From Trueperella pecoris (GTDB lineage Bacteria; Actinomycetota; Actinomycetes; Actinomycetales; Actinomycetaceae), in assembly GCF_014926385.1 (NCBI RefSeq), contig NZ_CP053291.1:1302001-1366000 (forward strand): a DNA stretch of 64,000 bases, read 5' to 3'. Below the pieces are notes generated by a model. The model saw nothing but the letters and a program-made list of their open reading frames with translations. It made no database searches and was not told where the DNA came from. This document shows positions 1-64,000 of the stretch, piece by piece; positions within the stretch are counted from its first letter, which is position 1; every line of letters begins with the position of its first letter. A program made the translations under genes and the position numbers.

Positions 1-4
1 GCGG

Positions 5-1789
5 CTATCGGGTGGCCATGAACTCCTTAAGTTCAGCCACGGCGTCGGCGAGCGCGACCTCGCGCTTTTCGCCAGAGCGGCGATCGCGAAGCTCGACCTT
101 GCCGTCCTTGAGCCCACGCCCGACGACCACACCGTAGGGAACGCCAATGAGCTCGAAGTCCTTGAACTTCACGCCCGCCGACACCTTCTGGCGGTCATCG
201 TAAATAACCTCGTATCCCTCAGCTTCAACAGCGGACGCAATCTCCTGGGCGGCCTCGAAGATCTCATCTTCTTTGCCCGTGGCGAGCACATGGACCTGGG
301 CGGGCGCGACGTGTGCAGGCCACGTCAGCCCAAATTCGTCATGGTTGAGCTCAGCCAGCGCGGCAACTGCGCGCGAGACGCCAATGCCATACGAGCCCAT
401 GGTGACCACGGTTGCCTTGCCGTTCTGGTCAAGCACCGTCAGATCGAGGGCCTTGGCGTACTTCCGCCCGAGCTGGAAGATATGGCCGATCTCCATGCCG
501 CGCTCGATGCGGAGCGGTCCGGAGCCGTCCGGGGCAAGGTCACCAGCGCGCACCTCGACGGCTTCAATGAAGCCGTCGGCCTCGAAGTCTCGACCATACA
601 CCATGTTGAATGTGTGCTTCTGCTCGGCGTCAGCGCCCGTAATCCAGGCGGAGCCGCGCGCCACGTGCGGATCGAGGAAGTAGCGCACCGAGCCCGCGAG
701 CTCACCGTTCTCACCCACCACGCGGTCCGGCGAATTAGGGCCGATGCGGTTGGGGCCGATGTAACCGGGGACGAGCTGCGGGTATGCCTCGAGGTCCTCG
801 GGAGTTGCCATCTCGATTTCGGCGGGCGCCATGTTGGCCTCGATGCGCTTGAGGTCCGCCTCTCGGTCACCGGGCATGCCGATCACGATGAGTTCGCGAG
901 CACCGTCGGGCTGAGTAGCAACGACGACGACGTTCTTCAGTGTCTCCGCCGCGGTCCATGGCTGGCCCTCGCGCGGCTTGACATCGTTAGCGAGCGCGAC
1001 AAGCGCCTCGATGGTCTTGCAGTCCGGGGTGTCGACGACCTCGGGCGCGGGCACGTCGGAAAAATCGATGGCAGGCAGCGGCGGAGTTGTCACGGCCTCC
1101 GTGTTGGCCGCGTAACCACCGTCGGACATGACGAAGGTGTCTTCACCGATCTCGATCGGCGAGAGGAATTCCTCCGAGCGCGAGCCGCCCATGGCACCCG
1201 ATGTTGCCGCACAGATGACGTAGGGCAGGCCGAGGCGCTGGAAGGTCTTCTCGTAGGCGTCACGCATGATCTGGTAGGAAGCGTCCAGACCGGCGTCGTC
1301 GATATCGAAGGAATAGGCGTCCTTCATGACGAACTCGCGGGTGCGCAAAAGGCCGGCACGCGGACGCGCCTCGTCGCGGTACTTGGTCTGGAATTGGTAA
1401 AGGTTGAGCGGAAGGTCCTTGTACGAGCTGCACTGGTCCTTCACCGCGAGCGTGAACATTTCTTCGTGCGTCGGGGCGAGAAGGTAATCGTTGTCGCGGC
1501 GATCCTTGAGGCGGAACAGGTTCGCGCCGTATTCTTCCCAACGGTTGGTGGCCTCGTAGGGCTCGCGCGGGAGCAACGCGGGGAACAGCATTTCCTGGGC
1601 GCCGGCGGCGTCCAGTTCCTCGCGAATAATCTGCTCGACCTTGCGCAACGTGCGCAGGCCCAGCGGCAGCCACGTGTAGATACCCGGCGCGACGCGGCGA
1701 ATGTAGCCAGCGCGCACCAGCAGCTTGTGGGAATCGACCTCCGCGTCCGCGGGATCTTCGCGGAGCGTCTTGACAAAAAGATTAGACAT
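5..1789 (-). CDS. proS: Prolyl-tRNA synthetase, bacterial type with editing insertion
   Basis: Class II aminoacyl-tRNA synthetase that charges tRNA-Pro with proline in the cytosol, 594 aa. The N-terminus carries the class II core: PTHEE near residue 106 and motif 2 ([17 protein letters not shown]) near 137-153. Motif 3 ([11 protein letters not shown]) lies near residue 455. The roughly 180 residues between motifs 2 and 3 match the Ala-tRNA-Pro editing insertion of the bacterial form. The open frame continues upstream to 2248, but MSNLFVKTL is the family N-terminus, so the ATG at 1787-1789 is the start. A TAGACT -10 box lies at 1806-1811, so the mRNA leader is short. Transcribed alone, with its stop at the window edge. 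Confidence 0.97.
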
Positions 1790-2058
1790 GTTCAGCACGG
1801 GGATAAGTCTAGCCCGCTTGTGGGTCTTTTCAGTAGGCCGATCGTATGTTGTTGACGACGCCGTCCCTCGCCTCACATCCTTCGCTCGCCTTGCGCCCAC
1901 CCGTTGCTCCGTCCCGACGTGCGGGCCACCGATAGGAGGGCAAGCTATCCAGAGAAGGGCAGGCTGCCCCGAGACGATCAGGCCGCCTAGAGAAGGGCCG
2001 GTTGGCCCGAGGAGAGCGAGACACGTAGAAGAGCGCGGTCCAGAGGAGAACTGGTTAC
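1790..2058. other. Spacer between GNAT gene and proS with two similar hairpin units
   Basis: This 269-bp spacer has no gene I can support. Two head-to-tail 38-bp units start at 1951 and 1989. Their first 23 bases agree at 20 positions, and each contains a GGGC...GCCC hairpin (GGGCA/TGCCC, then GGGCC/GGCCC). They lie just past the stop of the GNAT gene, so they are candidate transcription terminators for the dxr-rseP-ispG-GNAT operon. A GACGACGCCGT motif lies at 1854-1864 and the proS -10 box at 1806-1811. Confidence 0.5.
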
Positions 2059-2904
2059 CTACAGGAGGACAGTCGAGTACGTCCCCACGGTTTCGAACCC
2101 CGCTTTTTCGTAGACGCGCACGGCGGGCAAATTGTAGTCGTTGACGTAGAGCGAGACCGTTGGCGCGATAGTGGCCCGTACCAGTTCGGCGACCTGCACC
2201 ATCGCAGCGGTCGCGATGCCCTGCCCGCGAAGGTCGGGCGCGGTCCACACGCCTTGGATCTGAGCCACGCCGCCAGCCAGCGCGCCAACGTCGGCCTTGA
2301 ACTCGACCCGCGGCCTTCCCTCAACCATACCCATCCGGACAAAGGTCAGTCCGCCACGCACGAGGCTGTGGACGCGCTGGGCGTAGCCGTTGCCGTAAAT
2401 CGTGGGATCGTAGCCCACTTCCTCCATGAACATCGCCACGGAGGCGGGAAGCACAATGTTGCCCTCGCCGATGCGAGCAGCGCGCACGCTTGCATCAGCC
2501 ATCACACCGCTCCCGCCGCGGTAAACCATCGATAGTTGCCTGTCTCGCACCTCGCGAGGCGGCCCAAAACCACCCTCGAGGCGCTCCCACAACGGCATGA
2601 CTTGATCGGTTGGCCCCACGAGGGAGGTGCACATTCGCCGAGTATTGAACAGGTGGTCGGCGAGGAGGTCCAGCCCGGCGTCGTCGAAACCGTAGGGAAC
2701 CACGTTGCCGCCATTCCAGCAGACAGCGGTGAGCGCTCCGGCGTCGTCGAAAAGGCCCAGGCCATGGGCGGGGCGTGCCCACTCCTCCACGATGGGAACG
2801 CTCGCGAGAACGGTGGCGACGGGGTCGCGTGACAGGACCTCTAGGGCTGCGTTGCGGTCAGCCCCGGTGAGTCGCCGCAAAACAGGCCGACGCCACCACC
2901 TCAC
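2059..2904 (-). CDS. GNAT family N-acetyltransferase with DUF4081-like N-terminal half
   Basis: 281-aa protein with a C-terminal GNAT fold. The acetyl-CoA binding loop reads [15 protein letters not shown] near residue 220, followed by [19 protein letters not shown], the typical GNAT beta-alpha end. The N-terminal 130 residues match the DUF4081 module found in actinobacterial homologues such as M. tuberculosis Rv2867c, which is also next to ispG. The GTG start overlaps the ispG stop (TAGTG), so it is translationally coupled as the last gene of the dxr-rseP-ispG operon. The substrate is unknown. Conservation next to the MEP genes and the site-2 protease suggests an envelope or protein-modification role, but that is inference. 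Confidence 0.9.
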
Positions 2905-4070
2905 TAGACGATCACTTCAACCGAAGATTCGGGATCCTCAGCCAAACCAAGCTCCGAGGCGACAACGCGTGCCCGGGCAATGAGCGTGGGGACGATCTCG
3001 GCTTCCGGAACAGTCTCGACCACCTTGCCGCGGACGAAGATCTGGCCCTTGCCGTTTCCGGAGGCGACGCCGAGGTCGGCCTCGCGGGCTTCGCCGGGAC
3101 CGTTGACGACACAACCCATGACCGCTACGCGTAGTGGGAAGCTGATGTCCTTCAGGCCCTCGGCCACGTTGTTCGCCAGCTCGTAGACATTGACCTGGGC
3201 GCGGCCACAAGACGGGCACGAGACGATCTCAAGCTTGCGGGGGCGCAGGTTCAGCGAGCGCAGAATCTCCTCGCCCACTTTCACTTCCTCGACCGGTGGG
3301 GCCGAGAGCGATACCCGGATCGTGTCGCCGATACCTTGGGAAAGCAGCGCCCCGAACGCGACGGCGGACTTGATCGTGCCCTGGAACTGGGGGCCGGCCT
3401 CTGTGACGCCGAGGTGAAGTGGCCAGTCTCCAGCCTCGGACAGGAGCTCGTAGGCGCGCACCATCGTCACCGGGTCGTGATGCTTGACCGAGATCGCGAA
3501 ATCGTGGAATCCCGCTTCTTCGAAAAGCCGAGCCTCGTTGACGGCCGATTCCACGAGCGCCTCGGGGGTCGCTTTGCCGTACTTCTTGAGCAGACGCGGA
3601 TCGAGGGAACCGGCGTTGATGCCAATACGCATCGCGGTGCCGTTGGCGTTGGCGGCGGCGGCAATCTCCGGAATGCGATCGTCGAACTTCTTGATGTTGC
3701 CTGGGTTCACGCGCACGCCCATGCCCGCTTCGATCGCGGCGAACACGTAGCGGGGCTGGAAGTGAATATCGGCCACGACGGGGATGTTTGACTGCTGGGC
3801 GATGACCTTCAGGGCGTCCGCGTCCTTATCGGTGGGGCACGCGACGCGCACGATGTCGCATCCGGCGGCCGTCAGCTCGGCGATCTGTTGCAAGGTGGCG
3901 CCGATGTCGTGTGTTTTCGTGGTGGTCATCGACTGGACCGAGACAGGAGCGTCACCGCCCACCAGGACGTCGCCGACCTTGATCTGGCGCGTCCTCCTAC
4001 GAGGACGAAGCACGCTGGCCTCTTCCTTAACGGATGGGATTCCAAGAGCAACTGGTTCATTCACGCACAC
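2904..4070 (-). CDS. ispG: 4-hydroxy-3-methylbut-2-enyl diphosphate synthase
   Basis: IspG (GcpE) converts MEcPP to HMBPP in the non-mevalonate isoprenoid pathway, using a 4Fe-4S cluster. The sequence shows the TIM-barrel start [10 protein letters not shown], the middle motif [10 protein letters not shown], and the cluster-binding C-terminal part with CPSCGR and the [12 protein letters not shown] motif containing the third cysteine. The frame could start at a TTG at 4091, but a GTG at 4068-4070 lies 8 nt after AGAGGTG and gives a product of about 388 aa, close to the usual actinobacterial length. A second in-frame GTG lies at 4064. It lies between rseP and the GNAT gene, and the same pathway gene dxr is two genes upstream. 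Confidence 0.97.
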
Positions 4071-4126
4071 GATTATGTCACCTCTTGGCAAGTTTTACAG
4101 CGAGGTTCTCTCTCGGCCTGCGGGCT

Positions 4127-5419
4127 CTAGATCACAGGGTTGACGATATCGGCGACGACGAGCAGGAGCGTCATCGCGATCAGCGCGACAAACACGGCCT
4201 GGCTGAGGGGCAAAAGCCGCGCTGTGTCGAACGGCCCCGGGTCGGCACTGCCCCGCGCCTTGGCCCAGAGCCTGCGCGCGCCCTCGATGAGACCGGCGAG
4301 AATGTGCCCGCCGTCGAGCGGCAGCAGCGGGATGAGGTTGAAGATGAAGAGGGACATGTTCAGGCCCGCGACCAGCATGATCAGGTCGGCGAGACGATCA
4401 AGCCAGGTGTAGCTGTCAGCTGTCGCCGAGGTGATATTTCCGGCGATGTCCGCCACGCCCACGATTCCTACGACGCCGGTCGCGTCACGCTCGCCCGTCA
4501 CAAGGCTAGATGCCGTGTTCCACAGTTGAATGGGGAGGGTGGCAACGATCTTCGCGGTGGCAATCGCCATGTCGGCGCTCGCGCCGAGGACCGTGATGAC
4601 TGGCAGCCTCTGCCGATCGAAGCGCGGAGAGATGCCCGCATAGGGAACGGTCATCATCATGGGGCGGCCGTCCTCGCCGAGGACCGGTTTGCCGCCCTCC
4701 ATCGCCTGGCGCTCGATCGGCACGGGGGTGATGACCACCTCGCGGGCCTGCCCGTCGCGCTCGATCGTTACGGTCACCGGCGAGGTACCACCCGCGGCGA
4801 TGGCCGCAGAAAGCTCGGGCCACGTGGACACCTGGGTGGGACCCCAGGCGCGGATGACATCTCCCGGCCGCAGCTCCGACGCCGCCGCCGGGCTGGGTTC
4901 CTTGCCCGCGCACTCCTCGGCCGAGGTCGCCCCCACGCAGGGGCTGAGCGCGCCGACCGTCGTCGTAGGGGTAGAAACCCCGATTCCGGCCGTGACCACA
5001 CCCAGGAGAAGGGTAGCGAGCACAAGGTTCGTCAGCGGGCCCCCGAACATCACTACCAGCTTCTTGGCGGCCGGTAGGCGCCAGAACGCCTGATGTTCCT
5101 CCCCCGGAGCCAACTCACTTGCCGACTCTTTGCGCGCCTCCTCGGCGAGCGTCGGACGACCAGCCTTGTGCGTGGGGGTACCCGGCTTGGCCGGGGCCAA
5201 CATGCCCGCGATGCGAACGAAACCGCCCAAAGGAATGGCCTTGATGCCGTACTCGGTGCCGCCCCGACTCACCGACCACAAGGTGGGGCCGAATCCGATG
5301 AAGTATTGCGAGACCTTCACGCCGAATGCCTTGGCGGGGATCATGTGGCCCAATTCGTGGATGCCGACCGACATTAGCAGGCCAAGCACCAGGAAAAGGA
5401 TACCGGGAAGCGAGCCCAT
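4127..5419 (-). CDS. rseP: Site-2 intramembrane zinc metalloprotease (M50, RseP/Rip1 type)
   Basis: 430-aa polytopic membrane protease of the S2P family, which cleaves anti-sigma factors and other single-pass proteins within the membrane. The zinc motif HELGH lies in the first membrane segment near residue 21. A central PDZ-like region (ELRPGDVIRAWG) follows, and the C-terminal helix carries NLIPLLPLDGGHI, the NxxPxxxLDG motif with the third zinc ligand. The open frame runs upstream to 5719, but the ATG at 5419 overlaps the dxr stop in TAATG and starts with a signal-anchor-like sequence. The order dxr-rip1-ispG is the same as in M. tuberculosis Rv2870c-Rv2868c. Confidence 0.95.
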   Translation of the reverse strand: MGSLPGILFLVLGLLMSVGIHELGHMIPAKAFGVKVSQYFIGFGPTLWSVSRGGTEYGIKAIPLGGFVRIAGMLAPAKPGTPTHKAGRPTLAEEARKESASELAPGEEHQAFWRLPAAKKLVVMFGGPLTNLVLATLLLGVVTAGIGVSTPTTTVGALSPCVGATSAEECAGKEPSPAAASELRPGDVIRAWGPTQVSTWPELSAAIAAGGTSPVTVTIERDGQAREVVITPVPIERQAMEGGKPVLGEDGRPMMMTVPYAGISPRFDRQRLPVITVLGASADMAIATAKIVATLPIQLWNTASSLVTGERDATGVVGIVGVADIAGNITSATADSYTWLDRLADLIMLVAGLNMSLFIFNLIPLLPLDGGHILAGLIEGARRLWAKARGSADPGPFDTARLLPLSQAVFVALIAMTLLLVVADIVNPVI

Positions 5420-6633
5420 TACAGCCCCAGGGCTGCGTGAGACGCCGATCGTGCCCACGCATCGGCATCCAGGACGCCTGCCAGGCTCATCTGCCCCGTG
5501 CTGTCGAAGGATTCGAGGACGCGCCCGACAGTATCCACGATATCGAGGTAGCCGATCCTGCCCGCGAGGAACGCCGCGACGCACACCTCGTTGGCGGCGT
5601 TCAGCACGGCCGGGTGAAGCGCCGACGCCGCGACGGCCTCCCTGGCCAGGCCGATGGCCGGAAAAACCTCCGCATCGTACGGTTCGAAGGTCCACGCCGT
5701 GGGCGTGTCCCAGGCACATGGCCTCGCCACCGTGTCAAGGCGGTCGGGCCAGGATAGCCCCAGCGCGATCGGCAGGTGCATATCCGGTGGCGAGGCCTGC
5801 GCAATCGTCGAGCCGTCGACGAATTCGACCATTGAATGGACCACCGACTGTGGATGGACCACCACGGTGATGTCCTGCGGGTCGATGTCAAACAGGAGCG
5901 CCGCCTCAATCAGCTCCAGGCCCTTGTTGATCAGCGTCGAGGAATTGATCGTCACCACCGGGCCCATCGCCCACGTCGGATGATTGAGGGCCTGGCTCGC
6001 CGTGACGTTCCGAAGATCGGCGCGGGATTTGCCGCGGAAGGGGCCGCCCGACGCCGTCAGTACCAGCCTTCGTACCTCGGATCGGCCGGTGACAAGACGC
6101 GATGTCAGGCCCTTCTCGTGTCGGCCCGACCCCAGCGCCTGGGCCAGCGCCGAATGTTCGGAGTCGACGGGAACGATCTGCCCCTGCCAGGCCATTGCGT
6201 CGGCAATCAGGCCGCCTCCCACGACGAGCGACTCCTTGTTCGCCAGTGCCAAGGTCGCGCCAGATTCGAGCGCCGCCAGCGTGGGGCGCAACCCGATGGA
6301 GCCGGTGATTCCATTGAGAACGACGCCGGATTCCTCGGCCGTGCCCGTCAGCGATCCGGCCAGCTGCGCCATCGCGTCTTCGCCGCAGGCAACCTCCGGC
6401 ATCGGCTTCGTTCCCGCGATCGCAGACCAGGCGTGGGCAAACTCGTCCGCTTTATCGGCAGCGATGGCTACGCGTGGCACGTCGAATGTGGCGGCTTGGG
6501 CCGCAAGCAGATCGATCTGACCTCCGCCAGCCCCCAGGCCGCACACTCGGAACTGCCCCGGATGGGCAGCAATCACGTCAAGTGCTTGGGTGCCAATCGA
6601 CCCTGTGGAACCGAGTAGAACGACGTCGCGCAT
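5419..6633 (-). CDS. dxr: 1-deoxy-D-xylulose 5-phosphate reductoisomerase
   Basis: Dxr rearranges and reduces DXP to MEP with NADPH, the first committed step of the MEP isoprenoid pathway. The 404-aa product begins with the NADPH-binding loop VVLLGSTGSIGTQALDV. It contains the metal and substrate motifs VDSEHSAL near residue 160, LTASGGPF near 205 and NSSTLINKGLELIEA near 240. The ATG overlaps the stop of the upstream DivIVA-like gene (TAATG), and its own stop overlaps the rseP start the same way. The gene is thus translationally coupled on both sides. Full length, with no anomaly seen. Confidence 0.97.
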   Translation of the reverse strand: MRDVVLLGSTGSIGTQALDVIAAHPGQFRVCGLGAGGGQIDLLAAQAATFDVPRVAIAADKADEFAHAWSAIAGTKPMPEVACGEDAMAQLAGSLTGTAEESGVVLNGITGSIGLRPTLAALESGATLALANKESLVVGGGLIADAMAWQGQIVPVDSEHSALAQALGSGRHEKGLTSRLVTGRSEVRRLVLTASGGPFRGKSRADLRNVTASQALNHPTWAMGPVVTINSSTLINKGLELIEAALLFDIDPQDITVVVHPQSVVHSMVEFVDGSTIAQASPPDMHLPIALGLSWPDRLDTVARPCAWDTPTAWTFEPYDAEVFPAIGLAREAVAASALHPAVLNAANEVCVAAFLAGRIGYLDIVDTVGRVLESFDSTGQMSLAGVLDADAWARSASHAALGL

Positions 6634-7178
6634 TACTCGACCGCCATCAGCACCGTGGTGGCGTGGTCGAGGTAGACGTCCACCACCGTTTCGCGGTATG
6701 CCTTGCCGTCGCGTGCCTTGCCGAAGGTGGCCTCACGAATCTGGAGCGAGGTCAGGCCGGGCTTGCCGTCAAAATACTCCGCGAGCTGCTCAAGCAGGCC
6801 ATCCACGTCTTCCTTGCGATAGCCCACCCCATCGGCGTCGGCGAAGCGCTCGCCAGCCGGGCGCAGAAGGCGAGGGTAGAGGGCTTGCGCCATCTCGTAC
6901 GTGGTGGACAACCAGGTGTCCTCCCCCTCGTTATCCATGACGCGTGCGCGCTTGCGCTGGAGGAATGCGGCCTCGAGGCGGTCGAGCGCGGCGTCCACGA
7001 GCGCCGGGTCGTATCCCTTCCGCACCCAGTCGAAGGAGACGGTGCGAACGCTCTTTTCATCGATGCCGAGGTCTTCCTCGCCGGCGTAGGCGCGCTTGGC
7101 CCGTTGAAGGAAGTCATCAACCTGCGACGGGTTGTAGCCGCTCGAGAAGGAGCCAACGCGTTTGAATGTATGTCTCAT
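6633..7178 (-). CDS. DivIVA-domain-like protein
   Basis: 181-aa cytosolic protein. It contains two short segments of the DivIVA-type pattern: GYNPSQVDDFLQRAKRAY at residues 14-31 and a second copy around KGYDPALVDAALDRLEAAF at residues 54-72. A third similar region, GYRKEDVDGLLEQLAEYF, lies around residues 121-138. In actinobacterial proteins these xGY(D/N)xxxVDxxL modules recur as tandem units and are annotated as DivIVA domain. No membrane segment or signal peptide is visible. It is the first gene of the dxr-rseP-ispG-GNAT unit and its stop overlaps the dxr start (TAATG). The function is not known. A link to cell-pole or envelope growth is only suggested by the domain name. Confidence 0.85.
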   Translation of the reverse strand: MRHTFKRVGSFSSGYNPSQVDDFLQRAKRAYAGEEDLGIDEKSVRTVSFDWVRKGYDPALVDAALDRLEAAFLQRKRARVMDNEGEDTWLSTTYEMAQALYPRLLRPAGERFADADGVGYRKEDVDGLLEQLAEYFDGKPGLTSLQIREATFGKARDGKAYRETVVDVYLDHATTVLMAVE

Positions 7179-7186
7179 GTTCTCCC

Positions 7187-8449
7187 CTAGTATCCTGCCG
7201 TCATAGCGGCGAGTTGATCAGCCAAATTCTCAGGTTCTGTGCGGTGCTCGGCGAGGCGGGCCTCCACCGCCTCCTGGGCCTTCTTAGCGCGGCGGGCTAC
7301 GTTGTCCCGGTCGACCACTTCGGCTGCGAGCTGGCCGCATGCTCCGTCGATGTCGGATCCGCGCGTGTCACGGACCGTCGTCGAAATGCCCGCCTCCGTG
7401 AGAGTATCGACGAACGTTCGTGTCGCCACGTTTGTCGACGCCGTCCAAATACTTCCCGGCGTCGGGTTGAGTGGGATGGGGTTGACGTGCGCCCAGCCAT
7501 GCCCGCGCGAGTTCAGCTCGGCGGCCAACAACTCGGCTCGCCACTTGTGGTCGTTCATGTCCTTAATCAGGGCGTACTCAATCGAGACTCGCCGGCCGGT
7601 TCGGACGAAATAGTGCCGGGCGGCGTCGAGTAACTCGGCCGTCTTGTAACGCGAATTGATCGGGATGAGATCGTCGCGCAGGCCGTCATCGGGAGCGTGA
7701 AGCGAGACCGCGAGCGTGACCTGTAGGCCCTCCTCGGCGAGCTTCAAGATCGCGGGGACAAGGCCCACGGTCGAGACGGTGATGTGGCGAGCAGACATGC
7801 CAAAGCCCTCAGGAGCCGGATCGATCATGCGATGCAGGGCACCGCGGACCGCCGGATAGTTCGCCATCGGCTCGCCCATGCCCATGAACACCACGTTCGT
7901 GATGCGCACGGGCTTACCCAGCGCGCCGGACTCGGCGAGCACCATATTCAGCCGGAGCTGCTCGATGATCTCGGCGGTGGAGAGGTTTCGCGTCAAGCCC
8001 GCCTGGCCGGTGGCACAGAACGGGCAGGCCATACCACACCCTGCCTGCGAGGACAAGCACAGTGTGGCGCGATCCGGGTACGCCATCAGGACGGACTCCA
8101 CCACCGCCCCGTCGAACAGCTTCCACAGGACCTTCAAGGTGCGCCCGCCGTCGGCAAACTGTTCGGAGACCTTCTCCATCAGCGGCGGCAGAAGCTCGGT
8201 CACGATCGCATCGCGCTGAGCCTGCGGAAGATCCGTCATCGCCGCAGGATCAATGGTGCGGTGTTCAAAATAATGGCGCGAGAGCTGATCGGCGCGGAAA
8301 GCGGGGTAGCCCAACGCGCTCACCACCTCACGGCGTTCGGAGCGCGCGAGATCGGCGAGGTGGCGCGGTGGCTTACCGCGTCGCTTCTGCTGGAACGTGA
8401 GAGTCGGCCGAGGGCCGCTCTCTACTGTGGGCTTTACTTGCTTTTCCAT
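7187..8449 (-). CDS. rlmN: Dual-specificity 23S rRNA/tRNA adenine-C2 methyltransferase
   Basis: Radical SAM enzyme that methylates C2 of A2503 in 23S rRNA and A37 of some tRNAs. It shows the radical-SAM cysteine cluster CGMACPFC near residue 150, GMGEPMANY for SAM binding near 200, and the acceptor cysteine region RDTRGSDIDGACGQL near the C-terminus. At 420 aa it is somewhat longer than usual because of an N-terminal extension of about 40 residues rich in K, R and P. The frame extends to 8533, but the ATG at 8449 follows AAAGGA. Spacing to that Shine-Dalgarno sequence is short, so the start could be a little upstream. It lies between cdsA and the DivIVA-like gene, the common actinobacterial order. 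Confidence 0.95.
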   Translation of the reverse strand: MEKQVKPTVESGPRPTLTFQQKRRGKPPRHLADLARSERREVVSALGYPAFRADQLSRHYFEHRTIDPAAMTDLPQAQRDAIVTELLPPLMEKVSEQFADGGRTLKVLWKLFDGAVVESVLMAYPDRATLCLSSQAGCGMACPFCATGQAGLTRNLSTAEIIEQLRLNMVLAESGALGKPVRITNVVFMGMGEPMANYPAVRGALHRMIDPAPEGFGMSARHITVSTVGLVPAILKLAEEGLQVTLAVSLHAPDDGLRDDLIPINSRYKTAELLDAARHYFVRTGRRVSIEYALIKDMNDHKWRAELLAAELNSRGHGWAHVNPIPLNPTPGSIWTASTNVATRTFVDTLTEAGISTTVRDTRGSDIDGACGQLAAEVVDRDNVARRAKKAQEAVEARLAEHRTEPENLADQLAAMTAGY

Positions 8450-8481
8450 AGGTCCTTTATTCTGCCAGCCAACGTCCGCGA

Positions 8482-9369
8482 TTAAAACAGCCCGAACCCG
8501 GCCGCGAACAGGAGATAGCACACGGGCGCACAAAACAGGATCGAATCAATACGATCCAGCATGCCGCCGTGGCCTGGGAAGAGCGAGCCCATATCCTTCA
8601 CGGTCAGGTCTCGTTTGAGTAAGGACTCGGCGAAGTCGCCCGCGGTGGACATCACTGCAGTCGCCACCGCGAAGGCCGCCACCCACGGCCATCCAAGATC
8701 GACGACGATGCCGACGAAGACGACGGCCACGGCCAGGCATGCGATCACCGAGCCGACGAAACCCTCCCATGACTTCTTCGGAGAGATGGAGGGCGCGATC
8801 GGATGCTTTCCAAACATGATGCCCGCCAGCCAACCGCCGGTATCGTTAGCCACCGGCAGGAGGATGAAGGCAGATATGACGAGCGCTCCGTGCTCCATCG
8901 CTGCCATCGCAACCGCGAAGCTGCCCATCAAGCCGATCCATCCCAGCGAAAAACACCCCGCAAGCGCGTCGGTAATGCCCTTCGCACGCGAATAGGCGTT
9001 CCACACGATCGCCACCGCGCACGTGACAAAGTAAATCAGCAGGGCGATGTTAAGGCCCCACACCCAGGTGGAGATCAGCATCGCGCTCTGACCAGTGAGC
9101 AGCACGAGGAGCGGAATCTTGAACCGACGCGCCAGAAGCGCCCCGGCCATCTCCCATTGGGCAATCCCAAGCGCCACCACGACGAGCCCCACGAAGACCT
9201 CGATGCGGATGAACAAGGACAGGGCCAACAGCGCCAGCAGAATCAGCGCCGTGGGAATTGCTGCTTTCAGATTACGGCCGGCCCGAGAGTGGGACTGCTG
9301 CGGGGGCTTGGGCGGACGTGGCGCAAGCCGCGAGACGATGCTCGCGGCTTGCGTAGAAGAAGAAACCAT
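8482..9369 (-). CDS. cdsA: Phosphatidate cytidylyltransferase (CDP-diacylglycerol synthase)
   Basis: Integral membrane enzyme that makes CDP-diacylglycerol from CTP and phosphatidate, the entry point to phospholipids including phosphatidylinositol and cardiolipin. The 295-aa protein has a 35-residue polar N-terminus, then about seven or eight hydrophobic segments. The C-terminal region carries the family signature, split here as SLLKRDLTVKDMG, then FPGHGGMLDRID near residues 255-280. VANDTGGWLAG near 175 supplies further active-site residues. The ATG is two bases after the frr stop, so it is co-transcribed with pyrH-frr. Confidence 0.96.
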   Translation of the reverse strand: MVSSSTQAASIVSRLAPRPPKPPQQSHSRAGRNLKAAIPTALILLALLALSLFIRIEVFVGLVVVALGIAQWEMAGALLARRFKIPLLVLLTGQSAMLISTWVWGLNIALLIYFVTCAVAIVWNAYSRAKGITDALAGCFSLGWIGLMGSFAVAMAAMEHGALVISAFILLPVANDTGGWLAGIMFGKHPIAPSISPKKSWEGFVGSVIACLAVAVVFVGIVVDLGWPWVAAFAVATAVMSTAGDFAESLLKRDLTVKDMGSLFPGHGGMLDRIDSILFCAPVCYLLFAAGFGLF

Positions 9370-9371
9370 CC

Positions 9372-9929
9372 CTAGATCTCCATGAGATCTTTCTCTTTGC
9401 CCTCGAGGAGGACATCGGCTTGCTCGGTGAACTTCTTGGTCAATGCCTCGAGTTCCTTCTCTGCGCGATCGACGTCGTCCTCGCCAGCCTCGCCGTCCTT
9501 CTTGATGCGCTCGAGCGCATCCTTGGCCTTGCGGCGGGCCGAGCGGATCGAAATCTTCGAATCCTCAGCCTTGGAACGAGCGAGCTTGACGTATTCCTTG
9601 CGGCGCTCCTCGGTCAGGGCCGGAAGGTTGATGCGCAGCACCTGGCCGTCGTCGGTGGGGTTGACGCCCAGGTCGGCGTCGCGAATCGCCTTTTCGATGT
9701 CCTTCATCGCGGAACGATCGTAGGGGGTGATGATCACGGTGCGCGCCTCGGGCACGGTCACGGACGCGATCTGTTGCATCGGGGTTGGCGCGCCGTAGTA
9801 ATCCACCATCAGCGAGCTGAAAAGCTCGGGGTTAGCACGGCCAGAGCGGATCTTGGAGAACTCATTGCGGAGGGCACCGAGCGCCTTCTCCATCATCTCC
9901 TCGCCTTCGAGCAGGGCTTCTTCAATCAT
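9372..9929 (-). CDS. frr: Ribosome recycling factor
   Basis: 185-aa cytosolic factor that, with EF-G, splits post-termination ribosomes. It shows the typical three-helix bundle sequence: KIRSGRANPELF near residue 28, the central domain VTVPEARTVIITPYDRSAM near residue 65, and LPALTEERRKEYVK near 110. The length is that of the family. It lies 7 bp after pyrH and 2 bp before cdsA, the widely conserved pyrH-frr-cdsA cluster. Confidence 0.98.
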   Translation of the reverse strand: MIEEALLEGEEMMEKALGALRNEFSKIRSGRANPELFSSLMVDYYGAPTPMQQIASVTVPEARTVIITPYDRSAMKDIEKAIRDADLGVNPTDDGQVLRINLPALTEERRKEYVKLARSKAEDSKISIRSARRKAKDALERIKKDGEAGEDDVDRAEKELEALTKKFTEQADVLLEGKEKDLMEI

Positions 9930-9936
9930 GGGTTCC

Positions 9937-10662
9937 TCAGTTCTTTGTTACGAGAGTTCCGATATTTTCACCGCGCAAAGCACGGGTGACGTTTCCAGGT
10001 TCCACCATGCCAAAGACGCGCATTGTCATTCCATTATCTTGACACAGTGAGAAGGCGGCGGCATCGACCACGCGCAGGCCCTCGCGAAGGGCCTCGTCAT
10101 AGGTCAGGTAGTCGAGCTTGACCGCGTCCGGGTTGGTGCGCGGGTCCGCACTGTAGACGCCGTCCACGCCGTTCTTGCCCACCAGCAGTTCGTCACAGCC
10201 GAGCTCGAGCGCGCGCTGTGCCGAGACCGTGTCCGTGGAGAAGTAGGGCATTCCCGCACCCGCACCAAAGATGACCACGCGACCCTTCTCTAGGTGACGG
10301 ATAGCACGCAACGGGATGTATGCCTCAGCGACCTGGGCCATCGTGATGGCCGTCTGCACACGGGAAGGAACACCAGCAGTCTCAAGGAAGTCCTGGAGGG
10401 CGACGGCGTTGATCACCGTTCCGAGCATGCCCATGTAATCGGCGCGTGCGCGATCCATGCCAGCTTCCTGCAGTTCGGCGCCACGGAAGAAGTTACCACC
10501 GCCGACGACGATGCCAACCTCTACCCCGTCCTTGACCGCCTCGGCGATCTCGCCTGCGACACGGGTAAGGACCGACGTATCGAGCCCGACCTCTCCACCT
10601 CCAAAGACTTCTCCGGAAAGTTTGAGAAGGACGCGACGACGCGTCTTATCGGACTGAGCCAT
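9937..10662 (-). CDS. pyrH: UMP kinase
   Basis: Amino-acid-kinase-fold enzyme that phosphorylates UMP to UDP, 241 aa. Visible motifs are [13 protein letters not shown] at the N-terminus (phosphate loop lysine), [13 protein letters not shown] near residue 53, [21 protein letters not shown] near 150 and the final NDNG-like [10 protein letters not shown]. In most actinobacteria it follows tsf directly. Here the rpsB-tsf pair is 7 kb upstream, with the fix operon, an IS30 element and an exporter in between. Confidence 0.98.
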
Positions 10663-10695
10663 GGTTTCACCTTTCTACCGAGTGCTCCTCGAAGT

Positions 10696-11076
10696 TTACC
10701 GCATTCGGCCAAAGTTCGAATCACGCCCGAACAGCCGATCAAGTTCGCGTCGCTCGCGCTTGGTCGGCCGCCCAGTGCCCTGTTCACGTTGCATGACGGG
10801 AATAAAGATTTTGGGACGTTCAGGGGTGAGATCCTCGTACGCCTCGCGTGCCACCGGTGCACCAACCCGTTTGACCAGTAGCTTTTCCACCTTGAGGATT
10901 CTGTCCCAGCCTTGGACACGATACCTGACGACGTCCCCCACTTTTACTTTCGCCGCCGCCTTGACCGGCTCGTCGTTAACACGGACATGACCGGCCCTGC
11001 ACGCGGCTGTCGCCGCCGAACGCGTCTTCGTCTGGCGCACCGCCCAGAGCCATTGGTCAATTCGCACGCTTTCCAT
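10696..11076 (-). CDS. S4-domain RNA-binding protein (Hsp15-like)
   Basis: 126-aa basic protein with an N-terminal S4 RNA-binding domain (residues 4-65: RIDQWLWAVRQTKTRSAATA, then GHVRVNDEPVKAAAKVKVGD). This is the Hsp15/YrfH type, whose E. coli member binds free 50S subunits carrying nascent chains. The C-terminal 60 residues end in an Arg-rich tail. A TAGACT -10 box lies at 11083-11088, six bases before the ATG, which predicts a leaderless mRNA. It is divergent from the drug exporter gene. An exact CACGACGCCGT 11-mer lies at 11091-11101, just upstream of the -10 box. Confidence 0.9.
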   Translation of the reverse strand: MESVRIDQWLWAVRQTKTRSAATAACRAGHVRVNDEPVKAAAKVKVGDVVRYRVQGWDRILKVEKLLVKRVGAPVAREAYEDLTPERPKIFIPVMQREQGTGRPTKRERRELDRLFGRDSNFGRMR

Positions 11077-11082
11077 AGTCCT

Positions 11083-11101
11083 AGTCTATCCACGACGCCG
11101 T
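11083..11101 (-). promoter_or_regulatory. Candidate leaderless promoter of the S4 gene overlapped by CACGACGCCGT motif
   Basis: On the minus strand TAGACT ends six bases before the ATG at 11076, so transcription should start at or next to the start codon. Immediately upstream of the -10 box lies ACGGCGTCGTG (11091-11101 on the other strand), in the expected -35/-10 spacer. No good -35 hexamer is visible. Confidence 0.45.
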
Positions 11102-11171
11102 CGCCCGCCTGGCGCCCACACTTCCCGCCGCCCCTCCAAGGCCACCGCCGCTGATGGCGCGAGCCGAGTGT

Positions 11172-11182
11172 ACGGCGTCGTG
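11172..11182 (+). promoter_or_regulatory. ACGGCGTCGTG motif upstream of MFS exporter
   Basis: Exact reverse complement of the CACGACGCCGT 11-mer. It lies 95 bp upstream of the exporter start codon and about 70 bp from the copy serving the divergent S4 gene. Confidence 0.35.
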
Positions 11183-11191
11183 AGACATGGT

Positions 11192-11276
11192 GACCTAGAC
11201 AACTGCAAACCAGGTCCAAAAGTCCTACTCTATTTTCACAACGGCGCATTTTGCGCCTTTTTGTTTGCGAGGTCCT
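11192..11276 (+). promoter_or_regulatory. Leader of the DHA2 exporter with intrinsic-terminator-like hairpin
   Basis: The hairpin GGCGCA-TTT-TGCGCC (11243-11257) is followed directly by a TTTTTG run, the form of an intrinsic terminator on the plus strand. It ends about 10 bp before the ribosome binding site GCGAGGT of the exporter. No plus-strand gene lies upstream that would need terminating there. A short helix GACCT (11192-11196)/AGGTC (11212-11216) precedes it, and the same AGGTC recurs at 11270-11274 over the Shine-Dalgarno site, so two alternative pairings are possible. A control leader (attenuation) is the inference. Confidence 0.5.
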
Positions 11277-12827
11277 ATGTCTACTCAACTCTCACGGCAG
11301 CCGAATCAGCCCGACGCCAACCCGCGCCACATCCGGGTAGCGGGATCAGATCGGATCTACGACCGCAACAAGCTCCTCATCGTCCTGCTCGTGCCGTTAA
11401 TGATGACACTGCTCCAGGTCTCGTCAGTGAATAACGTCCTTTCGGCGATGGGACATGCACTTTCGGCATCCGACGCCCAGCTTCAGTGGGTCCTGTCGGG
11501 GTACGCGTTGGCCGTGGGCATCGTCCTCGTTCCGGCCGGTCGACTCGGAGATCTTTTCGGACGATCGTCAGCATTCGTGGCCGGTTTCGCGCTCTTCACG
11601 CTCTCCTCGCTCCTGGTCGGGCTCGCCAGCGACGCAACATTTCTTAATCTGATGCGCGTCCTTCAGGGCATCGGTGCAGGCATCCTCTCCCCGCAGACCA
11701 CCGGGCTCATTCAGCGTTATTTCGTGGGCCAGGCGCGCGCGAAGGCCTTCGCCATGTTCGGCCTGGTCGTGTCAATGTCCGTGGCCGCCGGGCCGCTCAT
11801 GTCGGGCGCCTTGGTCGCGATTTTCGGGGAAGATCGCGGGTGGCGTTGGTCGTTCATGATCAACTTCCCCATCGGCGTGATCGGCCTCATCTTGGCCTTC
11901 CTGTGGCTGCCGTTCGGCAAGGAGCGCCGCCACGTGGGCACCCACCGAGATAAGGCTCGCGCGGAGTACATAGAGATGCAGGCCGAGGAGGGCCACTTCT
12001 ACGAGCGCCCGAAGATCGACCTCGATCCAGTAGGTATGCTTCTCTTGGCATTGTCCGTGGTGGGCGTGATGGTTCCCTTCATGTCGACGGGCTGGGCCTA
12101 CGCTTGGACTCTCCTTCCGGCCGGAATCGCACTGCTCGTTGCCTGGGTGTTTTGGGAAAAGGCCTACAAGGTGCGCGGGCACGAGCCGATGGTTGACCTC
12201 CGCCTCTTCTCCATTCGCACCTTCTCGTGGTCGACGGCGATCGCATCTCTCCAGTTCCTCGGCTTGACCTCCGTCTTCGTGATTCTCGCGATGTTCCTTC
12301 AGCGTGGCCTTCAGGTCACCGCTCTCGACGTCGGCCTGCTCACGCTCCCCAACGCCCTTATGTCCGCCTACGCGGCGATGTGGGCCGGCAAGCGGGCCGT
12401 GCTTCAGGGCCGCGGCGTCCAAGTCATTGCACTATCCCTCATGTTTGCCGGCGTCCTGGGCGCAATGGCGATGGTGTGGGGCGTCGAGCACGGGCTGTCC
12501 TACTGGTGGCTCACGATCCCCGTGACCATTCTTGGATTCGGCCAGGGCGCGATGGGCTCCGCCAACCAAACCCAATCCATGCTCGACGTGCCGGCCGAGC
12601 ACGGCGGAACCGCCGGCGGCGTGATGCAGACCGGCCAGCGCATCGCCACCGCCATCGGCATCGCCATGATCACCGCCGCCTTCTTCGTCAGCCAGCGCTC
12701 CTACGCGGGCGGTGCGGGCGGATGGTACTTTGCCGTCTACGTGGCCTACGCGATTATCTCCCTCATCATCCTGATTGCCCTCGTTCTTGGCGTGGCGTTC
12801 TGGCGTGAGGGCCGCCGGGCGGCTTAG
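11277..12827 (+). CDS. DHA2-family MFS drug/proton antiporter (14 TM)
   Basis: 516-aa polytopic membrane protein, a proton-driven exporter of the DHA2 (EmrB/LmrB/QacA) type. Motif A appears as GRLGDLFGRSSAFVAGF near residue 82 and motif C-like sequence lies around residue 160. About 14 hydrophobic segments are visible, with a charged loop between segments 6 and 7 (KERRHVGTHRDKARAEYIEM). The ATG at 11277 follows GCGAGGT and is preferred over an in-frame TTG at 11265. The gene stands alone on the plus strand between S4 and IS30. The hairpin directly in its leader suggests induced expression. The substrate cannot be deduced. Confidence 0.92.
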   Translation: MSTQLSRQPNQPDANPRHIRVAGSDRIYDRNKLLIVLLVPLMMTLLQVSSVNNVLSAMGHALSASDAQLQWVLSGYALAVGIVLVPAGRLGDLFGRSSAFVAGFALFTLSSLLVGLASDATFLNLMRVLQGIGAGILSPQTTGLIQRYFVGQARAKAFAMFGLVVSMSVAAGPLMSGALVAIFGEDRGWRWSFMINFPIGVIGLILAFLWLPFGKERRHVGTHRDKARAEYIEMQAEEGHFYERPKIDLDPVGMLLLALSVVGVMVPFMSTGWAYAWTLLPAGIALLVAWVFWEKAYKVRGHEPMVDLRLFSIRTFSWSTAIASLQFLGLTSVFVILAMFLQRGLQVTALDVGLLTLPNALMSAYAAMWAGKRAVLQGRGVQVIALSLMFAGVLGAMAMVWGVEHGLSYWWLTIPVTILGFGQGAMGSANQTQSMLDVPAEHGGTAGGVMQTGQRIATAIGIAMITAAFFVSQRSYAGGAGGWYFAVYVAYAIISLIILIALVLGVAFWREGRRAA

Positions 12828-12836
12828 GGCCTCGCC

Positions 12837-12850
12837 CGCGCTGTATTAAG
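12837..12850 (+). repeat. Left half-site of the dispersed palindromic repeat (flanks IS30)
   Basis: CCGCGCTGTATTAAG matches the outer left arm of the repeat seen complete at 27381, 56840, 60487 and 63590. The matching right arm (ATTAGTACAGCGCGG, 14373-14387) lies on the other side of the IS30 element. Confidence 0.55.
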
Positions 12851-12863
12851 GTGTGATTTGCCG

Positions 12864-12878
12864 CCCGGAATGTCCGGG
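12864..12878 (+). terminator. Hairpin after MFS gene
   Basis: CCCGGA-ATG-TCCGGG is a perfect 6-bp stem 37 bp after the exporter stop codon and just outside the left end of IS30. No U-run follows, so the terminator call is tentative. Confidence 0.4.
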
Positions 12879-12882
12879 GAGA

Positions 12883-14340
12883 TTCAGGGGGTCGATGCAT
12901 CATTTTTTAACAACTCGGCCAGTGTCTCACGTGGGGTCATTCCGTTCAAGACAACTCGGGCTCGGTCGTTGAGTTCGTCTTGGACGAAAGCGACTTCCTC
13001 GTCGGTGATGTCAGCGAAGTTAGTTCCCTTGGGGAAGTATTCACGAATATCACGATTCAGGCGTTCATTCGACGGACGCTGCCACGGGCTATGCGGGTCA
13101 GCGAAGTAGACCTTGATATTGGTATCGACCTTGAACTGGGCTACCTGCGCCATCTCACTACCTTGATCCCAGGTGATCGAGGAGAAGGCCTTACTGGGCA
13201 AGGTCTGAACCATCTGGGTCAGTTTCTCAATCACGGTCGGTGAATCATGGCTCACCCCAAGACGAGCGATCAGCAAAAACCGTGAAGAGCGCTCGACTAG
13301 GGTGATCAGCGCTGTGTGCTTGCCCTTACCACCACCGATAATTAAATCTCCTTCCCAGTGACCTGGCGTCAGGCGCCCATCGACCTCGTGGGGGCGCAAA
13401 TCGATTGAAGCGCCCTCGACCCACGTCTTACGCCCGCGCCCGGGAGTGCCAGCAAGAGCAGAACGAGCAATACGCCGTTGACGACCCGAACGCAGTCCTT
13501 TCTCCCGTTTAAGCTCTTGCCGTAATGCCCCACCCCCGTGAACATACAAAGCCTGATAAATCGTTTCATGAGACACACGCATCTGCCGATCATCTCCATA
13601 ATCATGACGCAAACGAACACTGATTTGCTGGGGAGAATAACGCTTATTTAACAGCTCAACCACCTTCTGACGCAGCGCCACATGGGTAGTAAGCTTGCCC
13701 GGCTTAGGACGAGAACGACGCTGATGAGCGCACTGATGAGCCCAGCGAGCATCATAAGAACCATCAGGAAAAGCACCACGATTAATCTCACGCGTCACCG
13801 ATGACGGACTACGCCCCAAACTTAAAGCGATCTGCCGAGCCGACTTACCATCAGCTAACCCCAACCCGATCGCCACGCGCTCTTCAAGCGTCATACGCCG
13901 GCCTCGACCAACCCTGCCATTACCAACCCGGTCAACACTGGCCACGACCGTGGCCCCACCAACACGGCCCCGTTGCAAAACTTCAACCATAGGCCCCAAC
14001 ATAGCCTGTTTCCCACGAACCCAGTTCGGACTATGACCAACCCGTTTCGCGATCTCGGCAACCGGCAAGCCCTCAGCCGTCAACTGCCACACCCGTACCC
14101 TAGCAGCCGCACGAGCCTGCGCCGGCCCACCCTGCCCACGGACCAACACTAAACCCGCCCCACGAGCCCAGACCTGAACCGAGTGACAATTAACCTTCAA
14201 CTCACGAGCAACACTTGCACACGAACGTCCAGAAGCAACCAAGGCCACCGCATGATCACGAAACGACTGCGAATAAGGCCGAATCGGCGATCTACCAACC
14301 ATTCAACACACTCCAAAAAGTAGTGCATTGACCCCTGGAA
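12883..14340 (-). mobile_element. IS30-family insertion sequence, apparently intact
   Basis: About 1.46 kb bounded by imperfect inverted repeats of roughly 26 bp: TTCAGGGGGTCGATGCATCA inward from 12883, and TTCCAGGGGTCAATGCACTA reading inward from 14340 on the other strand. It carries one full-length transposase whose stop codon lies within the left repeat, as in other IS30 members. No clear target duplication is seen. It is inserted between the exporter and fixX, and both flanks carry arms of a dispersed palindromic repeat. IS30 elements are known to favour palindromic targets. Confidence 0.88.
12884..14302 (-). CDS. IS30-family transposase
   Basis: 472-aa DDE transposase. The N-terminal 150 residues hold two helix-turn-helix regions (QSFRDHAVALVASGRSCASV, and LTAEGLPVAEIAKRVGHSPN). 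A third, the IS30-type helix-turn-helix RQIALSLGRSPSSVTREI, lies near residue 160. The catalytic triad is visible: D in GHWEGDLIIG near 310, D in ITWDQGSEM near 370, and E in NERLNRDIREYFPKGT near 410, which is the classic IS30 signature. No frameshift or stop interrupts it. The extra N-terminal domain makes it longer than E. coli IS30 transposase (383 aa). ATG start at 14300-14302. Confidence 0.95.
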   Translation of the reverse strand: MVGRSPIRPYSQSFRDHAVALVASGRSCASVARELKVNCHSVQVWARGAGLVLVRGQGGPAQARAAARVRVWQLTAEGLPVAEIAKRVGHSPNWVRGKQAMLGPMVEVLQRGRVGGATVVASVDRVGNGRVGRGRRMTLEERVAIGLGLADGKSARQIALSLGRSPSSVTREINRGAFPDGSYDARWAHQCAHQRRSRPKPGKLTTHVALRQKVVELLNKRYSPQQISVRLRHDYGDDRQMRVSHETIYQALYVHGGGALRQELKREKGLRSGRQRRIARSALAGTPGRGRKTWVEGASIDLRPHEVDGRLTPGHWEGDLIIGGGKGKHTALITLVERSSRFLLIARLGVSHDSPTVIEKLTQMVQTLPSKAFSSITWDQGSEMAQVAQFKVDTNIKVYFADPHSPWQRPSNERLNRDIREYFPKGTNFADITDEEVAFVQDELNDRARVVLNGMTPRETLAELLKNDASTP

Positions 14341-14346
14341 CCTACC

Positions 14347-14387
14347 CCGCATTTCAGTGCGGTACCGGCTACATTAGTACAGCGCGG
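14347..14387. repeat. Right flank of IS30: hairpin plus right half-site of dispersed repeat
   Basis: CCGCA-N6-TGCGG (14347-14362) is followed by ATTAGTACAGCGCGG at 14373-14387, the right arm of the dispersed palindromic repeat. It lies downstream of the fixX stop on the minus strand and could also end fix transcription. Confidence 0.5.
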
Positions 14388-14431
14388 AGCCAAGGGGTGG
14401 GCTTGCCCCGGCCACATCAGGCCCCAGCCTC

Positions 14432-14722
14432 TCACCCTTCGCGGTATTCAACCCCCATGCCGCCGCTAGGGTAGACCCATCGCAACGTGCCCGGATCGGC
14501 AACGGCAAGGCAGGTGCCACACTCGAGGCAACCGGCGAACTCCACCGAAATCGTGCCGTCGGCCTCTTCCCGGTAGACGTGGGCCGGACACACCGCGACG
14601 ATGCGTTTGCTGGTACCGGTCGCCTTGGCCAACTCCTGGTTGATTTCGATGTGGGGAACGGCGTCGGTGTGGAAGACGTTTTGGGAAAGGCGGTCGTTGA
14701 CCGAGCCCGGATCGAATGTCAT
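14432..14722 (-). CDS. fixX: FixX ferredoxin-like protein
   Basis: 96-aa iron-sulfur protein that transfers electrons together with FixC from the electron transfer flavoprotein to the quinone pool or a low-potential acceptor. It has CPAHVY near residue 45 and CLECGTCLAVA near 66, the reduced cysteine pattern of FixX. It ends with the WVYPSGGMGVEYREG tail common to FixX proteins. Last gene of fixABCX, 8 bp after fixC. Confidence 0.95.
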   Translation of the reverse strand: MTFDPGSVNDRLSQNVFHTDAVPHIEINQELAKATGTSKRIVAVCPAHVYREEADGTISVEFAGCLECGTCLAVADPGTLRWVYPSGGMGVEYREG

Positions 14723-14730
14723 GGATCCTC

Positions 14731-16023
14731 CTAGAGCGCCCGCAGGGCGCGGTAGCCGGTCTTGAGCAGGTCGGTGGCCTTAATACCCGATGAGCGCAGG
14801 GCGCCGATGGCCACTTTGGCGAGGTGCTTGCGCGGGGTGAGGTCATGGTTGTAGGCGCCGTGGAAGATATCTGCGAGGAGCGGGCCGGCCTTGGTGAACA
14901 TGATCGGGTCGTTTTCTAGGAATTCTGGCGCGTGGCGGAACGTGTGCATGTCCTGCCCCACGAAGGTCTTGGCGTATTCCTCCGTGTAGGAGCGCAGGGC
15001 GAGGCGCGAATAGTCGCCCTTCTCGAGGGCGTCGTGGACGGCGGCGGCCGCGGCCTGCGCTGACCCGGCAGCAAGGTCCATCCCGCGCACAGTCAGACCG
15101 GTGTTGAGAGTGAAGCCGGCGGCGTCACCGATGAGGATCAGGCCGTCGTGGACGATGTCTTCCTGCATCGCTTTCCCGCCCTCGGCCACGAGGTGGCAGC
15201 CGTATTCGAGGAGCTCACCATCCTTGAGGAAGGGAGCGAGGTAGGGGTGTGAGAGCAGGTGGTCGTGGATGTCGGAAGAGGCCAGCCCGGATTCGGTGAG
15301 CTTATCCAGCATGAGCACGACGCCGATCGAGACAGAATCCTTGTTCGTGTACATGAATCCGCCACCCGGGACACCCATCGTGGCGTCCCCCACCAGCGCG
15401 TAGGCAGCGCCCTCGCCGTCGGTGAGGTTGAAGCGCTCCCGCACGGCCTCCTCGCCGATCCTGATCACTGACTTCACGCCGAGGCCGAGGTGTTTCGCGG
15501 GCTGCTTGGCACGCACGCCGGCGCCTTCGGCGAGGAAGGAGTTGACGCCGTCGGCGGCGATGACGATCTTCGCCGTCATCTCCTCACCACCGGCCTCGAT
15601 GCCGTAGAAGTGCGTGTCTGAGCGCAGGAGCCGATCGACCTTCACGCCGCTGATGAGCGCGACGCCGGCCTCTTCCGCCTGCTGGGCAAGCCACGGATCG
15701 AGGTGAGCACGTAACACGGAGACGGCGTTGACGGGTTCGGCGAGCCGCTGATCCCAGTAGTCGATGTTGACCGCCGACGTGGCATTGAGGAAGCTGAGCG
15801 TGTTGCGCGTGATGACGCGCTCGACGGGCGCGACGCGGGCAAAATCGGGGAACAACTCGTCCATGACGCGACTGTAGAAGATGCCGCCGGAGAGGTTCTT
15901 TGCCCCGGGTTCGGTGCCGCGCTCAACGAGGAGCACCTCGTGCCCCTGCCGAGCAAGCAGCGTGGCAGCGACCGTGCCGGCAACGCCGGCGCCAACCACG
16001 ATGACGTCGAAATCGTATTCCAT
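14731..16023 (-). CDS. fixC: FixC FAD-dependent oxidoreductase (ETF-quinone oxidoreductase type)
   Basis: 430-aa flavoprotein. The N-terminal dinucleotide loop VVGAGVAGTVAATLLARQGH (residues 9-28) binds FAD, and LVERGTEPGAKNLSGG follows. The C-terminal GDAAGFTLNTGLTVRGMDLA near residue 300 is the second FAD contact typical of FixC. With FixX it oxidises the FixAB flavoprotein. In other bacteria FixABCX is either an electron-bifurcating complex feeding ferredoxin or serves acyl-CoA/carnitine-type reductions. Which applies here cannot be read from the sequence. Located 39 bp after fixB. Confidence 0.95.
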   Translation of the reverse strand: MEYDFDVIVVGAGVAGTVAATLLARQGHEVLLVERGTEPGAKNLSGGIFYSRVMDELFPDFARVAPVERVITRNTLSFLNATSAVNIDYWDQRLAEPVNAVSVLRAHLDPWLAQQAEEAGVALISGVKVDRLLRSDTHFYGIEAGGEEMTAKIVIAADGVNSFLAEGAGVRAKQPAKHLGLGVKSVIRIGEEAVRERFNLTDGEGAAYALVGDATMGVPGGGFMYTNKDSVSIGVVLMLDKLTESGLASSDIHDHLLSHPYLAPFLKDGELLEYGCHLVAEGGKAMQEDIVHDGLILIGDAAGFTLNTGLTVRGMDLAAGSAQAAAAAVHDALEKGDYSRLALRSYTEEYAKTFVGQDMHTFRHAPEFLENDPIMFTKAGPLLADIFHGAYNHDLTPRKHLAKVAIGALRSSGIKATDLLKTGYRALRAL

Positions 16024-16062
16024 GCCTGTCCCTCTCCCGGCGGTGGCGCCGACCCGCTCAGC

Positions 16063-16914
16063 CTACTTGAGTTCCGCAACCATCTGCGGCAGAACCTGGT
16101 AAAGGTTGCCCACGATGCCGTAATCGGCCATGTCGAAGATGGCCGCGGTTTCGTCATTGTTGATGACGACGATGTTCTGCGCTCCCCCGATTCCTGCCGT
16201 GTGGTGGATCTGGCCGGAGACACCTACGGGAATGTAGACCTCAGGGGCCACCGTGTGCCCGGAGACGCCGAGGTAGGAATCCCGGTCAAACCAGCCGTGG
16301 CCTTCCACGAGCGGGCGTGTACATCCGACTTCTGCGCCGATCGCATCGGCAAGCTCGCGCGCAAGGGCTAGGTCTTCTTCGTTGACGAATCCGCGTCCGA
16401 CGCCGACGATGCGCGTTGCCGCGGCCAGGTTCACCGGGGCGCCCTCGTGGACGTTTTCCGCCGTGACCGTGACGTCGAAGGAGTCGCCGTCGAATTCTTC
16501 CTCGGCGACCGCGCCGTGCAACTCTTCTCCCTCGGAGACGAGCACGACGGCCGGGCCGTCAAACTCGACGGACTCGTTCACGATGCCACCGAAGCGCCCA
16601 ACGGTCGCGTGACCAGCCGCGAGCTCGCGTACACCGCGTAGCACCGGCGCATTCTTGGCGGCGCTGATGGCTCCGGCGAGCGATCGCCCGGCGGGGTTGT
16701 TGAGTACGAGGACGACGTCGTTGCCCTCGGCCTGGACGGCAGCGACGACGGCCGGGGCCATCGCTTCGGCCGGCTTGTCGCCCGTGTCGATGCGGATGAC
16801 ACGATCCACTCCCCCAACGGTTGCATTCCCGACGACGACAGCCACGGTCTGCCCGTGGGCCAGCGCCACGAGCTGGGAAATCTCCGATTCGGTCGTAACA
16901 ATCCACGTTGTCAT
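16063..16914 (-). CDS. fixB: Electron transfer flavoprotein alpha subunit (FixB)
   Basis: 283-aa ETF alpha subunit, which binds the electron-donating FAD. The C-terminal FAD domain carries NLAAATRIVGVGRGFVNEED near residue 160 and ALARELADAIGAEVGCTRPL, then the signature YLGVSGHTVAPEVYIPVGVSGQ, read here in two halves near residues 215-235, and finally NNDETAAIFDMADYGIVGNL. It starts one base before the fixA stop region ends, so it is translated with fixA as one unit. Confidence 0.96.
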   Translation of the reverse strand: MTTWIVTTESEISQLVALAHGQTVAVVVGNATVGGVDRVIRIDTGDKPAEAMAPAVVAAVQAEGNDVVLVLNNPAGRSLAGAISAAKNAPVLRGVRELAAGHATVGRFGGIVNESVEFDGPAVVLVSEGEELHGAVAEEEFDGDSFDVTVTAENVHEGAPVNLAAATRIVGVGRGFVNEEDLALARELADAIGAEVGCTRPLVEGHGWFDRDSYLGVSGHTVAPEVYIPVGVSGQIHHTAGIGGAQNIVVINNDETAAIFDMADYGIVGNLYQVLPQMVAELK

Positions 16915-17667
16915 TTACAGCACCCCATCCTCACGTAAAGCAGCGACAAGTTCCGCAGCCGTCCCAAACATCTTGCCCTTGCGTTCACGCTTGGCAGGGC
17001 GCTCGCGCCCCACCACATGAAGCGACACCGGGCCGGGTTCAACCTCTGCGGCCGAGAGAACCTCAACCGGCTTCTTACCCGCCGCCAGAATGTCCTTCAT
17101 CGAAGGGACCGCCGGGGAGGTCGCGTCAGACGTCGTCGCGACGACGACCGAGCCGGTCACGTTCAACGTACGCGTGCCGCCCTTGATCTGTTGGGTGAGG
17201 ACGTAGCCGCCTTCAGTGGGCTCCACATCCGTCACGTCGAGAATTGCGGGCCAGCCCAGGTGGCCGGCGATCAACGCGGGCATCATTCCGGCGGCCTCAT
17301 CCACCGAGGAGTCAGCGGTCAGGACGAGAGTGGCGTCGCCAATCTTGGTCACAAGCTGGGCCAAAGCGGAGGCAACCTGCGTGGAAGACCAGGAGGCGAC
17401 GGCATCGTCAGAAACAATGATGCCTCGGTCGAATCCACGCGACATAGCATTCTTGCGAGCCATCGCGGAGCCAACCTGGGAGTTTCCAACCGAGATGCCC
17501 ACGAGCTGTGCCCCCTGGGCCTTGGCCACCCTGCTTCCCATCTCCATCGCAACCGGGTCCGACTCCGACACGGCAGCCTTCGCACGCGACCAATCGATAG
17601 TGCCGTCGGCTAAAACCTTGGCGTCCTGAGGATTGGGCACATACTTGTATGCCACAACAATGCTCAC
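16915..17667 (-). CDS. fixA: Electron transfer flavoprotein beta subunit (FixA)
   Basis: 250-aa ETF beta subunit. It starts VSIVVAYKYVPNPQDAKV and shows an ETF-beta core (SESDPVAMEMGSRVAKAQGA near residue 38, then the adenine-nucleotide binding fold to about residue 200). The frame extends to a GTG at 17679, but the GTG at 17665-17667 lies six bases after GGAG and fits the family N-terminus better. First gene of the fixABCX operon, with a candidate -10 box (TAATAT) about 30 bp upstream. Confidence 0.94.
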   Translation of the reverse strand: MSIVVAYKYVPNPQDAKVLADGTIDWSRAKAAVSESDPVAMEMGSRVAKAQGAQLVGISVGNSQVGSAMARKNAMSRGFDRGIIVSDDAVASWSSTQVASALAQLVTKIGDATLVLTADSSVDEAAGMMPALIAGHLGWPAILDVTDVEPTEGGYVLTQQIKGGTRTLNVTGSVVVATTSDATSPAVPSMKDILAAGKKPVEVLSAAEVEPGPVSLHVVGRERPAKRERKGKMFGTAAELVAALREDGVL

Positions 17668-17697
17668 GTTGTTCTCCACTTCTTCTCTTTCGACGCT

Positions 17698-17703
17698 ATA
17701 TTA
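17698..17703 (-). promoter_or_regulatory. Candidate -10 box of the fixABCX operon
   Basis: TAATAT on the minus strand, in a locally AT-rich stretch of a GC-rich spacer. It lies 31 bp upstream of the chosen fixA start. No convincing -35 hexamer is seen. Confidence 0.35.
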
Positions 17704-17783
17704 TTCCGCGAGAGCGCGACGCGTTGAGTCTCTCGCCTGGCGGTTCTTCTCTCGGCGGAGATGAGCCGCACAGGTGAGACACG

Positions 17784-17814
17784 TGTGGGGTGCGATGAAA
17801 CATCGCACCCCACA
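17784..17814 (-). terminator. Strong hairpin downstream of tsf
   Basis: TGTGGGGTGCGATG, a three-base loop, then CATCGCACCCCACA: a perfect 14-bp stem 15 bp after the tsf stop. There is no U-run, as is common for actinobacterial terminators. It separates the rpsB-tsf transcript from the fix operon. Confidence 0.75.
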
Positions 17815-17829
17815 ACGGTGATTTAGCCC

Positions 17830-18672
17830 TTACTCCTGGCCAACGCGGACGCGCTTGAAGCCCGTGATGGTGGCGCCGGCTGCCTTGGCAACCTGGCCAA
17901 CCGAAAGCTTCGGATCGCGAGCGTAAGCCTGGTCAAGCAGGCAGATCTGCTTGAAGTAGCCCTTGAGACGGCCCTCGACGATCATCGGGACAGCCTTCTC
18001 CGGCTTGCCCTCGGCGATGGTCATCTCGGTGGCGATGCGACGCTCGTTTTCGATGTCGGCCTCCGGGACGTCTGCCTCGGAAAGGTAGGCCGGGGACATC
18101 GCGGCGATGTGGACTGCGACGTCGTGCGCAATCTCCTTGCCGGCAGCGTCCGTAGCAACGAGAACGGCGACCTGAGCGGGCAGGTCAACAGCGGTCTTGT
18201 GCATGTAGGACTCGATGTGCTCGCCTGCGAGGTACTCAACAGCACCCACGCCGAGCTTCTCGCCGATGATGCCGATCATGTTGTCGACGGCGTCCTTGAC
18301 GGTGCCCTCCGCGTGCGCAGCAGCGAGAACCTCAGCGTTGGTCTTGGCGCCAGCCTTGACCGCGGCGGCGAGGATGCCCTCAGCGAAGTTGATGAACTTC
18401 TCGTTCTTGGCAACGAAGTCGGTTTCGGCGTTGACCTCGATGATCAGGCCGAACATGCCCTCGTCGTTGGTCCCGATGTGGGACAGAACGAGACCGTTCG
18501 AAGCGGTGCGGCCCTCGCGCTTTGCAGCAACCTTCAGACCCTTCAGGCGGAGCAGCTCCTCGGCCTTGGCGGTGTCACCGTCGGACTCGGCAAGAGCCTT
18601 CTTGACGTCCATCATGCCAGCGCCGGTCTTCTCACGAAGAGCCTTAATATCAGCAACGGTAAAGTTAGCCAT
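17830..18672 (-). CDS. tsf: Translation elongation factor Ts
   Basis: 280-aa nucleotide exchange factor for EF-Tu. The N-terminal UBA-like module reads ADIKALREKTGAGMMDVKKA, the diagnostic EF-Ts signature. Next is EGRTASNGLVLSHI, then the core domain with EVNAETDFVAKNEKF near residue 80, and the C-terminal KPEKAVPMIVEGRLKGYFKQ. Located 17 bp after rpsB. Confidence 0.98.
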   Translation of the reverse strand: MANFTVADIKALREKTGAGMMDVKKALAESDGDTAKAEELLRLKGLKVAAKREGRTASNGLVLSHIGTNDEGMFGLIIEVNAETDFVAKNEKFINFAEGILAAAVKAGAKTNAEVLAAAHAEGTVKDAVDNMIGIIGEKLGVGAVEYLAGEHIESYMHKTAVDLPAQVAVLVATDAAGKEIAHDVAVHIAAMSPAYLSEADVPEADIENERRIATEMTIAEGKPEKAVPMIVEGRLKGYFKQICLLDQAYARDPKLSVGQVAKAAGATITGFKRVRVGQE

Positions 18673-18689
18673 TCTTAATCCTCCAGGAC

Positions 18690-19517
18690 TTAGGCGTTGT
18701 CTTCGGTGGCCTCGGCCTCAGCCTCAGCCGGAGCTTCCTCAGCGTCAGCCTCGGTTGCTGCCTCGTCACCTTCAAGAAGCTCGCGCTCCCATTCAGGCAT
18801 GGGCTCCTCGGCGTCCTTGCCAGCACCACCACGGGCAACGAGGCCCTCGGCGACGGCGTCGGCAATGACGCGAGTCAGGATCTCGATCGAGCGGATCGCG
18901 TCGTCGTTACCGGGGATGCCGTAGTCGACCTCGTCGGGATCACAGTTGGTGTCAAGGACGGCGCAGACAGCCATGTTGAGCTTGTGAGCCTCGGCAACGG
19001 CGAGGTGCTCCTTGTTGGTGTCAACAATCCAGATGGCCGACGGGACCTTGCCCATATCGCGGATACCGCCGAGCGTGCGCTCAAGCTTCTCCTTCTCGCG
19101 GCGCATCATGAGGAGTTCCTTCTTGGTGCGGCCGGAACCTGCGACGTCGTCGAAGTCAACGAGCTCGAGCTCCTTGAGGCGCTGGATACGTGCGTTGACG
19201 GTGGAGAAGTTGGTCAGCATGCCGCCGAGCCAACGCTCGTTCACGTAGGGCATGCCCACGCGCTCGGCCTGCTCGCGGATCGGGCGCTGGGCCTGACGCT
19301 TGGTGCCAACGAAGAGGATGTTGCCGCCATGTGCGACGGTCTCCTTGACGAACTCATAGGTGCGGTTGATGTCGTCAACCGTCTTACGAAGATCAATGAT
19401 GTAGATGCCGTTACGATCGTTGAGGATGAAACGCTTCATCTTGGGGTTCCAACGACGGGTCTGGTGCCCGAAGTGGACGCCGGCTTCAAGCAGCTGGCGC
19501 ATAGAAACGACTGCCAT
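18690..19517 (-). CDS. rpsB: 30S ribosomal protein S2
   Basis: 275-aa ribosomal protein. The N-terminus shows the S2 signature [38 protein letters not shown] and the later [17 protein letters not shown] region follow. The last 30 residues form an acidic Ala/Glu tail ([20 protein letters not shown]), a feature of several actinobacterial S2 proteins. First gene of rpsB-tsf. It is preceded by a leader hairpin at 19534-19552. Confidence 0.98.
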
Positions 19518-19827
19518 GGTCGTCCTTTCTCACAGCGCAGGAATCCTGCGCTTATATTCTCGGTTTCTTACCAACCACACCTTGTGATCAGCCCTGGTGC
19601 CCCATTCCGTACAATCCATAGGACCGATGTGCGGAAGACCTTGCGGCGAGCGAGCACGCGTAGTCTGCCAAAATTTGACAGCCTGACCAGTTTATCTGGC
19701 TCCCGCGGCGCTTCCAAGGCGAAATCTCACAGGTTTCGGTGGTGTTGCCTACATCATCGTGGGCGGATACGAGGCTGACAGGTGGCCGGTACGCGGTGCA
19801 CAATTATCCCGAGCAGTGAGGAGTGGT
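19518..19827. promoter_or_regulatory. Divergent spacer rpsB / TRIC-like gene with rpsB leader hairpin
   Basis: 310 bp without a gene. AGCGCAGGA-A-TCCTGCGCT (19534-19552) forms a 9-bp hairpin, 17 bp upstream of the rpsB ATG and just upstream of its AAAGGACG ribosome binding site. A TATAAG box sits immediately before it on the minus strand. This could be an S2 autoregulatory leader, but no specific match is claimed. A TTGACA on the plus strand near 19676 has no well-spaced -10. Confidence 0.4.
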
Positions 19828-20541
19828 ATGGATCCCGAAGTTCTCTTCCGTATGGTGGATGTGGCCGGCGTGATCGCCAACGGAGTGATTGGCGCGTCGC
19901 TGGCTAGGGCCTTGGGCTACGATCTGATTGGCTACCTCACCTTGGGTATCTTGACAGCCCTCGGCGGTGGAATGATTCGCGATTCGCTCTTGGGGATCGG
20001 CTTCCCTGTTGCCCTGACCGACCCGTGGTACTTGGCGGGCGCGATCGGCGCCTCGGCCTTCGCCTATCTCGTTCCTCTCGACGGACCCTGGGCGCGACGC
20101 GGACTAACTCTGGCCGACGTTCTCACGCTCGGTTGCTGGTCTGCCACCGGCGCCGCGAAGGGTATTTCGGCCGGTCTTGACCCGATTCCCTCCATCTTCC
20201 TCGGCGTGATTACGGCGACGGCGGGCGGTGTCATGCGCGACGTCCTCGTGCGCCAGACCCCCGCAATCTTCGGCTCGAATCCGCTTTACGCCACCTTCTC
20301 GATCATTGCCGCAGGAGTGATGGTGATCTTTCAACGCCACGACATGTATCAGCTTGGCATGGGCACCGCAATCCTCATCTGCCTCGTCTTCGGTTTGGCC
20401 GCCCGCCGTTACCATTGGATCCTCCCGGTTCGCCAGATGAATATTCTGGCCGGCTCCAAGCGCATCCTTGATCGCGAGCGCATCCCGAACCTGCGCAAGC
20501 TTTCCAGCCGCCGTCTGTCCGAGAAGAGCCCCGAGAACTAG
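19828..20541 (+). CDS. TRIC/UPF0126-type cation channel family protein
   Basis: 237-aa membrane protein with about seven hydrophobic segments in two repeats. The repeat signatures are GYDLIGYLTLGILTALGGGM plus IRDSLLG, and SIFLGVITATAGGVMRDVLV: the GGGxxRD and GGVxRD motifs of the bacterial trimeric intracellular cation (TRIC) channel family (old UPF0126/YadS). The ATG at 19828 follows GAGGAG at good spacing and is preferred over an earlier start at 19759. Monocistronic, divergent from rpsB. Ion specificity is not known from the sequence; K+ conduction is reported for other prokaryotic TRIC proteins. Confidence 0.9.
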   Translation: MDPEVLFRMVDVAGVIANGVIGASLARALGYDLIGYLTLGILTALGGGMIRDSLLGIGFPVALTDPWYLAGAIGASAFAYLVPLDGPWARRGLTLADVLTLGCWSATGAAKGISAGLDPIPSIFLGVITATAGGVMRDVLVRQTPAIFGSNPLYATFSIIAAGVMVIFQRHDMYQLGMGTAILICLVFGLAARRYHWILPVRQMNILAGSKRILDRERIPNLRKLSSRRLSEKSPEN

Positions 20542-20590
20542 GCCCGTCCGGCTGGCTTGCGCCGCCGGTTGGCACCGTGCACTTTTTCCA

Positions 20591-20601
20591 CACGACGCCG
20601 T
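20591..20601 (+). promoter_or_regulatory. CACGACGCCGT motif upstream of M23 peptidase gene
   Basis: Exact 11-mer, 70 bp before the peptidase start. It is flanked here by a CACA...TGTG inverted pair. A TACTTT -10-like box follows directly. Confidence 0.35.
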
Positions 20602-20671
20602 TGTGCTACTTTCGTCCACAATCATCATTTTTCGGGCGTTTCCATGAGCGTCGATCTGTCAGTCTGGGTGC

Positions 20672-21334
20672 ATGAAAAAGATACTTCTTGCTCTTGGTTT
20701 GATCTCTGGCGCGTTTGCCCTCGGCTCGCCCACCTTGACCGACGCTGTGCCGTCCCCCTTCCCCACGCGCGCCGTGGAATCATCCGCAGGCGCCTTGGAG
20801 GCGGTTTCGGGCACACCAGCGCAAGCTACAGATTCCTCGGTGCCAGCTACAAATTCCTCGGCCTCAGACACGAGTTCCTCGGCGCTACCCTCACGGCCCT
20901 CAAAAACGGCTCTAGGTAGCCCGAAGACGGGCGTGCAATATGAGTGGCCGTCGGGTCAGCAGGTGACGGTGTTGCGTCCCTTCAGTCCCGGGCCGAAAAA
21001 TTGGCTGCCCGGCCACCGCGGCGTTGACCTAGCTCTGGCCAGCGATCAGCCCGTGTTCGCCGCAGCCGATGGCCGGGTCCTCTATGCGGGCCAGCTCAAC
21101 GATCGTGAGTTGGTCTCGATCGAACATGCCGATGGCATCCGGACGACGTACGAACCCCTTCGGCCCGTGGTCGCGCGGGGCGACGTCGTCTCGCGCGGGG
21201 ATCTTGTTGGATACGTCAGCGGTCATCACTGCGCGCCGTCGGCTTGCCTCCATTGGGGTGCCAAGCGCGGGTCGGATGACTATGTTGATCCTCTTTCGCT
21301 TCTTGTCCGTGGGCCGATTCGTCTCTACGAATAA
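20672..21334 (+). CDS. Secreted M23-family peptidoglycan endopeptidase
   Basis: 220-aa protein with a signal peptide (KK, then a hydrophobic stretch to about residue 24). A Ser/Thr/Ala-rich linker (residues 30-85) follows, containing three near-repeats of a unit like ATDSSVP / ATNSSAS / DTSSSAL. The C-terminal LytM domain shows GHRGVDLA (zinc ligands H and D) near residue 114, and HWGA near 196, the position of the HxH ligand. The second half of that motif reads ACLHWG, so the HxH is LHW-like, as in many actinobacterial members near rpsB. It probably acts on cell-wall cross-links or binds the wall. Monocistronic. Confidence 0.88.
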   Translation: MKKILLALGLISGAFALGSPTLTDAVPSPFPTRAVESSAGALEAVSGTPAQATDSSVPATNSSASDTSSSALPSRPSKTALGSPKTGVQYEWPSGQQVTVLRPFSPGPKNWLPGHRGVDLALASDQPVFAAADGRVLYAGQLNDRELVSIEHADGIRTTYEPLRPVVARGDVVSRGDLVGYVSGHHCAPSACLHWGAKRGSDDYVDPLSLLVRGPIRLYE

Positions 21335-21371
21335 GCCTTCAGCGGGCGCGTCCCGTGTCCGCGGGGCAACT

Positions 21372-22274
21372 CTATGCCCGTGGGTGTGCCTGCCCGAAGG
21401 CGGACCGGAGGCGCTCGGCACTCACGTGCGTATAGCGTTGCGTCGTGCCCAGCGACGAGTGCCCGAGCACTTCTTGCACGCTTCGCAGGTCGGATCCACC
21501 CTCCAAGAGGTGTGTTGCCGCGGAGTGGCGTAGCCCGTGCGGCCCGATGTGGGGAAGGTCTGCGAGCATCGTTAGGCGGTCGAGGACCGTTCGCACCATG
21601 CGCGGGTCAATTCGCTTGCCTGCCCGCCCAACGAATACCGCCTGGCGATCGCCTTTGAGGAACTGTGGGCGTACGCTCAGCCACTGACTCAAGGCTTCGC
21701 GCGCGGGGCGCCCAAAGGGCACAATCCGTTCCTTGTTGCCCTTTCCAACCACTCGCAACGTCGAATCCGCCTGGATACTCGTGATATCGAGGCCAACCAG
21801 CTCGCTGACACGGATTCCTGAGGCGTAGAGCATCTCCAGCATGGCCCAGTCACGAACCGCGAGCCCGCCTGCCTCCGCGGCGCGGACGGCTGCCGTGTCG
21901 AGAAGCCGCTTGGCCTGGTCCTTGCTGAGCACCTTGGGCAGGGCGTTATCCGCCCGCGGGGACTTCAGGCGTAGCCCGGGATCGTTGGTGAGGTATCCAT
22001 TCTTATGTAGCCAGCGCGTGAAACTACGAATGGCGGCAGAATGGCGCGCCATCGTCGCGCGCGTGTGCCCCGCGCGCTGCCTCCAAGCCAGCCACGAACG
22101 TAAGTCAGCCAGTTCGAGAAATTCGAGGGACTGTTCAACATCGGAGGAATACGTGGCGAGGAAGTCCAATAGCGAGCGTGCTTCTTTCACGTAAGCCCGC
22201 ACGGTGTGCTCCGACAGCCCCCGCCGCACCGCAAGCTCGTGATCATACTCTGCGACAATCTTCTCCACGCTCAT
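21372..22274 (-). CDS. xerC: Tyrosine recombinase XerC
   Basis: 300-aa site-specific recombinase that resolves chromosome dimers at dif with XerD. An N-terminal SAM-like core-binding domain (residues 1-90) is followed by the catalytic domain. The active-site residues are seen in SGIRVSEL (first Arg, near 154), VGKGNKER (Lys), HGLRHSAATHLL (His-x-x-Arg), LGHSS (His) and TQRYTH (Tyr nucleophile near 281). The start overlaps the dprA stop (ATGA). Last gene of a five-gene coupled unit with yraN-comM-dprA. Confidence 0.96.
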   Translation of the reverse strand: MSVEKIVAEYDHELAVRRGLSEHTVRAYVKEARSLLDFLATYSSDVEQSLEFLELADLRSWLAWRQRAGHTRATMARHSAAIRSFTRWLHKNGYLTNDPGLRLKSPRADNALPKVLSKDQAKRLLDTAAVRAAEAGGLAVRDWAMLEMLYASGIRVSELVGLDITSIQADSTLRVVGKGNKERIVPFGRPAREALSQWLSVRPQFLKGDRQAVFVGRAGKRIDPRMVRTVLDRLTMLADLPHIGPHGLRHSAATHLLEGGSDLRSVQEVLGHSSLGTTQRYTHVSAERLRSAFGQAHPRA

Positions 22275-23383
22275 GAGCTCACCTTAGTGCGCTTCCACCG
22301 ACCGTCGCGCTCCGCGACGCGCCCGGCCAACAACAAGTGCCCGAGAACTGTCAACGTCTCTGGCAACGTCAGCCCCGCCGTCGCGGCAATCGACGCTACG
22401 CTCGCGGCTCGCGTAACCGGCGTCGCATCGAAGACACGCTGATGACGCGGGTCGTACCCGTCGTCGACGCTCCCGGCGAAAAAGTCAGGCGCGAGCGGGT
22501 CTTGCACTTCCATGGTGCCCATCAGCTCGCGTAGATGGGCGACGTTGGCAACTGGCGTGCCGTCATTCCGCAGAAGGTCAATGCAGCCCTGATACTGCGG
22601 CACGTCGATGGGACCAGGCACAGCACCCACGGGACGGCCGATGTTCTGTGCGTGCCTCGCTGTCGAAAGTGCCCCTGAACGAATCGGCGCTTCGACGACG
22701 AGCGTTGCGCGGGCGAGGCCTGCAATGATCCGGTTTCGGGCGAGAAACCGAAAGCGCTGCGGCGCCGCCCCGAGCGGCGATTCTGATACTACTGCACCAC
22801 CCAACTCGAGCGTCTTGGCAAACAGCGCGTCGTGGGCGCGCGGATACACGCGATCTGCCCCGCCAGCGCTGACGATCACTGAGGGCCGGAGAGCCAACAT
22901 GGCCCCTTCGTGTGCGGCCGCGTCGATGCCGAAAGCTCCGCCGGAAATGACGGTGGCCTCGCGGGAAATCTCGTAGGCAAAGTCCCGCGCGATCCGCACA
23001 CCGTTGGCAGTCGCGGCACGCGAGCCAACGATGGCGACCGCGCGCCCAGCGAGCACTTTGGGATCGCCCTTCACCCAGAGCAAGAGCGGCGCCTTATCCC
23101 CAAGATCGTTGAGCTGCGAGGGCCAGAGCTCGTCGCCCGGCGCAACCACACTTACTCCGGCCCGATCGAGGGCACCCATCTTAAACGGCTCTTGGCGGTC
23201 CAGGCGATGTCGCCACCGCGCCACGTGCTGACCAATCCGCTCATCAACCTCGCCAGGCTCGCGGATGAAGTCCAACGCGCCCGCAGCCCCGAGGTGGGAG
23301 ATCAAGGCGTGCGCCACCGGATCGGCGCCCTCCGTCATTCGTGACCATTCGATCCGCGCCTGCAGTTCATCAAGCTCGCTCAT
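22271..23383 (-). CDS. dprA: DNA-processing protein DprA
   Basis: 370-aa protein that loads RecA on incoming single-stranded DNA in transformation; it is widely kept also in non-competent species. It shows the Rossmann core with VAIVGSRAATANGVRIARDF near residue 115, VISGGAFGIDAAAHEGAM near 145, and SESPLGAAPQRFRFLARNRI near 195. The C-terminal 60 residues resemble the winged-helix DML1 domain. ATGA overlaps join it to the comM-like gene upstream and xerC downstream. Confidence 0.95.
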   Translation of the reverse strand: MSELDELQARIEWSRMTEGADPVAHALISHLGAAGALDFIREPGEVDERIGQHVARWRHRLDRQEPFKMGALDRAGVSVVAPGDELWPSQLNDLGDKAPLLLWVKGDPKVLAGRAVAIVGSRAATANGVRIARDFAYEISREATVISGGAFGIDAAAHEGAMLALRPSVIVSAGGADRVYPRAHDALFAKTLELGGAVVSESPLGAAPQRFRFLARNRIIAGLARATLVVEAPIRSGALSTARHAQNIGRPVGAVPGPIDVPQYQGCIDLLRNDGTPVANVAHLRELMGTMEVQDPLAPDFFAGSVDDGYDPRHQRVFDATPVTRAASVASIAATAGLTLPETLTVLGHLLLAGRVAERDGRWKRTKVSS

Positions 23384-24915
23384 GCTGACACCCGTCCTCT
23401 CATTGTGTAAGCCAGCGCGACGTCGTCGTCACTGGGCACGCCTCGGCCGTTTACGTCAGCGATCGACCACGCCAGGCGCAAAATCCTGTCATATCCCCGC
23501 AAGGACAACTCGCCCATGGTTATCCCCTCTTCGAAACGCGTGGCCGTGACGGGCGACAGCGGCGTGTGACGCCGTAGCCAGGCCCCCGGCACTTGGGCGT
23601 TACGCTCGAGTGGCAGTTTCTTCAGCCGATGAGCTTGGCGTAGCCTCGCCTCCGAAACTCGTTCCTTCACCTGAGCACTCGTGATGGTTCCGCCGCGGCG
23701 GAGATCAGCCTTCGACGGCCGTCTAAGCAGGATCTGGATATCGATCCGATCTCGCACCGGCCCGCCGAGCGACGCGTTGTACGTGCGCCGATCGCGTGAG
23801 GTACACGTGCACCGAGACGGCGCATCGAGTACGTGCCCGCAACGGCATGGATTGGCGGCCGCCACCAGCTGAAAGCGCGCCGGAAAGCGCACGTTGGCCT
23901 TGGATCTGGCTAATTCGATGTAGCCATCTTCCATCGGCTGGCGCAACGCCTGTATTACCCGAGGCGCAAATTCTGGGTACTCATCGCAGAACAGGACGCC
24001 GCGGTGGGCGAAAGTCACCGCACCCGGCCGAGGAATGCCCGAGCCCCCTCCCACCATCGCCGCCGCACTAGCCGTGTGGTGCGGAGCGCTGAACGGCGGG
24101 CAATGAGGTAGATCGGTAAAGCGCTCCCCCATGAGCGAAGAAATCGCAGCGACTTCCAGGGCTTCCGCATGAGTCAGGTCCGGCATGATTCCCGGCATGC
24201 GCCGAGCCAGCATCGACTTCCCGATTCCCGGCGAGCCAACCATGAGCATATGATGCCCTCCGGCCGCCGCGACCTCGAGTGCAAGAATTGCCTCTTCCTG
24301 GCCATAGACGTCGCTCAGGTCAGCCACCGGCTCAGGCAGGGGCAACGGGTCACTCACCTGCGACATCATCGGCGGCACGAACTGCCCCGGCACGCCGCAC
24401 AGCCGCGCCACCTGCGCAAGGTGATGCACCGCAACGACCTCAATGCCGTCCACGAGGAGGGCCTCTTCCCGATTGCCCACAGGAACGATCGCCGTCTCGA
24501 CTCCCTCCTTGACCGCACTAAGCAGCGCCGGTAACACCCCACGCACCGGCCGGATGGACCCGTCGAGTCCAAGCTCGCCCATCACTACGGCGTTGCGCCC
24601 CGCATCGAAGCCGATCGAGCCAAGGATCGCCACGGCAATTGCCAAGTCGAAACCCGTGCCCGATTTGAGCACGTCCGCCGGGGAAAGATTGACCGTCAGC
24701 CGGCGGTTGGGCCAGCTCACGCCCAGGGCGTGAAAGCCGGCTCGCAGCCTTTCACGCGCCTCGTTGACCGCGGCATCCGGAAGTCCCACTATCTGGAAGC
24801 TGGGCAAACCGTTGAGTTGCACGGCCTCGACGAGGATGGGGATAGCCTCGAGACCCACAATGGAGAGCGTCTTGGCACGCCCGACCGTGCCCGCAACGGC
24901 GACGGCCGTGTTCAT
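23380..24915 (-). CDS. ComM/YifB-family AAA+ ATPase (magnesium-chelatase-like)
   Basis: 511-aa protein with an N-terminal Lon-like domain (residues 1-180) and a magnesium-chelatase-type AAA+ domain. Walker A is GSPGIGKSML near residue 228 and Walker B is GVLFCDEYPEF near 308. The insert with AANPCRCGHVLDAPSRCTC carries zinc-like cysteines. The C-terminal Mg_chelatase part reads LSLRGYDRILRLAWSIAD. In naturally competent bacteria ComM promotes branch migration. ATGA overlaps link it with yraN and dprA. Confidence 0.94.
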   Translation of the reverse strand: MNTAVAVAGTVGRAKTLSIVGLEAIPILVEAVQLNGLPSFQIVGLPDAAVNEARERLRAGFHALGVSWPNRRLTVNLSPADVLKSGTGFDLAIAVAILGSIGFDAGRNAVVMGELGLDGSIRPVRGVLPALLSAVKEGVETAIVPVGNREEALLVDGIEVVAVHHLAQVARLCGVPGQFVPPMMSQVSDPLPLPEPVADLSDVYGQEEAILALEVAAAGGHHMLMVGSPGIGKSMLARRMPGIMPDLTHAEALEVAAISSLMGERFTDLPHCPPFSAPHHTASAAAMVGGGSGIPRPGAVTFAHRGVLFCDEYPEFAPRVIQALRQPMEDGYIELARSKANVRFPARFQLVAAANPCRCGHVLDAPSRCTCTSRDRRTYNASLGGPVRDRIDIQILLRRPSKADLRRGGTITSAQVKERVSEARLRQAHRLKKLPLERNAQVPGAWLRRHTPLSPVTATRFEEGITMGELSLRGYDRILRLAWSIADVNGRGVPSDDDVALAYTMRGRVSA

Positions 24916-25271
24916 GACACGTCCTTCACGTGCGAGATCGAGGGCTCGCCGCTTATCGTCACATCCACGGCAAGCACATCCACCGTGATCTGAGCGGCGA
25001 AAGTCCCATGCTCGAGTAGCCAGGTCAGCAACAGCCCCTTGATCCGGCGGACCTTCTCTGTAGTCACCGATTCAGCGGGCGTACCAGCATGGTGACTGCG
25101 GCGCGTTTTCACTTCCACCGCCACAATCGCCTGCCGTTGCGGATCGAATGCGACGATGTCCAGTTCGCCGCCGCGTGTGCGCCAATTTCGGGCCAGGATG
25201 CCCCAGCCGTGTTCTTTAAGGTGAGCGGCAGCGAGGTTTTCGCCCCACGTGCCAAGCTCACGGGTGTTCAT
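24912..25271 (-). CDS. YraN family (UPF0102) endonuclease-fold protein
   Basis: About 119-aa protein with the Holliday-junction-resolvase-like core: GELDIVAFD, then IVAVEVKTRRS, the D-x(n)-E-x-K pattern of the PD-(D/E)xK fold. The frame starts at an ATG at 25286 without a ribosome binding site. The second ATG at 25271, preceded by ACGAGA, is chosen with modest confidence. Its stop overlaps the start of the comM-like gene (ATGA). The biological role of the family is not settled. Confidence 0.9.
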   Translation of the reverse strand: MNTRELGTWGENLAAAHLKEHGWGILARNWRTRGGELDIVAFDPQRQAIVAVEVKTRRSHHAGTPAESVTTEKVRRIKGLLLTWLLEHGTFAAQITVDVLAVDVTISGEPSISHVKDVS

Positions 25272-25378
25272 CTGTGTTCTCGTCATAGAGACGATTTCAG
25301 CAGGTTCCGCCCTTCGCGCGTTTCCGAAAAAGCCAAAATGTGGATGGGTCAGCCGAGTCGCAAACTGTGGAAAAACTT

Positions 25379-25394
25379 GGCCTCAGATGAGGCC
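25379..25394 (-). terminator. Intrinsic terminator after DUF2469 gene
   Basis: GGCCTC-ATCT-GAGGCC on the minus strand followed by AAGTTTTTCC, 45 bp after the stop of the DUF2469 gene. It ends the lepB-rnhB-DUF2469 transcript ahead of yraN. Confidence 0.7.
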
Positions 25395-25438
25395 GACTAT
25401 TCGATGTCTTTTGCCGACTCGTAGAACTCCCGTGCGAC

Positions 25439-25750
25439 CTACTCGAAGTCGAGCTCGCGCGTGATATCGGGCTTGTTCAGCTCTTCGACATTGACATCCT
25501 TAAACGTGACAATGCGAGCGCCGCGGATAAAGCGCGACGAACGGAAAATGTCCCACACCCACGCGTCGGTCAACGTCACTTCAAAGAATACGTCTCCGGC
25601 CGCCGACGCACGCACCTTTACGTCCACGTCATTGGCCAGGTAGAAGCGGCGCTCTGTCTCAACCACAAAACGGAAAAGGCTCGCCACGTCACGATACTCG
25701 CGGTACAGCGCGAGCTCAGCATTCGCTTCGTACTCTTCTAATTCGCTCAT
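25439..25750 (-). CDS. DUF2469-family conserved actinobacterial protein
   Basis: 103-aa acidic protein starting MSELEEYEANAELALYREYR, with VVETERRFYLANDVDVKV and TDAWVWDIFRSSRFIRG. This matches the DUF2469 family typified by M. tuberculosis Rv2901c, which also sits next to rnhB and lepB. The ATG overlaps the rnhB stop (ATGA); a longer frame to 25783 is rejected. No membrane segment. Function unknown. Confidence 0.92.
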   Translation of the reverse strand: MSELEEYEANAELALYREYRDVASLFRFVVETERRFYLANDVDVKVRASAAGDVFFEVTLTDAWVWDIFRSSRFIRGARIVTFKDVNVEELNKPDITRELDFE

Positions 25751-26427
25751 ACCAATCCCTGTCCTAGACCCGGAAGTTTCCAACTCGTGCGATGATGCAC
25801 GCTCGCACCTAGGCTGCGCAGCCCGTCAATGTGCTTCGGGGAAGAATATCCCTTGTTCTTTTCCCAATCGTAGCCCGGATAGTCGGCGGCGAGGGAAACC
25901 ATCAACTCGTCGCGTGCCACCTTTGCCACCACACTCGCAGCCGCGACCACAGCACAGCGCGCATCCGCCTTGACTTCCATACGCACCGGATACGCCGGCA
26001 GTTGAGGACCGAGCGGCAGCCCGTCGCTCGTCCACCAATCATGGACGCCATCGAGGAGAACGCCCGCGATCGGATAATCCGCAAGCTGTCCCAGGGCTTC
26101 GCCGGCCGCCCACCTGAGCGCCCCAATAATCCCCCACTGGTTCACGACGTCGGCGCCCGCGTGACCCACCGCCACGGCATCCGCCCACTGCGTAACGCCC
26201 TCCACCGCGCGCCGCCGCGCCGGCGCCGTCATCAATTTTGAATCTCGTAGCCCGGACGGAAACCCATCCGGCGTGGTGAGCGAAACAAGGGCAATCCCAA
26301 CGGAGGCCGGCCCAGCGAGAGCTCCGCGGCCCACTTCATCCACACCGGCAAGATAAAACGGCCCGTCCGTACGCTCCGCAAGCTCGTGCAGAAGCCGCCG
26401 TTCGACGTCGCGATCAGGGACTATCAT
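25747..26427 (-). CDS. rnhB: Ribonuclease HII
   Basis: 226-aa nuclease that removes ribonucleotides from DNA and RNA-DNA hybrids. The active-site acidic residues are visible in LAGVDEVGRGALAGP (DE near residue 25), LRDSKLM near 60, GVLLDGVHDW near 125 and VKADARCAVVAAAS near 155. Length is normal. ATGA overlaps join it to lepB and the DUF2469 gene, the conserved actinobacterial order. Confidence 0.97.
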   Translation of the reverse strand: MIVPDRDVERRLLHELAERTDGPFYLAGVDEVGRGALAGPASVGIALVSLTTPDGFPSGLRDSKLMTAPARRRAVEGVTQWADAVAVGHAGADVVNQWGIIGALRWAAGEALGQLADYPIAGVLLDGVHDWWTSDGLPLGPQLPAYPVRMEVKADARCAVVAAASVVAKVARDELMVSLAADYPGYDWEKNKGYSSPKHIDGLRSLGASVHHRTSWKLPGLGQGLV

Positions 26428-27227
26428 TTGGCCGACGGAACGTTGGCGAAAACGTCACCGGCCGAGGGGATCGTCCCGAACCGATCCAACGGGAAAATCG
26501 TCACCCAGGCCCGACCCTCGACATTCGTAATCGGCACAAAGCCAAATCCGGTTGCCTGCTGGTGATAGCGAGCATCCTTGGATCGGTTACGGTTGTCGCC
26601 CATGAGCCACAGGTGCCCATCAGGAACGATCACATCGAAGGGGGTATCCGACGGGCTCACGCCCGGCTTGAGATACGTTTCCTTAATCGGCTCACCATTA
26701 ACGGTGATCAGCCCATCACCGTTGCAGCACTTCACGTGGTCGCCCGGCAACCCGATGATGCGCTTGACCAAGTGGTCGCCTACGTTCTGCGGGATCAGAC
26801 CAACGGCCTCACCGACGTCGACAAGCACCTGCTGCCACGCCGGATAGCTATCCTTAGCAACGCCTTCGAGCCAATTACCCGGATCAACGAAAACCACCAC
26901 GTCCCCGCGATTGAGCTCACCTTCCGAGTCGGCGAGCTTATTGACAAAAATACGATCGCCGGGGATTAGCGTGTTCTCCATTGACTCCGACGGAATCGCA
27001 AAAGCCTGCGCAAAGAACGTCTTGATAATGACCGAGATCAGCAGCGCAACCGCAATAATCGTTGCGAATTCTAGGAAGAAAGAACCCACGCGCTGGCGAG
27101 GGGTCGGGGCCGTCAACTTCTCAGGGCGTTTCTCCGGTTCCGACTTACTCGGTACCGCGCGCTCTTGCGGAGGGTACGACGGCGGCATCTGCGTGTCGTC
27201 ATGATCTGGCCGTTCGAGATCGCTCAT
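26424..27227 (-). CDS. lepB: Type I signal peptidase
   Basis: 267-aa membrane-anchored serine protease that removes signal peptides. A 45-residue polar cytoplasmic N-terminus precedes one membrane segment (residues 48-70). The catalytic Ser lies in IPSESMENTL near 77 and the Lys in KRIIGLPGDHV near 153. The GDNRNRSKDARYH box follows near 215. The stretch between contains a CC pair (VKCCNGDG), which is unusual but lies outside the catalytic boxes. First gene of lepB-rnhB-DUF2469. Confidence 0.96.
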   Translation of the reverse strand: MSDLERPDHDDTQMPPSYPPQERAVPSKSEPEKRPEKLTAPTPRQRVGSFFLEFATIIAVALLISVIIKTFFAQAFAIPSESMENTLIPGDRIFVNKLADSEGELNRGDVVVFVDPGNWLEGVAKDSYPAWQQVLVDVGEAVGLIPQNVGDHLVKRIIGLPGDHVKCCNGDGLITVNGEPIKETYLKPGVSPSDTPFDVIVPDGHLWLMGDNRNRSKDARYHQQATGFGFVPITNVEGRAWVTIFPLDRFGTIPSAGDVFANVPSAK

Positions 27228-27543
27228 CGCACCCCCTTCTTACTACCCCTACCCTACGGCACGCGCGCTCGCCGTCCGCCAATCAGAAAGGCGTGTATCT
27301 GGGTGAGTTCGCCAACAGCGCGACGCCGTCTCCCGCGGCCCGCGGGCCCACCGGCGGCGTTTCCGTGCCCCACCGGCCACCCGCGCTGTAGTAACCTGAC
27401 CGCCGCTGTACTAAATTACGCCAGATTAGTACAGCGCGAGTCAGATTAATACGGTTTCGGCGGTACGGCCAGCCGGCCCGGCCCAGCCAGCCCGCCACCA
27501 GACCGGCAAGAAAGAAGCGCCCCGGAGGGCGCCTCTTCACAAT
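27228..27543. other. Spacer rplS to lepB
   Basis: 316 bp with no gene. It holds a full copy of the dispersed palindromic repeat (27381-27460), a GCGACGCCGT motif at 27320-27329 that lies 93 bp upstream of the lepB start, and a GC-rich CGCGGCCCGCGGGCC stretch. The end near 27500-27540 lies just past the rplS stop. Confidence 0.6.
27381..27460. repeat. Dispersed nested-palindrome repeat, copy at 27.4 kb
   Basis: The core CGCTGTACTAA (27404-27414), an 11-base loop and TTAGTACAGCG (27426-27436) form a perfect 11-bp stem. It is enclosed by outer arms GTAGTAACCTGACC and GAGTCAGATTAATAC, which pair imperfectly. The ends read CCG and CGG. The same architecture recurs at 56840, 60487 and 63590, and in split form around IS30. 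All copies are intergenic. Confidence 0.85.
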
Positions 27544-27894
27544 TTACGCGTCTGCTCGACGTTCGCGAATCTTCGCAGCCTTGCCGTGACGATCACGCAG
27601 GTAGTAGAGCTTGGCGCGGCGGACGCGGCCACGGGTCACTACCTCGATCGAATCGACATTCGGAGAATGCAGCGGGAACGTACGCTCCACACCGACACCG
27701 AAGGAGGTCTTGCGGACGGTGAAGGTTGCACCGAGGCCGGTGCCGCCCTTGCGTGCGATCACGACGCCCTGGAAGACCTGGATACGGTGGCGCTGGCCTT
27801 CAACGACCTTGACGTTGACCTTGACCGTGTCACCGGCGCGGAAGTCGGGGCGCTCCGTGAGCGATGCCGCGTTAATCTTGTCGATAATGTTCAT
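27544..27894 (-). CDS. rplS: 50S ribosomal protein L19
   Basis: 116-aa ribosomal protein at the subunit interface. It reads [34 protein letters not shown] and [20 protein letters not shown], and ends [19 protein letters not shown]. The ATG at 27894 (MNIIDKIN) matches the family start; an earlier ATG would add five residues. The gene lies 122 bp after trmD. The leader contains GGGCATTTGCCC and CCTGCGTGCAGG hairpins that might serve control. Confidence 0.97.
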
Positions 27895-28016
27895 TATCTT
27901 CTCATCCACCCTGCACGCAGGTCAGAGTGCTTTCCGGGCAAATGCCCGTTCGTTGGAAAGTTCTTGCAGATAGGTCCAGCCCCCTGCGGCAGGCTTTAGA
28001 CCCCGTGCAAGCCATA

Positions 28017-29369
28017 CTAGTTTGGCACATTTGGGCGGATCGCTAAAGTGATATCCTTGTTGACCTGCTCACCCACGATGAAGTCTCGTGTCCCGACGCG
28101 CACGAAGCCCGCCCGCTTGTAGGCGCGGATGGCACGTTTATTGGCAGCGGCGGTTCCGAGCCACACGTATGGTTGACTGCCGTCGGCATGCGTGACGATC
28201 GCCTCCAGCGTCTTGCGCATGAGGTAGTCGAAGATTCCCTTGCCGCGCCAGGGCACGTCCACATAGAACTTCGACAGGTACACCAGTTCACCTTCGCGCA
28301 CGACGCCGTCGAGCACCAGATCCGTTGGCGCTCCAGCCGCGTTCGTCTCGGCGAAGTCGTCGGCGGTGCGTGGAATGAACGCCATCGAGTAGGCGGCGAT
28401 CTGGCCGTCCACGCGAGCGAGCAGGATGAGGTAGCGGGGATCGGCGATATAGCGCGCAAAATCGGCTTCGCTCAGGTGTCCGTCCACGAAGGCCGCAATG
28501 TCCGCCTCATCCATTCCGGATGGGCAGGCGTCCGGGAAGAGGTGGCTTGCAAAGGCGGAGAGTTCCCCGGCGTCATCGGGCGTTGGGGATTGGACGAGGA
28601 TCGGCCGGACCCGATCGTTGACCGCCCACCCCAGCTCGGTCAGCTTGGCGCGGTCCTTCTTGTCGAGGGCGGATGGGTCGAGCTTGGCGATCATGTCGGG
28701 CCGGCGGATGCTGGTGCGTTCGAGTGCGTGGTCACGCCTCCAACGTGCCACCTTGCCGTGATCCCCAGAGGTGAGGACGTCGGGGACGTCGATGCCGCGG
28801 AAGTTGGTTGGCCGGGTGTAGACGGGGTATTCAAGCAGTCCAGCCTCGCCGTGGGACTCTTCCCGCAGGGATTCGGGGTTTCCGATCATGCCGGGCAGGA
28901 GCCGCGCCACGCCTTCGACGAGCACGATCGCCGCCACTTCTCCCCCATTGAGCACGTAGTCGCCGAGCGAGTATTCGATGACTTCCATGCCGGATTGGCG
29001 GTAGTGATCCGCCACGCGCGAGTCGATGCCTTCGTAGCGTCCGCACGCGATAATGAGCTGGTCTGCCTCGGCTAGGTCCCAGCAGGTCTGTTGCGTCAGT
29101 GGCGTTCCCGAGGGCGTCGGTATCGCGAGCACGCTGCGACCGGGCGCGACGACGTCGTCGATCGCTGCGGCCCAGACGTCCGGCTTCATGACCATGCCAG
29201 CCCCACCACCGAATGGGGTGTCGTCGACGGTGCGATGGACGTCGCTGGTCCAATCGCGCAGGTCATGCGTGGCGACGTCAATAATGCCGCGCTCACGCGC
29301 CTTGCCCACAAGGGACAGGTCGAGCACCGAGAAGAACTCGGGGAAGACGGAGACGATGTCGAAGCGCAT
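28017..29369 (-). CDS. trmD: tRNA (guanine37-N1)-methyltransferase TrmD fused to a GNAT domain
   Basis: 450-aa bifunctional-looking protein. Residues 1-240 are a complete TrmD, which methylates G37 of tRNA: RFDIVSVFPEFFSVL, DDTPFGGGAGMVMKPD, the SAM-binding knot ACGRYEGIDSRVADHY, and EYSLGDYVLNGGEVAAIVLV. Residues 260-450 form a GNAT acetyltransferase: LILLARVDGQIAAYSMAFIP, then VDVPWRGKGIFDYLMRKTLE (acetyl-CoA loop) and TAAANKRAIRAYKRAGFVRV. Ordinary TrmD ends near residue 240-250. There is no stop or frameshift between the parts. The start overlaps the rimM stop (TAATG). The role of the added domain is unknown. Confidence 0.95.
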   Translation of the reverse strand: MRFDIVSVFPEFFSVLDLSLVGKARERGIIDVATHDLRDWTSDVHRTVDDTPFGGGAGMVMKPDVWAAAIDDVVAPGRSVLAIPTPSGTPLTQQTCWDLAEADQLIIACGRYEGIDSRVADHYRQSGMEVIEYSLGDYVLNGGEVAAIVLVEGVARLLPGMIGNPESLREESHGEAGLLEYPVYTRPTNFRGIDVPDVLTSGDHGKVARWRRDHALERTSIRRPDMIAKLDPSALDKKDRAKLTELGWAVNDRVRPILVQSPTPDDAGELSAFASHLFPDACPSGMDEADIAAFVDGHLSEADFARYIADPRYLILLARVDGQIAAYSMAFIPRTADDFAETNAAGAPTDLVLDGVVREGELVYLSKFYVDVPWRGKGIFDYLMRKTLEAIVTHADGSQPYVWLGTAAANKRAIRAYKRAGFVRVGTRDFIVGEQVNKDITLAIRPNVPN

Positions 29370-29920
29370 TACTCTCCCGACTCCGCCTGATGCGTCTCTT
29401 CGGAGATAACGAGTTCGTCGGGCGAGAAGAGGCCGGGAGGCGCGTCGATGACCACACAGTTGTCCTCCAGGTCGACCTCGGTGACGATCTCCTTGACGAA
29501 GGGCACGCGCGTGATGACGCCGTCGGGCTCGCGGACGATCAACAGGTCCTGGGCCGGCATGGGCTCAACGCCGACGACGACGCCGAGCTCGTAGCCGTCG
29601 GGGTCCAGCGCTTCGAGGCCCTTGAGCTCGTGGGGGAACCAGGCGTCGTCTTCCAGCTCGTCCTCGTCGGACTCGATGATGAGTTTGACGCCGCGAAGGG
29701 ACTCCGCTCCCGTCCGGTCGTCATATTCCGCGAATCGCACGTAGGCATTGCCTTTGTATTCACGCCGCGAGGCGATGGTGACCGGGCCCATCTCCGCCGG
29801 GTCCGTCTCCAAGGAGGAGCCGACCGCCAGGCGGCGTTCCGGATCGTCGGTACGCACGTCGAGCTTCACTTCGCCCTTCAGGCCGTGTGCTGCCCCGACA
29901 ATCGCCACAGTTAACTGCAT
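29369..29920 (-). CDS. rimM: 16S rRNA processing protein RimM
   Basis: 183-aa 30S maturation factor that binds S19. The N-terminal beta-barrel begins VAIVGAAHGLKGEVKLDVRT, and DPERRLAVGSSL and YVRFAEYDDRTGAESLRG follow. The C-terminal PRC-barrel has DGYELGVVVGVEPMPAQDLL. Its last codon overlaps trmD (TAATG). Located downstream of the rpsP-khpA terminator. Confidence 0.95.
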   Translation of the reverse strand: MQLTVAIVGAAHGLKGEVKLDVRTDDPERRLAVGSSLETDPAEMGPVTIASRREYKGNAYVRFAEYDDRTGAESLRGVKLIIESDEDELEDDAWFPHELKGLEALDPDGYELGVVVGVEPMPAQDLLIVREPDGVITRVPFVKEIVTEVDLEDNCVVIDAPPGLFSPDELVISEETHQAESGE

Positions 29921-29959
29921 AGTTCCCCTTTCGTTCTAGCCATTATCACGCAAAGCAAA

Positions 29960-29982
29960 GGACCCGCCAAAATGGCGGGTCC
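29960..29982 (-). terminator. Intrinsic terminator between khpA and rimM
   Basis: GGACCCGCCA-TTT-TGGCGGGTCC on the minus strand: a perfect 10-bp stem followed by TTTGCTTTG. It lies 13 bp after the khpA stop and 40 bp before the rimM start, so it separates rpsP-khpA from rimM-trmD, perhaps only in part. Confidence 0.75.
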
Positions 29983-29995
29983 CCTACATGTTTGA

Positions 29996-30232
29996 CTATC
30001 GATCAGTTTCGATCACGTCAACGCGTACCGAGCCCTGCGTAGCAAGTGCGCTGATAACCGAGCGCAGTGCCTTGGCCGTTCGGCCGTTGCGGCCGATCAC
30101 GCGCCCGAGGTCCTCGGGATTGACTCGGACTTCGAGGAGCTCACCGCGACGATTGTTGCGCGAGGTAACCTCCACGTCATCCGGATTGTCCACGATTCCG
30201 CGAACGAGGTGTTCCAAGGCGTCAGCAAGCAT
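29996..30232 (-). CDS. khpA: KH-domain RNA-binding protein KhpA
   Basis: 78-aa single KH-domain protein. The GxxG loop appears as GRVIGRNGRTAKALRSVISA near residue 43-62. KhpA-type proteins pair with KhpB/Jag and bind RNA in cell-division and cell-length control in Gram-positives. The ATG overlaps the rpsP stop (TAATG). This rpsP-khpA-rimM-trmD-rplS order is the usual one. Confidence 0.95.
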   Translation of the reverse strand: MLADALEHLVRGIVDNPDDVEVTSRNNRRGELLEVRVNPEDLGRVIGRNGRTAKALRSVISALATQGSVRVDVIETDR

Positions 30233-30687
30233 TAGGCTTCCTCAGCCTCGGCAGGAGCCTCGTCAGCTTCGGCCTCGGCCTCAGCCTTGGCGGCTGCCTC
30301 GGCCTCTTCGCGGGCCTTGGCCTTGTCGGCACGGCGCTTCTCAGCCTCAGCCTGAACAGCCTTGGTGGCCTCCTCACGCTGAGCTGCGACGTCAACAACC
30401 GCGGCCGTCTTCAGGGTGGAGCCACCCTCGAGACCCTTGGCTGCCTGCCAGTCACCCGTGATCTTGAGCTGAGCAAGAACCGGCTCAGTCGGCTGGGCGC
30501 CAACCGAGATCCAGTACCGAGCACGCTCGGAGTTGATGTCGATCACCGAAGGCTCGGTGTTCGGGTTGTAGTAGCCGATCTCCTCGATGACGCGACCATC
30601 GCGCCTCTTCTTAGAATCGACGACGACGACGCGGTAGTGGGCCTCACGGATCTTGCCCATGCGCTTCAAACGAATCTTGACTGCCAC
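30232..30687 (-). CDS. rpsP: 30S ribosomal protein S16 with charged tail
   Basis: 151-aa product. Residues 1-80 are the S16 fold ([20 protein letters not shown], then [19 protein letters not shown]). Residues 95-151 form a tail rich in Ala, Glu and Lys ([19 protein letters not shown], ending [12 protein letters not shown]), typical of actinobacterial S16 and probably helical and partly disordered. It starts at a GTG 10 bases after AGGAG. First gene of its operon. Confidence 0.96.
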
Positions 30688-31045
30688 TTAGCGGTCACTC
30701 CTAGTTCATATTTGGTGGGTTTCAGCCGGAAACGTGGGAAATCATGCGTCTGGCTGTTACCCGGACTGAGACTTGGCCGAGTTGAGAGGGGCTCGACTTC
30801 GTCTGAGTACAACGTTCAATGATGCCAGATTCCGCCAACAAATGGCAGTCCACAGGCAGTTTCCCTTCGGTGGTAGTGGTCACGCCAGAGCCGTCGATTT
30901 TTTGTCTGCCCTAAACCTACTTTCCCGCGCCCCTCAAACCGCATTCTCGCCCCGCCAAATGGCGCCGTTTCACCGGCATGAAGTGTGCGAAATGCCCCTG
31001 CGGCGCAGATTCACATTGCTCTTCTAGGGCGCAAGAATTGTCCCC
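30688..31045. promoter_or_regulatory. Divergent spacer rpsP / CDF transporter
   Basis: 358 bp without a supportable gene. It must hold promoters for rpsP (minus) and the metal exporter (plus). GCCCCTGCGGCGC and nearby GC-rich short hairpins occur around 30950-31010. No recognised metal-regulator operator or riboswitch was identified. Confidence 0.4.
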
Positions 31046-31990
31046 ATGACGCAAAACATCTCGCAAACGCAGAACCTGACCAAGTTCGCGTGGCTCTCCA
31101 TCGCGGTGGCCGTGCTGACGATTGGCTTGAAGGCCGGCGCCTACCTGGTCACCGGATCGGTCTCCCTTCTGTCGGATGCGATGGAGTCGGTGGCCAATCT
31201 CGTTGCGGCGGTTATCGCGCTGATCTCGCTCATGCTCGCCGCCAAGCCGGCGTCGTCCCGCTACACGTTTGGCCGCTCGAAGGCGGAGTATTTCTCGGCG
31301 GCCGTCGAGGGAGCCATGATCTTTGGTGCCGCCGCGCTCATCATCTTCGCCGCGGTCACACGCCTGGCCAGCCCCCGGCCCGTGGAACAGCTGGGCATCG
31401 GCCTGGCAATTTCGGCCCTGGCGGCGCTCATCAACGGCGCGGCGGGCATGTATCTGATTGGCGTGGGTCGCAAGAAGCGCTCGATCACGCTCGAGGCTGA
31501 CGGCAAGCACCTGCTCACCGACCTGGTGACGTCGGCCGGCGTCATCTTCGGACTGTTGCTAGTGATGCTCACGGGCTGGCAGATCCTGGATCCGATCATC
31601 GCTATCGTCGTCGCGCTCAACATCTTATGGACGGGGTTGAGCCTGCTTCGTTCCTCCCTCGCCGGCCTCATGGACGTCACGCTTCCCGACGCCGAAAACG
31701 ACGCCATTATCGACGTGCTCCACGAGTATGCGCAGCCCGGTGTGATCGCATTCCACGGCCTGCAGACTCGCCAGGCTGGCCGAATCCGCCACATTAACGT
31801 CGACGCGCTCGTGCCCGGCTCATGGACCGTTAAGCAGGGCCACGACCTCGCGATGAAGGTCGAGTCGTCGATTCAATCCAAGCTCGATGACACGTTCATC
31901 GTCATCCACGTTGAGCCAATTGAGGACCAAGCCTCTTACGATGACATTCCCGAGGGCTTCATCCCGCTCGGCGACGAGGAGTGGTTCTAG
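31046..31990 (+). CDS. Cation diffusion facilitator metal exporter
   Basis: 314-aa membrane protein with six hydrophobic segments and a C-terminal cytosolic domain (from about residue 205: DVTLPDAENDAIIDVLHEYA). Proton-coupled efflux of divalent metals is the family function. In the transport-site segment the sequence is SLLSDAMESVANL, so the two positions usually D or H/D are E and N here; the partner motif is HLLTD (H and D). An E/N/H/D site is known from a branch of CDF proteins whose metal is not certain here. Convergent with the amidohydrolase gene. Monocistronic. Confidence 0.92.
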   Translation: MTQNISQTQNLTKFAWLSIAVAVLTIGLKAGAYLVTGSVSLLSDAMESVANLVAAVIALISLMLAAKPASSRYTFGRSKAEYFSAAVEGAMIFGAAALIIFAAVTRLASPRPVEQLGIGLAISALAALINGAAGMYLIGVGRKKRSITLEADGKHLLTDLVTSAGVIFGLLLVMLTGWQILDPIIAIVVALNILWTGLSLLRSSLAGLMDVTLPDAENDAIIDVLHEYAQPGVIAFHGLQTRQAGRIRHINVDALVPGSWTVKQGHDLAMKVESSIQSKLDDTFIVIHVEPIEDQASYDDIPEGFIPLGDEEWF

Positions 31991-32040
31991 ACCCCGCAGA
32001 CTCCGCTGAGAGCACCGAGGGCCCTCGAGGACCCGGGGTT

Positions 32041-33138
32041 CTAGAGCACCCGCACACCGCCGGCGAAGATGGCAACCGGATCGCGCAGAGTTTCGATGTT
32101 CTTTTCGGGATCCTGGCGATAGACGACGAGGTCTGCGGGCTCGCCGTCGGCCCACACGTCAAAACCGATCTTGGCCCGCCCGCCGTAGCTGGCGGCGGCC
32201 ATGACGACGTCGGCCGGCATGCCGTCCTCGACCGCGTCGATGAGCTCGTCCACAAGGTTGACCTCGGCGACGTTCTCCGCCGTGTCGGAGCCCATGAGAA
32301 AATGCGTGCCCGTCTCAACCATGAGCGCCAAGTGCTCTGTGCGCACGCGATCCATTCCCAACATGCGTTCCACGTAGGCGGGGAATTTGACGCCTTTCGC
32401 CGCGAATTCTGGGAAGCGCCGAATCTGATGGACCGTCGGAGTCACGAGGATTCCGCGCGCGGACGCCTCGAGGAGGTGATCGCGCGTCATGCCCGTTCCG
32501 TGTTCGATCCCGTCAACCCCGGCCGTGAGCAGGTCATCGACCGTCTCGGTGGCGAAGGTGTGGACGGTGACCTTGCCTCCGGCGTCGTGAACCGCGGCGA
32601 CGGCGTCGATAAGCGCCTGGCGCGGCCACAACGGCGTGGTGTCCCCCACCTCGCGATCGATCCAATCGCCGACGATCTTGATCCAGCCGTCTGCGCGCTC
32701 GTATTGGCGCACGGCCTCGGCGGGCAACTGCCCGGGTTCGACGTCAACGGCGAGGTGACGCTCGTAGCGCTTGAAACGTCCAATGTGCTGGCCACTGTGC
32801 ATGACGCGTGCCAGGCCCGGCTCCCAGGCGACCTTCGGGTCGTGCTGGCCGCCAGCGTCGCGCACCACCGTCACCCCGTGGCGTGCTAGGACATCGAGGC
32901 GGCGGCGAATCTCACCGGTTGCCAGTGGCTCAGGCGTTCGGCGCATGCCGGGGTGGGTGTGAACATCGAGCAGGCCCGGATAGGCAAAGCCCGATATCGT
33001 CTCGGTCACCGCGCGCGGCTCCAAGCCGGCGGCACCGCCCGCGTGGGCTTGCGGGCGGGCAAGGACGAGCCGCCCATCGACGATCCAAGCCTCGCGCGCG
33101 TCCGTCCCCCGCAGGGTGCCAACCAGGTGAATGGACAT
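32041..33138 (-). CDS. Amidohydrolase-family metal-dependent hydrolase
   Basis: 365-aa cytosolic protein of the amidohydrolase superfamily. Metal ligands: YPGLLDVHTHPGM (HxH near residue 60), WIKIVGDWI (the Lys position near 154), VTVHTFATE (His near 190), DGIEHGTGM (His near 212) and FLMGSDTAE (Asp near 283). The closest general pattern is imidazolonepropionase-like or prolidase-like hydrolases; the substrate is unknown. It follows ffh by 5 bp and may be co-transcribed with it. Confidence 0.85.
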   Translation of the reverse strand: MSIHLVGTLRGTDAREAWIVDGRLVLARPQAHAGGAAGLEPRAVTETISGFAYPGLLDVHTHPGMRRTPEPLATGEIRRRLDVLARHGVTVVRDAGGQHDPKVAWEPGLARVMHSGQHIGRFKRYERHLAVDVEPGQLPAEAVRQYERADGWIKIVGDWIDREVGDTTPLWPRQALIDAVAAVHDAGGKVTVHTFATETVDDLLTAGVDGIEHGTGMTRDHLLEASARGILVTPTVHQIRRFPEFAAKGVKFPAYVERMLGMDRVRTEHLALMVETGTHFLMGSDTAENVAEVNLVDELIDAVEDGMPADVVMAAASYGGRAKIGFDVWADGEPADLVVYRQDPEKNIETLRDPVAIFAGGVRVL

Positions 33139-33143
33139 GGGCC

Positions 33144-34679
33144 CTACTTGAGGAACCTCGCGAGGTCATCCATGTTGACATCGCCCTTGCCCGGCTGCGC
33201 CCCGAACGCGTTGCCCTTGGGCGCCTCGCGCTGGGCGGCCAGCTCTTGCTGGCGGCGCTTGGCCGGGTTGCCGGAACGCCCCTTCTTCGAGCCCGACGCC
33301 TTCTTTTTCTTCGGCTGCTTCTTGGTGTAGCCCCCGCCCATGCCAGGCATGGCAGGCATACCCGGAATGTTGGGCATGCCACCGCGAGACATCTGCGTCA
33401 TCACCTTCTTGGCCTGCTCGAAGCGCTCCACCAGCTGGTTGACCTCGGTGACAGTGGTTCCAGAACCGTTGGCGATACGCATCCGGCGCGAGCCGTTGAG
33501 GATGCGGGTGTCGGCGCGCTCGGCCTTCGTCATCGACTTGACGATGGCTTCCTGCCGGTCGATCTCGCGCTCGTCGAAGTTCTCGAGGGCGTCGCGGTAC
33601 TGCCCCATGCCGGGCAACATTCCCATGATCTTCTTCATCGAACCCATCTTGCGCAGCTGGTTGAGCTGGTCGAGGAAGTCGTCGAGGGTGAACTCGCCCT
33701 CGGCCATCTTCGAGGCCAGGTCTTGAGCCTGCTCCTCGTTCCACGTCTTTTCGGCCTGCTCAATGAGGGTCAGGAGGTCGCCCATGTCGAGGATGCGGGA
33801 GGCCATGCGGTCCGGGTGGAAGCGCTCGAAAGCGTCAAGCTTTTCGCCGGTCGAAGCGAACAGGACGGGCTGGCCAGTCACGCCACGGACGGAAAGCGCG
33901 GCACCGCCGCGGGCATCGCCGTCGAGCTTGGAGAGTACGACGCCGGTGAAACCCACCCCGTCACGGAAGGCCACCGAGGTGTTGACCGCGTCCTGGCCGA
34001 CCATCGCGTCGAGCACGAAGAGGATTTCGTGGGGGTTGACGGCGTCGCGGATGTCGCGGGCCTGGGCCATCATCTCTTCGTCGATGCCGAGGCGCCCGGC
34101 CGTGTCAACGACGACGACGTCGAACGTGTTGTCCTTGGCGAACTGGATCGAGTTACGGGCCACCTCCACGGGGTCGCCGACCCCGTTACCCGGCTCGGGT
34201 GCGAAGACGTGCACGCCCGCCTGCTCGCCCACCACCTGGAGCTGGTTGACGGCGTTTGGGCGCTGGAGATCGGAGGCCACGAGGAGCGGACGGTGGCCGT
34301 TTTCACGTAGCCACCGGCCGAGCTTGCCGGCGAGGGTCGTCTTGCCCGCGCCCTGGAGGCCGGCGAGCATGATGACGGTTGGGGCCTTCGGCGCCCAGTT
34401 CAGTTCGCGGGCCTGCCCGCCGAGGACCTCGATGAGCTCGTCGTTGACGATCTTGACAACCTGCTGGGCCGGGTTGAGCGCCTGGCTCGCCACCGCACCC
34501 ACTGCCTTCTCGCGTATCGCGGCGGTGAACTGACGCACCACCGGCAAGGCCACGTCGGCATCGAGTAGCGCGCGGCGAATATCGCTGATAACCGCCTCGA
34601 CGTCCTTTTCAGAAAGACGGCCTGCCTTGCGCAGGTTTCGAAGCGAACCGGTGATCCGATCAGAAAGCGAGTTAAACAT
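33144..34679 (-). CDS. ffh: Signal recognition particle protein Ffh
   Basis: 511-aa GTPase that binds signal peptides with 4.5S RNA. The NG domain shows G1 GLQGAGKTTLAGKLG near residue 107, then VDTAGRLGIDEEMMAQ (G3) near 190, TKLDG-like SKLDGDARGGAAL near 245. The Met-rich M domain (from about 330) has MGMLPGMGQYRD and the RNA-binding SRRMRIANGSG. A Gly/Met-rich segment (GMPNIPGMPAMPGMGGGY) precedes a Lys-rich C-terminus. It partners with FtsY, whose gene is immediately upstream. Confidence 0.98.
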   Translation of the reverse strand: MFNSLSDRITGSLRNLRKAGRLSEKDVEAVISDIRRALLDADVALPVVRQFTAAIREKAVGAVASQALNPAQQVVKIVNDELIEVLGGQARELNWAPKAPTVIMLAGLQGAGKTTLAGKLGRWLRENGHRPLLVASDLQRPNAVNQLQVVGEQAGVHVFAPEPGNGVGDPVEVARNSIQFAKDNTFDVVVVDTAGRLGIDEEMMAQARDIRDAVNPHEILFVLDAMVGQDAVNTSVAFRDGVGFTGVVLSKLDGDARGGAALSVRGVTGQPVLFASTGEKLDAFERFHPDRMASRILDMGDLLTLIEQAEKTWNEEQAQDLASKMAEGEFTLDDFLDQLNQLRKMGSMKKIMGMLPGMGQYRDALENFDEREIDRQEAIVKSMTKAERADTRILNGSRRMRIANGSGTTVTEVNQLVERFEQAKKVMTQMSRGGMPNIPGMPAMPGMGGGYTKKQPKKKKASGSKKGRSGNPAKRRQQELAAQREAPKGNAFGAQPGKGDVNMDDLARFLK

Positions 34680-34715
34680 GTACGACCTCAGGTAAGGAAT
34701 TGAACTGGCAAAAGT

Positions 34716-34757
34716 CTACCCCACGGCGGCCCGTCGTCTCAGAGCGCCGTGGGGTAG
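34716..34757 (-). terminator. Intrinsic terminator after ftsY
   Basis: CTACCCCACGGCG, a 16-base loop, then CGCCGTGGGGTAG: a 13-bp stem followed by ACTTTTGCC on the minus strand. It lies 9 bp after the ftsY stop and 37 bp before the ffh start. Confidence 0.75.
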
Positions 34758-34765
34758 GTGGAGTT

Positions 34766-35995
34766 TTAGGACAGGAGGGAGTCGACGAAGTCCTGCGGGG
34801 AGAAGGGTGAGAAGTCGTCCGCACCCTCGCCCAGGCCGACGAACTTGACCGGCACACCCAACTCGCGCTGGACCGAGATGACGATTCCGCCCTTGGCCGT
34901 GCCGTCGAGTTTGGTCAACACGATGCCTGTGATTCCCGCGACCTCGGCGAACACCTTCGCCTGACTCATGCCGTTCTGACCGGTGGTGGCGTCAAGAACG
35001 AGGAGCACCTCGGCCAAAGGAGCACCCTTTTCCATGACGCGCTTGATCTTGCCCAGCTCATCCATGAGGCCCGCCTTGTTCTGGAGGCGTCCGGCCGTGT
35101 CGACGATGACGACGTCGGTGCCCGCCTCACGAGCGATCTTCACAGCTTCGAAGGCTACCGAGGCGGGGTCTGCTCCCTCGCGGTCCGATCGGACGACGTC
35201 GACGCCGACTCGCTCGCCCCACGTCGAGAGCTGGTCGGCGGCCGCGGCGCGGAACGTGTCGGCTGCGCCGAGGACGACGCTCTTGCCTTCGGCAACCAGG
35301 AGGCGTGCGAGCTTGCCCGTCGTCGTCGTCTTGCCCGTGCCGTTGACGCCCACCATGAGGAGTGAGGCGGGGTGGCGGGTGCCCTCTTCGTCAATCGAGG
35401 GCTCGAGGTTGAGCGAGCGATCCGCGTCCGGGCCGACAAGCCTGATGAGCTCCTCGCGCAGGATCGCGCGGACCTCTTCCGGATCCGTGGTCCCCCTGAC
35501 CTTGGTCTGGGTGCGCAGGGTATCCATGAGCTCGGTGGTGGCGTCGAGGCCGACGTCAGCCATGAGGAGCGTGTCTTCCAGCTCCTCCCAGTCGGCCTCA
35601 GAGAGATCTCCGCGGGAGAGGATCGACAACAGCGTACGGCCAAGGACGCCCGAGTTCGCGAGGCGCCCGCGCAGGCGCTCCATGCGCGAGCCGACCGCCT
35701 CGGGGACCTCAACCGAGGTGTCGAGCGTAGAATCGGGATCCGCCGGCGCAGATTCGAGGCCCGGCAATTCGGTGTCCGGAATCTCCGGGACGCTGGGCTG
35801 GGCAGCACCGGGCTGGGCTACCCCACCCGCGGGCGTTTCGGCTTCGCCAGCCTCAGGCTCGCCGGCCTCAATCTGCTCGCGCTTGTCCCACGAGATCTCG
35901 GCCGAGGAAGATCGGCGGCGCAACCCCACGGCAACGCCTGCGCCGATGAGAACAGCGATGACGGCAATAAGAATGATGATCTGTTGTGTAGTCAC
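34766..35995 (-). CDS. ftsY: Signal recognition particle receptor FtsY
   Basis: 409-aa membrane-associated GTPase. Unlike E. coli FtsY, the actinobacterial form has an N-terminal transmembrane helix: [20 protein letters not shown] at residues 4-23. An acidic/Pro-rich linker (to about 105) follows, then the NG domain with [34 protein letters not shown] and [14 protein letters not shown]. The frame extends to 36043, but a GTG at 35995 places the anchor helix at the N-terminus and is preferred. Confidence 0.95.
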
Positions 35996-36096
35996 GTCTC
36001 TAGTGTCCCGTACATCGAGGATTTTGCCAAAGTTTTCGGGCAATTTTCACCCACGGCGGGGTGCGCCAGCCAGTGATCACGCGAACCAATTCCGTC

Positions 36097-37070
36097 TTAG
36101 CCGCGCGGCATGAGATCAATCGCGGCGCCCGTGAAGAGGCGCACCCCGGCCGGGAGTACCTTTTCCTGGACGCAGAACTTGCGATTGTGTGCCCCGCGGG
36201 CGAAGAGGTGAGCATCCGGATAAAGGTGGCCTTGCCGCCGTTGCTCTGCACGCGATCCATCATGAACGCGTAGTCCTCGGACCCGGATGCCATCATCCAG
36301 TTCGAATCGCGCGGGATGAGCCCGAGGTCGGTGGCCACGGCGTCGATGCGTGCCATGAGATCGCGGTCCGAATCGAGCGAGATCGACTCGCCCATCCGGA
36401 TCATCTCGTGCTCGAGCTGGTACATGTCGGCTGCGGCGGCGATCACGGTACGCGCACGCTTCTCCATGTAGTCGTTGATCTCGGTCGTCTCTCCACGGAC
36501 CTCGATCTCGAGGTGAACCTTGTCGGCAATGATGTTTCGGCCACCGTCGATGATGACCTTGCCGACGTTGATGCGGCTCGGTCCGTACGAGTGGCGCGAG
36601 ATGGCACAGAGGTTAAGGATCGCCGTCGCCACGGCGGGCACGACGTTCCGTCCCTCTTCGGGTGCGCCCGAGGCATGGGCGGAGCGGCCAAAGAAGTTCA
36701 CGTCCATCTTCGTCGTCGCGAGCGCGCCGCCCGCGCCAGCGCAGATGTCGCCGTCTTGGGACTTTTCGTCAACGTGCTGGGCGAGCATGAAGTCGACGTC
36801 GTCGCAGTGGCCCTTGGCGACGATGGACTTTCCTCCGCGCACGCCTTCCTCAGCGGGCTGGAAGATGATCTTCAGCGTGCCCGACCAAGCGCCCTTCATC
36901 TCGGCCAGCAGCTTCGCCGTGCCCAGGCCGATGGTGATGTGGGCGTCGTGTCCGCAGGCGTGCATGGTGTGGTCGTGCTGTGATCGGAAGCCTTCGGCGG
37001 CGGGCTCGTAATCGTCGTCGTCGGCTTCGTTGATTCTACGGGCGATATCGGCGGTGATAGCGGTAGTCAT
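36097..37070 (-). pseudogene. M20 amidohydrolase (AbgA/aminoacylase-like), deleted and frameshifted
   Basis: The frame begins at an ATG with a good site (AAAGGA) and reads MTTAITADIARRI, then jumps to the metal-binding part THMHACGHDAHITIGLG-like (seen as TMHACGHDAHITIGLG at residues 35-50). The usual first 80-100 residues with the first zinc-binding strand are missing, which points to an internal in-frame deletion. The rest is M20D-like: IFQPAEEGVRGGKSI, GRSAHASGAPEEGRN, SGSEDYAFMMDRV. After GGKATF at about 36225 the frame is lost. The adjacent frame continues YPDAHLFARGAHNRKFCVQE and ends LMPRG-stop at 36097, so one T seems missing from a short T run. Non-functional as it stands. Last gene after dcuC. 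Confidence 0.8.
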
Positions 37071-38003
37071 GATGTCCTTTCTTCGGTAAGAGGAGAATCG
37101 TGGAGGCGATGTAGTCCCATACCATCGAGGAGACGATCATCGTGATATAGGCGGCGACCATGACGGGCGCCGTACGCTTGACGATGTCCATCGTTGACAC
37201 CGGCTAGGCCTGCCACGGCGATGACGACGCCGGCGACGGGCGACATCGAACGGCCGATGCCGGAGGCGAGTTCCATGGGCTGGGCCATAAAGACGGGCCG
37301 GACGCCCACCGACTGTGCTACCTCGGGTGCCAGCGAGGAGACGGCGAACCAGGGAGCTTTTCCCGATCCGGTCACTACTGCGGCCAGCAGGATGATGAGG
37401 GTCAGGACGATGGTGATCGGGATCGCGCCGAAGTTTGCGCCTTTGGAAGCGTTGATGATGGTTTCAATGAAGCCCAGCTGGGTCAGGCCAGCGGCAAGCA
37501 TCTGGGCTGCGATGATGAGGGTAACAATGTTGGTGAACTGGCGTCCCATGCCCTCAAAGAAGACCTTGAACACTTCCCCGGCCTGCCGGAACGAGCGGTG
37601 ACGGAACATCTCGGCGATCACGCCGACCATGGCCGAGATGAGCATCGCGGTGGCGACGGGCATCTTGACCGTGGCGATGACGGCGGCGGCAGAGAGCCGC
37701 GATATGCCCATGCCGATTAGCAGCGGGTAGACGGTGACCATGAGGAGCATGGCCAGGCCGGCGGCCATGATGATCAGGCCCAGCTCAGCGCCGGTGGTGG
37801 AGAAGAGGAATCGGACGTGGTCGAACACGTCGAGCAGTGCCTTGCCCGTGTCGGGCCACTTTTCTGGGCGGACGACGCCGGTATTTGGGAAGACGATCGT
37901 TAGGCCGAGCATAATCAGGCCAGCGAAGAGAAGAACGGTTTGGGGGGCTATAGCGCTTAAAGATTAAATAAGCCACGCCGGCTGTCATCAGGAGGGCCAG
38001 CAA
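37036..38003 (-). pseudogene. DcuC-like C4-dicarboxylate transporter, two frameshifts
   Basis: Three reading frames must be joined to recover a DcuC-type protein. (1) LALLMTAGVAYLIFKRYSP, ending at a run of six G/C at 37942-37947 where one base appears extra. (2) QTVLLFAGLIMLGLTIVF through AQPMELASGIGRSMSPVAGV, ending near 37190. (3) STMDIVKRTAPVMVAAYITM through MVWDYIASTILLLPKKG, stop at 37036. The product would have about 10 membrane segments, a carboxylate transporter of anaerobic metabolism. The start is uncertain (a TTG at 38003 is used). It overlaps the M20 gene, so the two formed one operon that is now inactive. Confidence 0.78.
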
Positions 38004-38031
38004 AAATCCTGCCTGTGCAAGGTTCCCTTCG

Positions 38032-38105
38032 GATGGAGGTCCTGCAGGACCCGTGGTAGTGAGCCTGCTGAGACGCCCCGCAAGGGGTGGAAGTGTCGCT
38101 CCATC
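38032..38105 (-). promoter_or_regulatory. Structured leader upstream of dcuC pseudogene
   Basis: On the minus strand GATGGAG (38105-38099) pairs perfectly with CTCCATC (38038-38032). It encloses two further hairpins, CCCC-TTGC-GGGG and GGTCC-TGCA-GGACC. CGAAGGGAACCTTG follows, about 29 bases before the tentative start. The closed multi-helix form resembles a riboswitch aptamer or other cis-acting RNA, but it matches no class I can name. Confidence 0.35.
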
Positions 38106-38222
38106 ACGAAATTCTTCCATGCATTTTATGAACCCAGTCACACACCAGCGCGCGACCTAGGCCCTAAATTTTTACGACCACCTTCGGAGAAATTCCGGTA
38201 AGTGCCGGTTGCCCGCGCCGTG

Positions 38223-38765
38223 CTACTTCGAGGAGCGCCAGATGCGCGGCAGGCGGCCTACCCCACGTCCGATCGAGGTCGCAAGCCTGAACGATCCACG
38301 CACGCCCTGCCTTGCCACCTGGGCCGCGGTGCCGGCGCCCGCGGAGAGAATGCCGAGGGCCTTGCGCACCTTCATGGGCCGATCGGAGGACGCATGGGAT
38401 GCCCGCTCGGCGAAATCTTGCTTGACTCCCCCGGCTACCTCGAGCGTCTTGAGCACAGCGAGCTCCGTGGCATCGAGGACCTTCTTGGGCGCGGACGAGC
38501 CCACGACTTTGGAGAGCTTTTCTTCGATGCCTTCTGGGGAGTAGTAGGGATCAAATCCGTCGTGTTCAAAGGTGGCGAACATGTCGTCCAAGTCAGTTTC
38601 TTGCACGTGCACCTTGAACTGGCCCCCGCTCAATTCCTTGGAGCGCCACGCTTTGAGCGAGTTGCCCACCCATTCGCGCCCTTCGGCTGTGGATTTGCCG
38701 CGCACGAAGTAGTAAGCTCCGCCGGCGACGGTTCCGAGAACTGCTGTACTAAAAACGAGGCTCAT
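38223..38765 (-). CDS. Uncharacterised membrane-anchored protein
   Basis: 180-aa protein I do not recognise. A hydrophobic N-terminal segment (LVFSTAVLGTVAGGAYYFV) is followed by a soluble region with VHVQETDLDDMFATFEHDG and DPYYSPEGIEEKLSKVVG. The end is Arg-rich (GSFRLATSIGRGVGRLPRIW). Only one segment is membrane-like. The ATG at 38765 follows AAAGG; a GTG one codon earlier is also possible. Codon use looks like its neighbours. It lies between smc and the dcuC pseudogene. Confidence 0.75.
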   Translation of the reverse strand: MSLVFSTAVLGTVAGGAYYFVRGKSTAEGREWVGNSLKAWRSKELSGGQFKVHVQETDLDDMFATFEHDGFDPYYSPEGIEEKLSKVVGSSAPKKVLDATELAVLKTLEVAGGVKQDFAERASHASSDRPMKVRKALGILSAGAGTAAQVARQGVRGSFRLATSIGRGVGRLPRIWRSSK

Positions 38766-38858
38766 CACCCTTTAGTTCTAGCCCAGTTGCGCCCAAAAAT
38801 CACGCATCGACTTCCCCGTTTTCGTCACACCGTTTCTCGCGTTGCGCGCACCTCTTCT

Positions 38859-38869
38859 CACGACGCCGT
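38859..38869 (-). promoter_or_regulatory. CACGACGCCGT motif upstream of the 38.2-kb gene
   Basis: Exact 11-mer in the 140-bp spacer between the smc stop and the uncharacterised gene, 94 bp upstream of the latter. In gene orientation it reads ACGGCGTCGTG. Confidence 0.35.
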
Positions 38870-38905
38870 CACCTCGGCTTTCGCCGTCACTCAGGCGTTT
38901 TTCGC

Positions 38906-41900
38906 TCAGGCGTCGACGTCGAGACGCTGGGAGATGACGGTTGTCACTCCGTCTTCTCGCATGGCAACCCCGTAGAGCGCGTCGGCGATCTCCATCGTCC
39001 GCTTTTGGTGGGTGATAATCAGCAGCTGGGAATTGTCTTGCAGCTCCTTGAAGAGGCTGATGAGCCGGGAGAGGTTTGTGTCGTCAAGCGCGGCTTCCAC
39101 CTCGTCCATGACGTAGAACGGGGACGGGCGGGCCTTGAAGATCGCCACAAGGTAGGCGATCGCCGTCAGTGAGCGCTCCCCGCCCGACAGGAGGGAAAGG
39201 CGCTTGATGCGCTTGCCCGGCGGGCGTGCCTCGATCTCAACGCCCGTGGTCAGCACGCTATCGGGATCCGTGAGGACGATCCTTCCCTTACCTCCGGGGA
39301 AGAGGCGCTGGAAGGTGGTTTCAAACTCACGGGCGACGTCCGCCAGCGCGCTGGACATGACTTCTTTGACGCGTTCGTCGATGTCGCGCACGATTCCCAG
39401 GAGGTCGGCGCGCGAACGCCGGAGGTCTTCGAGCTGTTCGGTGAGGTAACGCTGGCGCTCCTCGAGAGCGGCGTGTTCCTCGAGGGCGAGGGGGTTAATT
39501 TTACCCAGCCGCGCGAGGTCGCGTTCTGCTTTAGCGAGGCGCTTTTCCTGTTCCTCGCGAATGAAGGGACGATCAGGCTTTGGCTGTTCCCCCTCGGCGA
39601 CGGGCAGGGTGACCATGAGGTGCGGACCGAATTCGTTGACGAGCGTATCAGCCGACATTCCCAAGTCGTCGATGGCCTTCGCCGCGAGCTGGTCGTACTT
39701 GAGTCGAAGTTGTGCGAGGGCGAGTTCGTGGCGGTGGCCGAGGTCGTCAAGTTCGCGCTCTTCGCCGCGTAGCCTTTCGAGATGCCTTCGCGACGCCGAC
39801 AGCTCGGTTTCGCGCGTGGAGCGCTGGGCTTCGGCGGCCTCGCGCTCGGAGGTGACCGTGGCGAGGATTTCTTGTGCGGCCACGAGCGCAGCGGTGGCGT
39901 CCGTAGCCACAGCTTGAGCCACGAGTGCTGCCTGTGCGCGACGCGCGGCCGCCCGCTCTTCCTGGGCGATGCGTGCCTCGACCGCCTTGGCCTGCGCCTC
40001 GAGCGCGTCGGACCTGCCTGCGCTGGCGCGCAGGCGCTCCTCGCGCGTGCGTAGCTTGAGGCGCGCCTCCGTTTCAGCTGACCGTGCGGCGACGGTGGCC
40101 TGATGGGCCGCGTCACGTTCGCCGGTCAGTGCAGCAGAACGCTCGGCGTAGTCCTGCGGGGCGTCATCAAGTTGCTGTTGCTGTTCCATGAGGGAGTTGA
40201 GCTCGTCGGTACGCCGTTCGAGGTCCTCATCGATGCGGCGGGTGCGTTCCTCGTTGCGCTCGACTTCTTGGCGGGCCGCAGAAACTGATTGGCGTAGCAC
40301 GCCGAGTTGTGCCGTGACGGCGGCCAGCTTGGAATCGCGCGCGCCCAGTTGGGCGGCGATCTGGGCGAAGTCCTCGTCCGCTTCCTCGGCCTTGCGGCGC
40401 GCTTGGGCAAATTGCGCCTCGGCCTCCTCCACCGCTTGGATGGCCGCCAGGGTCTGAGCACGGGCGTCATCGTAGGTGGCCTGCCGCGCGAGGATGGCCG
40501 CTGCTTGGGCTTCGCCTCCCCAGGCGTGGGTGGCGGTGATGACGTCGCCAGCCATGGTGGCGACGACGGGTGCTCCGGCGTCGAGAAGCTGCTTGGCGGC
40601 GGCGAGGTCGACGGCGAGGACGGCACCTGCGACGAGTGCGCGCAATGCCTTCGCGGAATGGCTGATCCCCTCGATGACGTCAGCCGCGAGGCGCGCCTGG
40701 TCGGCGGCAAGCTTCGTGGCGCGAAGTGCCGCGCGGGCGGCGTCATTGGCCGAGTCGTGGGCGCCCTTTTCGATGAGGAGCTCGAGGTGTCCGGCGTCGG
40801 CTTCGCGCGCGGCTCGCAGAGCGTCGACGGCGGCGTCCACGTCCTTCACGATTGCGCCGGTGGCGACCCCGGAGAGCGCGGCCTCAGCGGCGGCCTCCCA
40901 GCCGGCAGAAATCTTCACCGCGTCACGCACCAGGCCCACCACACCCGATCGATGCTCGTTGACAAGCCAGGCGGTGGCATCCTCCGGGGCGAGCGACAGC
41001 TCGAGGGTGTCAGCCTTCGTTCGCCACTCGACCACCGAGGCCTGGGCCACCACGAGGGCTTGGCGGGTTTCCTCGACGGTGTCCCGGGTAGCTTGCTGGA
41101 CGCGGGCGGCTTCCTCGTGGGCGATGGAGAGTGTGTCATCGATGCCGCTGTGTGCCACGGCCTGCTCTTCCAACTCGATGACCTGCCTCTGCGCGACCTC
41201 CGCACGCTTGGTGGCCTCGGCCACCGCCGACGCAACTCGCCCCCGTTCGGCGGTCAGAGACTCGATACGGCTATTGGCCGTGGCGATTTTCCCTGAGAGT
41301 CGGGCCGCGGTCTCGCGACGATCAGCCAGGGAGCGGTTAATGACCGTCAGCTCCTGGTCGATCTCACGTTCGCGTGCCTCGGCCCGCTCGCGGCGGGAGA
41401 TCACGTCGTGAAGCGCGTCCTCGGCGTCGTGAACCTCCTTGCGAAGGTTGTCCTCTTCTTGACGGGCAAGTTCGGCGCGCTCGCGAATGTGCTCGGGCGA
41501 TTCGCCGCGATGAACCGAGGGGCCGGCTTGCATAAGCGAACGCTGGCGCTCAGCGGCAAGGCTCGCCACGCCGCGGAATCGTTCGACGAGTGAGCCGAGG
41601 CGCTGCCAGTTCTCCGTCAGCGCGGCGATCTGTGGGTTGGCGGCGTCGGCCTCTTCCTGTAGCGAGGCGACGTTGGCAGCAGCCTTGGCGAGTCTCTCTT
41701 TGAGCTCGGCGCGTTGCTCAGCCATCTTCTTGTCGTCCACCGCCTGGGCCTGGACGCGGGCCTGGGCTTGCGCGATGTCGTCGGCGAGGATGCGTGCCCG
41801 AGCATCGAACACCTCGGCCTGGATCACCTGCGCCCTGCGCGCGGTGGCCGCCTGTCGGGCAAGTGGACCCAGCTGCCGGCGGAGCTCACCTGCGAGATCC

Positions 41901-42475
41901 TCGATGCGGGTCAGATTACCCTGCATAGATTCGAGCTTACGTAGCGCCTTTTCTTTCCGGCGGCGGTGTTTGAGCACCCCCGCGGCCTCTTCGATGAATC
42001 CGCGGCGATCCTCGGGGGTGGCGGTGAGCACCTCGTCAAGCTTTCCTTGGCCGATGATCACGTGCATCTCCTTGCCCATGCCCGTGTCGGAGAGGAGTTC
42101 TTGGATGTCAAGCAGACGGCAGGCGGTGCCATTGATGGCGTATTCTGACCCTCCGGTTCGGAACAGCGTACGAGAGATAGTCACTTCGGAGAACTCGATG
42201 GGAAGCGCACCGTCCGCATTATCAATCGTCAGCGTGACCTCGGCGCGCCCGAGCGCGGGGCGCTTGGCGGTACCCGCGAAGATGACGTCCGCCATGTTGC
42301 CACCGCGAAGGTTCTTGGCCCCCTGCTCCCCCATGACCCACGAGAGGGCGTCAACAACGTTCGACTTCCCCGATCCATTCGGGCCCACGACGCAGTTGAT
42401 GCCCGGCTCAAAGCTCAAGGCAGTGGCTGTCGCAAACGACTTAAAGCCACGCAGGGTCAGGGTTTTTAAGTGCAC
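38906..42475 (-). CDS. smc: Chromosome segregation SMC ATPase
   Basis: 1189-aa condensin subunit. The N-terminal Walker A is VVGPNGSGKSNVVDALSWVM near residue 30. Long coiled coils (about 165-500 and 680-1010) flank a hinge (about 505-670, containing VDVV-like LVRDAVKISAGWEAAAEAAL). The C-terminal signature LLSGGERSLTAIAYLVAIF precedes Walker B, VMDEVEAALDDTNLSRL. Dimers with ScpA/ScpB hold and extrude DNA loops. The terminus ends close to the spacer with the 11-mer motif. Confidence 0.98.
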   Translation of the reverse strand: MHLKTLTLRGFKSFATATALSFEPGINCVVGPNGSGKSNVVDALSWVMGEQGAKNLRGGNMADVIFAGTAKRPALGRAEVTLTIDNADGALPIEFSEVTISRTLFRTGGSEYAINGTACRLLDIQELLSDTGMGKEMHVIIGQGKLDEVLTATPEDRRGFIEEAAGVLKHRRRKEKALRKLESMQGNLTRIEDLAGELRRQLGPLARQAATARRAQVIQAEVFDARARILADDIAQAQARVQAQAVDDKKMAEQRAELKERLAKAAANVASLQEEADAANPQIAALTENWQRLGSLVERFRGVASLAAERQRSLMQAGPSVHRGESPEHIRERAELARQEEDNLRKEVHDAEDALHDVISRRERAEAREREIDQELTVINRSLADRRETAARLSGKIATANSRIESLTAERGRVASAVAEATKRAEVAQRQVIELEEQAVAHSGIDDTLSIAHEEAARVQQATRDTVEETRQALVVAQASVVEWRTKADTLELSLAPEDATAWLVNEHRSGVVGLVRDAVKISAGWEAAAEAALSGVATGAIVKDVDAAVDALRAAREADAGHLELLIEKGAHDSANDAARAALRATKLAADQARLAADVIEGISHSAKALRALVAGAVLAVDLAAAKQLLDAGAPVVATMAGDVITATHAWGGEAQAAAILARQATYDDARAQTLAAIQAVEEAEAQFAQARRKAEEADEDFAQIAAQLGARDSKLAAVTAQLGVLRQSVSAARQEVERNEERTRRIDEDLERRTDELNSLMEQQQQLDDAPQDYAERSAALTGERDAAHQATVAARSAETEARLKLRTREERLRASAGRSDALEAQAKAVEARIAQEERAAARRAQAALVAQAVATDATAALVAAQEILATVTSEREAAEAQRSTRETELSASRRHLERLRGEERELDDLGHRHELALAQLRLKYDQLAAKAIDDLGMSADTLVNEFGPHLMVTLPVAEGEQPKPDRPFIREEQEKRLAKAERDLARLGKINPLALEEHAALEERQRYLTEQLEDLRRSRADLLGIVRDIDERVKEVMSSALADVAREFETTFQRLFPGGKGRIVLTDPDSVLTTGVEIEARPPGKRIKRLSLLSGGERSLTAIAYLVAIFKARPSPFYVMDEVEAALDDTNLSRLISLFKELQDNSQLLIITHQKRTMEIADALYGVAMREDGVTTVISQRLDVDA

Positions 42476-42523
42476 GCGCCCAGTTTAGCGCCAATCGGCA
42501 GATTTTCTGCGATTATCGTCTGA

Positions 42524-42555
42524 CAGGCCCCGTGCGCATATCGGCGCGGGGCCTG
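42524..42555 (-). terminator. GC-rich hairpin between ndk and smc
   Basis: CAGGCCCCGTGC, an 8-base loop, then GCGCGGGGCCTG, with one mismatch near the loop. No U-run on the minus strand. It lies 150 bp after ndk, beyond the gene remnant, and 45 bp before the smc start. Confidence 0.5.
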
Positions 42556-42586
42556 CACTAACTACCCACTCAGAACGCGGCACCTG

Positions 42587-42709
42587 TCATGGCGCGAGAC
42601 GAGTCACACCTTTTAAGCGCTTCGCGGTCGCTTGGTGATCGACAACTAGCTTGGCAGCATTAGGAAAATCGTCATTGGTGATACTCGGCGATGACCCAAA
42701 ACTGACGTT
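42587..42709 (-). pseudogene. Remnant of an unknown gene between ndk and smc
   Basis: An open frame on the minus strand reads ANVSFGSSPSITNDDFPNAA, then KLVVDHQATAKRLKGVTRLA plus P and a TGA stop at 42587. It has no start of its own; upstream it runs into the 3' end of ndk in a different frame. Codon use (CTA, TTA, AAA, AGT) is richer in A/T than that of its neighbours. It looks like the surviving end of a transferred gene. I do not recognise the family. Confidence 0.4.
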
Positions 42710-43121
42710 AGCTAAACCAGACCGAAATCTCGTGGGCCGCGGATTCGGTGCCGTCCGAGGAGTGGATGAGGTTGCGAATCTCGCCGTCTCCCCAGTCCCG
42801 GCCCAGGTCGCCTCGAATGGTTCCGGGCGCGGCCACGGTGGGCTCGGTTGCGCCCGAAAGTGAGCGTACGCCTTCGATGACGCGGTTACCTTCGATGACG
42901 GCGGCTACGATGGGCCCGGATTTCATGTAGGCGACCATGCCTGCGTAGAAGGGCTTCTCAGTATGCTCGTGGTAATGCTGGGCGAGGAGCTCGTCTGTAG
43001 CGCTAAGCATGCGTATCTGAGCGATGCGGTAGCCCTTGGATTCGATGCGACGCAGGATCTCGCCGGTGAGGCCGCGCTCCACGCCGTCGGGCTTAACAAG
43101 GATGAGAGTCTGTTCAGTCAT
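42708..43121 (-). CDS. ndk: Nucleoside diphosphate kinase
   Basis: 137-aa enzyme that makes NTPs from NDPs through a phospho-His. It starts MTEQTLILVKPDGVERGLTG and contains the signature region near residue 117, where the order is DLGRDWGDGEIRNLIHSSDG: the catalytic His lies in NLIHSSD. The frame upstream to 43175 is not coding. Located in a degraded patch; the gene itself is intact. Confidence 0.97.
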   Translation of the reverse strand: MTEQTLILVKPDGVERGLTGEILRRIESKGYRIAQIRMLSATDELLAQHYHEHTEKPFYAGMVAYMKSGPIVAAVIEGNRVIEGVRSLSGATEPTVAAPGTIRGDLGRDWGDGEIRNLIHSSDGTESAAHEISVWFS

Positions 43122-43224
43122 GAGTTCATGATAGCCCCTGAGACCAACGCTTAGCCGTGACGCTGGCTCATGCACTTACGTGCTCGCATTCCCGGCCACT
43201 GGTTGGGCGCAAGACCTTTAGAAC

Positions 43225-43597
43225 TTAGTCGTTCTTGCGGCGGGCAACGAGGCCAGTGCCAGCGGCGGTGCGGCCTGCACCTGCGCGAGGAGGATGGTGA
43301 CGGAAGCACCGGTGTTAGCCAGGGACTTCTTGGCGTCAGTCTGAGCGGCCGGCTTGGCCGCGGGCTGAGCAGCCTCGGGCTTGGAGCCCTCGATGTCAAT
43401 CTTGCCGGGGGTTGAGCAGCTTCGCCCAATCCTCAAGAGTGGAATCGGAAACGATCGCCTCATCAGACTTCTTGTTGATAAGATCGGACCAATTGGTGCC
43501 TTCGGATCGGCGCATCGTCAGCGGAAGCGACGGAAGCTGCACCAAGCGCAAGGGCGCCAGCGAACGCCACTGCGGTCAAGCGAGTGATAGTCTTCAT
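43225..43597 (-). pseudogene. Frameshifted LPXTG-type surface protein
   Basis: The gene begins with a strong site (AGGAGA) and a clean signal peptide, MKTITRLTAVAFAGALALGA through ASVASAD. Then the frame changes: GTNWSDLINKKSDEAIVSDS plus TLEDWAKLLNP continues in a second frame, and a run of five C precedes GKIDIEGSKPEAAQPAAKPA in a third. LANTGASVTILLA follows, an LPXTG-like sorting signal. After one more frame change comes the rest of a short hydrophobic region and the positively charged end RRKND-stop at 43225. At least three shifts in 370 bp, with internal shortening, make it a decayed sortase substrate. Confidence 0.8.
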
Positions 43598-44055
43598 TTT
43601 TCTCCTATGTTGAAACACATTCACCTATCAACAACCTGTCCGCCCCTTTGGGACGGGCGCCGGACATTGCGGTCCATGTCGATCGGTGAGCTGTGGCTCG
43701 TGTGCGTGAGTACCCTCATCCAAAGGACGACTCACAAGAATTCTCAAGCACTAAAGTGGAATCCCTGAGGAATATGGAAAATTGAAAACAAGCGACCGAA
43801 AACCCATGCCGCACGAAACTTTTTCACACCTTCATTAGCACAGGTCAAGCGTGCGAAATGACCAATTCCTCGAGCGTCGCCACGAAAATTCGGAAATTTT
43901 TTCTTGCAAGATGTGAGACAGGCCTCCCAACGCCAAACATCACCAAGGCACCACGTAGAGAGCACGAAATGCATATTTTCATCCGGTATAAAAGTGTCGG
44001 ACTAACATCCTGCCGTGAGACACGTACTGAGCGCGAATATTCACGTGAATATGAC
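43598..44055. other. AT-richer spacer between surface-protein pseudogene and folC
   Basis: About 460 bp with no gene I can support. Base composition is clearly lower in GC than the rest of the window (for example around 43740-44000). A perfect 16-bp palindrome, ATATTCACGTGAATAT, lies at 44037-44052. In other actinobacteria a DUF4233 membrane protein gene sits between folC and ndk; I see no trace of it here. Confidence 0.5.
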
Positions 44056-44090
44056 GGTGGGGCGGCCCCGTTTGACGGAGCCGCCCCACC
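44056..44090 (-). terminator. Hairpin downstream of folC
   Basis: GGTGGGGCGGC, a 13-base loop with an inner CCG...CGG pair, then GCCGCCCCACC: a perfect 11-bp outer stem. It lies 10 bp after the folC stop. No U-run. Confidence 0.65.
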
Positions 44091-44100
44091 CGCGCACAAC

Positions 44101-45594
44101 TTATGCTTGATCGACCTTCGGCCGGCCCATGACAGCACGTGCATTGGCCGCCAGAACGATTGAGCCCATGACCACCACGTGCGGCGTCGTCACTTCTTCG
44201 ACGTCGACGCTCTCGGCGACGTCCGAGGCGTACACAATCGCCGCGTCGAGGAAAGGCTCCACGGCAACGCGGTCCTCACCGAAGACCTCGCGAGCAAGGT
44301 CTGCCAACTCGTCAATCGGCACGGCACGCTCCGAATCGAGGCCCGTGATCACGACCGAGTGGAAGTGCGGCTCAGCAACGGAGAGGATGCCCTCCACGTC
44401 CTTGTCCGCCATCGCGGCAAACACCAGCACGCGCGTGCCGGGGAAGACCTCCTCGAGGGCCTCGACCGTCGCCTCGGCGCCAGCGGGATTATGCGCGGCG
44501 TCAATGATCACCAACGGAGAATTCTTCACGATCTCCAGACGCCCCGGCGAGTTGGTGGCCATCAACGCATGCTCAACGACGTCTCCGCTCCACGCTCCCC
44601 CGCCGAACATCGCCTCGACCGCCGCGATAGCTATGGCCGCATTCTGCGCCTGGTAGGAGCCGTACATGGCAAGTGGCACGTCTTCATAAACGGCTGCCGG
44701 CGTGCGGACGCTCAACATCTGCCCGCCCACGGCGCCCTCGCGGTCAAGAACCTCCAGACTCTCGCCATACTGGACGTACGTCGCGCGATTCTTCACCACC
44801 GATTCGCGAACGAGGTCGAGAACCTCGGGCGTTTGGGGCGCGCTCACGAGCGTCGCGCCGGGCTTGAGAATGCCAAGCTTCTCCGTGGCGATATCCGTCA
44901 ACTCGTGGCCGAGCCACTTTTCGTGATCGCGCGCAACCGTCATCAGCACGGCCACCTCGGCGTCGATCACGTTGGTGGCGTCCCACTGGCCGCCCATACC
45001 CACCTCGACGACGGCGACGTCCACCGGCGCATCCGCAAACGCAGCAAACGCCATGACGGTGAAGACCTCAAAGAAGGACATCCGCGGGCCGCCCTCGGCG
45101 GCGGACTTCTCATCCACCCACGCCACAAAAGGAGCCACGTCCTCCCAAGCCTGGATGAAGGCCGCGGGCGAAATCGCCTGACCGTCGATCGAGATACGCT
45201 CGCGCACCGAGTTCAGGTGCGGGGAGGTAAAACGGCCCGTGCGCAGGCCACGCTCCCGCAGGAGCGCCTCGATCATGCGCGCGGTCGACGTCTTGCCGTT
45301 CGTACCCGTGATGTGCACGGCGCGGAAAGACTTCTGCGGATTACCCATCATGTCAAGACAGTCGGCCACACGTTGAGTCGATGGCTGGACCTTGTGTTCA
45401 GGGGCCCTTGCCACGATCTGCGCATAGATCTGCGCCACCTGGCGATCGAGCTCGCTCTCCTCGGCCAGTACCTGGGTGTCATCCTTGGGCTCGGGAGCGT
45501 TCAGCACGTCATCGAGCACCGAGGGATCGGGGCCAACTACAAGCTTCGAGCGCAGGACCAGGTCGAGATCCGCTTCGAGTTCTTCTTCGTTCAC
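44101..45594 (-). CDS. folC: Bifunctional folylpolyglutamate/dihydrofolate synthase
   Basis: 497-aa Mur-ligase-type enzyme that adds glutamate to folates and makes dihydrofolate from dihydropteroate. The ATP loop is [20 protein letters not shown] near residue 93, followed by [20 protein letters not shown] and [40 protein letters not shown] lies near 362. It has a 45-residue N-terminal extension rich in Asp and Glu. The GTG start overlaps the ileS stop (GTGA), so it is translationally coupled with ileS. Confidence 0.96.
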
Positions 45595-48500
45595 GCAATC
45601 TTCTCCACGCTCACGGCGATACCATCACCGCCGCCGATGACGCTCGCCTCAAGAGCAAGCGTCTCGGCAGAAATCATCGCAAGGTTGGCCTCCACGGCCG
45701 CGACCCACTCGTCCGGGACACGTAAGGTCAGGCGGATGCGGTCGGCCACGTGCAGGCCGTCGGCCTTGCGCTGATCCTGAACGGCACGCACGACGTCGCG
45801 AGCGTAGCCCTCAGCCTCTAGAGCCTCATCCAAAACGGTGTCCAGCACGACGAACGCGCCAGAATCAAGAACCTCAGCGACCGAGCCCTCTGCTGCTTCG
45901 ACAGCCGTGGTGGCCTCAAACTGGCCCGGCTCCAGCACGATCTGCGGATCGATGAGCATGCGGGCCTTATCGCCCTCAAGCGCCCACGCCCCCTCGCGGG
46001 CGGCCTTAAAGAGCGCCGAGGTGAAACGGCGCACCGACGGGTCAAGCTCACGCGGGAGAACCGAAAGTTCCTTGCGAACCTCCAGGCCGGACTCCTCCGC
46101 CGTCTGGATCTTGACCTCCTTGACGTTGACCTCGGAAGCGATCAACGAGGCGAACGGAGCCAGATCAAGGCCCGTCACAACAGTCAAGGAGCGCAGCGGT
46201 TGACGCACGCGCAACGAGTTGGCCTTGCGCAACGAGTGAGCATGTGAGACGACATCGCGCACCTCATCCATCACCTGCACCAAATCGTCGTCCACGACGC
46301 CGGCGGGCCACATCGGCCAGTCGGTCATGTGAACAGACCGGCCGCCCGTCAGGCCGCGCCAAATCTCCTCACCAACCAGAGGGAGCAACGGAGCAGCCAC
46401 CCGCATGAGGGCCTCAAGGGAGGTGTACAGCGTGTCAAAAGCGCGCTCGTCCTCGTTCCAGAAGCGCTCACGCGAGGTACGCACATACCAGTTCGTCAGC
46501 AAGTCAATGAATTCGCGCACTTCCTGCGTCGCCGCCGGAATGTCCAGCCCATCGAGGTGCGCCTTGACCGCGTCAGCCAGCAGCTTCGTACGCGAAAGAA
46601 GGTATCGATCCATGACGTCGAGGCTGGCCAGCGCTTCGGCGTCGTGAACATCAATCGCAGACGCAACATAACCCTCACCGTTGTTGCAGGTGCCCGCGTA
46701 CAGTGCGAAGAAGTACCACGTGTTCCACAGCGGCAAAATCACGTGACGCATCGCCTCACGGATGCCTTCCTCGTTGACCACGAGGTTGCCGCCGCGCAAG
46801 ACCGGTGAACTCATCAGCATCCATCGCACCGCATCCGAACCATACTTGTGGTACATCTCCATCGGATCGGGGTAGTTACGCAAAGACTTCGACGCCTTGC
46901 GGCCATCATTGCCCAGCACAATTCCGTGCGAGATGCACGAGGTGAACGCCGGACGGTCGAACAGGGCGGTCGACAGCGCGTGCATCACGTAGAACCAGCC
47001 ACGAGTCTGTCCGATGTACTCCACGATGAAATCGCCTGGGAAGTGGGACTCGAACCAGTCCTGATTCTCAAACGGGTAATGCTTCTGGGCGTAGGGCATC
47101 GAACCGGAATCGAACCAGACGTCGAGGATGTCGTCAATGCGGCGCATCGTCGACTTGCCCGTCGGATCGTCCGGGTTGGGCCGGGTCAGCTCGTCAATGT
47201 AGGGGCGGTGCAGGTTCGGCTCGCCATCCGGGCCCACCGGCAGGCGACCAAAGTCGCGCTCAAGCTCAGCGAACGAACCGTAGACATCGATGCGCGGGTA
47301 GGTGGGATCGTCCGACTTCCACACCGGAATCGGCGTGCCCCAGTAGCGGTTACGCGAAATCGACCAATCGCGAGCGCCCGCGAGCCAGTTGCCGAAGATG
47401 CCATCCTTGATGTGCTCCGGCTGCCAGGTGATCTGCTGGTTGAGCTCAACCATGCGGTCGCGGAACTGGGTGACGGCCACGAACCAGGACGTCACCGGCT
47501 TGTAAATGAGCGGCTTCCGGCAACGCCAGCAGTGCGGGTAAGAATGGACATAGGACTGTTCACGCACGAGTACCGCGCGGCGGGCCGGATCGATGCGCTC
47601 CTGAGAGCCGGTGCCGTCACGCAAATCGTTAAGGATCGGGCGGTTGGCGTCAAAAATGTTCATGCCCGCATAATCGGTAACCGTGGGGAAGAACTTACCG
47701 CTGGCGTCCACGGTCTCCACGACCTTGATGTCTGCCCCGGCAAGCACGAACATGTCCTCCTCGCCGTATGGAGCGATGTGGACAAGACCAGTGCCGTCCT
47801 CGGTCGAGACGTAGTCCGCCACGCGAATCTGCCACGCGTTCGGGCCCGGCTTCTCACTCTCGCGCGTGTAGTAATCAAAGATCGGGTAGTACTTCTTGCC
47901 CTGCAGGTCGCTGCCCTTGCACTCAGCCAGGATCTCGGGGGCCTCGCCAAGCTCCTTGGCATAGGCGGCCACACGGGCCTTTGCCACGATGACCTTTTCT
48001 CCAGCAAGCGGACCCTCGGCCGGGCATACGGTCACGTAGTCAATCTCCGGACCCACAGCAATGGCGAAGTTGGAAGGAAGCGTCCACGGCGTCGTCGTCC
48101 AAATGAGGGCCAGCTCGCCCGACTCGAGGCGCAAGCCCACCGTGACCGTCTGATCCTGGCGATCCTGGTAGACGTCGTCGTCCATCTTCAACTCGTGGTT
48201 CGACAGCGGGGTCTCGTCATTCCAGCAGTACGGAAGCACGCGGTAGCCCTCGTACACAAGGCCCTTGTCCCACAGCGTCTTAAACGACCAGATGACCGAC
48301 TCCATGAATGTGGGGTCCAGAGTCTTGTAGCCGTTGTCGAAATCGACCCAGCGGGCCTGACGCGTGACGTATTCCTTCCACTCTTTGGTGTAGGTCAGCA
48401 CGGACGTACGGCAAGCGTCGTTAAACTTCTCGATGCCCATGACCTCGATCTCGGACTTGTCCTGAATCCCGAGGATCTTCTCCGCCTCAAGCTCCGCCGG

Positions 48501-48794
48501 CAGACCGTGGGTGTCCCAACCGAACTCGCGCTCCACCTTCTTGCCCTGCTGGGTCTGGTAGCGGGCAATGACGTCCTTGACGTAACCGGTAAGTAGGTGG
48601 CCATAGTGCGGAAGGCCATTGGCGAACGGCGGGCCATCGTAGAAGACGAACTCGTCGCTAGTGCGCTGATCAATAGACGCTTGGAAGGTATCGTCCTTCT
48701 CCCAGTAGGATAGAACGTCCTCTTCAAGCGTGGGGAAATTCGGGGACGCGACGACGTCCTCTTCGCGATGCAGCGGGTACTTTCGGCTGGTCAT
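45591..48794 (-). CDS. ileS: Isoleucyl-tRNA synthetase, eukaryote-like type
   Basis: 1067-aa class I synthetase. The HIGH motif reads [20 protein letters not shown] near residue 61 and the KMSKS loop reads [15 protein letters not shown] (Ala replaces Met). The CP1 editing domain and the C-terminal anticodon-binding part are present. The PHYGH form and length place it in the IleS2/eukaryote-like group, which in general is less sensitive to mupirocin. Expression is probably controlled by a T-box leader directly upstream. It overlaps folC downstream. Confidence 0.97.
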
Positions 48795-49022
48795 TTCTCT
48801 CCTCGTGTTGGAGCACGAAGACGGCCCTCGTACTCCTCCAGTGTTTGCTGAAGTTTTAAGGCGAGGGCGACGTGACGCCGCGGTACCACCTCGCTTGCCA
48901 CGCTGACGCGGGGCCGCTTATTGGGGACGATGACGAGTCCATCCGTTCGGTTCTAATAAGCCCGACGCGACAAACGCCAGCCGTTCTTCCGAAAGCTCCC
49001 CGGTGATAGCCGGATCAAAGCC
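48795..49022 (-). promoter_or_regulatory. T-box leader of ileS, isoleucine type with short stem I
   Basis: The conserved T-box sequence AGCGAGGTGGTACCGCGG is present on the minus strand (48878-48895). Upstream GCTTATT (48961-48955) pairs with AATAAGC (48922-48916) and closes a stem I of only 46 nt, whose loop region contains the Ile codon AUC (48931-48929). An extended -10 box TAGAAT lies at 49030-49035. Actinobacterial ileS T-boxes with reduced stem I are known and act on translation by masking the Shine-Dalgarno site; here GAGGAGAG precedes the ileS ATG. Uncharged tRNA-Ile should activate ileS-folC. Confidence 0.88.
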
Positions 49023-49195
49023 AAGTATGATTCTAACGTGTGCTCCGGGCACGATGCTATGCCGAGCCAAACCGGCCCGACGTGAGATTCCTCCCGCCGC
49101 ACATGAATTGCGGACCTCAGGCGGCTCCCCCATCACTGTTGCCCATCAGCGCATGCCCCACTTGTCGCTTCATTAGAGCAAATCCCAATGTCACC

Positions 49196-49465
49196 TTATG
49201 TAGGTAAAACCGCAATCTGTTCCGCCAACTCGGCAAACGACGGATAGAACCCGAGGCTTCGGTTGTAGAAAAAGAGGAGAGCGAAAACCGGCATGGTGAT
49301 ACCAAGACCGTACAGGAGTGGGTTTACCCAGCGGCGTGCCGAGACCTGCTCTTGGCAACCAGTGCGCCGCAACAAGATGAATATCGATGTCAGACCCACC
49401 GTGGCTAACAAAACAATGAGCTTGAGGCTCGTAAGCCCAAAGGGAGTTCCAGCTTCCCACAACAT
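49196..49465 (-). CDS. Small two-helix membrane protein
   Basis: 89-aa protein with two membrane segments (KLIVLLATVGLTSIFILL and NPLLYGLGITMPVFALLFFY) and a short soluble tail ending AELAEQIAVLPT. The ATG at 49465 follows GAGAGGAT at good spacing. It lies 13 bp after the esterase stop, so the two are probably co-transcribed. I do not recognise the family. An overlapping frame (49191-49460) is rejected because its start has no ribosome binding site. Confidence 0.7.
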   Translation of the reverse strand: MLWEAGTPFGLTSLKLIVLLATVGLTSIFILLRRTGCQEQVSARRWVNPLLYGLGITMPVFALLFFYNRSLGFYPSFAELAEQIAVLPT

Positions 49466-49478
49466 ATCTGATCCTCTC

Positions 49479-50567
49479 TCAACGAACCTTCGACAGCCAC
49501 GTCAATACGTCAGGAAATTCCTTAATCCACACGACCCACCCGTGCCCGCCTTCGCTTCTCTCGTCAAGGTAGACTCGGCTCGGATCATTCACTGCGGAAG
49601 CCACTGTACGAGCGTCTTCTATCGTCCCCTTATCAATAATGGAAGAGACGAACAGCAGATTGGCAGTCTTATCCGCACCTTTTGCAAGTGTCGAAAGTGC
49701 CTGTGCTTTGCGCACGCCTGGAACCTTCGACAAGGAGCCCTCCATGGGCATATCAATGCCGTGTAACCATACCGCATTCCCGAAAACATCAGGGTGCAGT
49801 ATCCCCAACCTCCCCGCGCAGTATCCGCCCATCGATGGACCGACGACAGTCCAGTCCTCAGGCCTATTTGAAACGTCAAAGTTCGACTGAATGATCTTAG
49901 GCAGATCACGGGCAAACCAAGTTTCAGCTTTTAAACCGCCATCGATGTCAGCACAGGTGGCGATCTGTCCACCAAAATTCATATCCGAAGTGATGAGAAT
50001 TGTTGGCGCGATTTTCCCGGCATCAATCGCCTCCTGAAGGGCGCGCGGCCCCCCAATAGCCGGGCCGATGGCAGCGGCACTGCCCGGAGTCCCGGGAAGA
50101 AGCACCATAACGTTGTACTTGACTCCTCGTTCGGGAAAGCCTCGGGGAACCCAGGTGCGGATTTGCGAGTTAATAGCAGATTCGGGACCAGTGATGGTCG
50201 CCTGGCGCATACCTTCATCATCAGATTCTTGCCATGTGACCCGGTAGCGCGAACTATCGCCGTTATTGATTTGCTCTGCTAGCTCGTTAAGCGGAACAGA
50301 AGGCACGGTGGCGATCTTGCCGGTGTCCCCTTCGTGGGTGAGAAAGCGCCACAATTCAGTGTGGTTTCTGAAATAGCCAAACTGGTAGTTGATCAAAGAT
50401 GCGGCGGCGACCAGCACACACACCTGCGCCACAAGTATTGTGACAATTCGCCGCAGCGTACGCCTCTTGCCGCTACCGGGGCGCATGACCACGAAAAATC
50501 CAGCCACTATAACGATCATGGTCACGGCAATGGTGGCGAGCACGACCCACCCGTTGAGAAGATCCAT
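49479..50567 (-). CDS. Membrane-anchored esterase-like alpha/beta hydrolase
   Basis: 362-aa protein. Two hydrophobic segments at the N-terminus (WVVLATIAVTMIVIVAGFFV, and IVTILVAQVCVLVAAASLI) are followed by an alpha/beta-hydrolase domain of the esterase D/antigen-85-like group. The nucleophile elbow is VVGPSMGGYCAGR near residue 247, the probable His is in RSEGGHGWVVW near 347, and the acid is likely the Asp/Glu near 310. An upstream ATG would add 13 residues, but a -10 box (TATTGT) ends just before the chosen ATG, so a leaderless mRNA is predicted. The substrate may be a cell-envelope ester; this is inference. Confidence 0.85.
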   Translation of the reverse strand: MDLLNGWVVLATIAVTMIVIVAGFFVVMRPGSGKRRTLRRIVTILVAQVCVLVAAASLINYQFGYFRNHTELWRFLTHEGDTGKIATVPSVPLNELAEQINNGDSSRYRVTWQESDDEGMRQATITGPESAINSQIRTWVPRGFPERGVKYNVMVLLPGTPGSAAAIGPAIGGPRALQEAIDAGKIAPTILITSDMNFGGQIATCADIDGGLKAETWFARDLPKIIQSNFDVSNRPEDWTVVGPSMGGYCAGRLGILHPDVFGNAVWLHGIDMPMEGSLSKVPGVRKAQALSTLAKGADKTANLLFVSSIIDKGTIEDARTVASAVNDPSRVYLDERSEGGHGWVVWIKEFPDVLTWLSKVR

Positions 50568-50574
50568 GCGAGAT

Positions 50575-50602
50575 ACAATAGACCTACATTCGGTGCGAGC
50601 AA
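50575..50602 (-). promoter_or_regulatory. Candidate leaderless promoter of the esterase gene
   Basis: TTGCTC (50597-50602), a 16-bp spacer and TATTGT (50575-50580) on the minus strand. The first transcribed base would fall at or next to the ATG at 50567. Confidence 0.5.
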
Positions 50603-50692
50603 TCATCGCGACGTACCTGCTAGGCTCAGTTTCGCGCAGGGAGAAAGACGACCGAGAGGCTTACCTAGAGCGAGCTCATGGGAGGACGAAAT

Positions 50693-51505
50693 ATGCTCGG
50701 ATTCATCGGCACCGGCAATATGGGCGGGGCGATACTGGCAGGAGTGCTCTCCGCAGGGCTGGTTGCGCCAGACGACGTCGTCTTCACCCGCGCCAACGCC
50801 CAGGCGGGCGCTTCCCAAGCTAAGCACACCGGCTCACGGTTCATAGGGACGAACCGTGCGGTGTATGAGTCGCTCGGAGAAGGCGAGATGCTGATCGTGG
50901 GTGTCAAACCCCACGTGATCGGTAAGGTTCTGCGCGAGCTCGGCGAAGAAACGGGCGGGCAAGTGATCGTCTCGGTCGCTGCTGGTGTTAGCCTTCACAC
51001 CCTTGCTGAGCACGCACCTGCAGGATCCCCGATCGTCCGCGTTATGCCCAACGTCAACTCCCAGATCGGTGCCGGCATGTCGGCGCTATGCCCCAACGCC
51101 GCCGTCACGGACTCCCAGCTGGCCGCCGTCCGCCGCATCTTCGACTCCATCGGGCAAACCGTGGTCATCACCGAGAAGGACTTCCCCGCATTCTCCGCCA
51201 TCGCTGGATGCTCGCCGGCCTGGACGTACACCTACATCGACGCCCTCGCCCGCGCCGCCCTCGCCGCCGGAATAACGCTCGATTCAGCGCGCCGCATCGC
51301 CGCGCAAGCCGTCCTCGGATCGGCACAACTCGTCCTCGCCAAACACGGGGAGTTCACCCCCAGCGAGCTACGCGACCAAGTCACCTCCCCCGGCGGAACC
51401 ACCATCGCCGGGCTCATCGCCATGGAGTCGGCAGGCTTCACACCCGCCGTCATCGACGCCGTCAACGCGGCCATCGCCCGCGACGCCGAGATTGGCAAAG
51501 CCTAG
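50693..51505 (+). CDS. proC: Pyrroline-5-carboxylate reductase
   Basis: 270-aa NAD(P)H enzyme for the last step of proline synthesis. The dinucleotide loop is LGFIGTGNMGGAILAGVL at the N-terminus. VRVMPNVNSQIGAGMSAL lies near residue 115, and the C-terminal signature QVTSPGGTTIAGLIAMESAG near 225. The ATG at 50693 follows GGGAGG at good spacing; an ATG at 50678 has none. The last four bases overlap the stop of the convergent CofE-like gene (CTAG shared). Confidence 0.96.
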   Translation: MLGFIGTGNMGGAILAGVLSAGLVAPDDVVFTRANAQAGASQAKHTGSRFIGTNRAVYESLGEGEMLIVGVKPHVIGKVLRELGEETGGQVIVSVAAGVSLHTLAEHAPAGSPIVRVMPNVNSQIGAGMSALCPNAAVTDSQLAAVRRIFDSIGQTVVITEKDFPAFSAIAGCSPAWTYTYIDALARAALAAGITLDSARRIAAQAVLGSAQLVLAKHGEFTPSELRDQVTSPGGTTIAGLIAMESAGFTPAVIDAVNAAIARDAEIGKA

Positions 51506-52041
51506 TCCTCCCAGGTCATCACGTCCGGGATGCCGCGCACCACGACCACCGGGCATTCGTGCGAGCTCATCATCACCACGCCCGCGAGCGCCGCAATCGC
51601 GTCAATGACGGATTCGCCGGTGGGCGTCTTCACGTCCAGCCCAGCCGACCCCAGGGCCACGTCCGCCACACCCCGACCCGGTTGCCCAGTGCGCCCTGAT
51701 CCGGAAATGATCACTCCCGGGCGCCCACCAAAACGTGCCGCCAGGCCACGCCGGATCTCGCCAGCGGCCTGATCGACGTCGTCGGGAGCCTTCAAGCCAA
51801 GCGCCTCGGGGATACTGACACGCGTGCGAAAACCATCGGGTTCCTCACCCGCCTTGTGCCAACGACCCTGAGCCTTGGCCAGAATCTTGCCGGCGAGGAC
51901 CACGACGTCGTCGCCACGCATACCGACGTAGCCATCGGGCCACGAGAGCGCGTTCAGATGCGGGGAAATAACCGCCGCGACGTCGTCGCCAGACGTGAGG
52001 GCTGGAATGCCGGGAACAGTCACGGCCTGTACTGAAGTCAT
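51502..52041 (-). CDS. Short CofE-like (F420-0:glutamate ligase family) protein
   Basis: 179-aa protein. TSGDDVAAVISPHL and GDDVVVLAGKILAKAQGR at the N-terminal half resemble the start of F420-0:gamma-L-glutamyl ligase (CofE). VIISGSGRTGQPGRGVADVA plus LGSAGLD resembles its conserved late motif. The middle block of about 60-70 residues that contains the HG.VCANAGVD-type motif of CofE is missing, and the usual length is about 245-250 aa. No other F420 biosynthesis gene is in the window. The frame continues upstream antisense to valS; the ATG at 52041 is chosen since it lies outside valS. Function uncertain. Confidence 0.75.
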   Translation of the reverse strand: MTSVQAVTVPGIPALTSGDDVAAVISPHLNALSWPDGYVGMRGDDVVVLAGKILAKAQGRWHKAGEEPDGFRTRVSIPEALGLKAPDDVDQAAGEIRRGLAARFGGRPGVIISGSGRTGQPGRGVADVALGSAGLDVKTPTGESVIDAIAALAGVVMMSSHECPVVVVRGIPDVMTWED

Positions 52042-52113
52042 GGAGGTACTATAACGCCAAACCTCACACTGACGGACGTGACCGGCGCCAAGCGAACGTG
52101 GGAGAATATGGCC

Positions 52114-54762
52114 ATGACTGACGAAACACTGCGTACATCCACACAGGTTCCCGCGAAGGCGAGCCTGGACGGCCTCGAGGATCGCTGGGGCAAGGAATGG
52201 GAAGAGAAGGGCACCTACTCTTTCGACACTGACACCACCCGCGAGGCGGTCTACTCGATCGACACTCCCCCGCCCACGGTCTCTGGCTCGCTCCACGTCG
52301 GTCACGTATTCTCCTACACGCACACGGACGTCGTGGCGCGTTACAAGCGCATGCAGGGCATGAACGTGTTCTACCCGATGGGATGGGATGACAACGGCCT
52401 GCCTACCGAACGCCGCGTGCAAAACTACTTCGGCGTTCGTTGCGACCCTTCCCTGCCGTATGAGGAGGGCTTCGTTCCCCCGCACGATGGCGGCGACGGC
52501 AAGTCGATCAAGTACGCCGACCAAAAGCCAATCTCGCGCCGCAACTTTATCGAGCTGTGCTGGAAGCTGACCGAGGACGACGAGAAGCAGTTTGAGGCGC
52601 TGTGGCGCCACCTCGGCCTGTCGGTCGATTGGAAGCAGAATTACCAGACGATCGGTGCCAAGGCCCAGAAGGTCGCCCAGGCGGCGTTCATCCGCAACGT
52701 CGAACGCGGCGAGGCCTACCAGGCTCAGGCCCCGGGCCTGTGGGACGTGACATTCCAGACTGCCGTCGCCCAAGCCGAGCTCGAGGCCCGCGAATACCCG
52801 GGCGCCTACCACTCGCTCCAGTTCCACACTCCCGATGGCGACGTCACCATCGAGACCACCCGCCCCGAGTTGCTTCCGGCGTGTGTGGCGGTCATCGCCC
52901 ACCCCGACGACGAACGCTACCAGCACCTCTTCGGCAAGACCGCGATCACCCCGGTCTTCGGCGTCGAGGTACCTATCCTTCCGCATCCGATGGCGGAGAT
53001 CGACAAGGGCTCGGGCATCGTCATGTGCTGTACGTTCGGCGATCTGACAGACGTCCAGTGGTGGCGCGAGCTCGGCCTGCCCATGCGCACCGTGCTCGGC
53101 AAGGACGGCCGCCTCCTGCGCGAGACGCCGGATTGGATCACCACCGACCTCGGCCGCGAGACCTTCGCCGAGATGTCCGGTGCCACCACGTTCTCCGCCC
53201 GCAAGGCGCTCGTGGCCAAGCTTGAGGAAACCGGTGAGATCATCGGCGAGATCAAGCCCACCACCCGCATGACGAACTTCTTCGAGAAGGGCGACAAGCC
53301 GCTCGAGATCGTCCCCTCCCGCCAGTGGTACATCCGCAACGGCGGCCGCGCCCACACCGAGGCCAACGGCAAGGACCTGCGTGAGAACCTGCTGACCCGC
53401 GGCGAGGAGCTCGAATTCCACCCGGACTTCATGCGCGTGCGCTACAACAATTGGGTCGAGGGCCTCAACACCGATTGGCTGATCTCGCGTCAGCGCTTCT
53501 TCGGCGTTCCGCTCCCGCTGTGGTACAAGGTATCCGAAAGCGGCGACGTCGATTACGACGCCGTGTTGGTGCCCACCGAGGACATGCTTCCGGTGGATCC
53601 TTCCTCCGACACGCCCCCGGGATACGAGGAGTCCCAGCGCGGTGAGCCCGGCGGCTTCGTGGGTGAAGTCGACATCATGGATACGTGGGCTACCTCGTCA
53701 ATGTCGCCCCAGGTGGCCGGCGGCTGGCTCACCGATGACAAGCTCTTTGCCCAGGTCTACCCGATGGATCTTCGCCCCCAGGGTCAGGACATCATCCGAA
53801 CCTGGCTCTTCTCCACCGTAGTTCGCGCCCATCTGGAGTTCGGCGGACTACCGTGGAAGCACGCGGCAATTTCGGGTTGGATCCTCGATCCGGACCGCAA
53901 GAAGATGTCCAAGTCGAAGGGCAACGTCGTCACCCCGATGGGCCTGCTGGAGAAGCACGGTTCCGACGCCGTCCGCTATTGGGCAGCCTCCGCCCGCCTC
54001 GGCACCGACGCGGCTTTCGACGAGCAGCAGATGAAGATCGGACGCCGCCTGGCAATGAAGGTCCTCAACGCCTCGAAGTTCGCGCTCGGCATGGCAGGCG
54101 GCGAGGCCCAGGTAGACCTCGATCCGAGTGCCGTCACCGAGCCGCTCGACAAGGCGATGTTGGCGATGCTTGCCGACGTCGTCGCCCGCTCGACCAAGGC
54201 ACTGGAAAACTACGATCACACCCGCGCCCTCGAGCTGACGGAAACATGCTTCTGGACGTTCTGCGACGACTACCTTGAGCTTGTCAAAGATCGCGCCTAC
54301 GATCGCGACGGCGAATACGCGGCCGCCGGCGATTCGGCCAAGGTTCGCTCGGCGCGCGTCGCCCTGAACCTGGCCGTGGACACCTTCCTTCGCCTGCTCG
54401 CGCCGGTGCTGCCCTACGCCACCGAAGAGGTGTGGTCCTGGTACCGTACGGGCTCCGTGCACCGCGCACAGTGGCCGGCCGCCGACGTCTTCGGCGCCGC
54501 CGCCGATGGGGACGCCGACCTCGTGGGTGCCGCTGGCAAGGCACTTGCCGCACTGCGTAAGGTCAAGTCTGAGCAGAAGGTCTCCCAGCGAACCGCTTAC
54601 GCCGACGTAACCCTGACCCTCCCCGCCGGTGGCGCCGCCGCCGCGGAGTTGGTGCGTGGCGAGCTCGAATCGGCTGCACACGTCGAAGGCGAATTGGCCT
54701 TCGTCGAGGCCGAGGTTGACGGCCCCGAGGTAACGGCCTTCGCGTTCGTCACCGAAGAGTAG
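52114..54762 (+). CDS. valS: Valyl-tRNA synthetase
   Basis: 882-aa class I synthetase. The HIGH motif appears as SGSLHVGHVFSYTHTD near residue 60 and KMSKS as DPDRKKMSKSKGNVVTP near 595. The editing domain lies between (near 220-330, with TTRPELLPACVAVIAHPDDE). The C-terminal part is short. The ATG at 52114 is 9 bases after GGGAG and is preferred over an ATG six bases earlier. Monocistronic, ending in a clear hairpin. Confidence 0.97.
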   Translation: MTDETLRTSTQVPAKASLDGLEDRWGKEWEEKGTYSFDTDTTREAVYSIDTPPPTVSGSLHVGHVFSYTHTDVVARYKRMQGMNVFYPMGWDDNGLPTERRVQNYFGVRCDPSLPYEEGFVPPHDGGDGKSIKYADQKPISRRNFIELCWKLTEDDEKQFEALWRHLGLSVDWKQNYQTIGAKAQKVAQAAFIRNVERGEAYQAQAPGLWDVTFQTAVAQAELEAREYPGAYHSLQFHTPDGDVTIETTRPELLPACVAVIAHPDDERYQHLFGKTAITPVFGVEVPILPHPMAEIDKGSGIVMCCTFGDLTDVQWWRELGLPMRTVLGKDGRLLRETPDWITTDLGRETFAEMSGATTFSARKALVAKLEETGEIIGEIKPTTRMTNFFEKGDKPLEIVPSRQWYIRNGGRAHTEANGKDLRENLLTRGEELEFHPDFMRVRYNNWVEGLNTDWLISRQRFFGVPLPLWYKVSESGDVDYDAVLVPTEDMLPVDPSSDTPPGYEESQRGEPGGFVGEVDIMDTWATSSMSPQVAGGWLTDDKLFAQVYPMDLRPQGQDIIRTWLFSTVVRAHLEFGGLPWKHAAISGWILDPDRKKMSKSKGNVVTPMGLLEKHGSDAVRYWAASARLGTDAAFDEQQMKIGRRLAMKVLNASKFALGMAGGEAQVDLDPSAVTEPLDKAMLAMLADVVARSTKALENYDHTRALELTETCFWTFCDDYLELVKDRAYDRDGEYAAAGDSAKVRSARVALNLAVDTFLRLLAPVLPYATEEVWSWYRTGSVHRAQWPAADVFGAAADGDADLVGAAGKALAALRKVKSEQKVSQRTAYADVTLTLPAGGAAAAELVRGELESAAHVEGELAFVEAEVDGPEVTAFAFVTEE

Positions 54763-54817
54763 GCTCGGCGTCGGGCTGGGTTCGGCGTCGTTCGGCCGGG
54801 CTGATTGCTTAGCTTAG

Positions 54818-54855
54818 TGGCGGATTTCATGACTACAATGCCATGAAATCCGCCA
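54818..54855 (+). terminator. Intrinsic terminator of valS
   Basis: TGGCGGATTTCATG, a 10-base loop, then CATGAAATCCGCCA: a perfect 14-bp stem followed by TTTCG, 55 bp after the valS stop. Confidence 0.8.
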
Positions 54856-54877
54856 TTTCGCACCCCACTTACGATAC

Positions 54878-54895
54878 CGTAGCTTTATTGCTACG
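54878..54895 (+). promoter_or_regulatory. Inverted repeat just upstream of fadD
   Basis: CGTAGC-N6-GCTACG, perfect arms, 9 bp before the AAGGAG ribosome binding site of fadD, in an A/T-rich stretch with two TACGAT boxes. It could be an operator or a leader hairpin. No regulator is assigned. Confidence 0.4.
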
Positions 54896-54914
54896 ATTTA
54901 ATTAAGGAGCATCG

Positions 54915-56744
54915 GTGAGCGAATACATCGAAGAAGAGGGCGTCTCGTTCGTGCCCGGCAAGATGGAAGTGACCGACCAGATGACGGTGCCGGCACTGAT
55001 CCGTCGTCGTGCGCTGGAAATGCCGAAGAAGACGGCCATCTTCCGCAAGTCCGCGATGGGCAACCAGTGGATCCCCGTGGGCTGGGCCCAGTTCTACGAC
55101 GAAATTCGCGCACTCGCCCGCGGCTTCATCGCCTACGGCCTCCAACCAGGCGAACGCGTGGCCATCATGTCGCACACCTCCTACGAGTGGTCCCTGTTCG
55201 ACTTCGCCGTTCAGTTCGCCGGCGGATACGCCGTCCCAATCTACGAAACCTCTGTGGTCGAACAAGCCGAGTGGATCATCAAGGACGCGGGCTGTAAGTT
55301 CGCCGTCGTCGAGAACCAGGCGATGGAAACCATGCTTCAGCCTCTGCTCGAGCGCGTCGACGTTCTCGAACAGATCTTCGTCATGGCCGACGACGCCCAA
55401 GGCCGCATCTCTTCCGCCGGTTCCCTTCACGACGACGACGAGATCGACCGCCGCATCGACGCCCAGGTGGCTGACGACGTGTGGACCATTATTTACACTT
55501 CCGGCACCACCGGACGCCCCAAGGGCGTTGTGCTCACGCACCGCAACCTGCTCCACGTCGCCATCAACGGCCCCGCCGACGAGGGCCTCATGGACGTCGT
55601 CTCCCGCAAGGGAGCACGCACTATCCTCTTCCTTCCGATGGCACACGTTTTTGCACGCTTCATCAACGTCATGGCTCTCTATGCCGGAACTGGTATCGGT
55701 TACTGTCCCGACACGCGAAACCTCGTTGCCGACATGCAGTCCTTCAAGCCCACCTACGTGCTCGCCGTGCCGCGCGTGTTCGAAAAGATCTACAACGCCG
55801 CCGACGCCAAGGCCGGCAAGGGCCTCAAACTCAAGATGTTCCGCACGGCGGCCAAGGTCGCCATCGCCTACGGTCGCGCCCTCGAAACCGAGGAGGGCCC
55901 CTCGCCCAAGCTCGCGGCGCAGCAGCGCATGTTCGACAAGCTGGTCTTCTCCAAGATGCGCGACATCATGGGCGGCAAGGTCGAGTACGCCATCTCGGGC
56001 GGCGCACCGCTGGGCAACCGCCTCGCAGCCTTCTTTACCGGCGCCGGAATCCAGATCCTCGAAGGATACGGCCTGTCCGAAACGGCGGCACCGACCACCG
56101 TCAACCGGGTCAACAAGTTCCGCCTGGGCTCGGTCGGCCCCGCCTACCCCGGCTGCTACGTCAAGGCCGCCGAGGACGGCGAACTTCTCGTCAAGGGTGA
56201 CCACGTCTTCAAGGGCTACCACAACAACCCTGAGGCAACCGCCGAAGCATTCACCGAAGATGGCTGGTTCCGCACCGGTGACATCGGGCGCGTGGACGAA
56301 AACGAGTTCGTGTGGGTGACGGGCCGCAAGAAGGAACTCATCGTCACGGCAGGTGGCAAGAACGTCGCGCCCGCTGAGCTCGAAGATCGCCTCCGTTCCC
56401 ACCCGCTGATTTCGCAGGTGGTCGTGGTCGGGGATCAGAAGCCGTTCATCTCGGCCCTCTTAACCCTCGACGCCGAGGCCCTCCCCCAGTGGCTCTCCAA
56501 CCGCGGCCTGCCGCCCATGTCGGTCAACGAGGCCGTCAATGATCCGCAGGTGATCGCAGCCATCGACCGCGCCGTCAAGCGCACGAACGAGCACGTCTCG
56601 CGTGCCGAGTCCATCCGCAAGTTCAAGATCCTTCCCGGCGACTTCACCGTGGAAAATGGCTACATGACCCCGTCGTTGAAGGTCAAGCGCACGGCCATCA
56701 TCCGCGACTTCGCCTCGGCGATCGAGGAAATCTACACCAAGTAG
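54915..56744 (+). CDS. Long-chain fatty acid-CoA ligase (AMP-forming)
   Basis: 609-aa adenylate-forming enzyme of the FadD15/long-chain acyl-CoA synthetase group. The P-loop motif is YTSGTTGRPKGVVLTHRN near residue 190. EGYGLSETAAPTTVN lies near 385 and GWFRTGDIGRVDENEFVWVT near 450, then GRKKELIVTAGGKNVAP. The GTG start lies six bases after AAGGAG. Monocistronic between valS and the convergent chorismate mutase gene. Exact chain preference cannot be read. It could feed phospholipid remodelling or fatty-acid use. Confidence 0.93.
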   Translation: MSEYIEEEGVSFVPGKMEVTDQMTVPALIRRRALEMPKKTAIFRKSAMGNQWIPVGWAQFYDEIRALARGFIAYGLQPGERVAIMSHTSYEWSLFDFAVQFAGGYAVPIYETSVVEQAEWIIKDAGCKFAVVENQAMETMLQPLLERVDVLEQIFVMADDAQGRISSAGSLHDDDEIDRRIDAQVADDVWTIIYTSGTTGRPKGVVLTHRNLLHVAINGPADEGLMDVVSRKGARTILFLPMAHVFARFINVMALYAGTGIGYCPDTRNLVADMQSFKPTYVLAVPRVFEKIYNAADAKAGKGLKLKMFRTAAKVAIAYGRALETEEGPSPKLAAQQRMFDKLVFSKMRDIMGGKVEYAISGGAPLGNRLAAFFTGAGIQILEGYGLSETAAPTTVNRVNKFRLGSVGPAYPGCYVKAAEDGELLVKGDHVFKGYHNNPEATAEAFTEDGWFRTGDIGRVDENEFVWVTGRKKELIVTAGGKNVAPAELEDRLRSHPLISQVVVVGDQKPFISALLTLDAEALPQWLSNRGLPPMSVNEAVNDPQVIAAIDRAVKRTNEHVSRAESIRKFKILPGDFTVENGYMTPSLKVKRTAIIRDFASAIEEIYTK

Positions 56745-56839
56745 TGGTGCGAAGAGGCCGAAAGGCGGGGGCGCGGGCCGGGTTCCGCGCCCCCGCCTTT
56801 CGCCGAAACCGGCCATCGCACCCGGGCCCTTCGCCGAAA

Positions 56840-56913
56840 CCGCACTAAGCTGATCGGCGCTGTATTAAAATACGCCAGATTAATGCAGCGCGGAGCAGCT
56901 TACTACAGCGCGG
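56840..56913. repeat. Dispersed nested-palindrome repeat, copy at 56.8 kb
   Basis: Outer arms ACTAAGCTGATC and GAGCAGCTTACT (10 of 12 pair) enclose CGCTGTATTAA...TTAATGCAGCG (one wobble). The first 16 bases (CCGAAACCGCACTAA) match the copy at 63590. It lies in the convergent spacer between the fadD-type gene and the chorismate mutase gene. Confidence 0.8.
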
Positions 56914-56939
56914 GCGGGCCGGGCCGGTTGCGACCGCCC

Positions 56940-57239
56940 CTACTCGCCGTTCTTTTCCGCGGCGATGCGCTCGTGATGGTGGATCACCTCAGCCACAATA
57001 AACTTTAAGAACTTCTCAGCAAACACCGGGTCAAGGTCGGCTTCGACGGCAAGGCGGCGCAGACGCTCCACCTGGCGTTCTTCGCGCGCGGGGTCGGCCG
57101 GCGGAAGATCGCGCTCGGCCTTAAGAATGCCAACTTGTTGCGTGCAGCGAAAACGCTCAGCAAGAATGTGGACGAGCGCAGCGTCCAGGTTGTCGATCGT
57201 CTTACGGAAGCCCTCGAGCTCCGCGGGAATATCAGCCAT
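56940..57239 (-). CDS. Chorismate mutase (AroQ fold, stand-alone)
   Basis: 99-aa all-helical protein. FRKTIDNLDAALVHILAERF resembles the AroQ N-terminal helix with the Arg and Asp active-site residues. RCTQQVGILKAERDLPPADP follows, then REERQVERLRRLAVEADLDP and FAEKFLKFIVAEVIHHHERI. It converts chorismate to prephenate in Phe/Tyr synthesis. The ATG at 57239 follows GAGGAAGA. Actinobacterial AroQ of this size can work with DAHP synthase as partner. Confidence 0.9.
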   Translation of the reverse strand: MADIPAELEGFRKTIDNLDAALVHILAERFRCTQQVGILKAERDLPPADPAREERQVERLRRLAVEADLDPVFAEKFLKFIVAEVIHHHERIAAEKNGE

Positions 57240-57302
57240 CGCGTCTTCCTCTTCCTCGGGCATCTAGCCCTGCCATCTTATGACCTCGAGAAGGGCAATG
57301 GC

Positions 57303-58574
57303 CTACGCGCTCTTATTTTTCCGACTGGTGAGAACGAGCCGAGGCTCCGAGCTACCATTGACGGCGTCCTCATCGATGAGCACCTTCTCGACGTCGTCGC
57401 GCGATGGAATATCAAACATCAACTCACGAAGCAGATTCTCCATGATCGAACGCAAACCGCGGGCGCCCGTGCCGCGGGCAATCGCCTCCCGGGCAATCGC
57501 CTCAAGCGCGCCATGGGTGAACTCGAGCGTGACGCCGTCGAGCTCAAACATCTTCTGGTACTGCTTGGCCAGTGCGTTGCGTGGAGTCTGAAGAATCTCA
57601 ACAAGATCGTCAACAGTGAGGTCATTGACTGTAGCGATCACAGGCAAACGTCCCACCAGTTCGGGAATCAGTCCAAACTTGTGGAGGTCCTCCGGAGTGG
57701 TCTGCTTGAGCAGCGCGCCCGCGTCCTCTGCTTCGTGCAGAGACGAACCGAAGCCGATACCTCGCCGTCCCGTGCGCGAGGAAACGATTTCCTCCATGCC
57801 CGCAAACGCGCCAGCGACAATGAACAACACGTTCGAGGTGTCGATGTCGATGAACTCCTGCTGTGGATGCTTGCGCCCACCCTGCGGGGGAACAGCCGCA
57901 ACCGTGCCCTCGATAATCTTCAGCAACGCCTGCTGGACGCCCTCACCAGAAACGTCGCGAGTGATCGAGGGATTCTCGCTCTTGCGGGAAATTTTGTCAA
58001 TCTCGTCAATATAGATGATGCCCCGCTCGGCACGAGCAACGTCGCCGTCCGCTGCCTGAATGAGCTTCAGGAGAATGTTCTCCACATCCTCGCCGACGTA
58101 GCCCGCCTCCGTCAAAGCCGTGGCGTCCGCAATAGCAAACGGAACATCGAGAATTTTCGCCAGCGTCTGAGCCAAGTACGTCTTGCCCGTGCCCGTGGGG
58201 CCAATCAGCAAAATATTCGACTTGCCGATCTCCACATGATCGGCATCCTTCTTCGCGTCAGACACAATCCCCTGCGCCCGAATACGCTTGTAGTGGTTAT
58301 AAACCGCCACGGAAAGGGTGCGCTTGGCGCCGTCCTGACCAATCACGTACTCGTTGAGGAAGTCATAAATCTCGCGCGGCTTAGGGAGCTCCGCCTCCGA
58401 TTCGGCAGCAGCATCCGCAGCCCCAAATTCTTCCTCAATGATCTCGTTGCACAGCTCGATGCACTCATTACAGATGTAGACGCCCGAGCCCGTAATCAGC
58501 TTACGAACCTGACGCTGGCTCTTTTGGCAGAACGAACACTTCAGGGTGTCAGCCGCATCGGCGGTACGAGTCAT
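57303..58574 (-). CDS. clpX: ATP-dependent protease unfoldase ClpX
   Basis: 423-aa AAA+ unfoldase that feeds substrates into ClpP. The N-terminal zinc-binding domain has C-x2-C ([13 protein letters not shown]) and a second pair ([13 protein letters not shown]). Walker A is [20 protein letters not shown] near residue 115 and Walker [14 protein letters not shown] near 175. The [20 protein letters not shown] and ClpP-binding GFG (IGFGS near 270) parts follow. It is on the same strand and next to clpP2-clpP1, separated by a 208-bp spacer with a hairpin. Confidence 0.97.
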
Positions 58575-58681
58575 TGCCTAACCTCTTTCATCAACGCCAT
58601 CTCATTCCACACCATATCGACGCTAAGAGCCAGTATGGCACGCCAAGCGTCATTCTTCTGTGGCACAGCGCCTACGATGAA

Positions 58682-58703
58682 GGGCGACGCCGTCGCGTCG
58701 CCC
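58682..58703 (-). terminator. Perfect hairpin between clpP2 and clpX
   Basis: GGGCGACGC-CGTC-GCGTCGCCC, a perfect 9-bp stem with a 4-base loop, 80 bp after the clpP2 stop. It also contains the GACGCCGTC core. No U-run. Possible terminator or attenuator. Confidence 0.55.
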
Positions 58704-58782
58704 TATCGCTACCCGCACCTATTCTTGGCGAGGCTTTCGCCACCCCGGGCGAGGTATCTATGCTCGCCCAGCGACGGCGTCG

Positions 58783-59481
58783 TTAACCCTCAATCGCCTG
58801 ACGCGAAACCTTGCGCGAAACGAGCACCTGGTCGACGATGCCGTACTCCTTGGCCTGCTCGGCGGTGAGGATCTTATCGCGAGAAATGTCCTTCTCCACA
58901 GTCTCCGGGGCTTGACCCGTGTGAGCAGCCAGGGTATCGATCAGCCATTGGTTCATGCGATCCATCTCCTCAGCGATGATCGCAATATCCGAGGCCTGGC
59001 CCTGCGCCCCCTGCATCGCCGGCTGGTGGATCAGCACGCGCGCATTGGGCAACGCAAGACGGCGCCCGGGCGAACCGCCCGCGAGCAGCACCGCAGCAGC
59101 CGACGCGGCCTGGCCCAAGCAAACCGTCTGAATCTCCGGCTTGACGTACTGCATCGTGTCATAGATGGCGGTCAACGCCGTGAACGAACCGCCGGGCGAA
59201 TTGATGTACATCGTGATCGGCGACTCGGGGTCCATCGACTCCAACACGAGAAGCTGGGCCATCACGTCGTCAGCAGAAGCGTCATCAACCTGAACGCCGA
59301 GGAAGATAATACGATCCTCAAACAGCTTCGCATACGGATCCTGGCGCTTGTAGCCATAAGGCGTACGCTCTTCGAAACTCGGCAGGATGTAACGATTAGA
59401 CGGCATCTGGGGCGCCGCACCACCCGGCAGCGTGAGGCCGTTTACTCCGGCCATGGACATGGGAAGGGAAAGTCCTGTCAT
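58783..59481 (-). CDS. clpP: ATP-dependent Clp protease proteolytic subunit ClpP2
   Basis: 232-aa serine protease subunit. The catalytic Ser is in TVCLGQAASAAAVLLAGG near residue 125, the His in LPNARVLIHQPAMQGAQG near 150, and the Asp in TGQAPETVEKDISRDKILTA near 205. It has a 30-residue N-terminal extension (PMSMAGVNGLTLPGGAAP). In actinobacteria ClpP1 and ClpP2 form one mixed tetradecamer. The start is 12 bp after the clpP1 stop. Confidence 0.97.
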   Translation of the reverse strand: MTGLSLPMSMAGVNGLTLPGGAAPQMPSNRYILPSFEERTPYGYKRQDPYAKLFEDRIIFLGVQVDDASADDVMAQLLVLESMDPESPITMYINSPGGSFTALTAIYDTMQYVKPEIQTVCLGQAASAAAVLLAGGSPGRRLALPNARVLIHQPAMQGAQGQASDIAIIAEEMDRMNQWLIDTLAAHTGQAPETVEKDISRDKILTAEQAKEYGIVDQVLVSRKVSRQAIEG

Positions 59482-59493
59482 GTTGTGCCTACC

Positions 59494-60129
59494 TTAGTTC
59501 TCTTCCAGGGTCGCAGACGAAGCGCCACGATCCACACCACCGCCGCCAACGACGGACGAGGAGCTTTCAATGATGTGATCGACGAAGCCATACTCGAGGG
59601 CCTCCTGAGCGGTGAACCACTTGTCGCGATCCGAATCCTCGAGGATCTGCTCCACAGACTTGCCCGTGTGCTTGGCATTGAGCGCCGAAAGCTCTTCCTT
59701 CATCTTCAAGATGAGGTCAGCATTAATTCGGATCTCCGTTGCCGTGCCCTGCACACCACCAAGCGGCTGGTGCATGAGAACGCGAGTGTGCGGAGTGATG
59801 TACCGCTTACCCTTCGCGCCCGCCGTCAGCAGGAACTGGCCCATCGACGCCGCCAGGCCCATGCCCACAGTTGCCACGTCGGGCTTGATGTACTGCATCG
59901 TGTCGAAGATCGCCATACCCGCCGTGACCGAACCGCCCGGCGAGTTGATGTAAAGATAAATGTCCTTCTCCGGGTCCTCAGCGGCAAGTAGGAGAAGCTG
60001 AGCGGAAATCATGTTCGCCAACTCATCCGTGACCTGGTCGCCGAGCCAGATGATGCGCTCCTTCAGGAGACGGTTAAAAATCGAGTCGCCGAGGCCAAGT
60101 GCTTGGCCTCCAACTACTGCGTGTGGCAT
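59494..60129 (-). CDS. clpP: ATP-dependent Clp protease proteolytic subunit ClpP1
   Basis: About 211-aa serine protease subunit. The Ser is in [20 protein letters not shown] near residue 104, the His in [15 protein letters not shown], and the Asp in [20 protein letters not shown]. Two ATGs are possible: 60135 lies only 3 bases after GGAGG, and 60129 lies 9 bases after it and is preferred. First gene of the clpP1-clpP2 operon, with an ECF-type promoter candidate 180 bp upstream. Confidence 0.95.
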
Positions 60130-60135
60130 CTTCAT

Positions 60136-60442
60136 GCCCCTCCTTCACCCTTCGCGGGAATTTGATGGGTTTCACCTCGACATTCACGGCGCCTCGCGGC
60201 GCTTCGGAGGCCTCTCACCTCCCTTCGGCACCTCGAATCGAGTCCGACGCTCGACTTCCGTGTGAATGTGCAGTGGGTCTACTCCCCGTTTCACTCAACC
60301 GATATTAACGAAGAGCCAGCCAGGATCCTTCCCAACTCGACACCTTTTCGCTGTTGGCACAGTATCGCCGAGCTTGGGCGACGCCGGCGCCTGTGGGACG
60401 GTTAGCGGCGGGTTGACACTGACGCCGGCGGCGGGGTAACGG
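60136..60442. other. Upstream region of clpP1
   Basis: About 300 bp without a gene. It contains the ECF-type promoter candidate (60307-60333) and GGCGCCTCGCGGCGC-like short hairpins near 60190. ACAGCGAAAAGG is present near 60350, but I could not complete a ClgR operator. Confidence 0.5.
60307..60333 (-). promoter_or_regulatory. SigH/SigR-type ECF promoter candidate for clpP1P2
   Basis: On the minus strand GGGAAG is followed after 17 bp by CGTT (equivalently GGAA-N18/19-GTT), the pattern of SigH/SigR redox-stress promoters. clpP1P2 is known to be SigH/ClgR-controlled in Corynebacterium. The leader to the clpP1 start would be about 165-175 nt. Confidence 0.5.
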
Positions 60443-60496
60443 CGGCAGGTGCCCGTTGCCCGCGCTGTCCGGCAGGTGCCCGTTGCCCGCGCTGTA
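60443..60496. repeat. 27-bp tandem duplication next to repeat copy
   Basis: Two adjacent copies of a 27-bp unit (60443-60469 and 60470-60496) beginning CGGCAGGTGCCCGTTGCCC and ending CGCTGT, identical but for the last base. The second unit ends inside the left arm of the palindromic repeat at 60487. Confidence 0.8.
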
Positions 60497-60565
60497 CTAA
60501 GCTGCTCCGCACCCTATTAAAGTGGCGTAAATTACTACAGCGCGGGCCACCTTAATACAGCGGGA
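60487..60565. repeat. Dispersed nested-palindrome repeat, copy at 60.5 kb
   Basis: The left outer arm CCGCGCTGTACTAAGCTGCTC is clear. The inner left arm is degenerate (CCTATTAA), while TTACTACAGCGCGGGCC and TTAATACAGCGG provide the right arms. Located downstream of tig, in the spacer before clpP1. Confidence 0.75.
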
Positions 60566-60759
60566 GCAAACCCGGGCCCACGCCACGGCCCCTTCAAACA
60601 CCGGCGGCGATCCCTAGGTGAACTCAGGCGAACCCCGGCCCCAGACGAACCAGGCAGCCCCATGCGGGCTCTCAGACATACCCAAGCCTGCCGGCCCGCA
60701 AAGCAAAGCGCGGAGGCGTTCAACCGAACTCCCCCGCGCCCTGCATAACGCTATAGGCT

Positions 60760-62331
60760 TTATGCCTCGAGCTTGGCGATGAGGGTCTTGCGGCCCTTAC
60801 CTGCCTTCTCCGCCTCGAGGACGCGCGCCTTCTCGGCGTCGTCGGCCTTGGCAACGTAGTCGAGAACCTCGTCGACCTTGTGGTCGGCAGGATCGAAGTC
60901 ACCCGCCGCGCCAGCCGGAGCCGCGGTCGCCTCAGCCTCAACAACCTCGGCTTCAACAGCCTCGGCCTTCGGCTCAGCCTTCTTAGCCGGCTTCGCGGCA
61001 GCCTTCTTCGCGGGCTTGGCACCGAACTCTGGGGTCTCCTCGTTCTCGGGCTTCTCGCCAAGGATCGCGTTGACGTCCACTGCCTTGCCGTTCTCGTCCT
61101 TCACCTGGGCGAGGCGCAGAGCCGCCATGACAGCCTTGTTGCGGGCAAGCTCACCAGCGAAGGCGTTGATCTGACCGGCCTGCGCGGCAGCCTGGACGAA
61201 CTGGTTCGGGTCCATGCCGTACATCTGGGCCTGGGTCACGAGGAAGTCGAGAAGCTCTTCCTGCGACACCTGGACCTTGAACGCCTCAGCATAGGTGTCA
61301 AGGAGCAGCTGGGTGCGCAGAGCCTCTTCGACGTCGCCGCGGATCTCTTCGGCGTGCGGGTCGTCGGCGTCCTTGCCCTCGTTCTGCAGATGCGAGGCGA
61401 TCTCTTCGTCGATGACGCCCTGCGGCAACGGAAAGTCCGAGGCCTCGATGAGCTGGTCAACAAGCTTCTGGTATGCGCCCGACAGCTGCGAGTTCGCCTT
61501 GGACTTCTCAGCGTTCTCACGCAGGGAGGTCTTCAGCTCGTCAATCGTGTCGAACTCGGAAGCGATCTGCGCGAAGTCGTCGTCGGCGTCGGGAAGGACA
61601 GACTCCTTGACAGAGTGAACCGTGATGGTCACGTCAGCCTCTTCACCTTCGTGCTCGCCTCCGGCCAGCTTGGCCTTGAACTCGACCGTGGAGTCAGCCT
61701 TGGCGCCCTTGAGCGCCTCATCCTGGCCCTCAAGCATGTTGCCATCGCCAATACGGTACGAAACGCCCGCGACGTCGTCGACTTCCTCGTCACCAATCTT
61801 GGCCACCATGTCCATGCTGACGTAGTCACCTTCGGCGGCTTCGCGCTCGACGGTGGTCAGGGTCGCGAAGCGCTCACGCAGGGCGGTCAGCTCCGCCTCG
61901 ACGTCGTCGTCGTTGACCTCGACAGCAGGCACCTCAACGGTGAAATCGGCCGGGTTCGGCATCCAGATCTCCGGGCGGACGTCCACCTCCACGGTGAACT
62001 TCAGCGCGGTCACGTCGTCCTTGCCCTTCATCTCGGGGACCTCGTCGATCGAGACCTCGGGACGCGACATCGGCACGATGCCCGCCTCGGCGACTGCCGC
62101 CTGGTAATACTTGTCGAGGTTGTCGTTAATGGCCTGCTCAATGATGTAGCCGCGACCAATCTTGGACTCGACCACGCGACGCGGCGCCTTGCCCGCGCGG
62201 AAGCCCGGGATGTTGACCTGCTTGGCCAGCTCCTTGGCAGCCTTGTCGTAATCGGCTTCAAATTCCTTGGCGGGAACCTCGACGCTCAACTTGGCGCGGG
62301 TCTCGCTCAGGTTCTCTACGATCTGCTTCAC
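60760..62331 (-). CDS. tig: Trigger factor with extended C-terminal tail
   Basis: 523-aa ribosome-associated chaperone and prolyl isomerase. The ribosome-binding signature NIPGFRAGKAPRRVVESKIG lies near residue 36-55. The FKBP-type domain (about 155-245) reads AAEGDYVSMDMVAKIGDEEV, and the C-terminal chaperone arms follow to about 430. Beyond these is a Lys/Ala/Glu-rich tail of 90 residues (KPAKKAAAKPAKKAEPKAEA) ending in DHKVDEVLDYVAKADDAEKA plus a basic helix. Usual length is 430-480 aa. The GTG at 62331 is chosen because VKQIVENLSETRAKL is the family N-terminus. A TATTAT box lies at 62407-62412. Confidence 0.96.
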   Translation of the reverse strand: MKQIVENLSETRAKLSVEVPAKEFEADYDKAAKELAKQVNIPGFRAGKAPRRVVESKIGRGYIIEQAINDNLDKYYQAAVAEAGIVPMSRPEVSIDEVPEMKGKDDVTALKFTVEVDVRPEIWMPNPADFTVEVPAVEVNDDDVEAELTALRERFATLTTVEREAAEGDYVSMDMVAKIGDEEVDDVAGVSYRIGDGNMLEGQDEALKGAKADSTVEFKAKLAGGEHEGEEADVTITVHSVKESVLPDADDDFAQIASEFDTIDELKTSLRENAEKSKANSQLSGAYQKLVDQLIEASDFPLPQGVIDEEIASHLQNEGKDADDPHAEEIRGDVEEALRTQLLLDTYAEAFKVQVSQEELLDFLVTQAQMYGMDPNQFVQAAAQAGQINAFAGELARNKAVMAALRLAQVKDENGKAVDVNAILGEKPENEETPEFGAKPAKKAAAKPAKKAEPKAEAVEAEVVEAEATAAPAGAAGDFDPADHKVDEVLDYVAKADDAEKARVLEAEKAGKGRKTLIAKLEA

Positions 62332-62470
62332 TATTCTCCACTCGGGTTGGGGGACGTTGGCGTCCATTTCTAGCTACACGCGTGCCCACGGCACACAACA
62401 CCGTTCATAATAGAACAATTCCGCGCCATTCCTTACATTCAGCGTCATGAAAGGAGACACAAGGCTCACG

Positions 62471-62481
62471 CACGACGCCGT
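62471..62481 (-). promoter_or_regulatory. CACGACGCCGT motif upstream of tig
   Basis: Exact 11-mer, 140 bp before the tig start and about 60 bp upstream of the TATTAT box. It reads ACGGCGTCGTG in gene orientation. Confidence 0.35.
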
Positions 62482-62553
62482 TGGGCCCAGTTCGGCGTCC
62501 AGCCCGGTCGGCTTGTGGACGCCTGGGGAGGGCGCGAAAGGCGCTGAGGGGCG

Positions 62554-63507
62554 CTAAAACAGTGCCACCTTCTGCGCCGGCGGAAATATCTCGTCAAGCG
62601 CGGCGCGGTCGTCCTGATTCAGTTCCAGCTCGAGCGCTTTCGCGTTCGACTGAATCTGCTCCGGCTTCGTCGCCCCGGCAATAATCGACGCCACCGGTTC
62701 CTGATGGGCGAGCCACGCAATGGCGACGTCGGCCTGCTTGAAGCCGCGCTGCTGACAAAAGTCGCGATAGGCGCGCAGTTGGACCATGTCGGCGGCCTTG
62801 AGCTTGGGGTCGCCGTCCTTGAGCCGGCCACCTTCGGGAACACCATCAGTATATTTGCCGGTCAGGAGCCCCGCCGCGAGCGGGAAATACGGCACAAGCC
62901 CAAGGCCGTAGTGGCGCGAGGCAGGGACGATTTCCTGCTCCGCTCGCCTATCGATCAGATTGTAGTGGTTCTGCGTGGCCACAAGCTTGCCCCGACTCGC
63001 CAGCTCCGCCGTGGCGGCCGTCTGCCAGCCTGCCATATTCGACACCGCGTAGTAGCGGATCTTGCCTTGGTCAACCGCGGTTTCGAGGGCGTCCACCGTC
63101 TCCTCGAGGGGTGTGTGGGCATCGGGCGAGTGGTAATAGTACAGGTCGATGTAGTCCGTGCCGAGTCGCGCGAGCGAATCCTCAAGACGCGCCAACATGT
63201 ACCGGCGCGAGCCGCGAGCCACGCTCGCCGATTCACCCTTGAGTGGCATACCGAATTTGGTCGCAATGACAACCTCGTCCCGCCTGCTACCCAGCGCCTT
63301 GCCGAGCAGTTCCTCTGAGAGGCCGGGGCGCTTGCCGTAGACGTTCGCCGAGTCGAAGTACGTGATGCCAGCGTCGAGAGCCGCATTGACGACGGCGGTC
63401 GCGCCCTTTTCGTCCTCGCTCGACGTACCTTGGCGGCCGAGGTTGTTTGCACCGTATCCGAGAGCCGAGACCACGAGTCCCGAATTCCCCATGCGTCGGT
63501 ATTCCAT
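62554..63507 (-). CDS. Aldo/keto reductase family oxidoreductase
   Basis: 317-aa NADPH-dependent reductase of the TIM-barrel AKR family (YhdN/Kv-beta-like group). Active-site Asp and Tyr lie in FDSANVYGKRPGLSEELLGK near residue 50, Lys in VVIATKFGMPL near 80, and His in DLYYYHSPDAHTPLEETVD near 118. The C-terminal NADP contact is ASIIAGATKPEQIQSNAKAL near 280. The ATG at 63507 follows GAGAGGAA; a start five codons earlier is rejected. The substrate is unknown. Monocistronic. Confidence 0.93.
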   Translation of the reverse strand: MEYRRMGNSGLVVSALGYGANNLGRQGTSSEDEKGATAVVNAALDAGITYFDSANVYGKRPGLSEELLGKALGSRRDEVVIATKFGMPLKGESASVARGSRRYMLARLEDSLARLGTDYIDLYYYHSPDAHTPLEETVDALETAVDQGKIRYYAVSNMAGWQTAATAELASRGKLVATQNHYNLIDRRAEQEIVPASRHYGLGLVPYFPLAAGLLTGKYTDGVPEGGRLKDGDPKLKAADMVQLRAYRDFCQQRGFKQADVAIAWLAHQEPVASIIAGATKPEQIQSNAKALELELNQDDRAALDEIFPPAQKVALF

Positions 63508-63589
63508 CTTCGTTCCTCTCATGGACCGCCGTGGCGTTGCGCGAGGAGGCGCCGCGGTGGGCGTTTCGCGCTGAGCGCGGCCGGCGTTG

Positions 63590-63667
63590 CCGAAACCGCA
63601 CTAACCTGTTCCGCGCTGTAGTAAATTGCAGCAATGTAATACAGCGGGAATCAGCTTACTACAGCGG
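63590..63667. repeat. Dispersed nested-palindrome repeat, copy at 63.6 kb
   Basis: CCGAAACCGCACTAACCTGT begins the outer arm. The inner CGCTGTAGTAA...GTAATACAGCG pairs at 9 of 11 positions, and the right outer arm is CAGCTTACTACAGCGGG. It lies between the aldo/keto reductase start and tRNA-Pro. The region downstream of tRNA-Pro on the minus strand contains it, so it may affect that transcript. Confidence 0.8.
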
Positions 63668-63731
63668 GAACAAGGGCAACAGACTGCACGGCCCGGCTCC
63701 CGCGTTTCGGCGGGATACCGGGCTTTGATGA

Positions 63732-63808
63732 TGGTCGGGGTAGCGGGATTTGAACCCACGACCTTCCGCTCCCAAAGCGGACGCGCTACCAAACTGCGCT
63801 ATACCCCG
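63732..63808 (-). tRNA. tRNA-Pro (UGG anticodon)
   Basis: 77-nt cloverleaf on the minus strand. The acceptor stem CGGGGTA pairs with TACCCCG, the anticodon loop reads TTTGGGA (anticodon TGG), and the T-loop is GGTTCAAATC. The 3' CCA is encoded. Reads CCN proline codons. Confidence 0.96.
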
Positions 63809-63971
63809 TCCGGCCATGTTTCTGACCGGCGGCCGTACGACCTTCAGCCATCTTAAGGGAGGTCGTACTGTTAGACGAATCGCCCCGGACGTGATGAGTG
63901 TCATCTCACACGTCTAGTTTTCATGATTCTCGGGAAGCTTGCTAAACTCATCGGGTCAGCATGGCTGATGC

Positions 63972-64000
63972 GCGAGTGTAGCTTAATGGTAAAGCCTCTG
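63972..64000 (+). tRNA. tRNA-Gly, 5' part only
   Basis: GCGAGTGTAGCTTAATGGTA, then AAGCCTCTG, matches the 5' end through the D-arm and the start of the anticodon stem of actinobacterial tRNA-Gly (probably UCC). The window ends before the anticodon. A TAAACT -10-like box lies about 30 bp upstream. Confidence 0.85.

What the first reader, a model, noticed from the sequence alone, without database searches (positions are those of the whole stretch)
27381..63667. Dispersed intergenic repeat built from nested palindromes
Four copies (27381-27460, 56840-56913, 60487-60565, 63590-63667) share a 75-80 bp plan. An inner hairpin CGCTGTANTAA/TTANTACAGCG with a short loop is enclosed by a second pair of arms of the type ANTAAGCTGATC/GANCAGCTTANT, with CCG...CGG ends. 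A possible fifth copy is split around IS30. All copies are intergenic, and arms vary while pairing is largely kept. That pattern fits a REP-like element or MITE, or a family of structured RNA/terminator elements. I know of no named family with this sequence.
Basis: partly seen in the sequence, partly recalled or inferred. Interest (0 to 1): 0.72.

Follow-up and report, generated by a model that had tools for sequence, protein, structure and literature searches.

The report
Phase-locked palindromic repeats in an actinobacterium
An 83-bp hairpin-forming DNA repeat, built from four copies of one short motif at strictly fixed spacing, is scattered between the genes of this bacterium and two sister species; it behaves like a small mobile element, an insertion sequence uses its exact centre as a landing site, and no partner enzyme that could move it has been found.

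Summary
The four window copies belong to a family of about 52 mapped loci: about 43 uninterrupted and 9 interrupted by an IS30-family element. The 83-bp unit has four half-sites (CGCTGTANTAA) at fixed 20/22/20-bp pitch, two forward and two inverted. No pitch of 19, 21 or 23 bp was seen. The arms form a hairpin, and freely varying positions covary. All mapped copies are non-coding and favour convergent or 3' positions. Nine of ten IS30-family copies sit at the exact centre, and each duplicates the central 3 bp. Two congeners carry the family with changed half-sites but the same geometry; six others, and all other genera searched, lack convincing copies. The window copies are missing from the orthologous gaps examined. 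There is no Rfam match and no Y1/RAYT transposase in the genus, so this is REP-like but not a GTAG/RAYT REP. The best explanation is a non-autonomous mobile palindromic repeat that needs pairing of its arms; the mobilising enzyme is unknown. A side result: several species of another genus of the family carry analogous 20-bp-phased inverted arrays with a different half-site (TGCACGACC), so the architecture may be a broader class.

The parts
27379..27461 (.). Element 1, 83 bp, between lepB and rplS (both -). Half-sites: 27384-27394 (+), 27404-27414 (+), 27426-27436 (-), 27446-27456 (-, degenerate)
56833..56915 (.). Element 2, 83 bp, between convergent genes: AMP-binding enzyme (+, ends 56744) and chorismate mutase (-, ends 56940). 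Half-sites: 56838-56848 (+, CCGAAACC-type end), 56858-56868 (+), 56880-56890 (-), 56900-56910 (-)
60485..60567 (.). Element 3, 83 bp, between tig and clpP1 (both -). Half-sites: 60490-60500 (+), 60510-60520 (+, CACCCTATTAA variant), 60532-60542 (-), 60552-60562 (-); left flank tandemly duplicated
63589..63671 (.). Element 4, 83 bp, between tRNA-Pro (-, 63732-63808) and an aldo-keto reductase gene (-). Half-sites: 63594-63604 (+, CCGAAACC-type end), 63614-63624 (+), 63636-63646 (-), 63656-63666 (-)
12839..12876 (.). Left half of the fifth copy (long-spaced variant): half-site 12839-12849 (+) plus 27 nt up to the IS; its last 3 nt CCG are the target duplication
12877..14346 (-). IS30-family insertion sequence, 1470 bp, transposase 12884-14302 (-), inserted at the exact centre of the fifth copy
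14347..14384 (.). Right half of the fifth copy: duplicated CCG (14347-14349), 27 nt in all, half-site 14374-14384 (-)

Best explanation
These are copies of a non-autonomous, mobile, REP-like palindromic repeat. The unit is 83 bp: two tandem half-sites facing two inverted ones at a rigid 20/22/20-bp pitch (about two helical turns), with mutually complementary arms. Shown: the family, the rigid geometry, the hairpin pairing with compensatory changes, absence from called genes, lineage restriction, missing copies at orthologous gaps, and exact-centre targeting by an IS30-family element. Inferred: the unit spreads in trans through an unidentified protein that reads the phased half-sites and needs the arms paired, as an extruded cruciform or a single-stranded hairpin. 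The copies are otherwise near-neutral and survive mainly downstream of genes. The IS30-family element is a secondary parasite that uses the palindrome as a safe landing site.
For: Family size and control counts. Spacing: same-strand pitch 20 bp in 36 pairs and never 19 or 21; opposed pitch 22 in 33, 42 in 31, 62 in 10 pairs, one at 40; no diverging pairs. Covariation: 0/500 shuffles reach it in G000 and across three species; freely varying arm positions pair 70% within a copy against 57 +/- 2% between copies. None of 52 loci overlaps a called gene; 22 convergent, 21 tandem, 4 divergent against 17/77/41 control gaps. Only three congeners carry it among 213 family genomes, apart from a few weak matches. 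Window copies are missing from matching gaps in G005, G008, G006 and G001. IS insertions at the exact centre, 9 of 10 copies.
Against: No transposase or other driver was found, and transposition itself was not observed. No target duplication or precise empty site could be shown, because the compared spacers have diverged too far. At least one locus is shared by G000 and G005, so some copies are old. Symmetry of the arms could also be kept by templated correction of quasi-palindromes rather than by a need for pairing. In G006 alone covariation is not above shuffles, with only 11 very similar copies.
Confidence: 0.6

Rival explanations
1. The elements are double-stranded binding sites of a chromosome-organising or regulatory protein: four half-sites on one face of the helix bind a multimer, and copies are gained and lost as sites of that protein.
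For: Rigid two-turn pitch with no length changes; an analogous 20-bp-phased array family with another half-site in a different genus, whose spacers do not covary within copies.
Against: Spacer positions with no preferred base still covary across the arms, which duplex recognition would not need. Copies favour convergent gaps and avoid divergent ones, unlike operators.
Confidence: 0.17
2. The elements are RNA stem-loops in 3' regions that end transcription in both directions or protect mRNA 3' ends, retained for that function.
For: Stable folds in most copies, covariation, 3' and convergent bias; published REPs show the same bias and are thought to be transcribed (PMC3733652).
Against: No U-tract beyond one weak consensus match among seven found in the region, with about six expected by chance. 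Elements 1 and 2 lie beyond separate strong hairpins that look like the native terminators. Orthologous genes in congeners manage without the element. The locked 20/22/20 spacing is not needed for a stem-loop.
Confidence: 0.15
3. The element is a MITE derived from, and moved by, the IS30-family element of the window.
For: Close physical association: 9 of 10 IS copies lie in the repeats.
Against: The IS ends (GGGAGATTCAGGGGGTCGATGCA) bear no likeness to the repeat ends. The transposase is absent from G005, which has many repeats, and only a distant 41%-identity fragment is in G006. The IS copies are near-identical and so younger than the diverged repeats.
Confidence: 0.03

Closest known systems
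REP/BIME elements: GTAG-tagged REPs with RAYT (TnpA_REP), and CGTC-tagged REPs (Di Nocera et al. 2013, PMC3733652)
   Same: Dispersed intergenic palindromes, convergent and 3' bias, lineage-specific families, used as targets by insertion sequences; CGTC REPs likewise lack a known transposase.
   Different: 83 bp rather than 20-40 bp, four phased half-sites, no consistent unpaired GTAG or CGTC tag, no Y1 transposase anywhere in the genus, and an actinobacterial host: the catalogue's text has no word beginning 'actino'.
Correia elements (Neisseria MITEs; described in PMC3898611)
   Same: Short, dispersed, non-autonomous, palindromic ends, intergenic.
   Different: Correia elements have 26-bp terminal repeats and a TA target duplication; no such duplication was shown here, and the whole unit, not just its ends, is palindromic.
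IS30-family target hot spots and REP-targeting insertion sequences (PMC9333248, PMC1525189)
   Same: IS30 inserts into nearly palindromic hot spots; several other insertion sequences target REPs.
   Different: Here the target is one dispersed repeat family, hit at its central triplet in 9 of 10 copies.

Membership tests
GTAG REP mobilised by RAYT | Y1 tyrosine transposase (PF01797) in the genome | tested here: not met
   0 matches in own genome and in all 9 congeners, while five control genomes ring
GTAG REP mobilised by RAYT | Unpaired GTAG tetranucleotide at one end | tested here: not met
   Ends are CGCTGTA-, CCGAAACC- or GCGCACC-type; GTAG occurs only inside paired half-sites of some copies
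CGTC REP | Unpaired CGTC tetranucleotide at one end | tested here: not met
   No CGTC at either end of the aligned copies
REP-like element in the broad sense | Multi-copy, intergenic, hairpin-forming, 3'/convergent bias | tested here: met
MITE | Terminal inverted repeats matching those of an autonomous transposon of the genome | tested here: inconclusive
   Whole unit is an inverted repeat, but no transposon with these ends was found; only the IS30-family element (ends differ) and Y1 enzymes were tested
MITE | Target-site duplication or precise empty site | tested here: inconclusive
   Element-free orthologous gaps exist but have diverged too far for base-precise junctions
Known RNA family | Match to an Rfam family | tested here: not met
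   Only tRNA in the window and in other element loci
IS30-family insertion sequence (the element in the fifth copy) | HTH_38 plus rve transposase, terminal inverted repeats, short target duplication, palindromic target | tested here: met

The most novel reading that the evidence does not exclude
The window repeat is one dialect of a wider class in this bacterial family: inverted arrays of short half-sites locked at a 20-bp pitch. Each group of species has its own half-site (CGCTGTANTAA; GCKGCACTAA; TGCACGACC in another genus; perhaps CCAGCACGT), co-evolving with an unknown recognition protein that disperses the arrays without a RAYT transposase.
Probability: 0.3. Interest if true: 0.78.

Novelty: new variant of a known kind. 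Interest (0 to 1): 0.55.

Why it matters
The published catalogue of tagged REPs mentions no actinobacterial family, and REP spread is credited to Y1 transposases. This family has multiplied and turned over in a genus with no Y1 transposase. It therefore points to another, unidentified dispersal enzyme, and its locked spacing gives a clear handle for finding it. It also gives a clean natural target system for an IS30-family transposase: nine insertions at the same central triplet.

Tried and rejected
Plasmids, phages and viral contigs: no copies. Weak model hits in other genera: one is an ordinary palindrome, one led to the TGCACGACC arrays, and one (L167) was not examined. A gene between two such arrays (L184, L189) is not an obvious transposase (read by eye only). 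Papers on palindromic or miniature repeats in actinobacteria and Actinomycetaceae: none found on point. The gene calls, and the window rows, used a wrong sequence for the window after alignment files had been written; they are superseded. The G005 flank result does not depend on that error.

Full report
WHAT IS THERE. The four reported copies are real. The genome holds 124 exact copies of the half-site CGCTGTANTAA, against 3 of the reversed control, and 39 inner palindromes with at most 3 mismatches, against 0. Laid out in register, each element has four half-sites, two forward then two inverted. Over 163 half-units, same-strand neighbours are 20 bp apart in 36 pairs and never 19 or 21. Opposed half-units are 22, 42 or 62 bp apart (33, 31, 10 pairs), with one at 40. 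No diverging pair was seen. Ends vary: CGCTGTA-, CCGAAACC- or GCGCACC-type. A second subfamily keeps the outer half-sites 62 bp apart with a different middle; the fifth window copy belongs to it.

PAIRING. In 39 aligned copies without gaps (A1), 79% of cells over 34 pairs are standard pairs. The covariation score is 0.178 against 0.141 +/- 0.009 in shuffles, 0/500 reaching it, and sliding the partner by 1-3 columns collapses it. The number of pairs with a change on both sides is not above shuffles in that set; the signal lies in which letters co-occur. Examples are G-C 17 against C-G 15 at columns 24/60, and U-A 12, C-G 6, G-C 6 at the free base of the half-site. With G005 and G006 copies added, 94 cells change on both sides against 67.5 +/- 6.2 (0/500). 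Arm positions free to vary pair 70% within a copy against 57 +/- 2% between copies. This is not seen within G006 alone, where 11 copies are too similar. Copies are related, so these numbers lean towards significance, but many variants in different combinations support a real constraint or a symmetry-keeping process. Most but not all single copies fold better than shuffles as DNA and RNA.

WHERE IT SITS. Using a codon-based gene caller on the surroundings (mostly 5-kb stretches), none of 52 loci overlaps a called gene. 22 are convergent, 21 tandem, 4 divergent and 5 unassigned, against 17/77/41 among other gaps in the same stretches (convergent p = 3e-6, tests). Gene ends facing the element are 3' in 68 cases and 5' in 31. 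The caller is simple, some stretches were poorly called, and the control counts are biased because stretches were chosen around elements; against an assumed 20% convergent the p-value is still 3e-5. Elements 1 and 2 lie beyond separate strong hairpins that look like the native terminators.

DISTRIBUTION AND TURNOVER. A model from G000 alone finds copies only in G005 and G006 among 98 relatives. A three-species model over 213 genomes of the family finds at least 11 places in G006 and only a few weak matches elsewhere. G006 uses GCKGCACTAA half-sites with the same 20/22/20 geometry. The window copies are missing from the matching gaps of G005, G008, G006 and G001 (beside element 4 the gene order itself differs, so that site is weaker). 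At least one locus is shared between G000 and G005. So copies are gained and lost over genus-level time, while some persist.

THE IS30-FAMILY ELEMENT. There are ten full copies, nine with an identical intact transposase and one with an internal stop; it is an IS30-family protein. Nine lie in these repeats: eight in canonical elements with exactly 7 nt on either side, and one in the long variant with 27 nt on either side. Every insertion has a 3-bp duplication, which in these nine is the central triplet. The tenth lies in what looks like a second repeat. IS30 is known to use nearly palindromic hot spots (PMC9333248) and REPs are known IS targets (PMC1525189). The behaviour is thus of a known kind, unusually clean here. 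The IS is not the source of the repeat: its ends differ and G005 has no copy.

MECHANISM. The best reading is a non-autonomous mobile palindrome. The rigid pitch of about two helical turns suggests a protein reading several half-sites on one face. The covarying spacers suggest that the arms must pair at some stage. Both together fit a recombinase or transposase acting on a cruciform or single-stranded hairpin. That step is inferred. No Y1 transposase exists in any of nine congeners, the window's genome included, so the RAYT model does not apply. Other transposase families were not surveyed.

A WIDER CLASS? A weak model hit led to another genus where TGCACGACC occurs in 3+3 inverted arrays at a 20-bp pitch. 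G157, G171, G175, G179 and G186 have about 30-42 such pairs per strand direction, and G156, G172 and G174 fewer; congeners of the window have none. The backwards control pattern itself scored 37 in G153, hinting at a third half-site. Spacers there do not covary within copies, so the hairpin constraint is shown only for the window's genus. Common descent of the two classes is not shown; the shared 20-bp pitch may be convergence.

OPEN POINTS. The driver is unknown. Movement has not been seen. Flank duplications at CGCTG-type ends (18 of 35, against 5 of 26 at CCGAAACC-type ends; 28 of 84 overall against 1 of 101 intergenic windows) are unexplained and do not recur in G005. The organism could not be named with these tools.

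Noticed in passing
L166, L183-L199 (another genus of the same family): TGCACGACC half-sites in 3+3 inverted arrays at exactly 20-bp pitch with a 7-nt centre, in several species, with 30-42 pairs in the richest genomes.
   Followed up: partly
G153 and G177 (control columns): The backwards control pattern (CCAGCACGT-N11-CCAGCACGT) scored 37+37 in G153 and 8+9 in G177 but 0-2 elsewhere: perhaps a third half-site dialect at the same pitch.
   Followed up: no
L200-L202 (G156): Arrays of GTACGACC-type half-sites at 20-bp pitch that point outwards from the centre, the opposite polarity to the other species.
   Followed up: no
L085, L092, L096, L099 (G005); L103, L074 (G000): A second repeat of about 300 bp, with two GACAGTTCTTTTGA motifs and a promoter-like TTGAAA-18-TATACG, often next to the palindromes; 42 matches in G005, 28 in G008, 23 in G007, 13 in G006, 3 in G000.
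   Followed up: partly
window 60440-60500 and flanks of other copies, e.g. L017, L022, L025: Short tandem duplications of flanking DNA that run into the first bases of the CGCTG-type end, strongly enriched in G000 and not in G005.
   Followed up: partly
L184, L189, L198: A gene for a 371-residue protein (in L184 and L189), by eye with an endonuclease-like (DUF559-type) C-terminal region, is flanked on both sides by TGCACGACC arrays about 1.5 kb apart, at what looks like the same locus in three species.
   Followed up: partly
L015 (G000, near 622237): A truncated palindrome abuts sequence that reads by eye like a phage-type gene.
   Followed up: no
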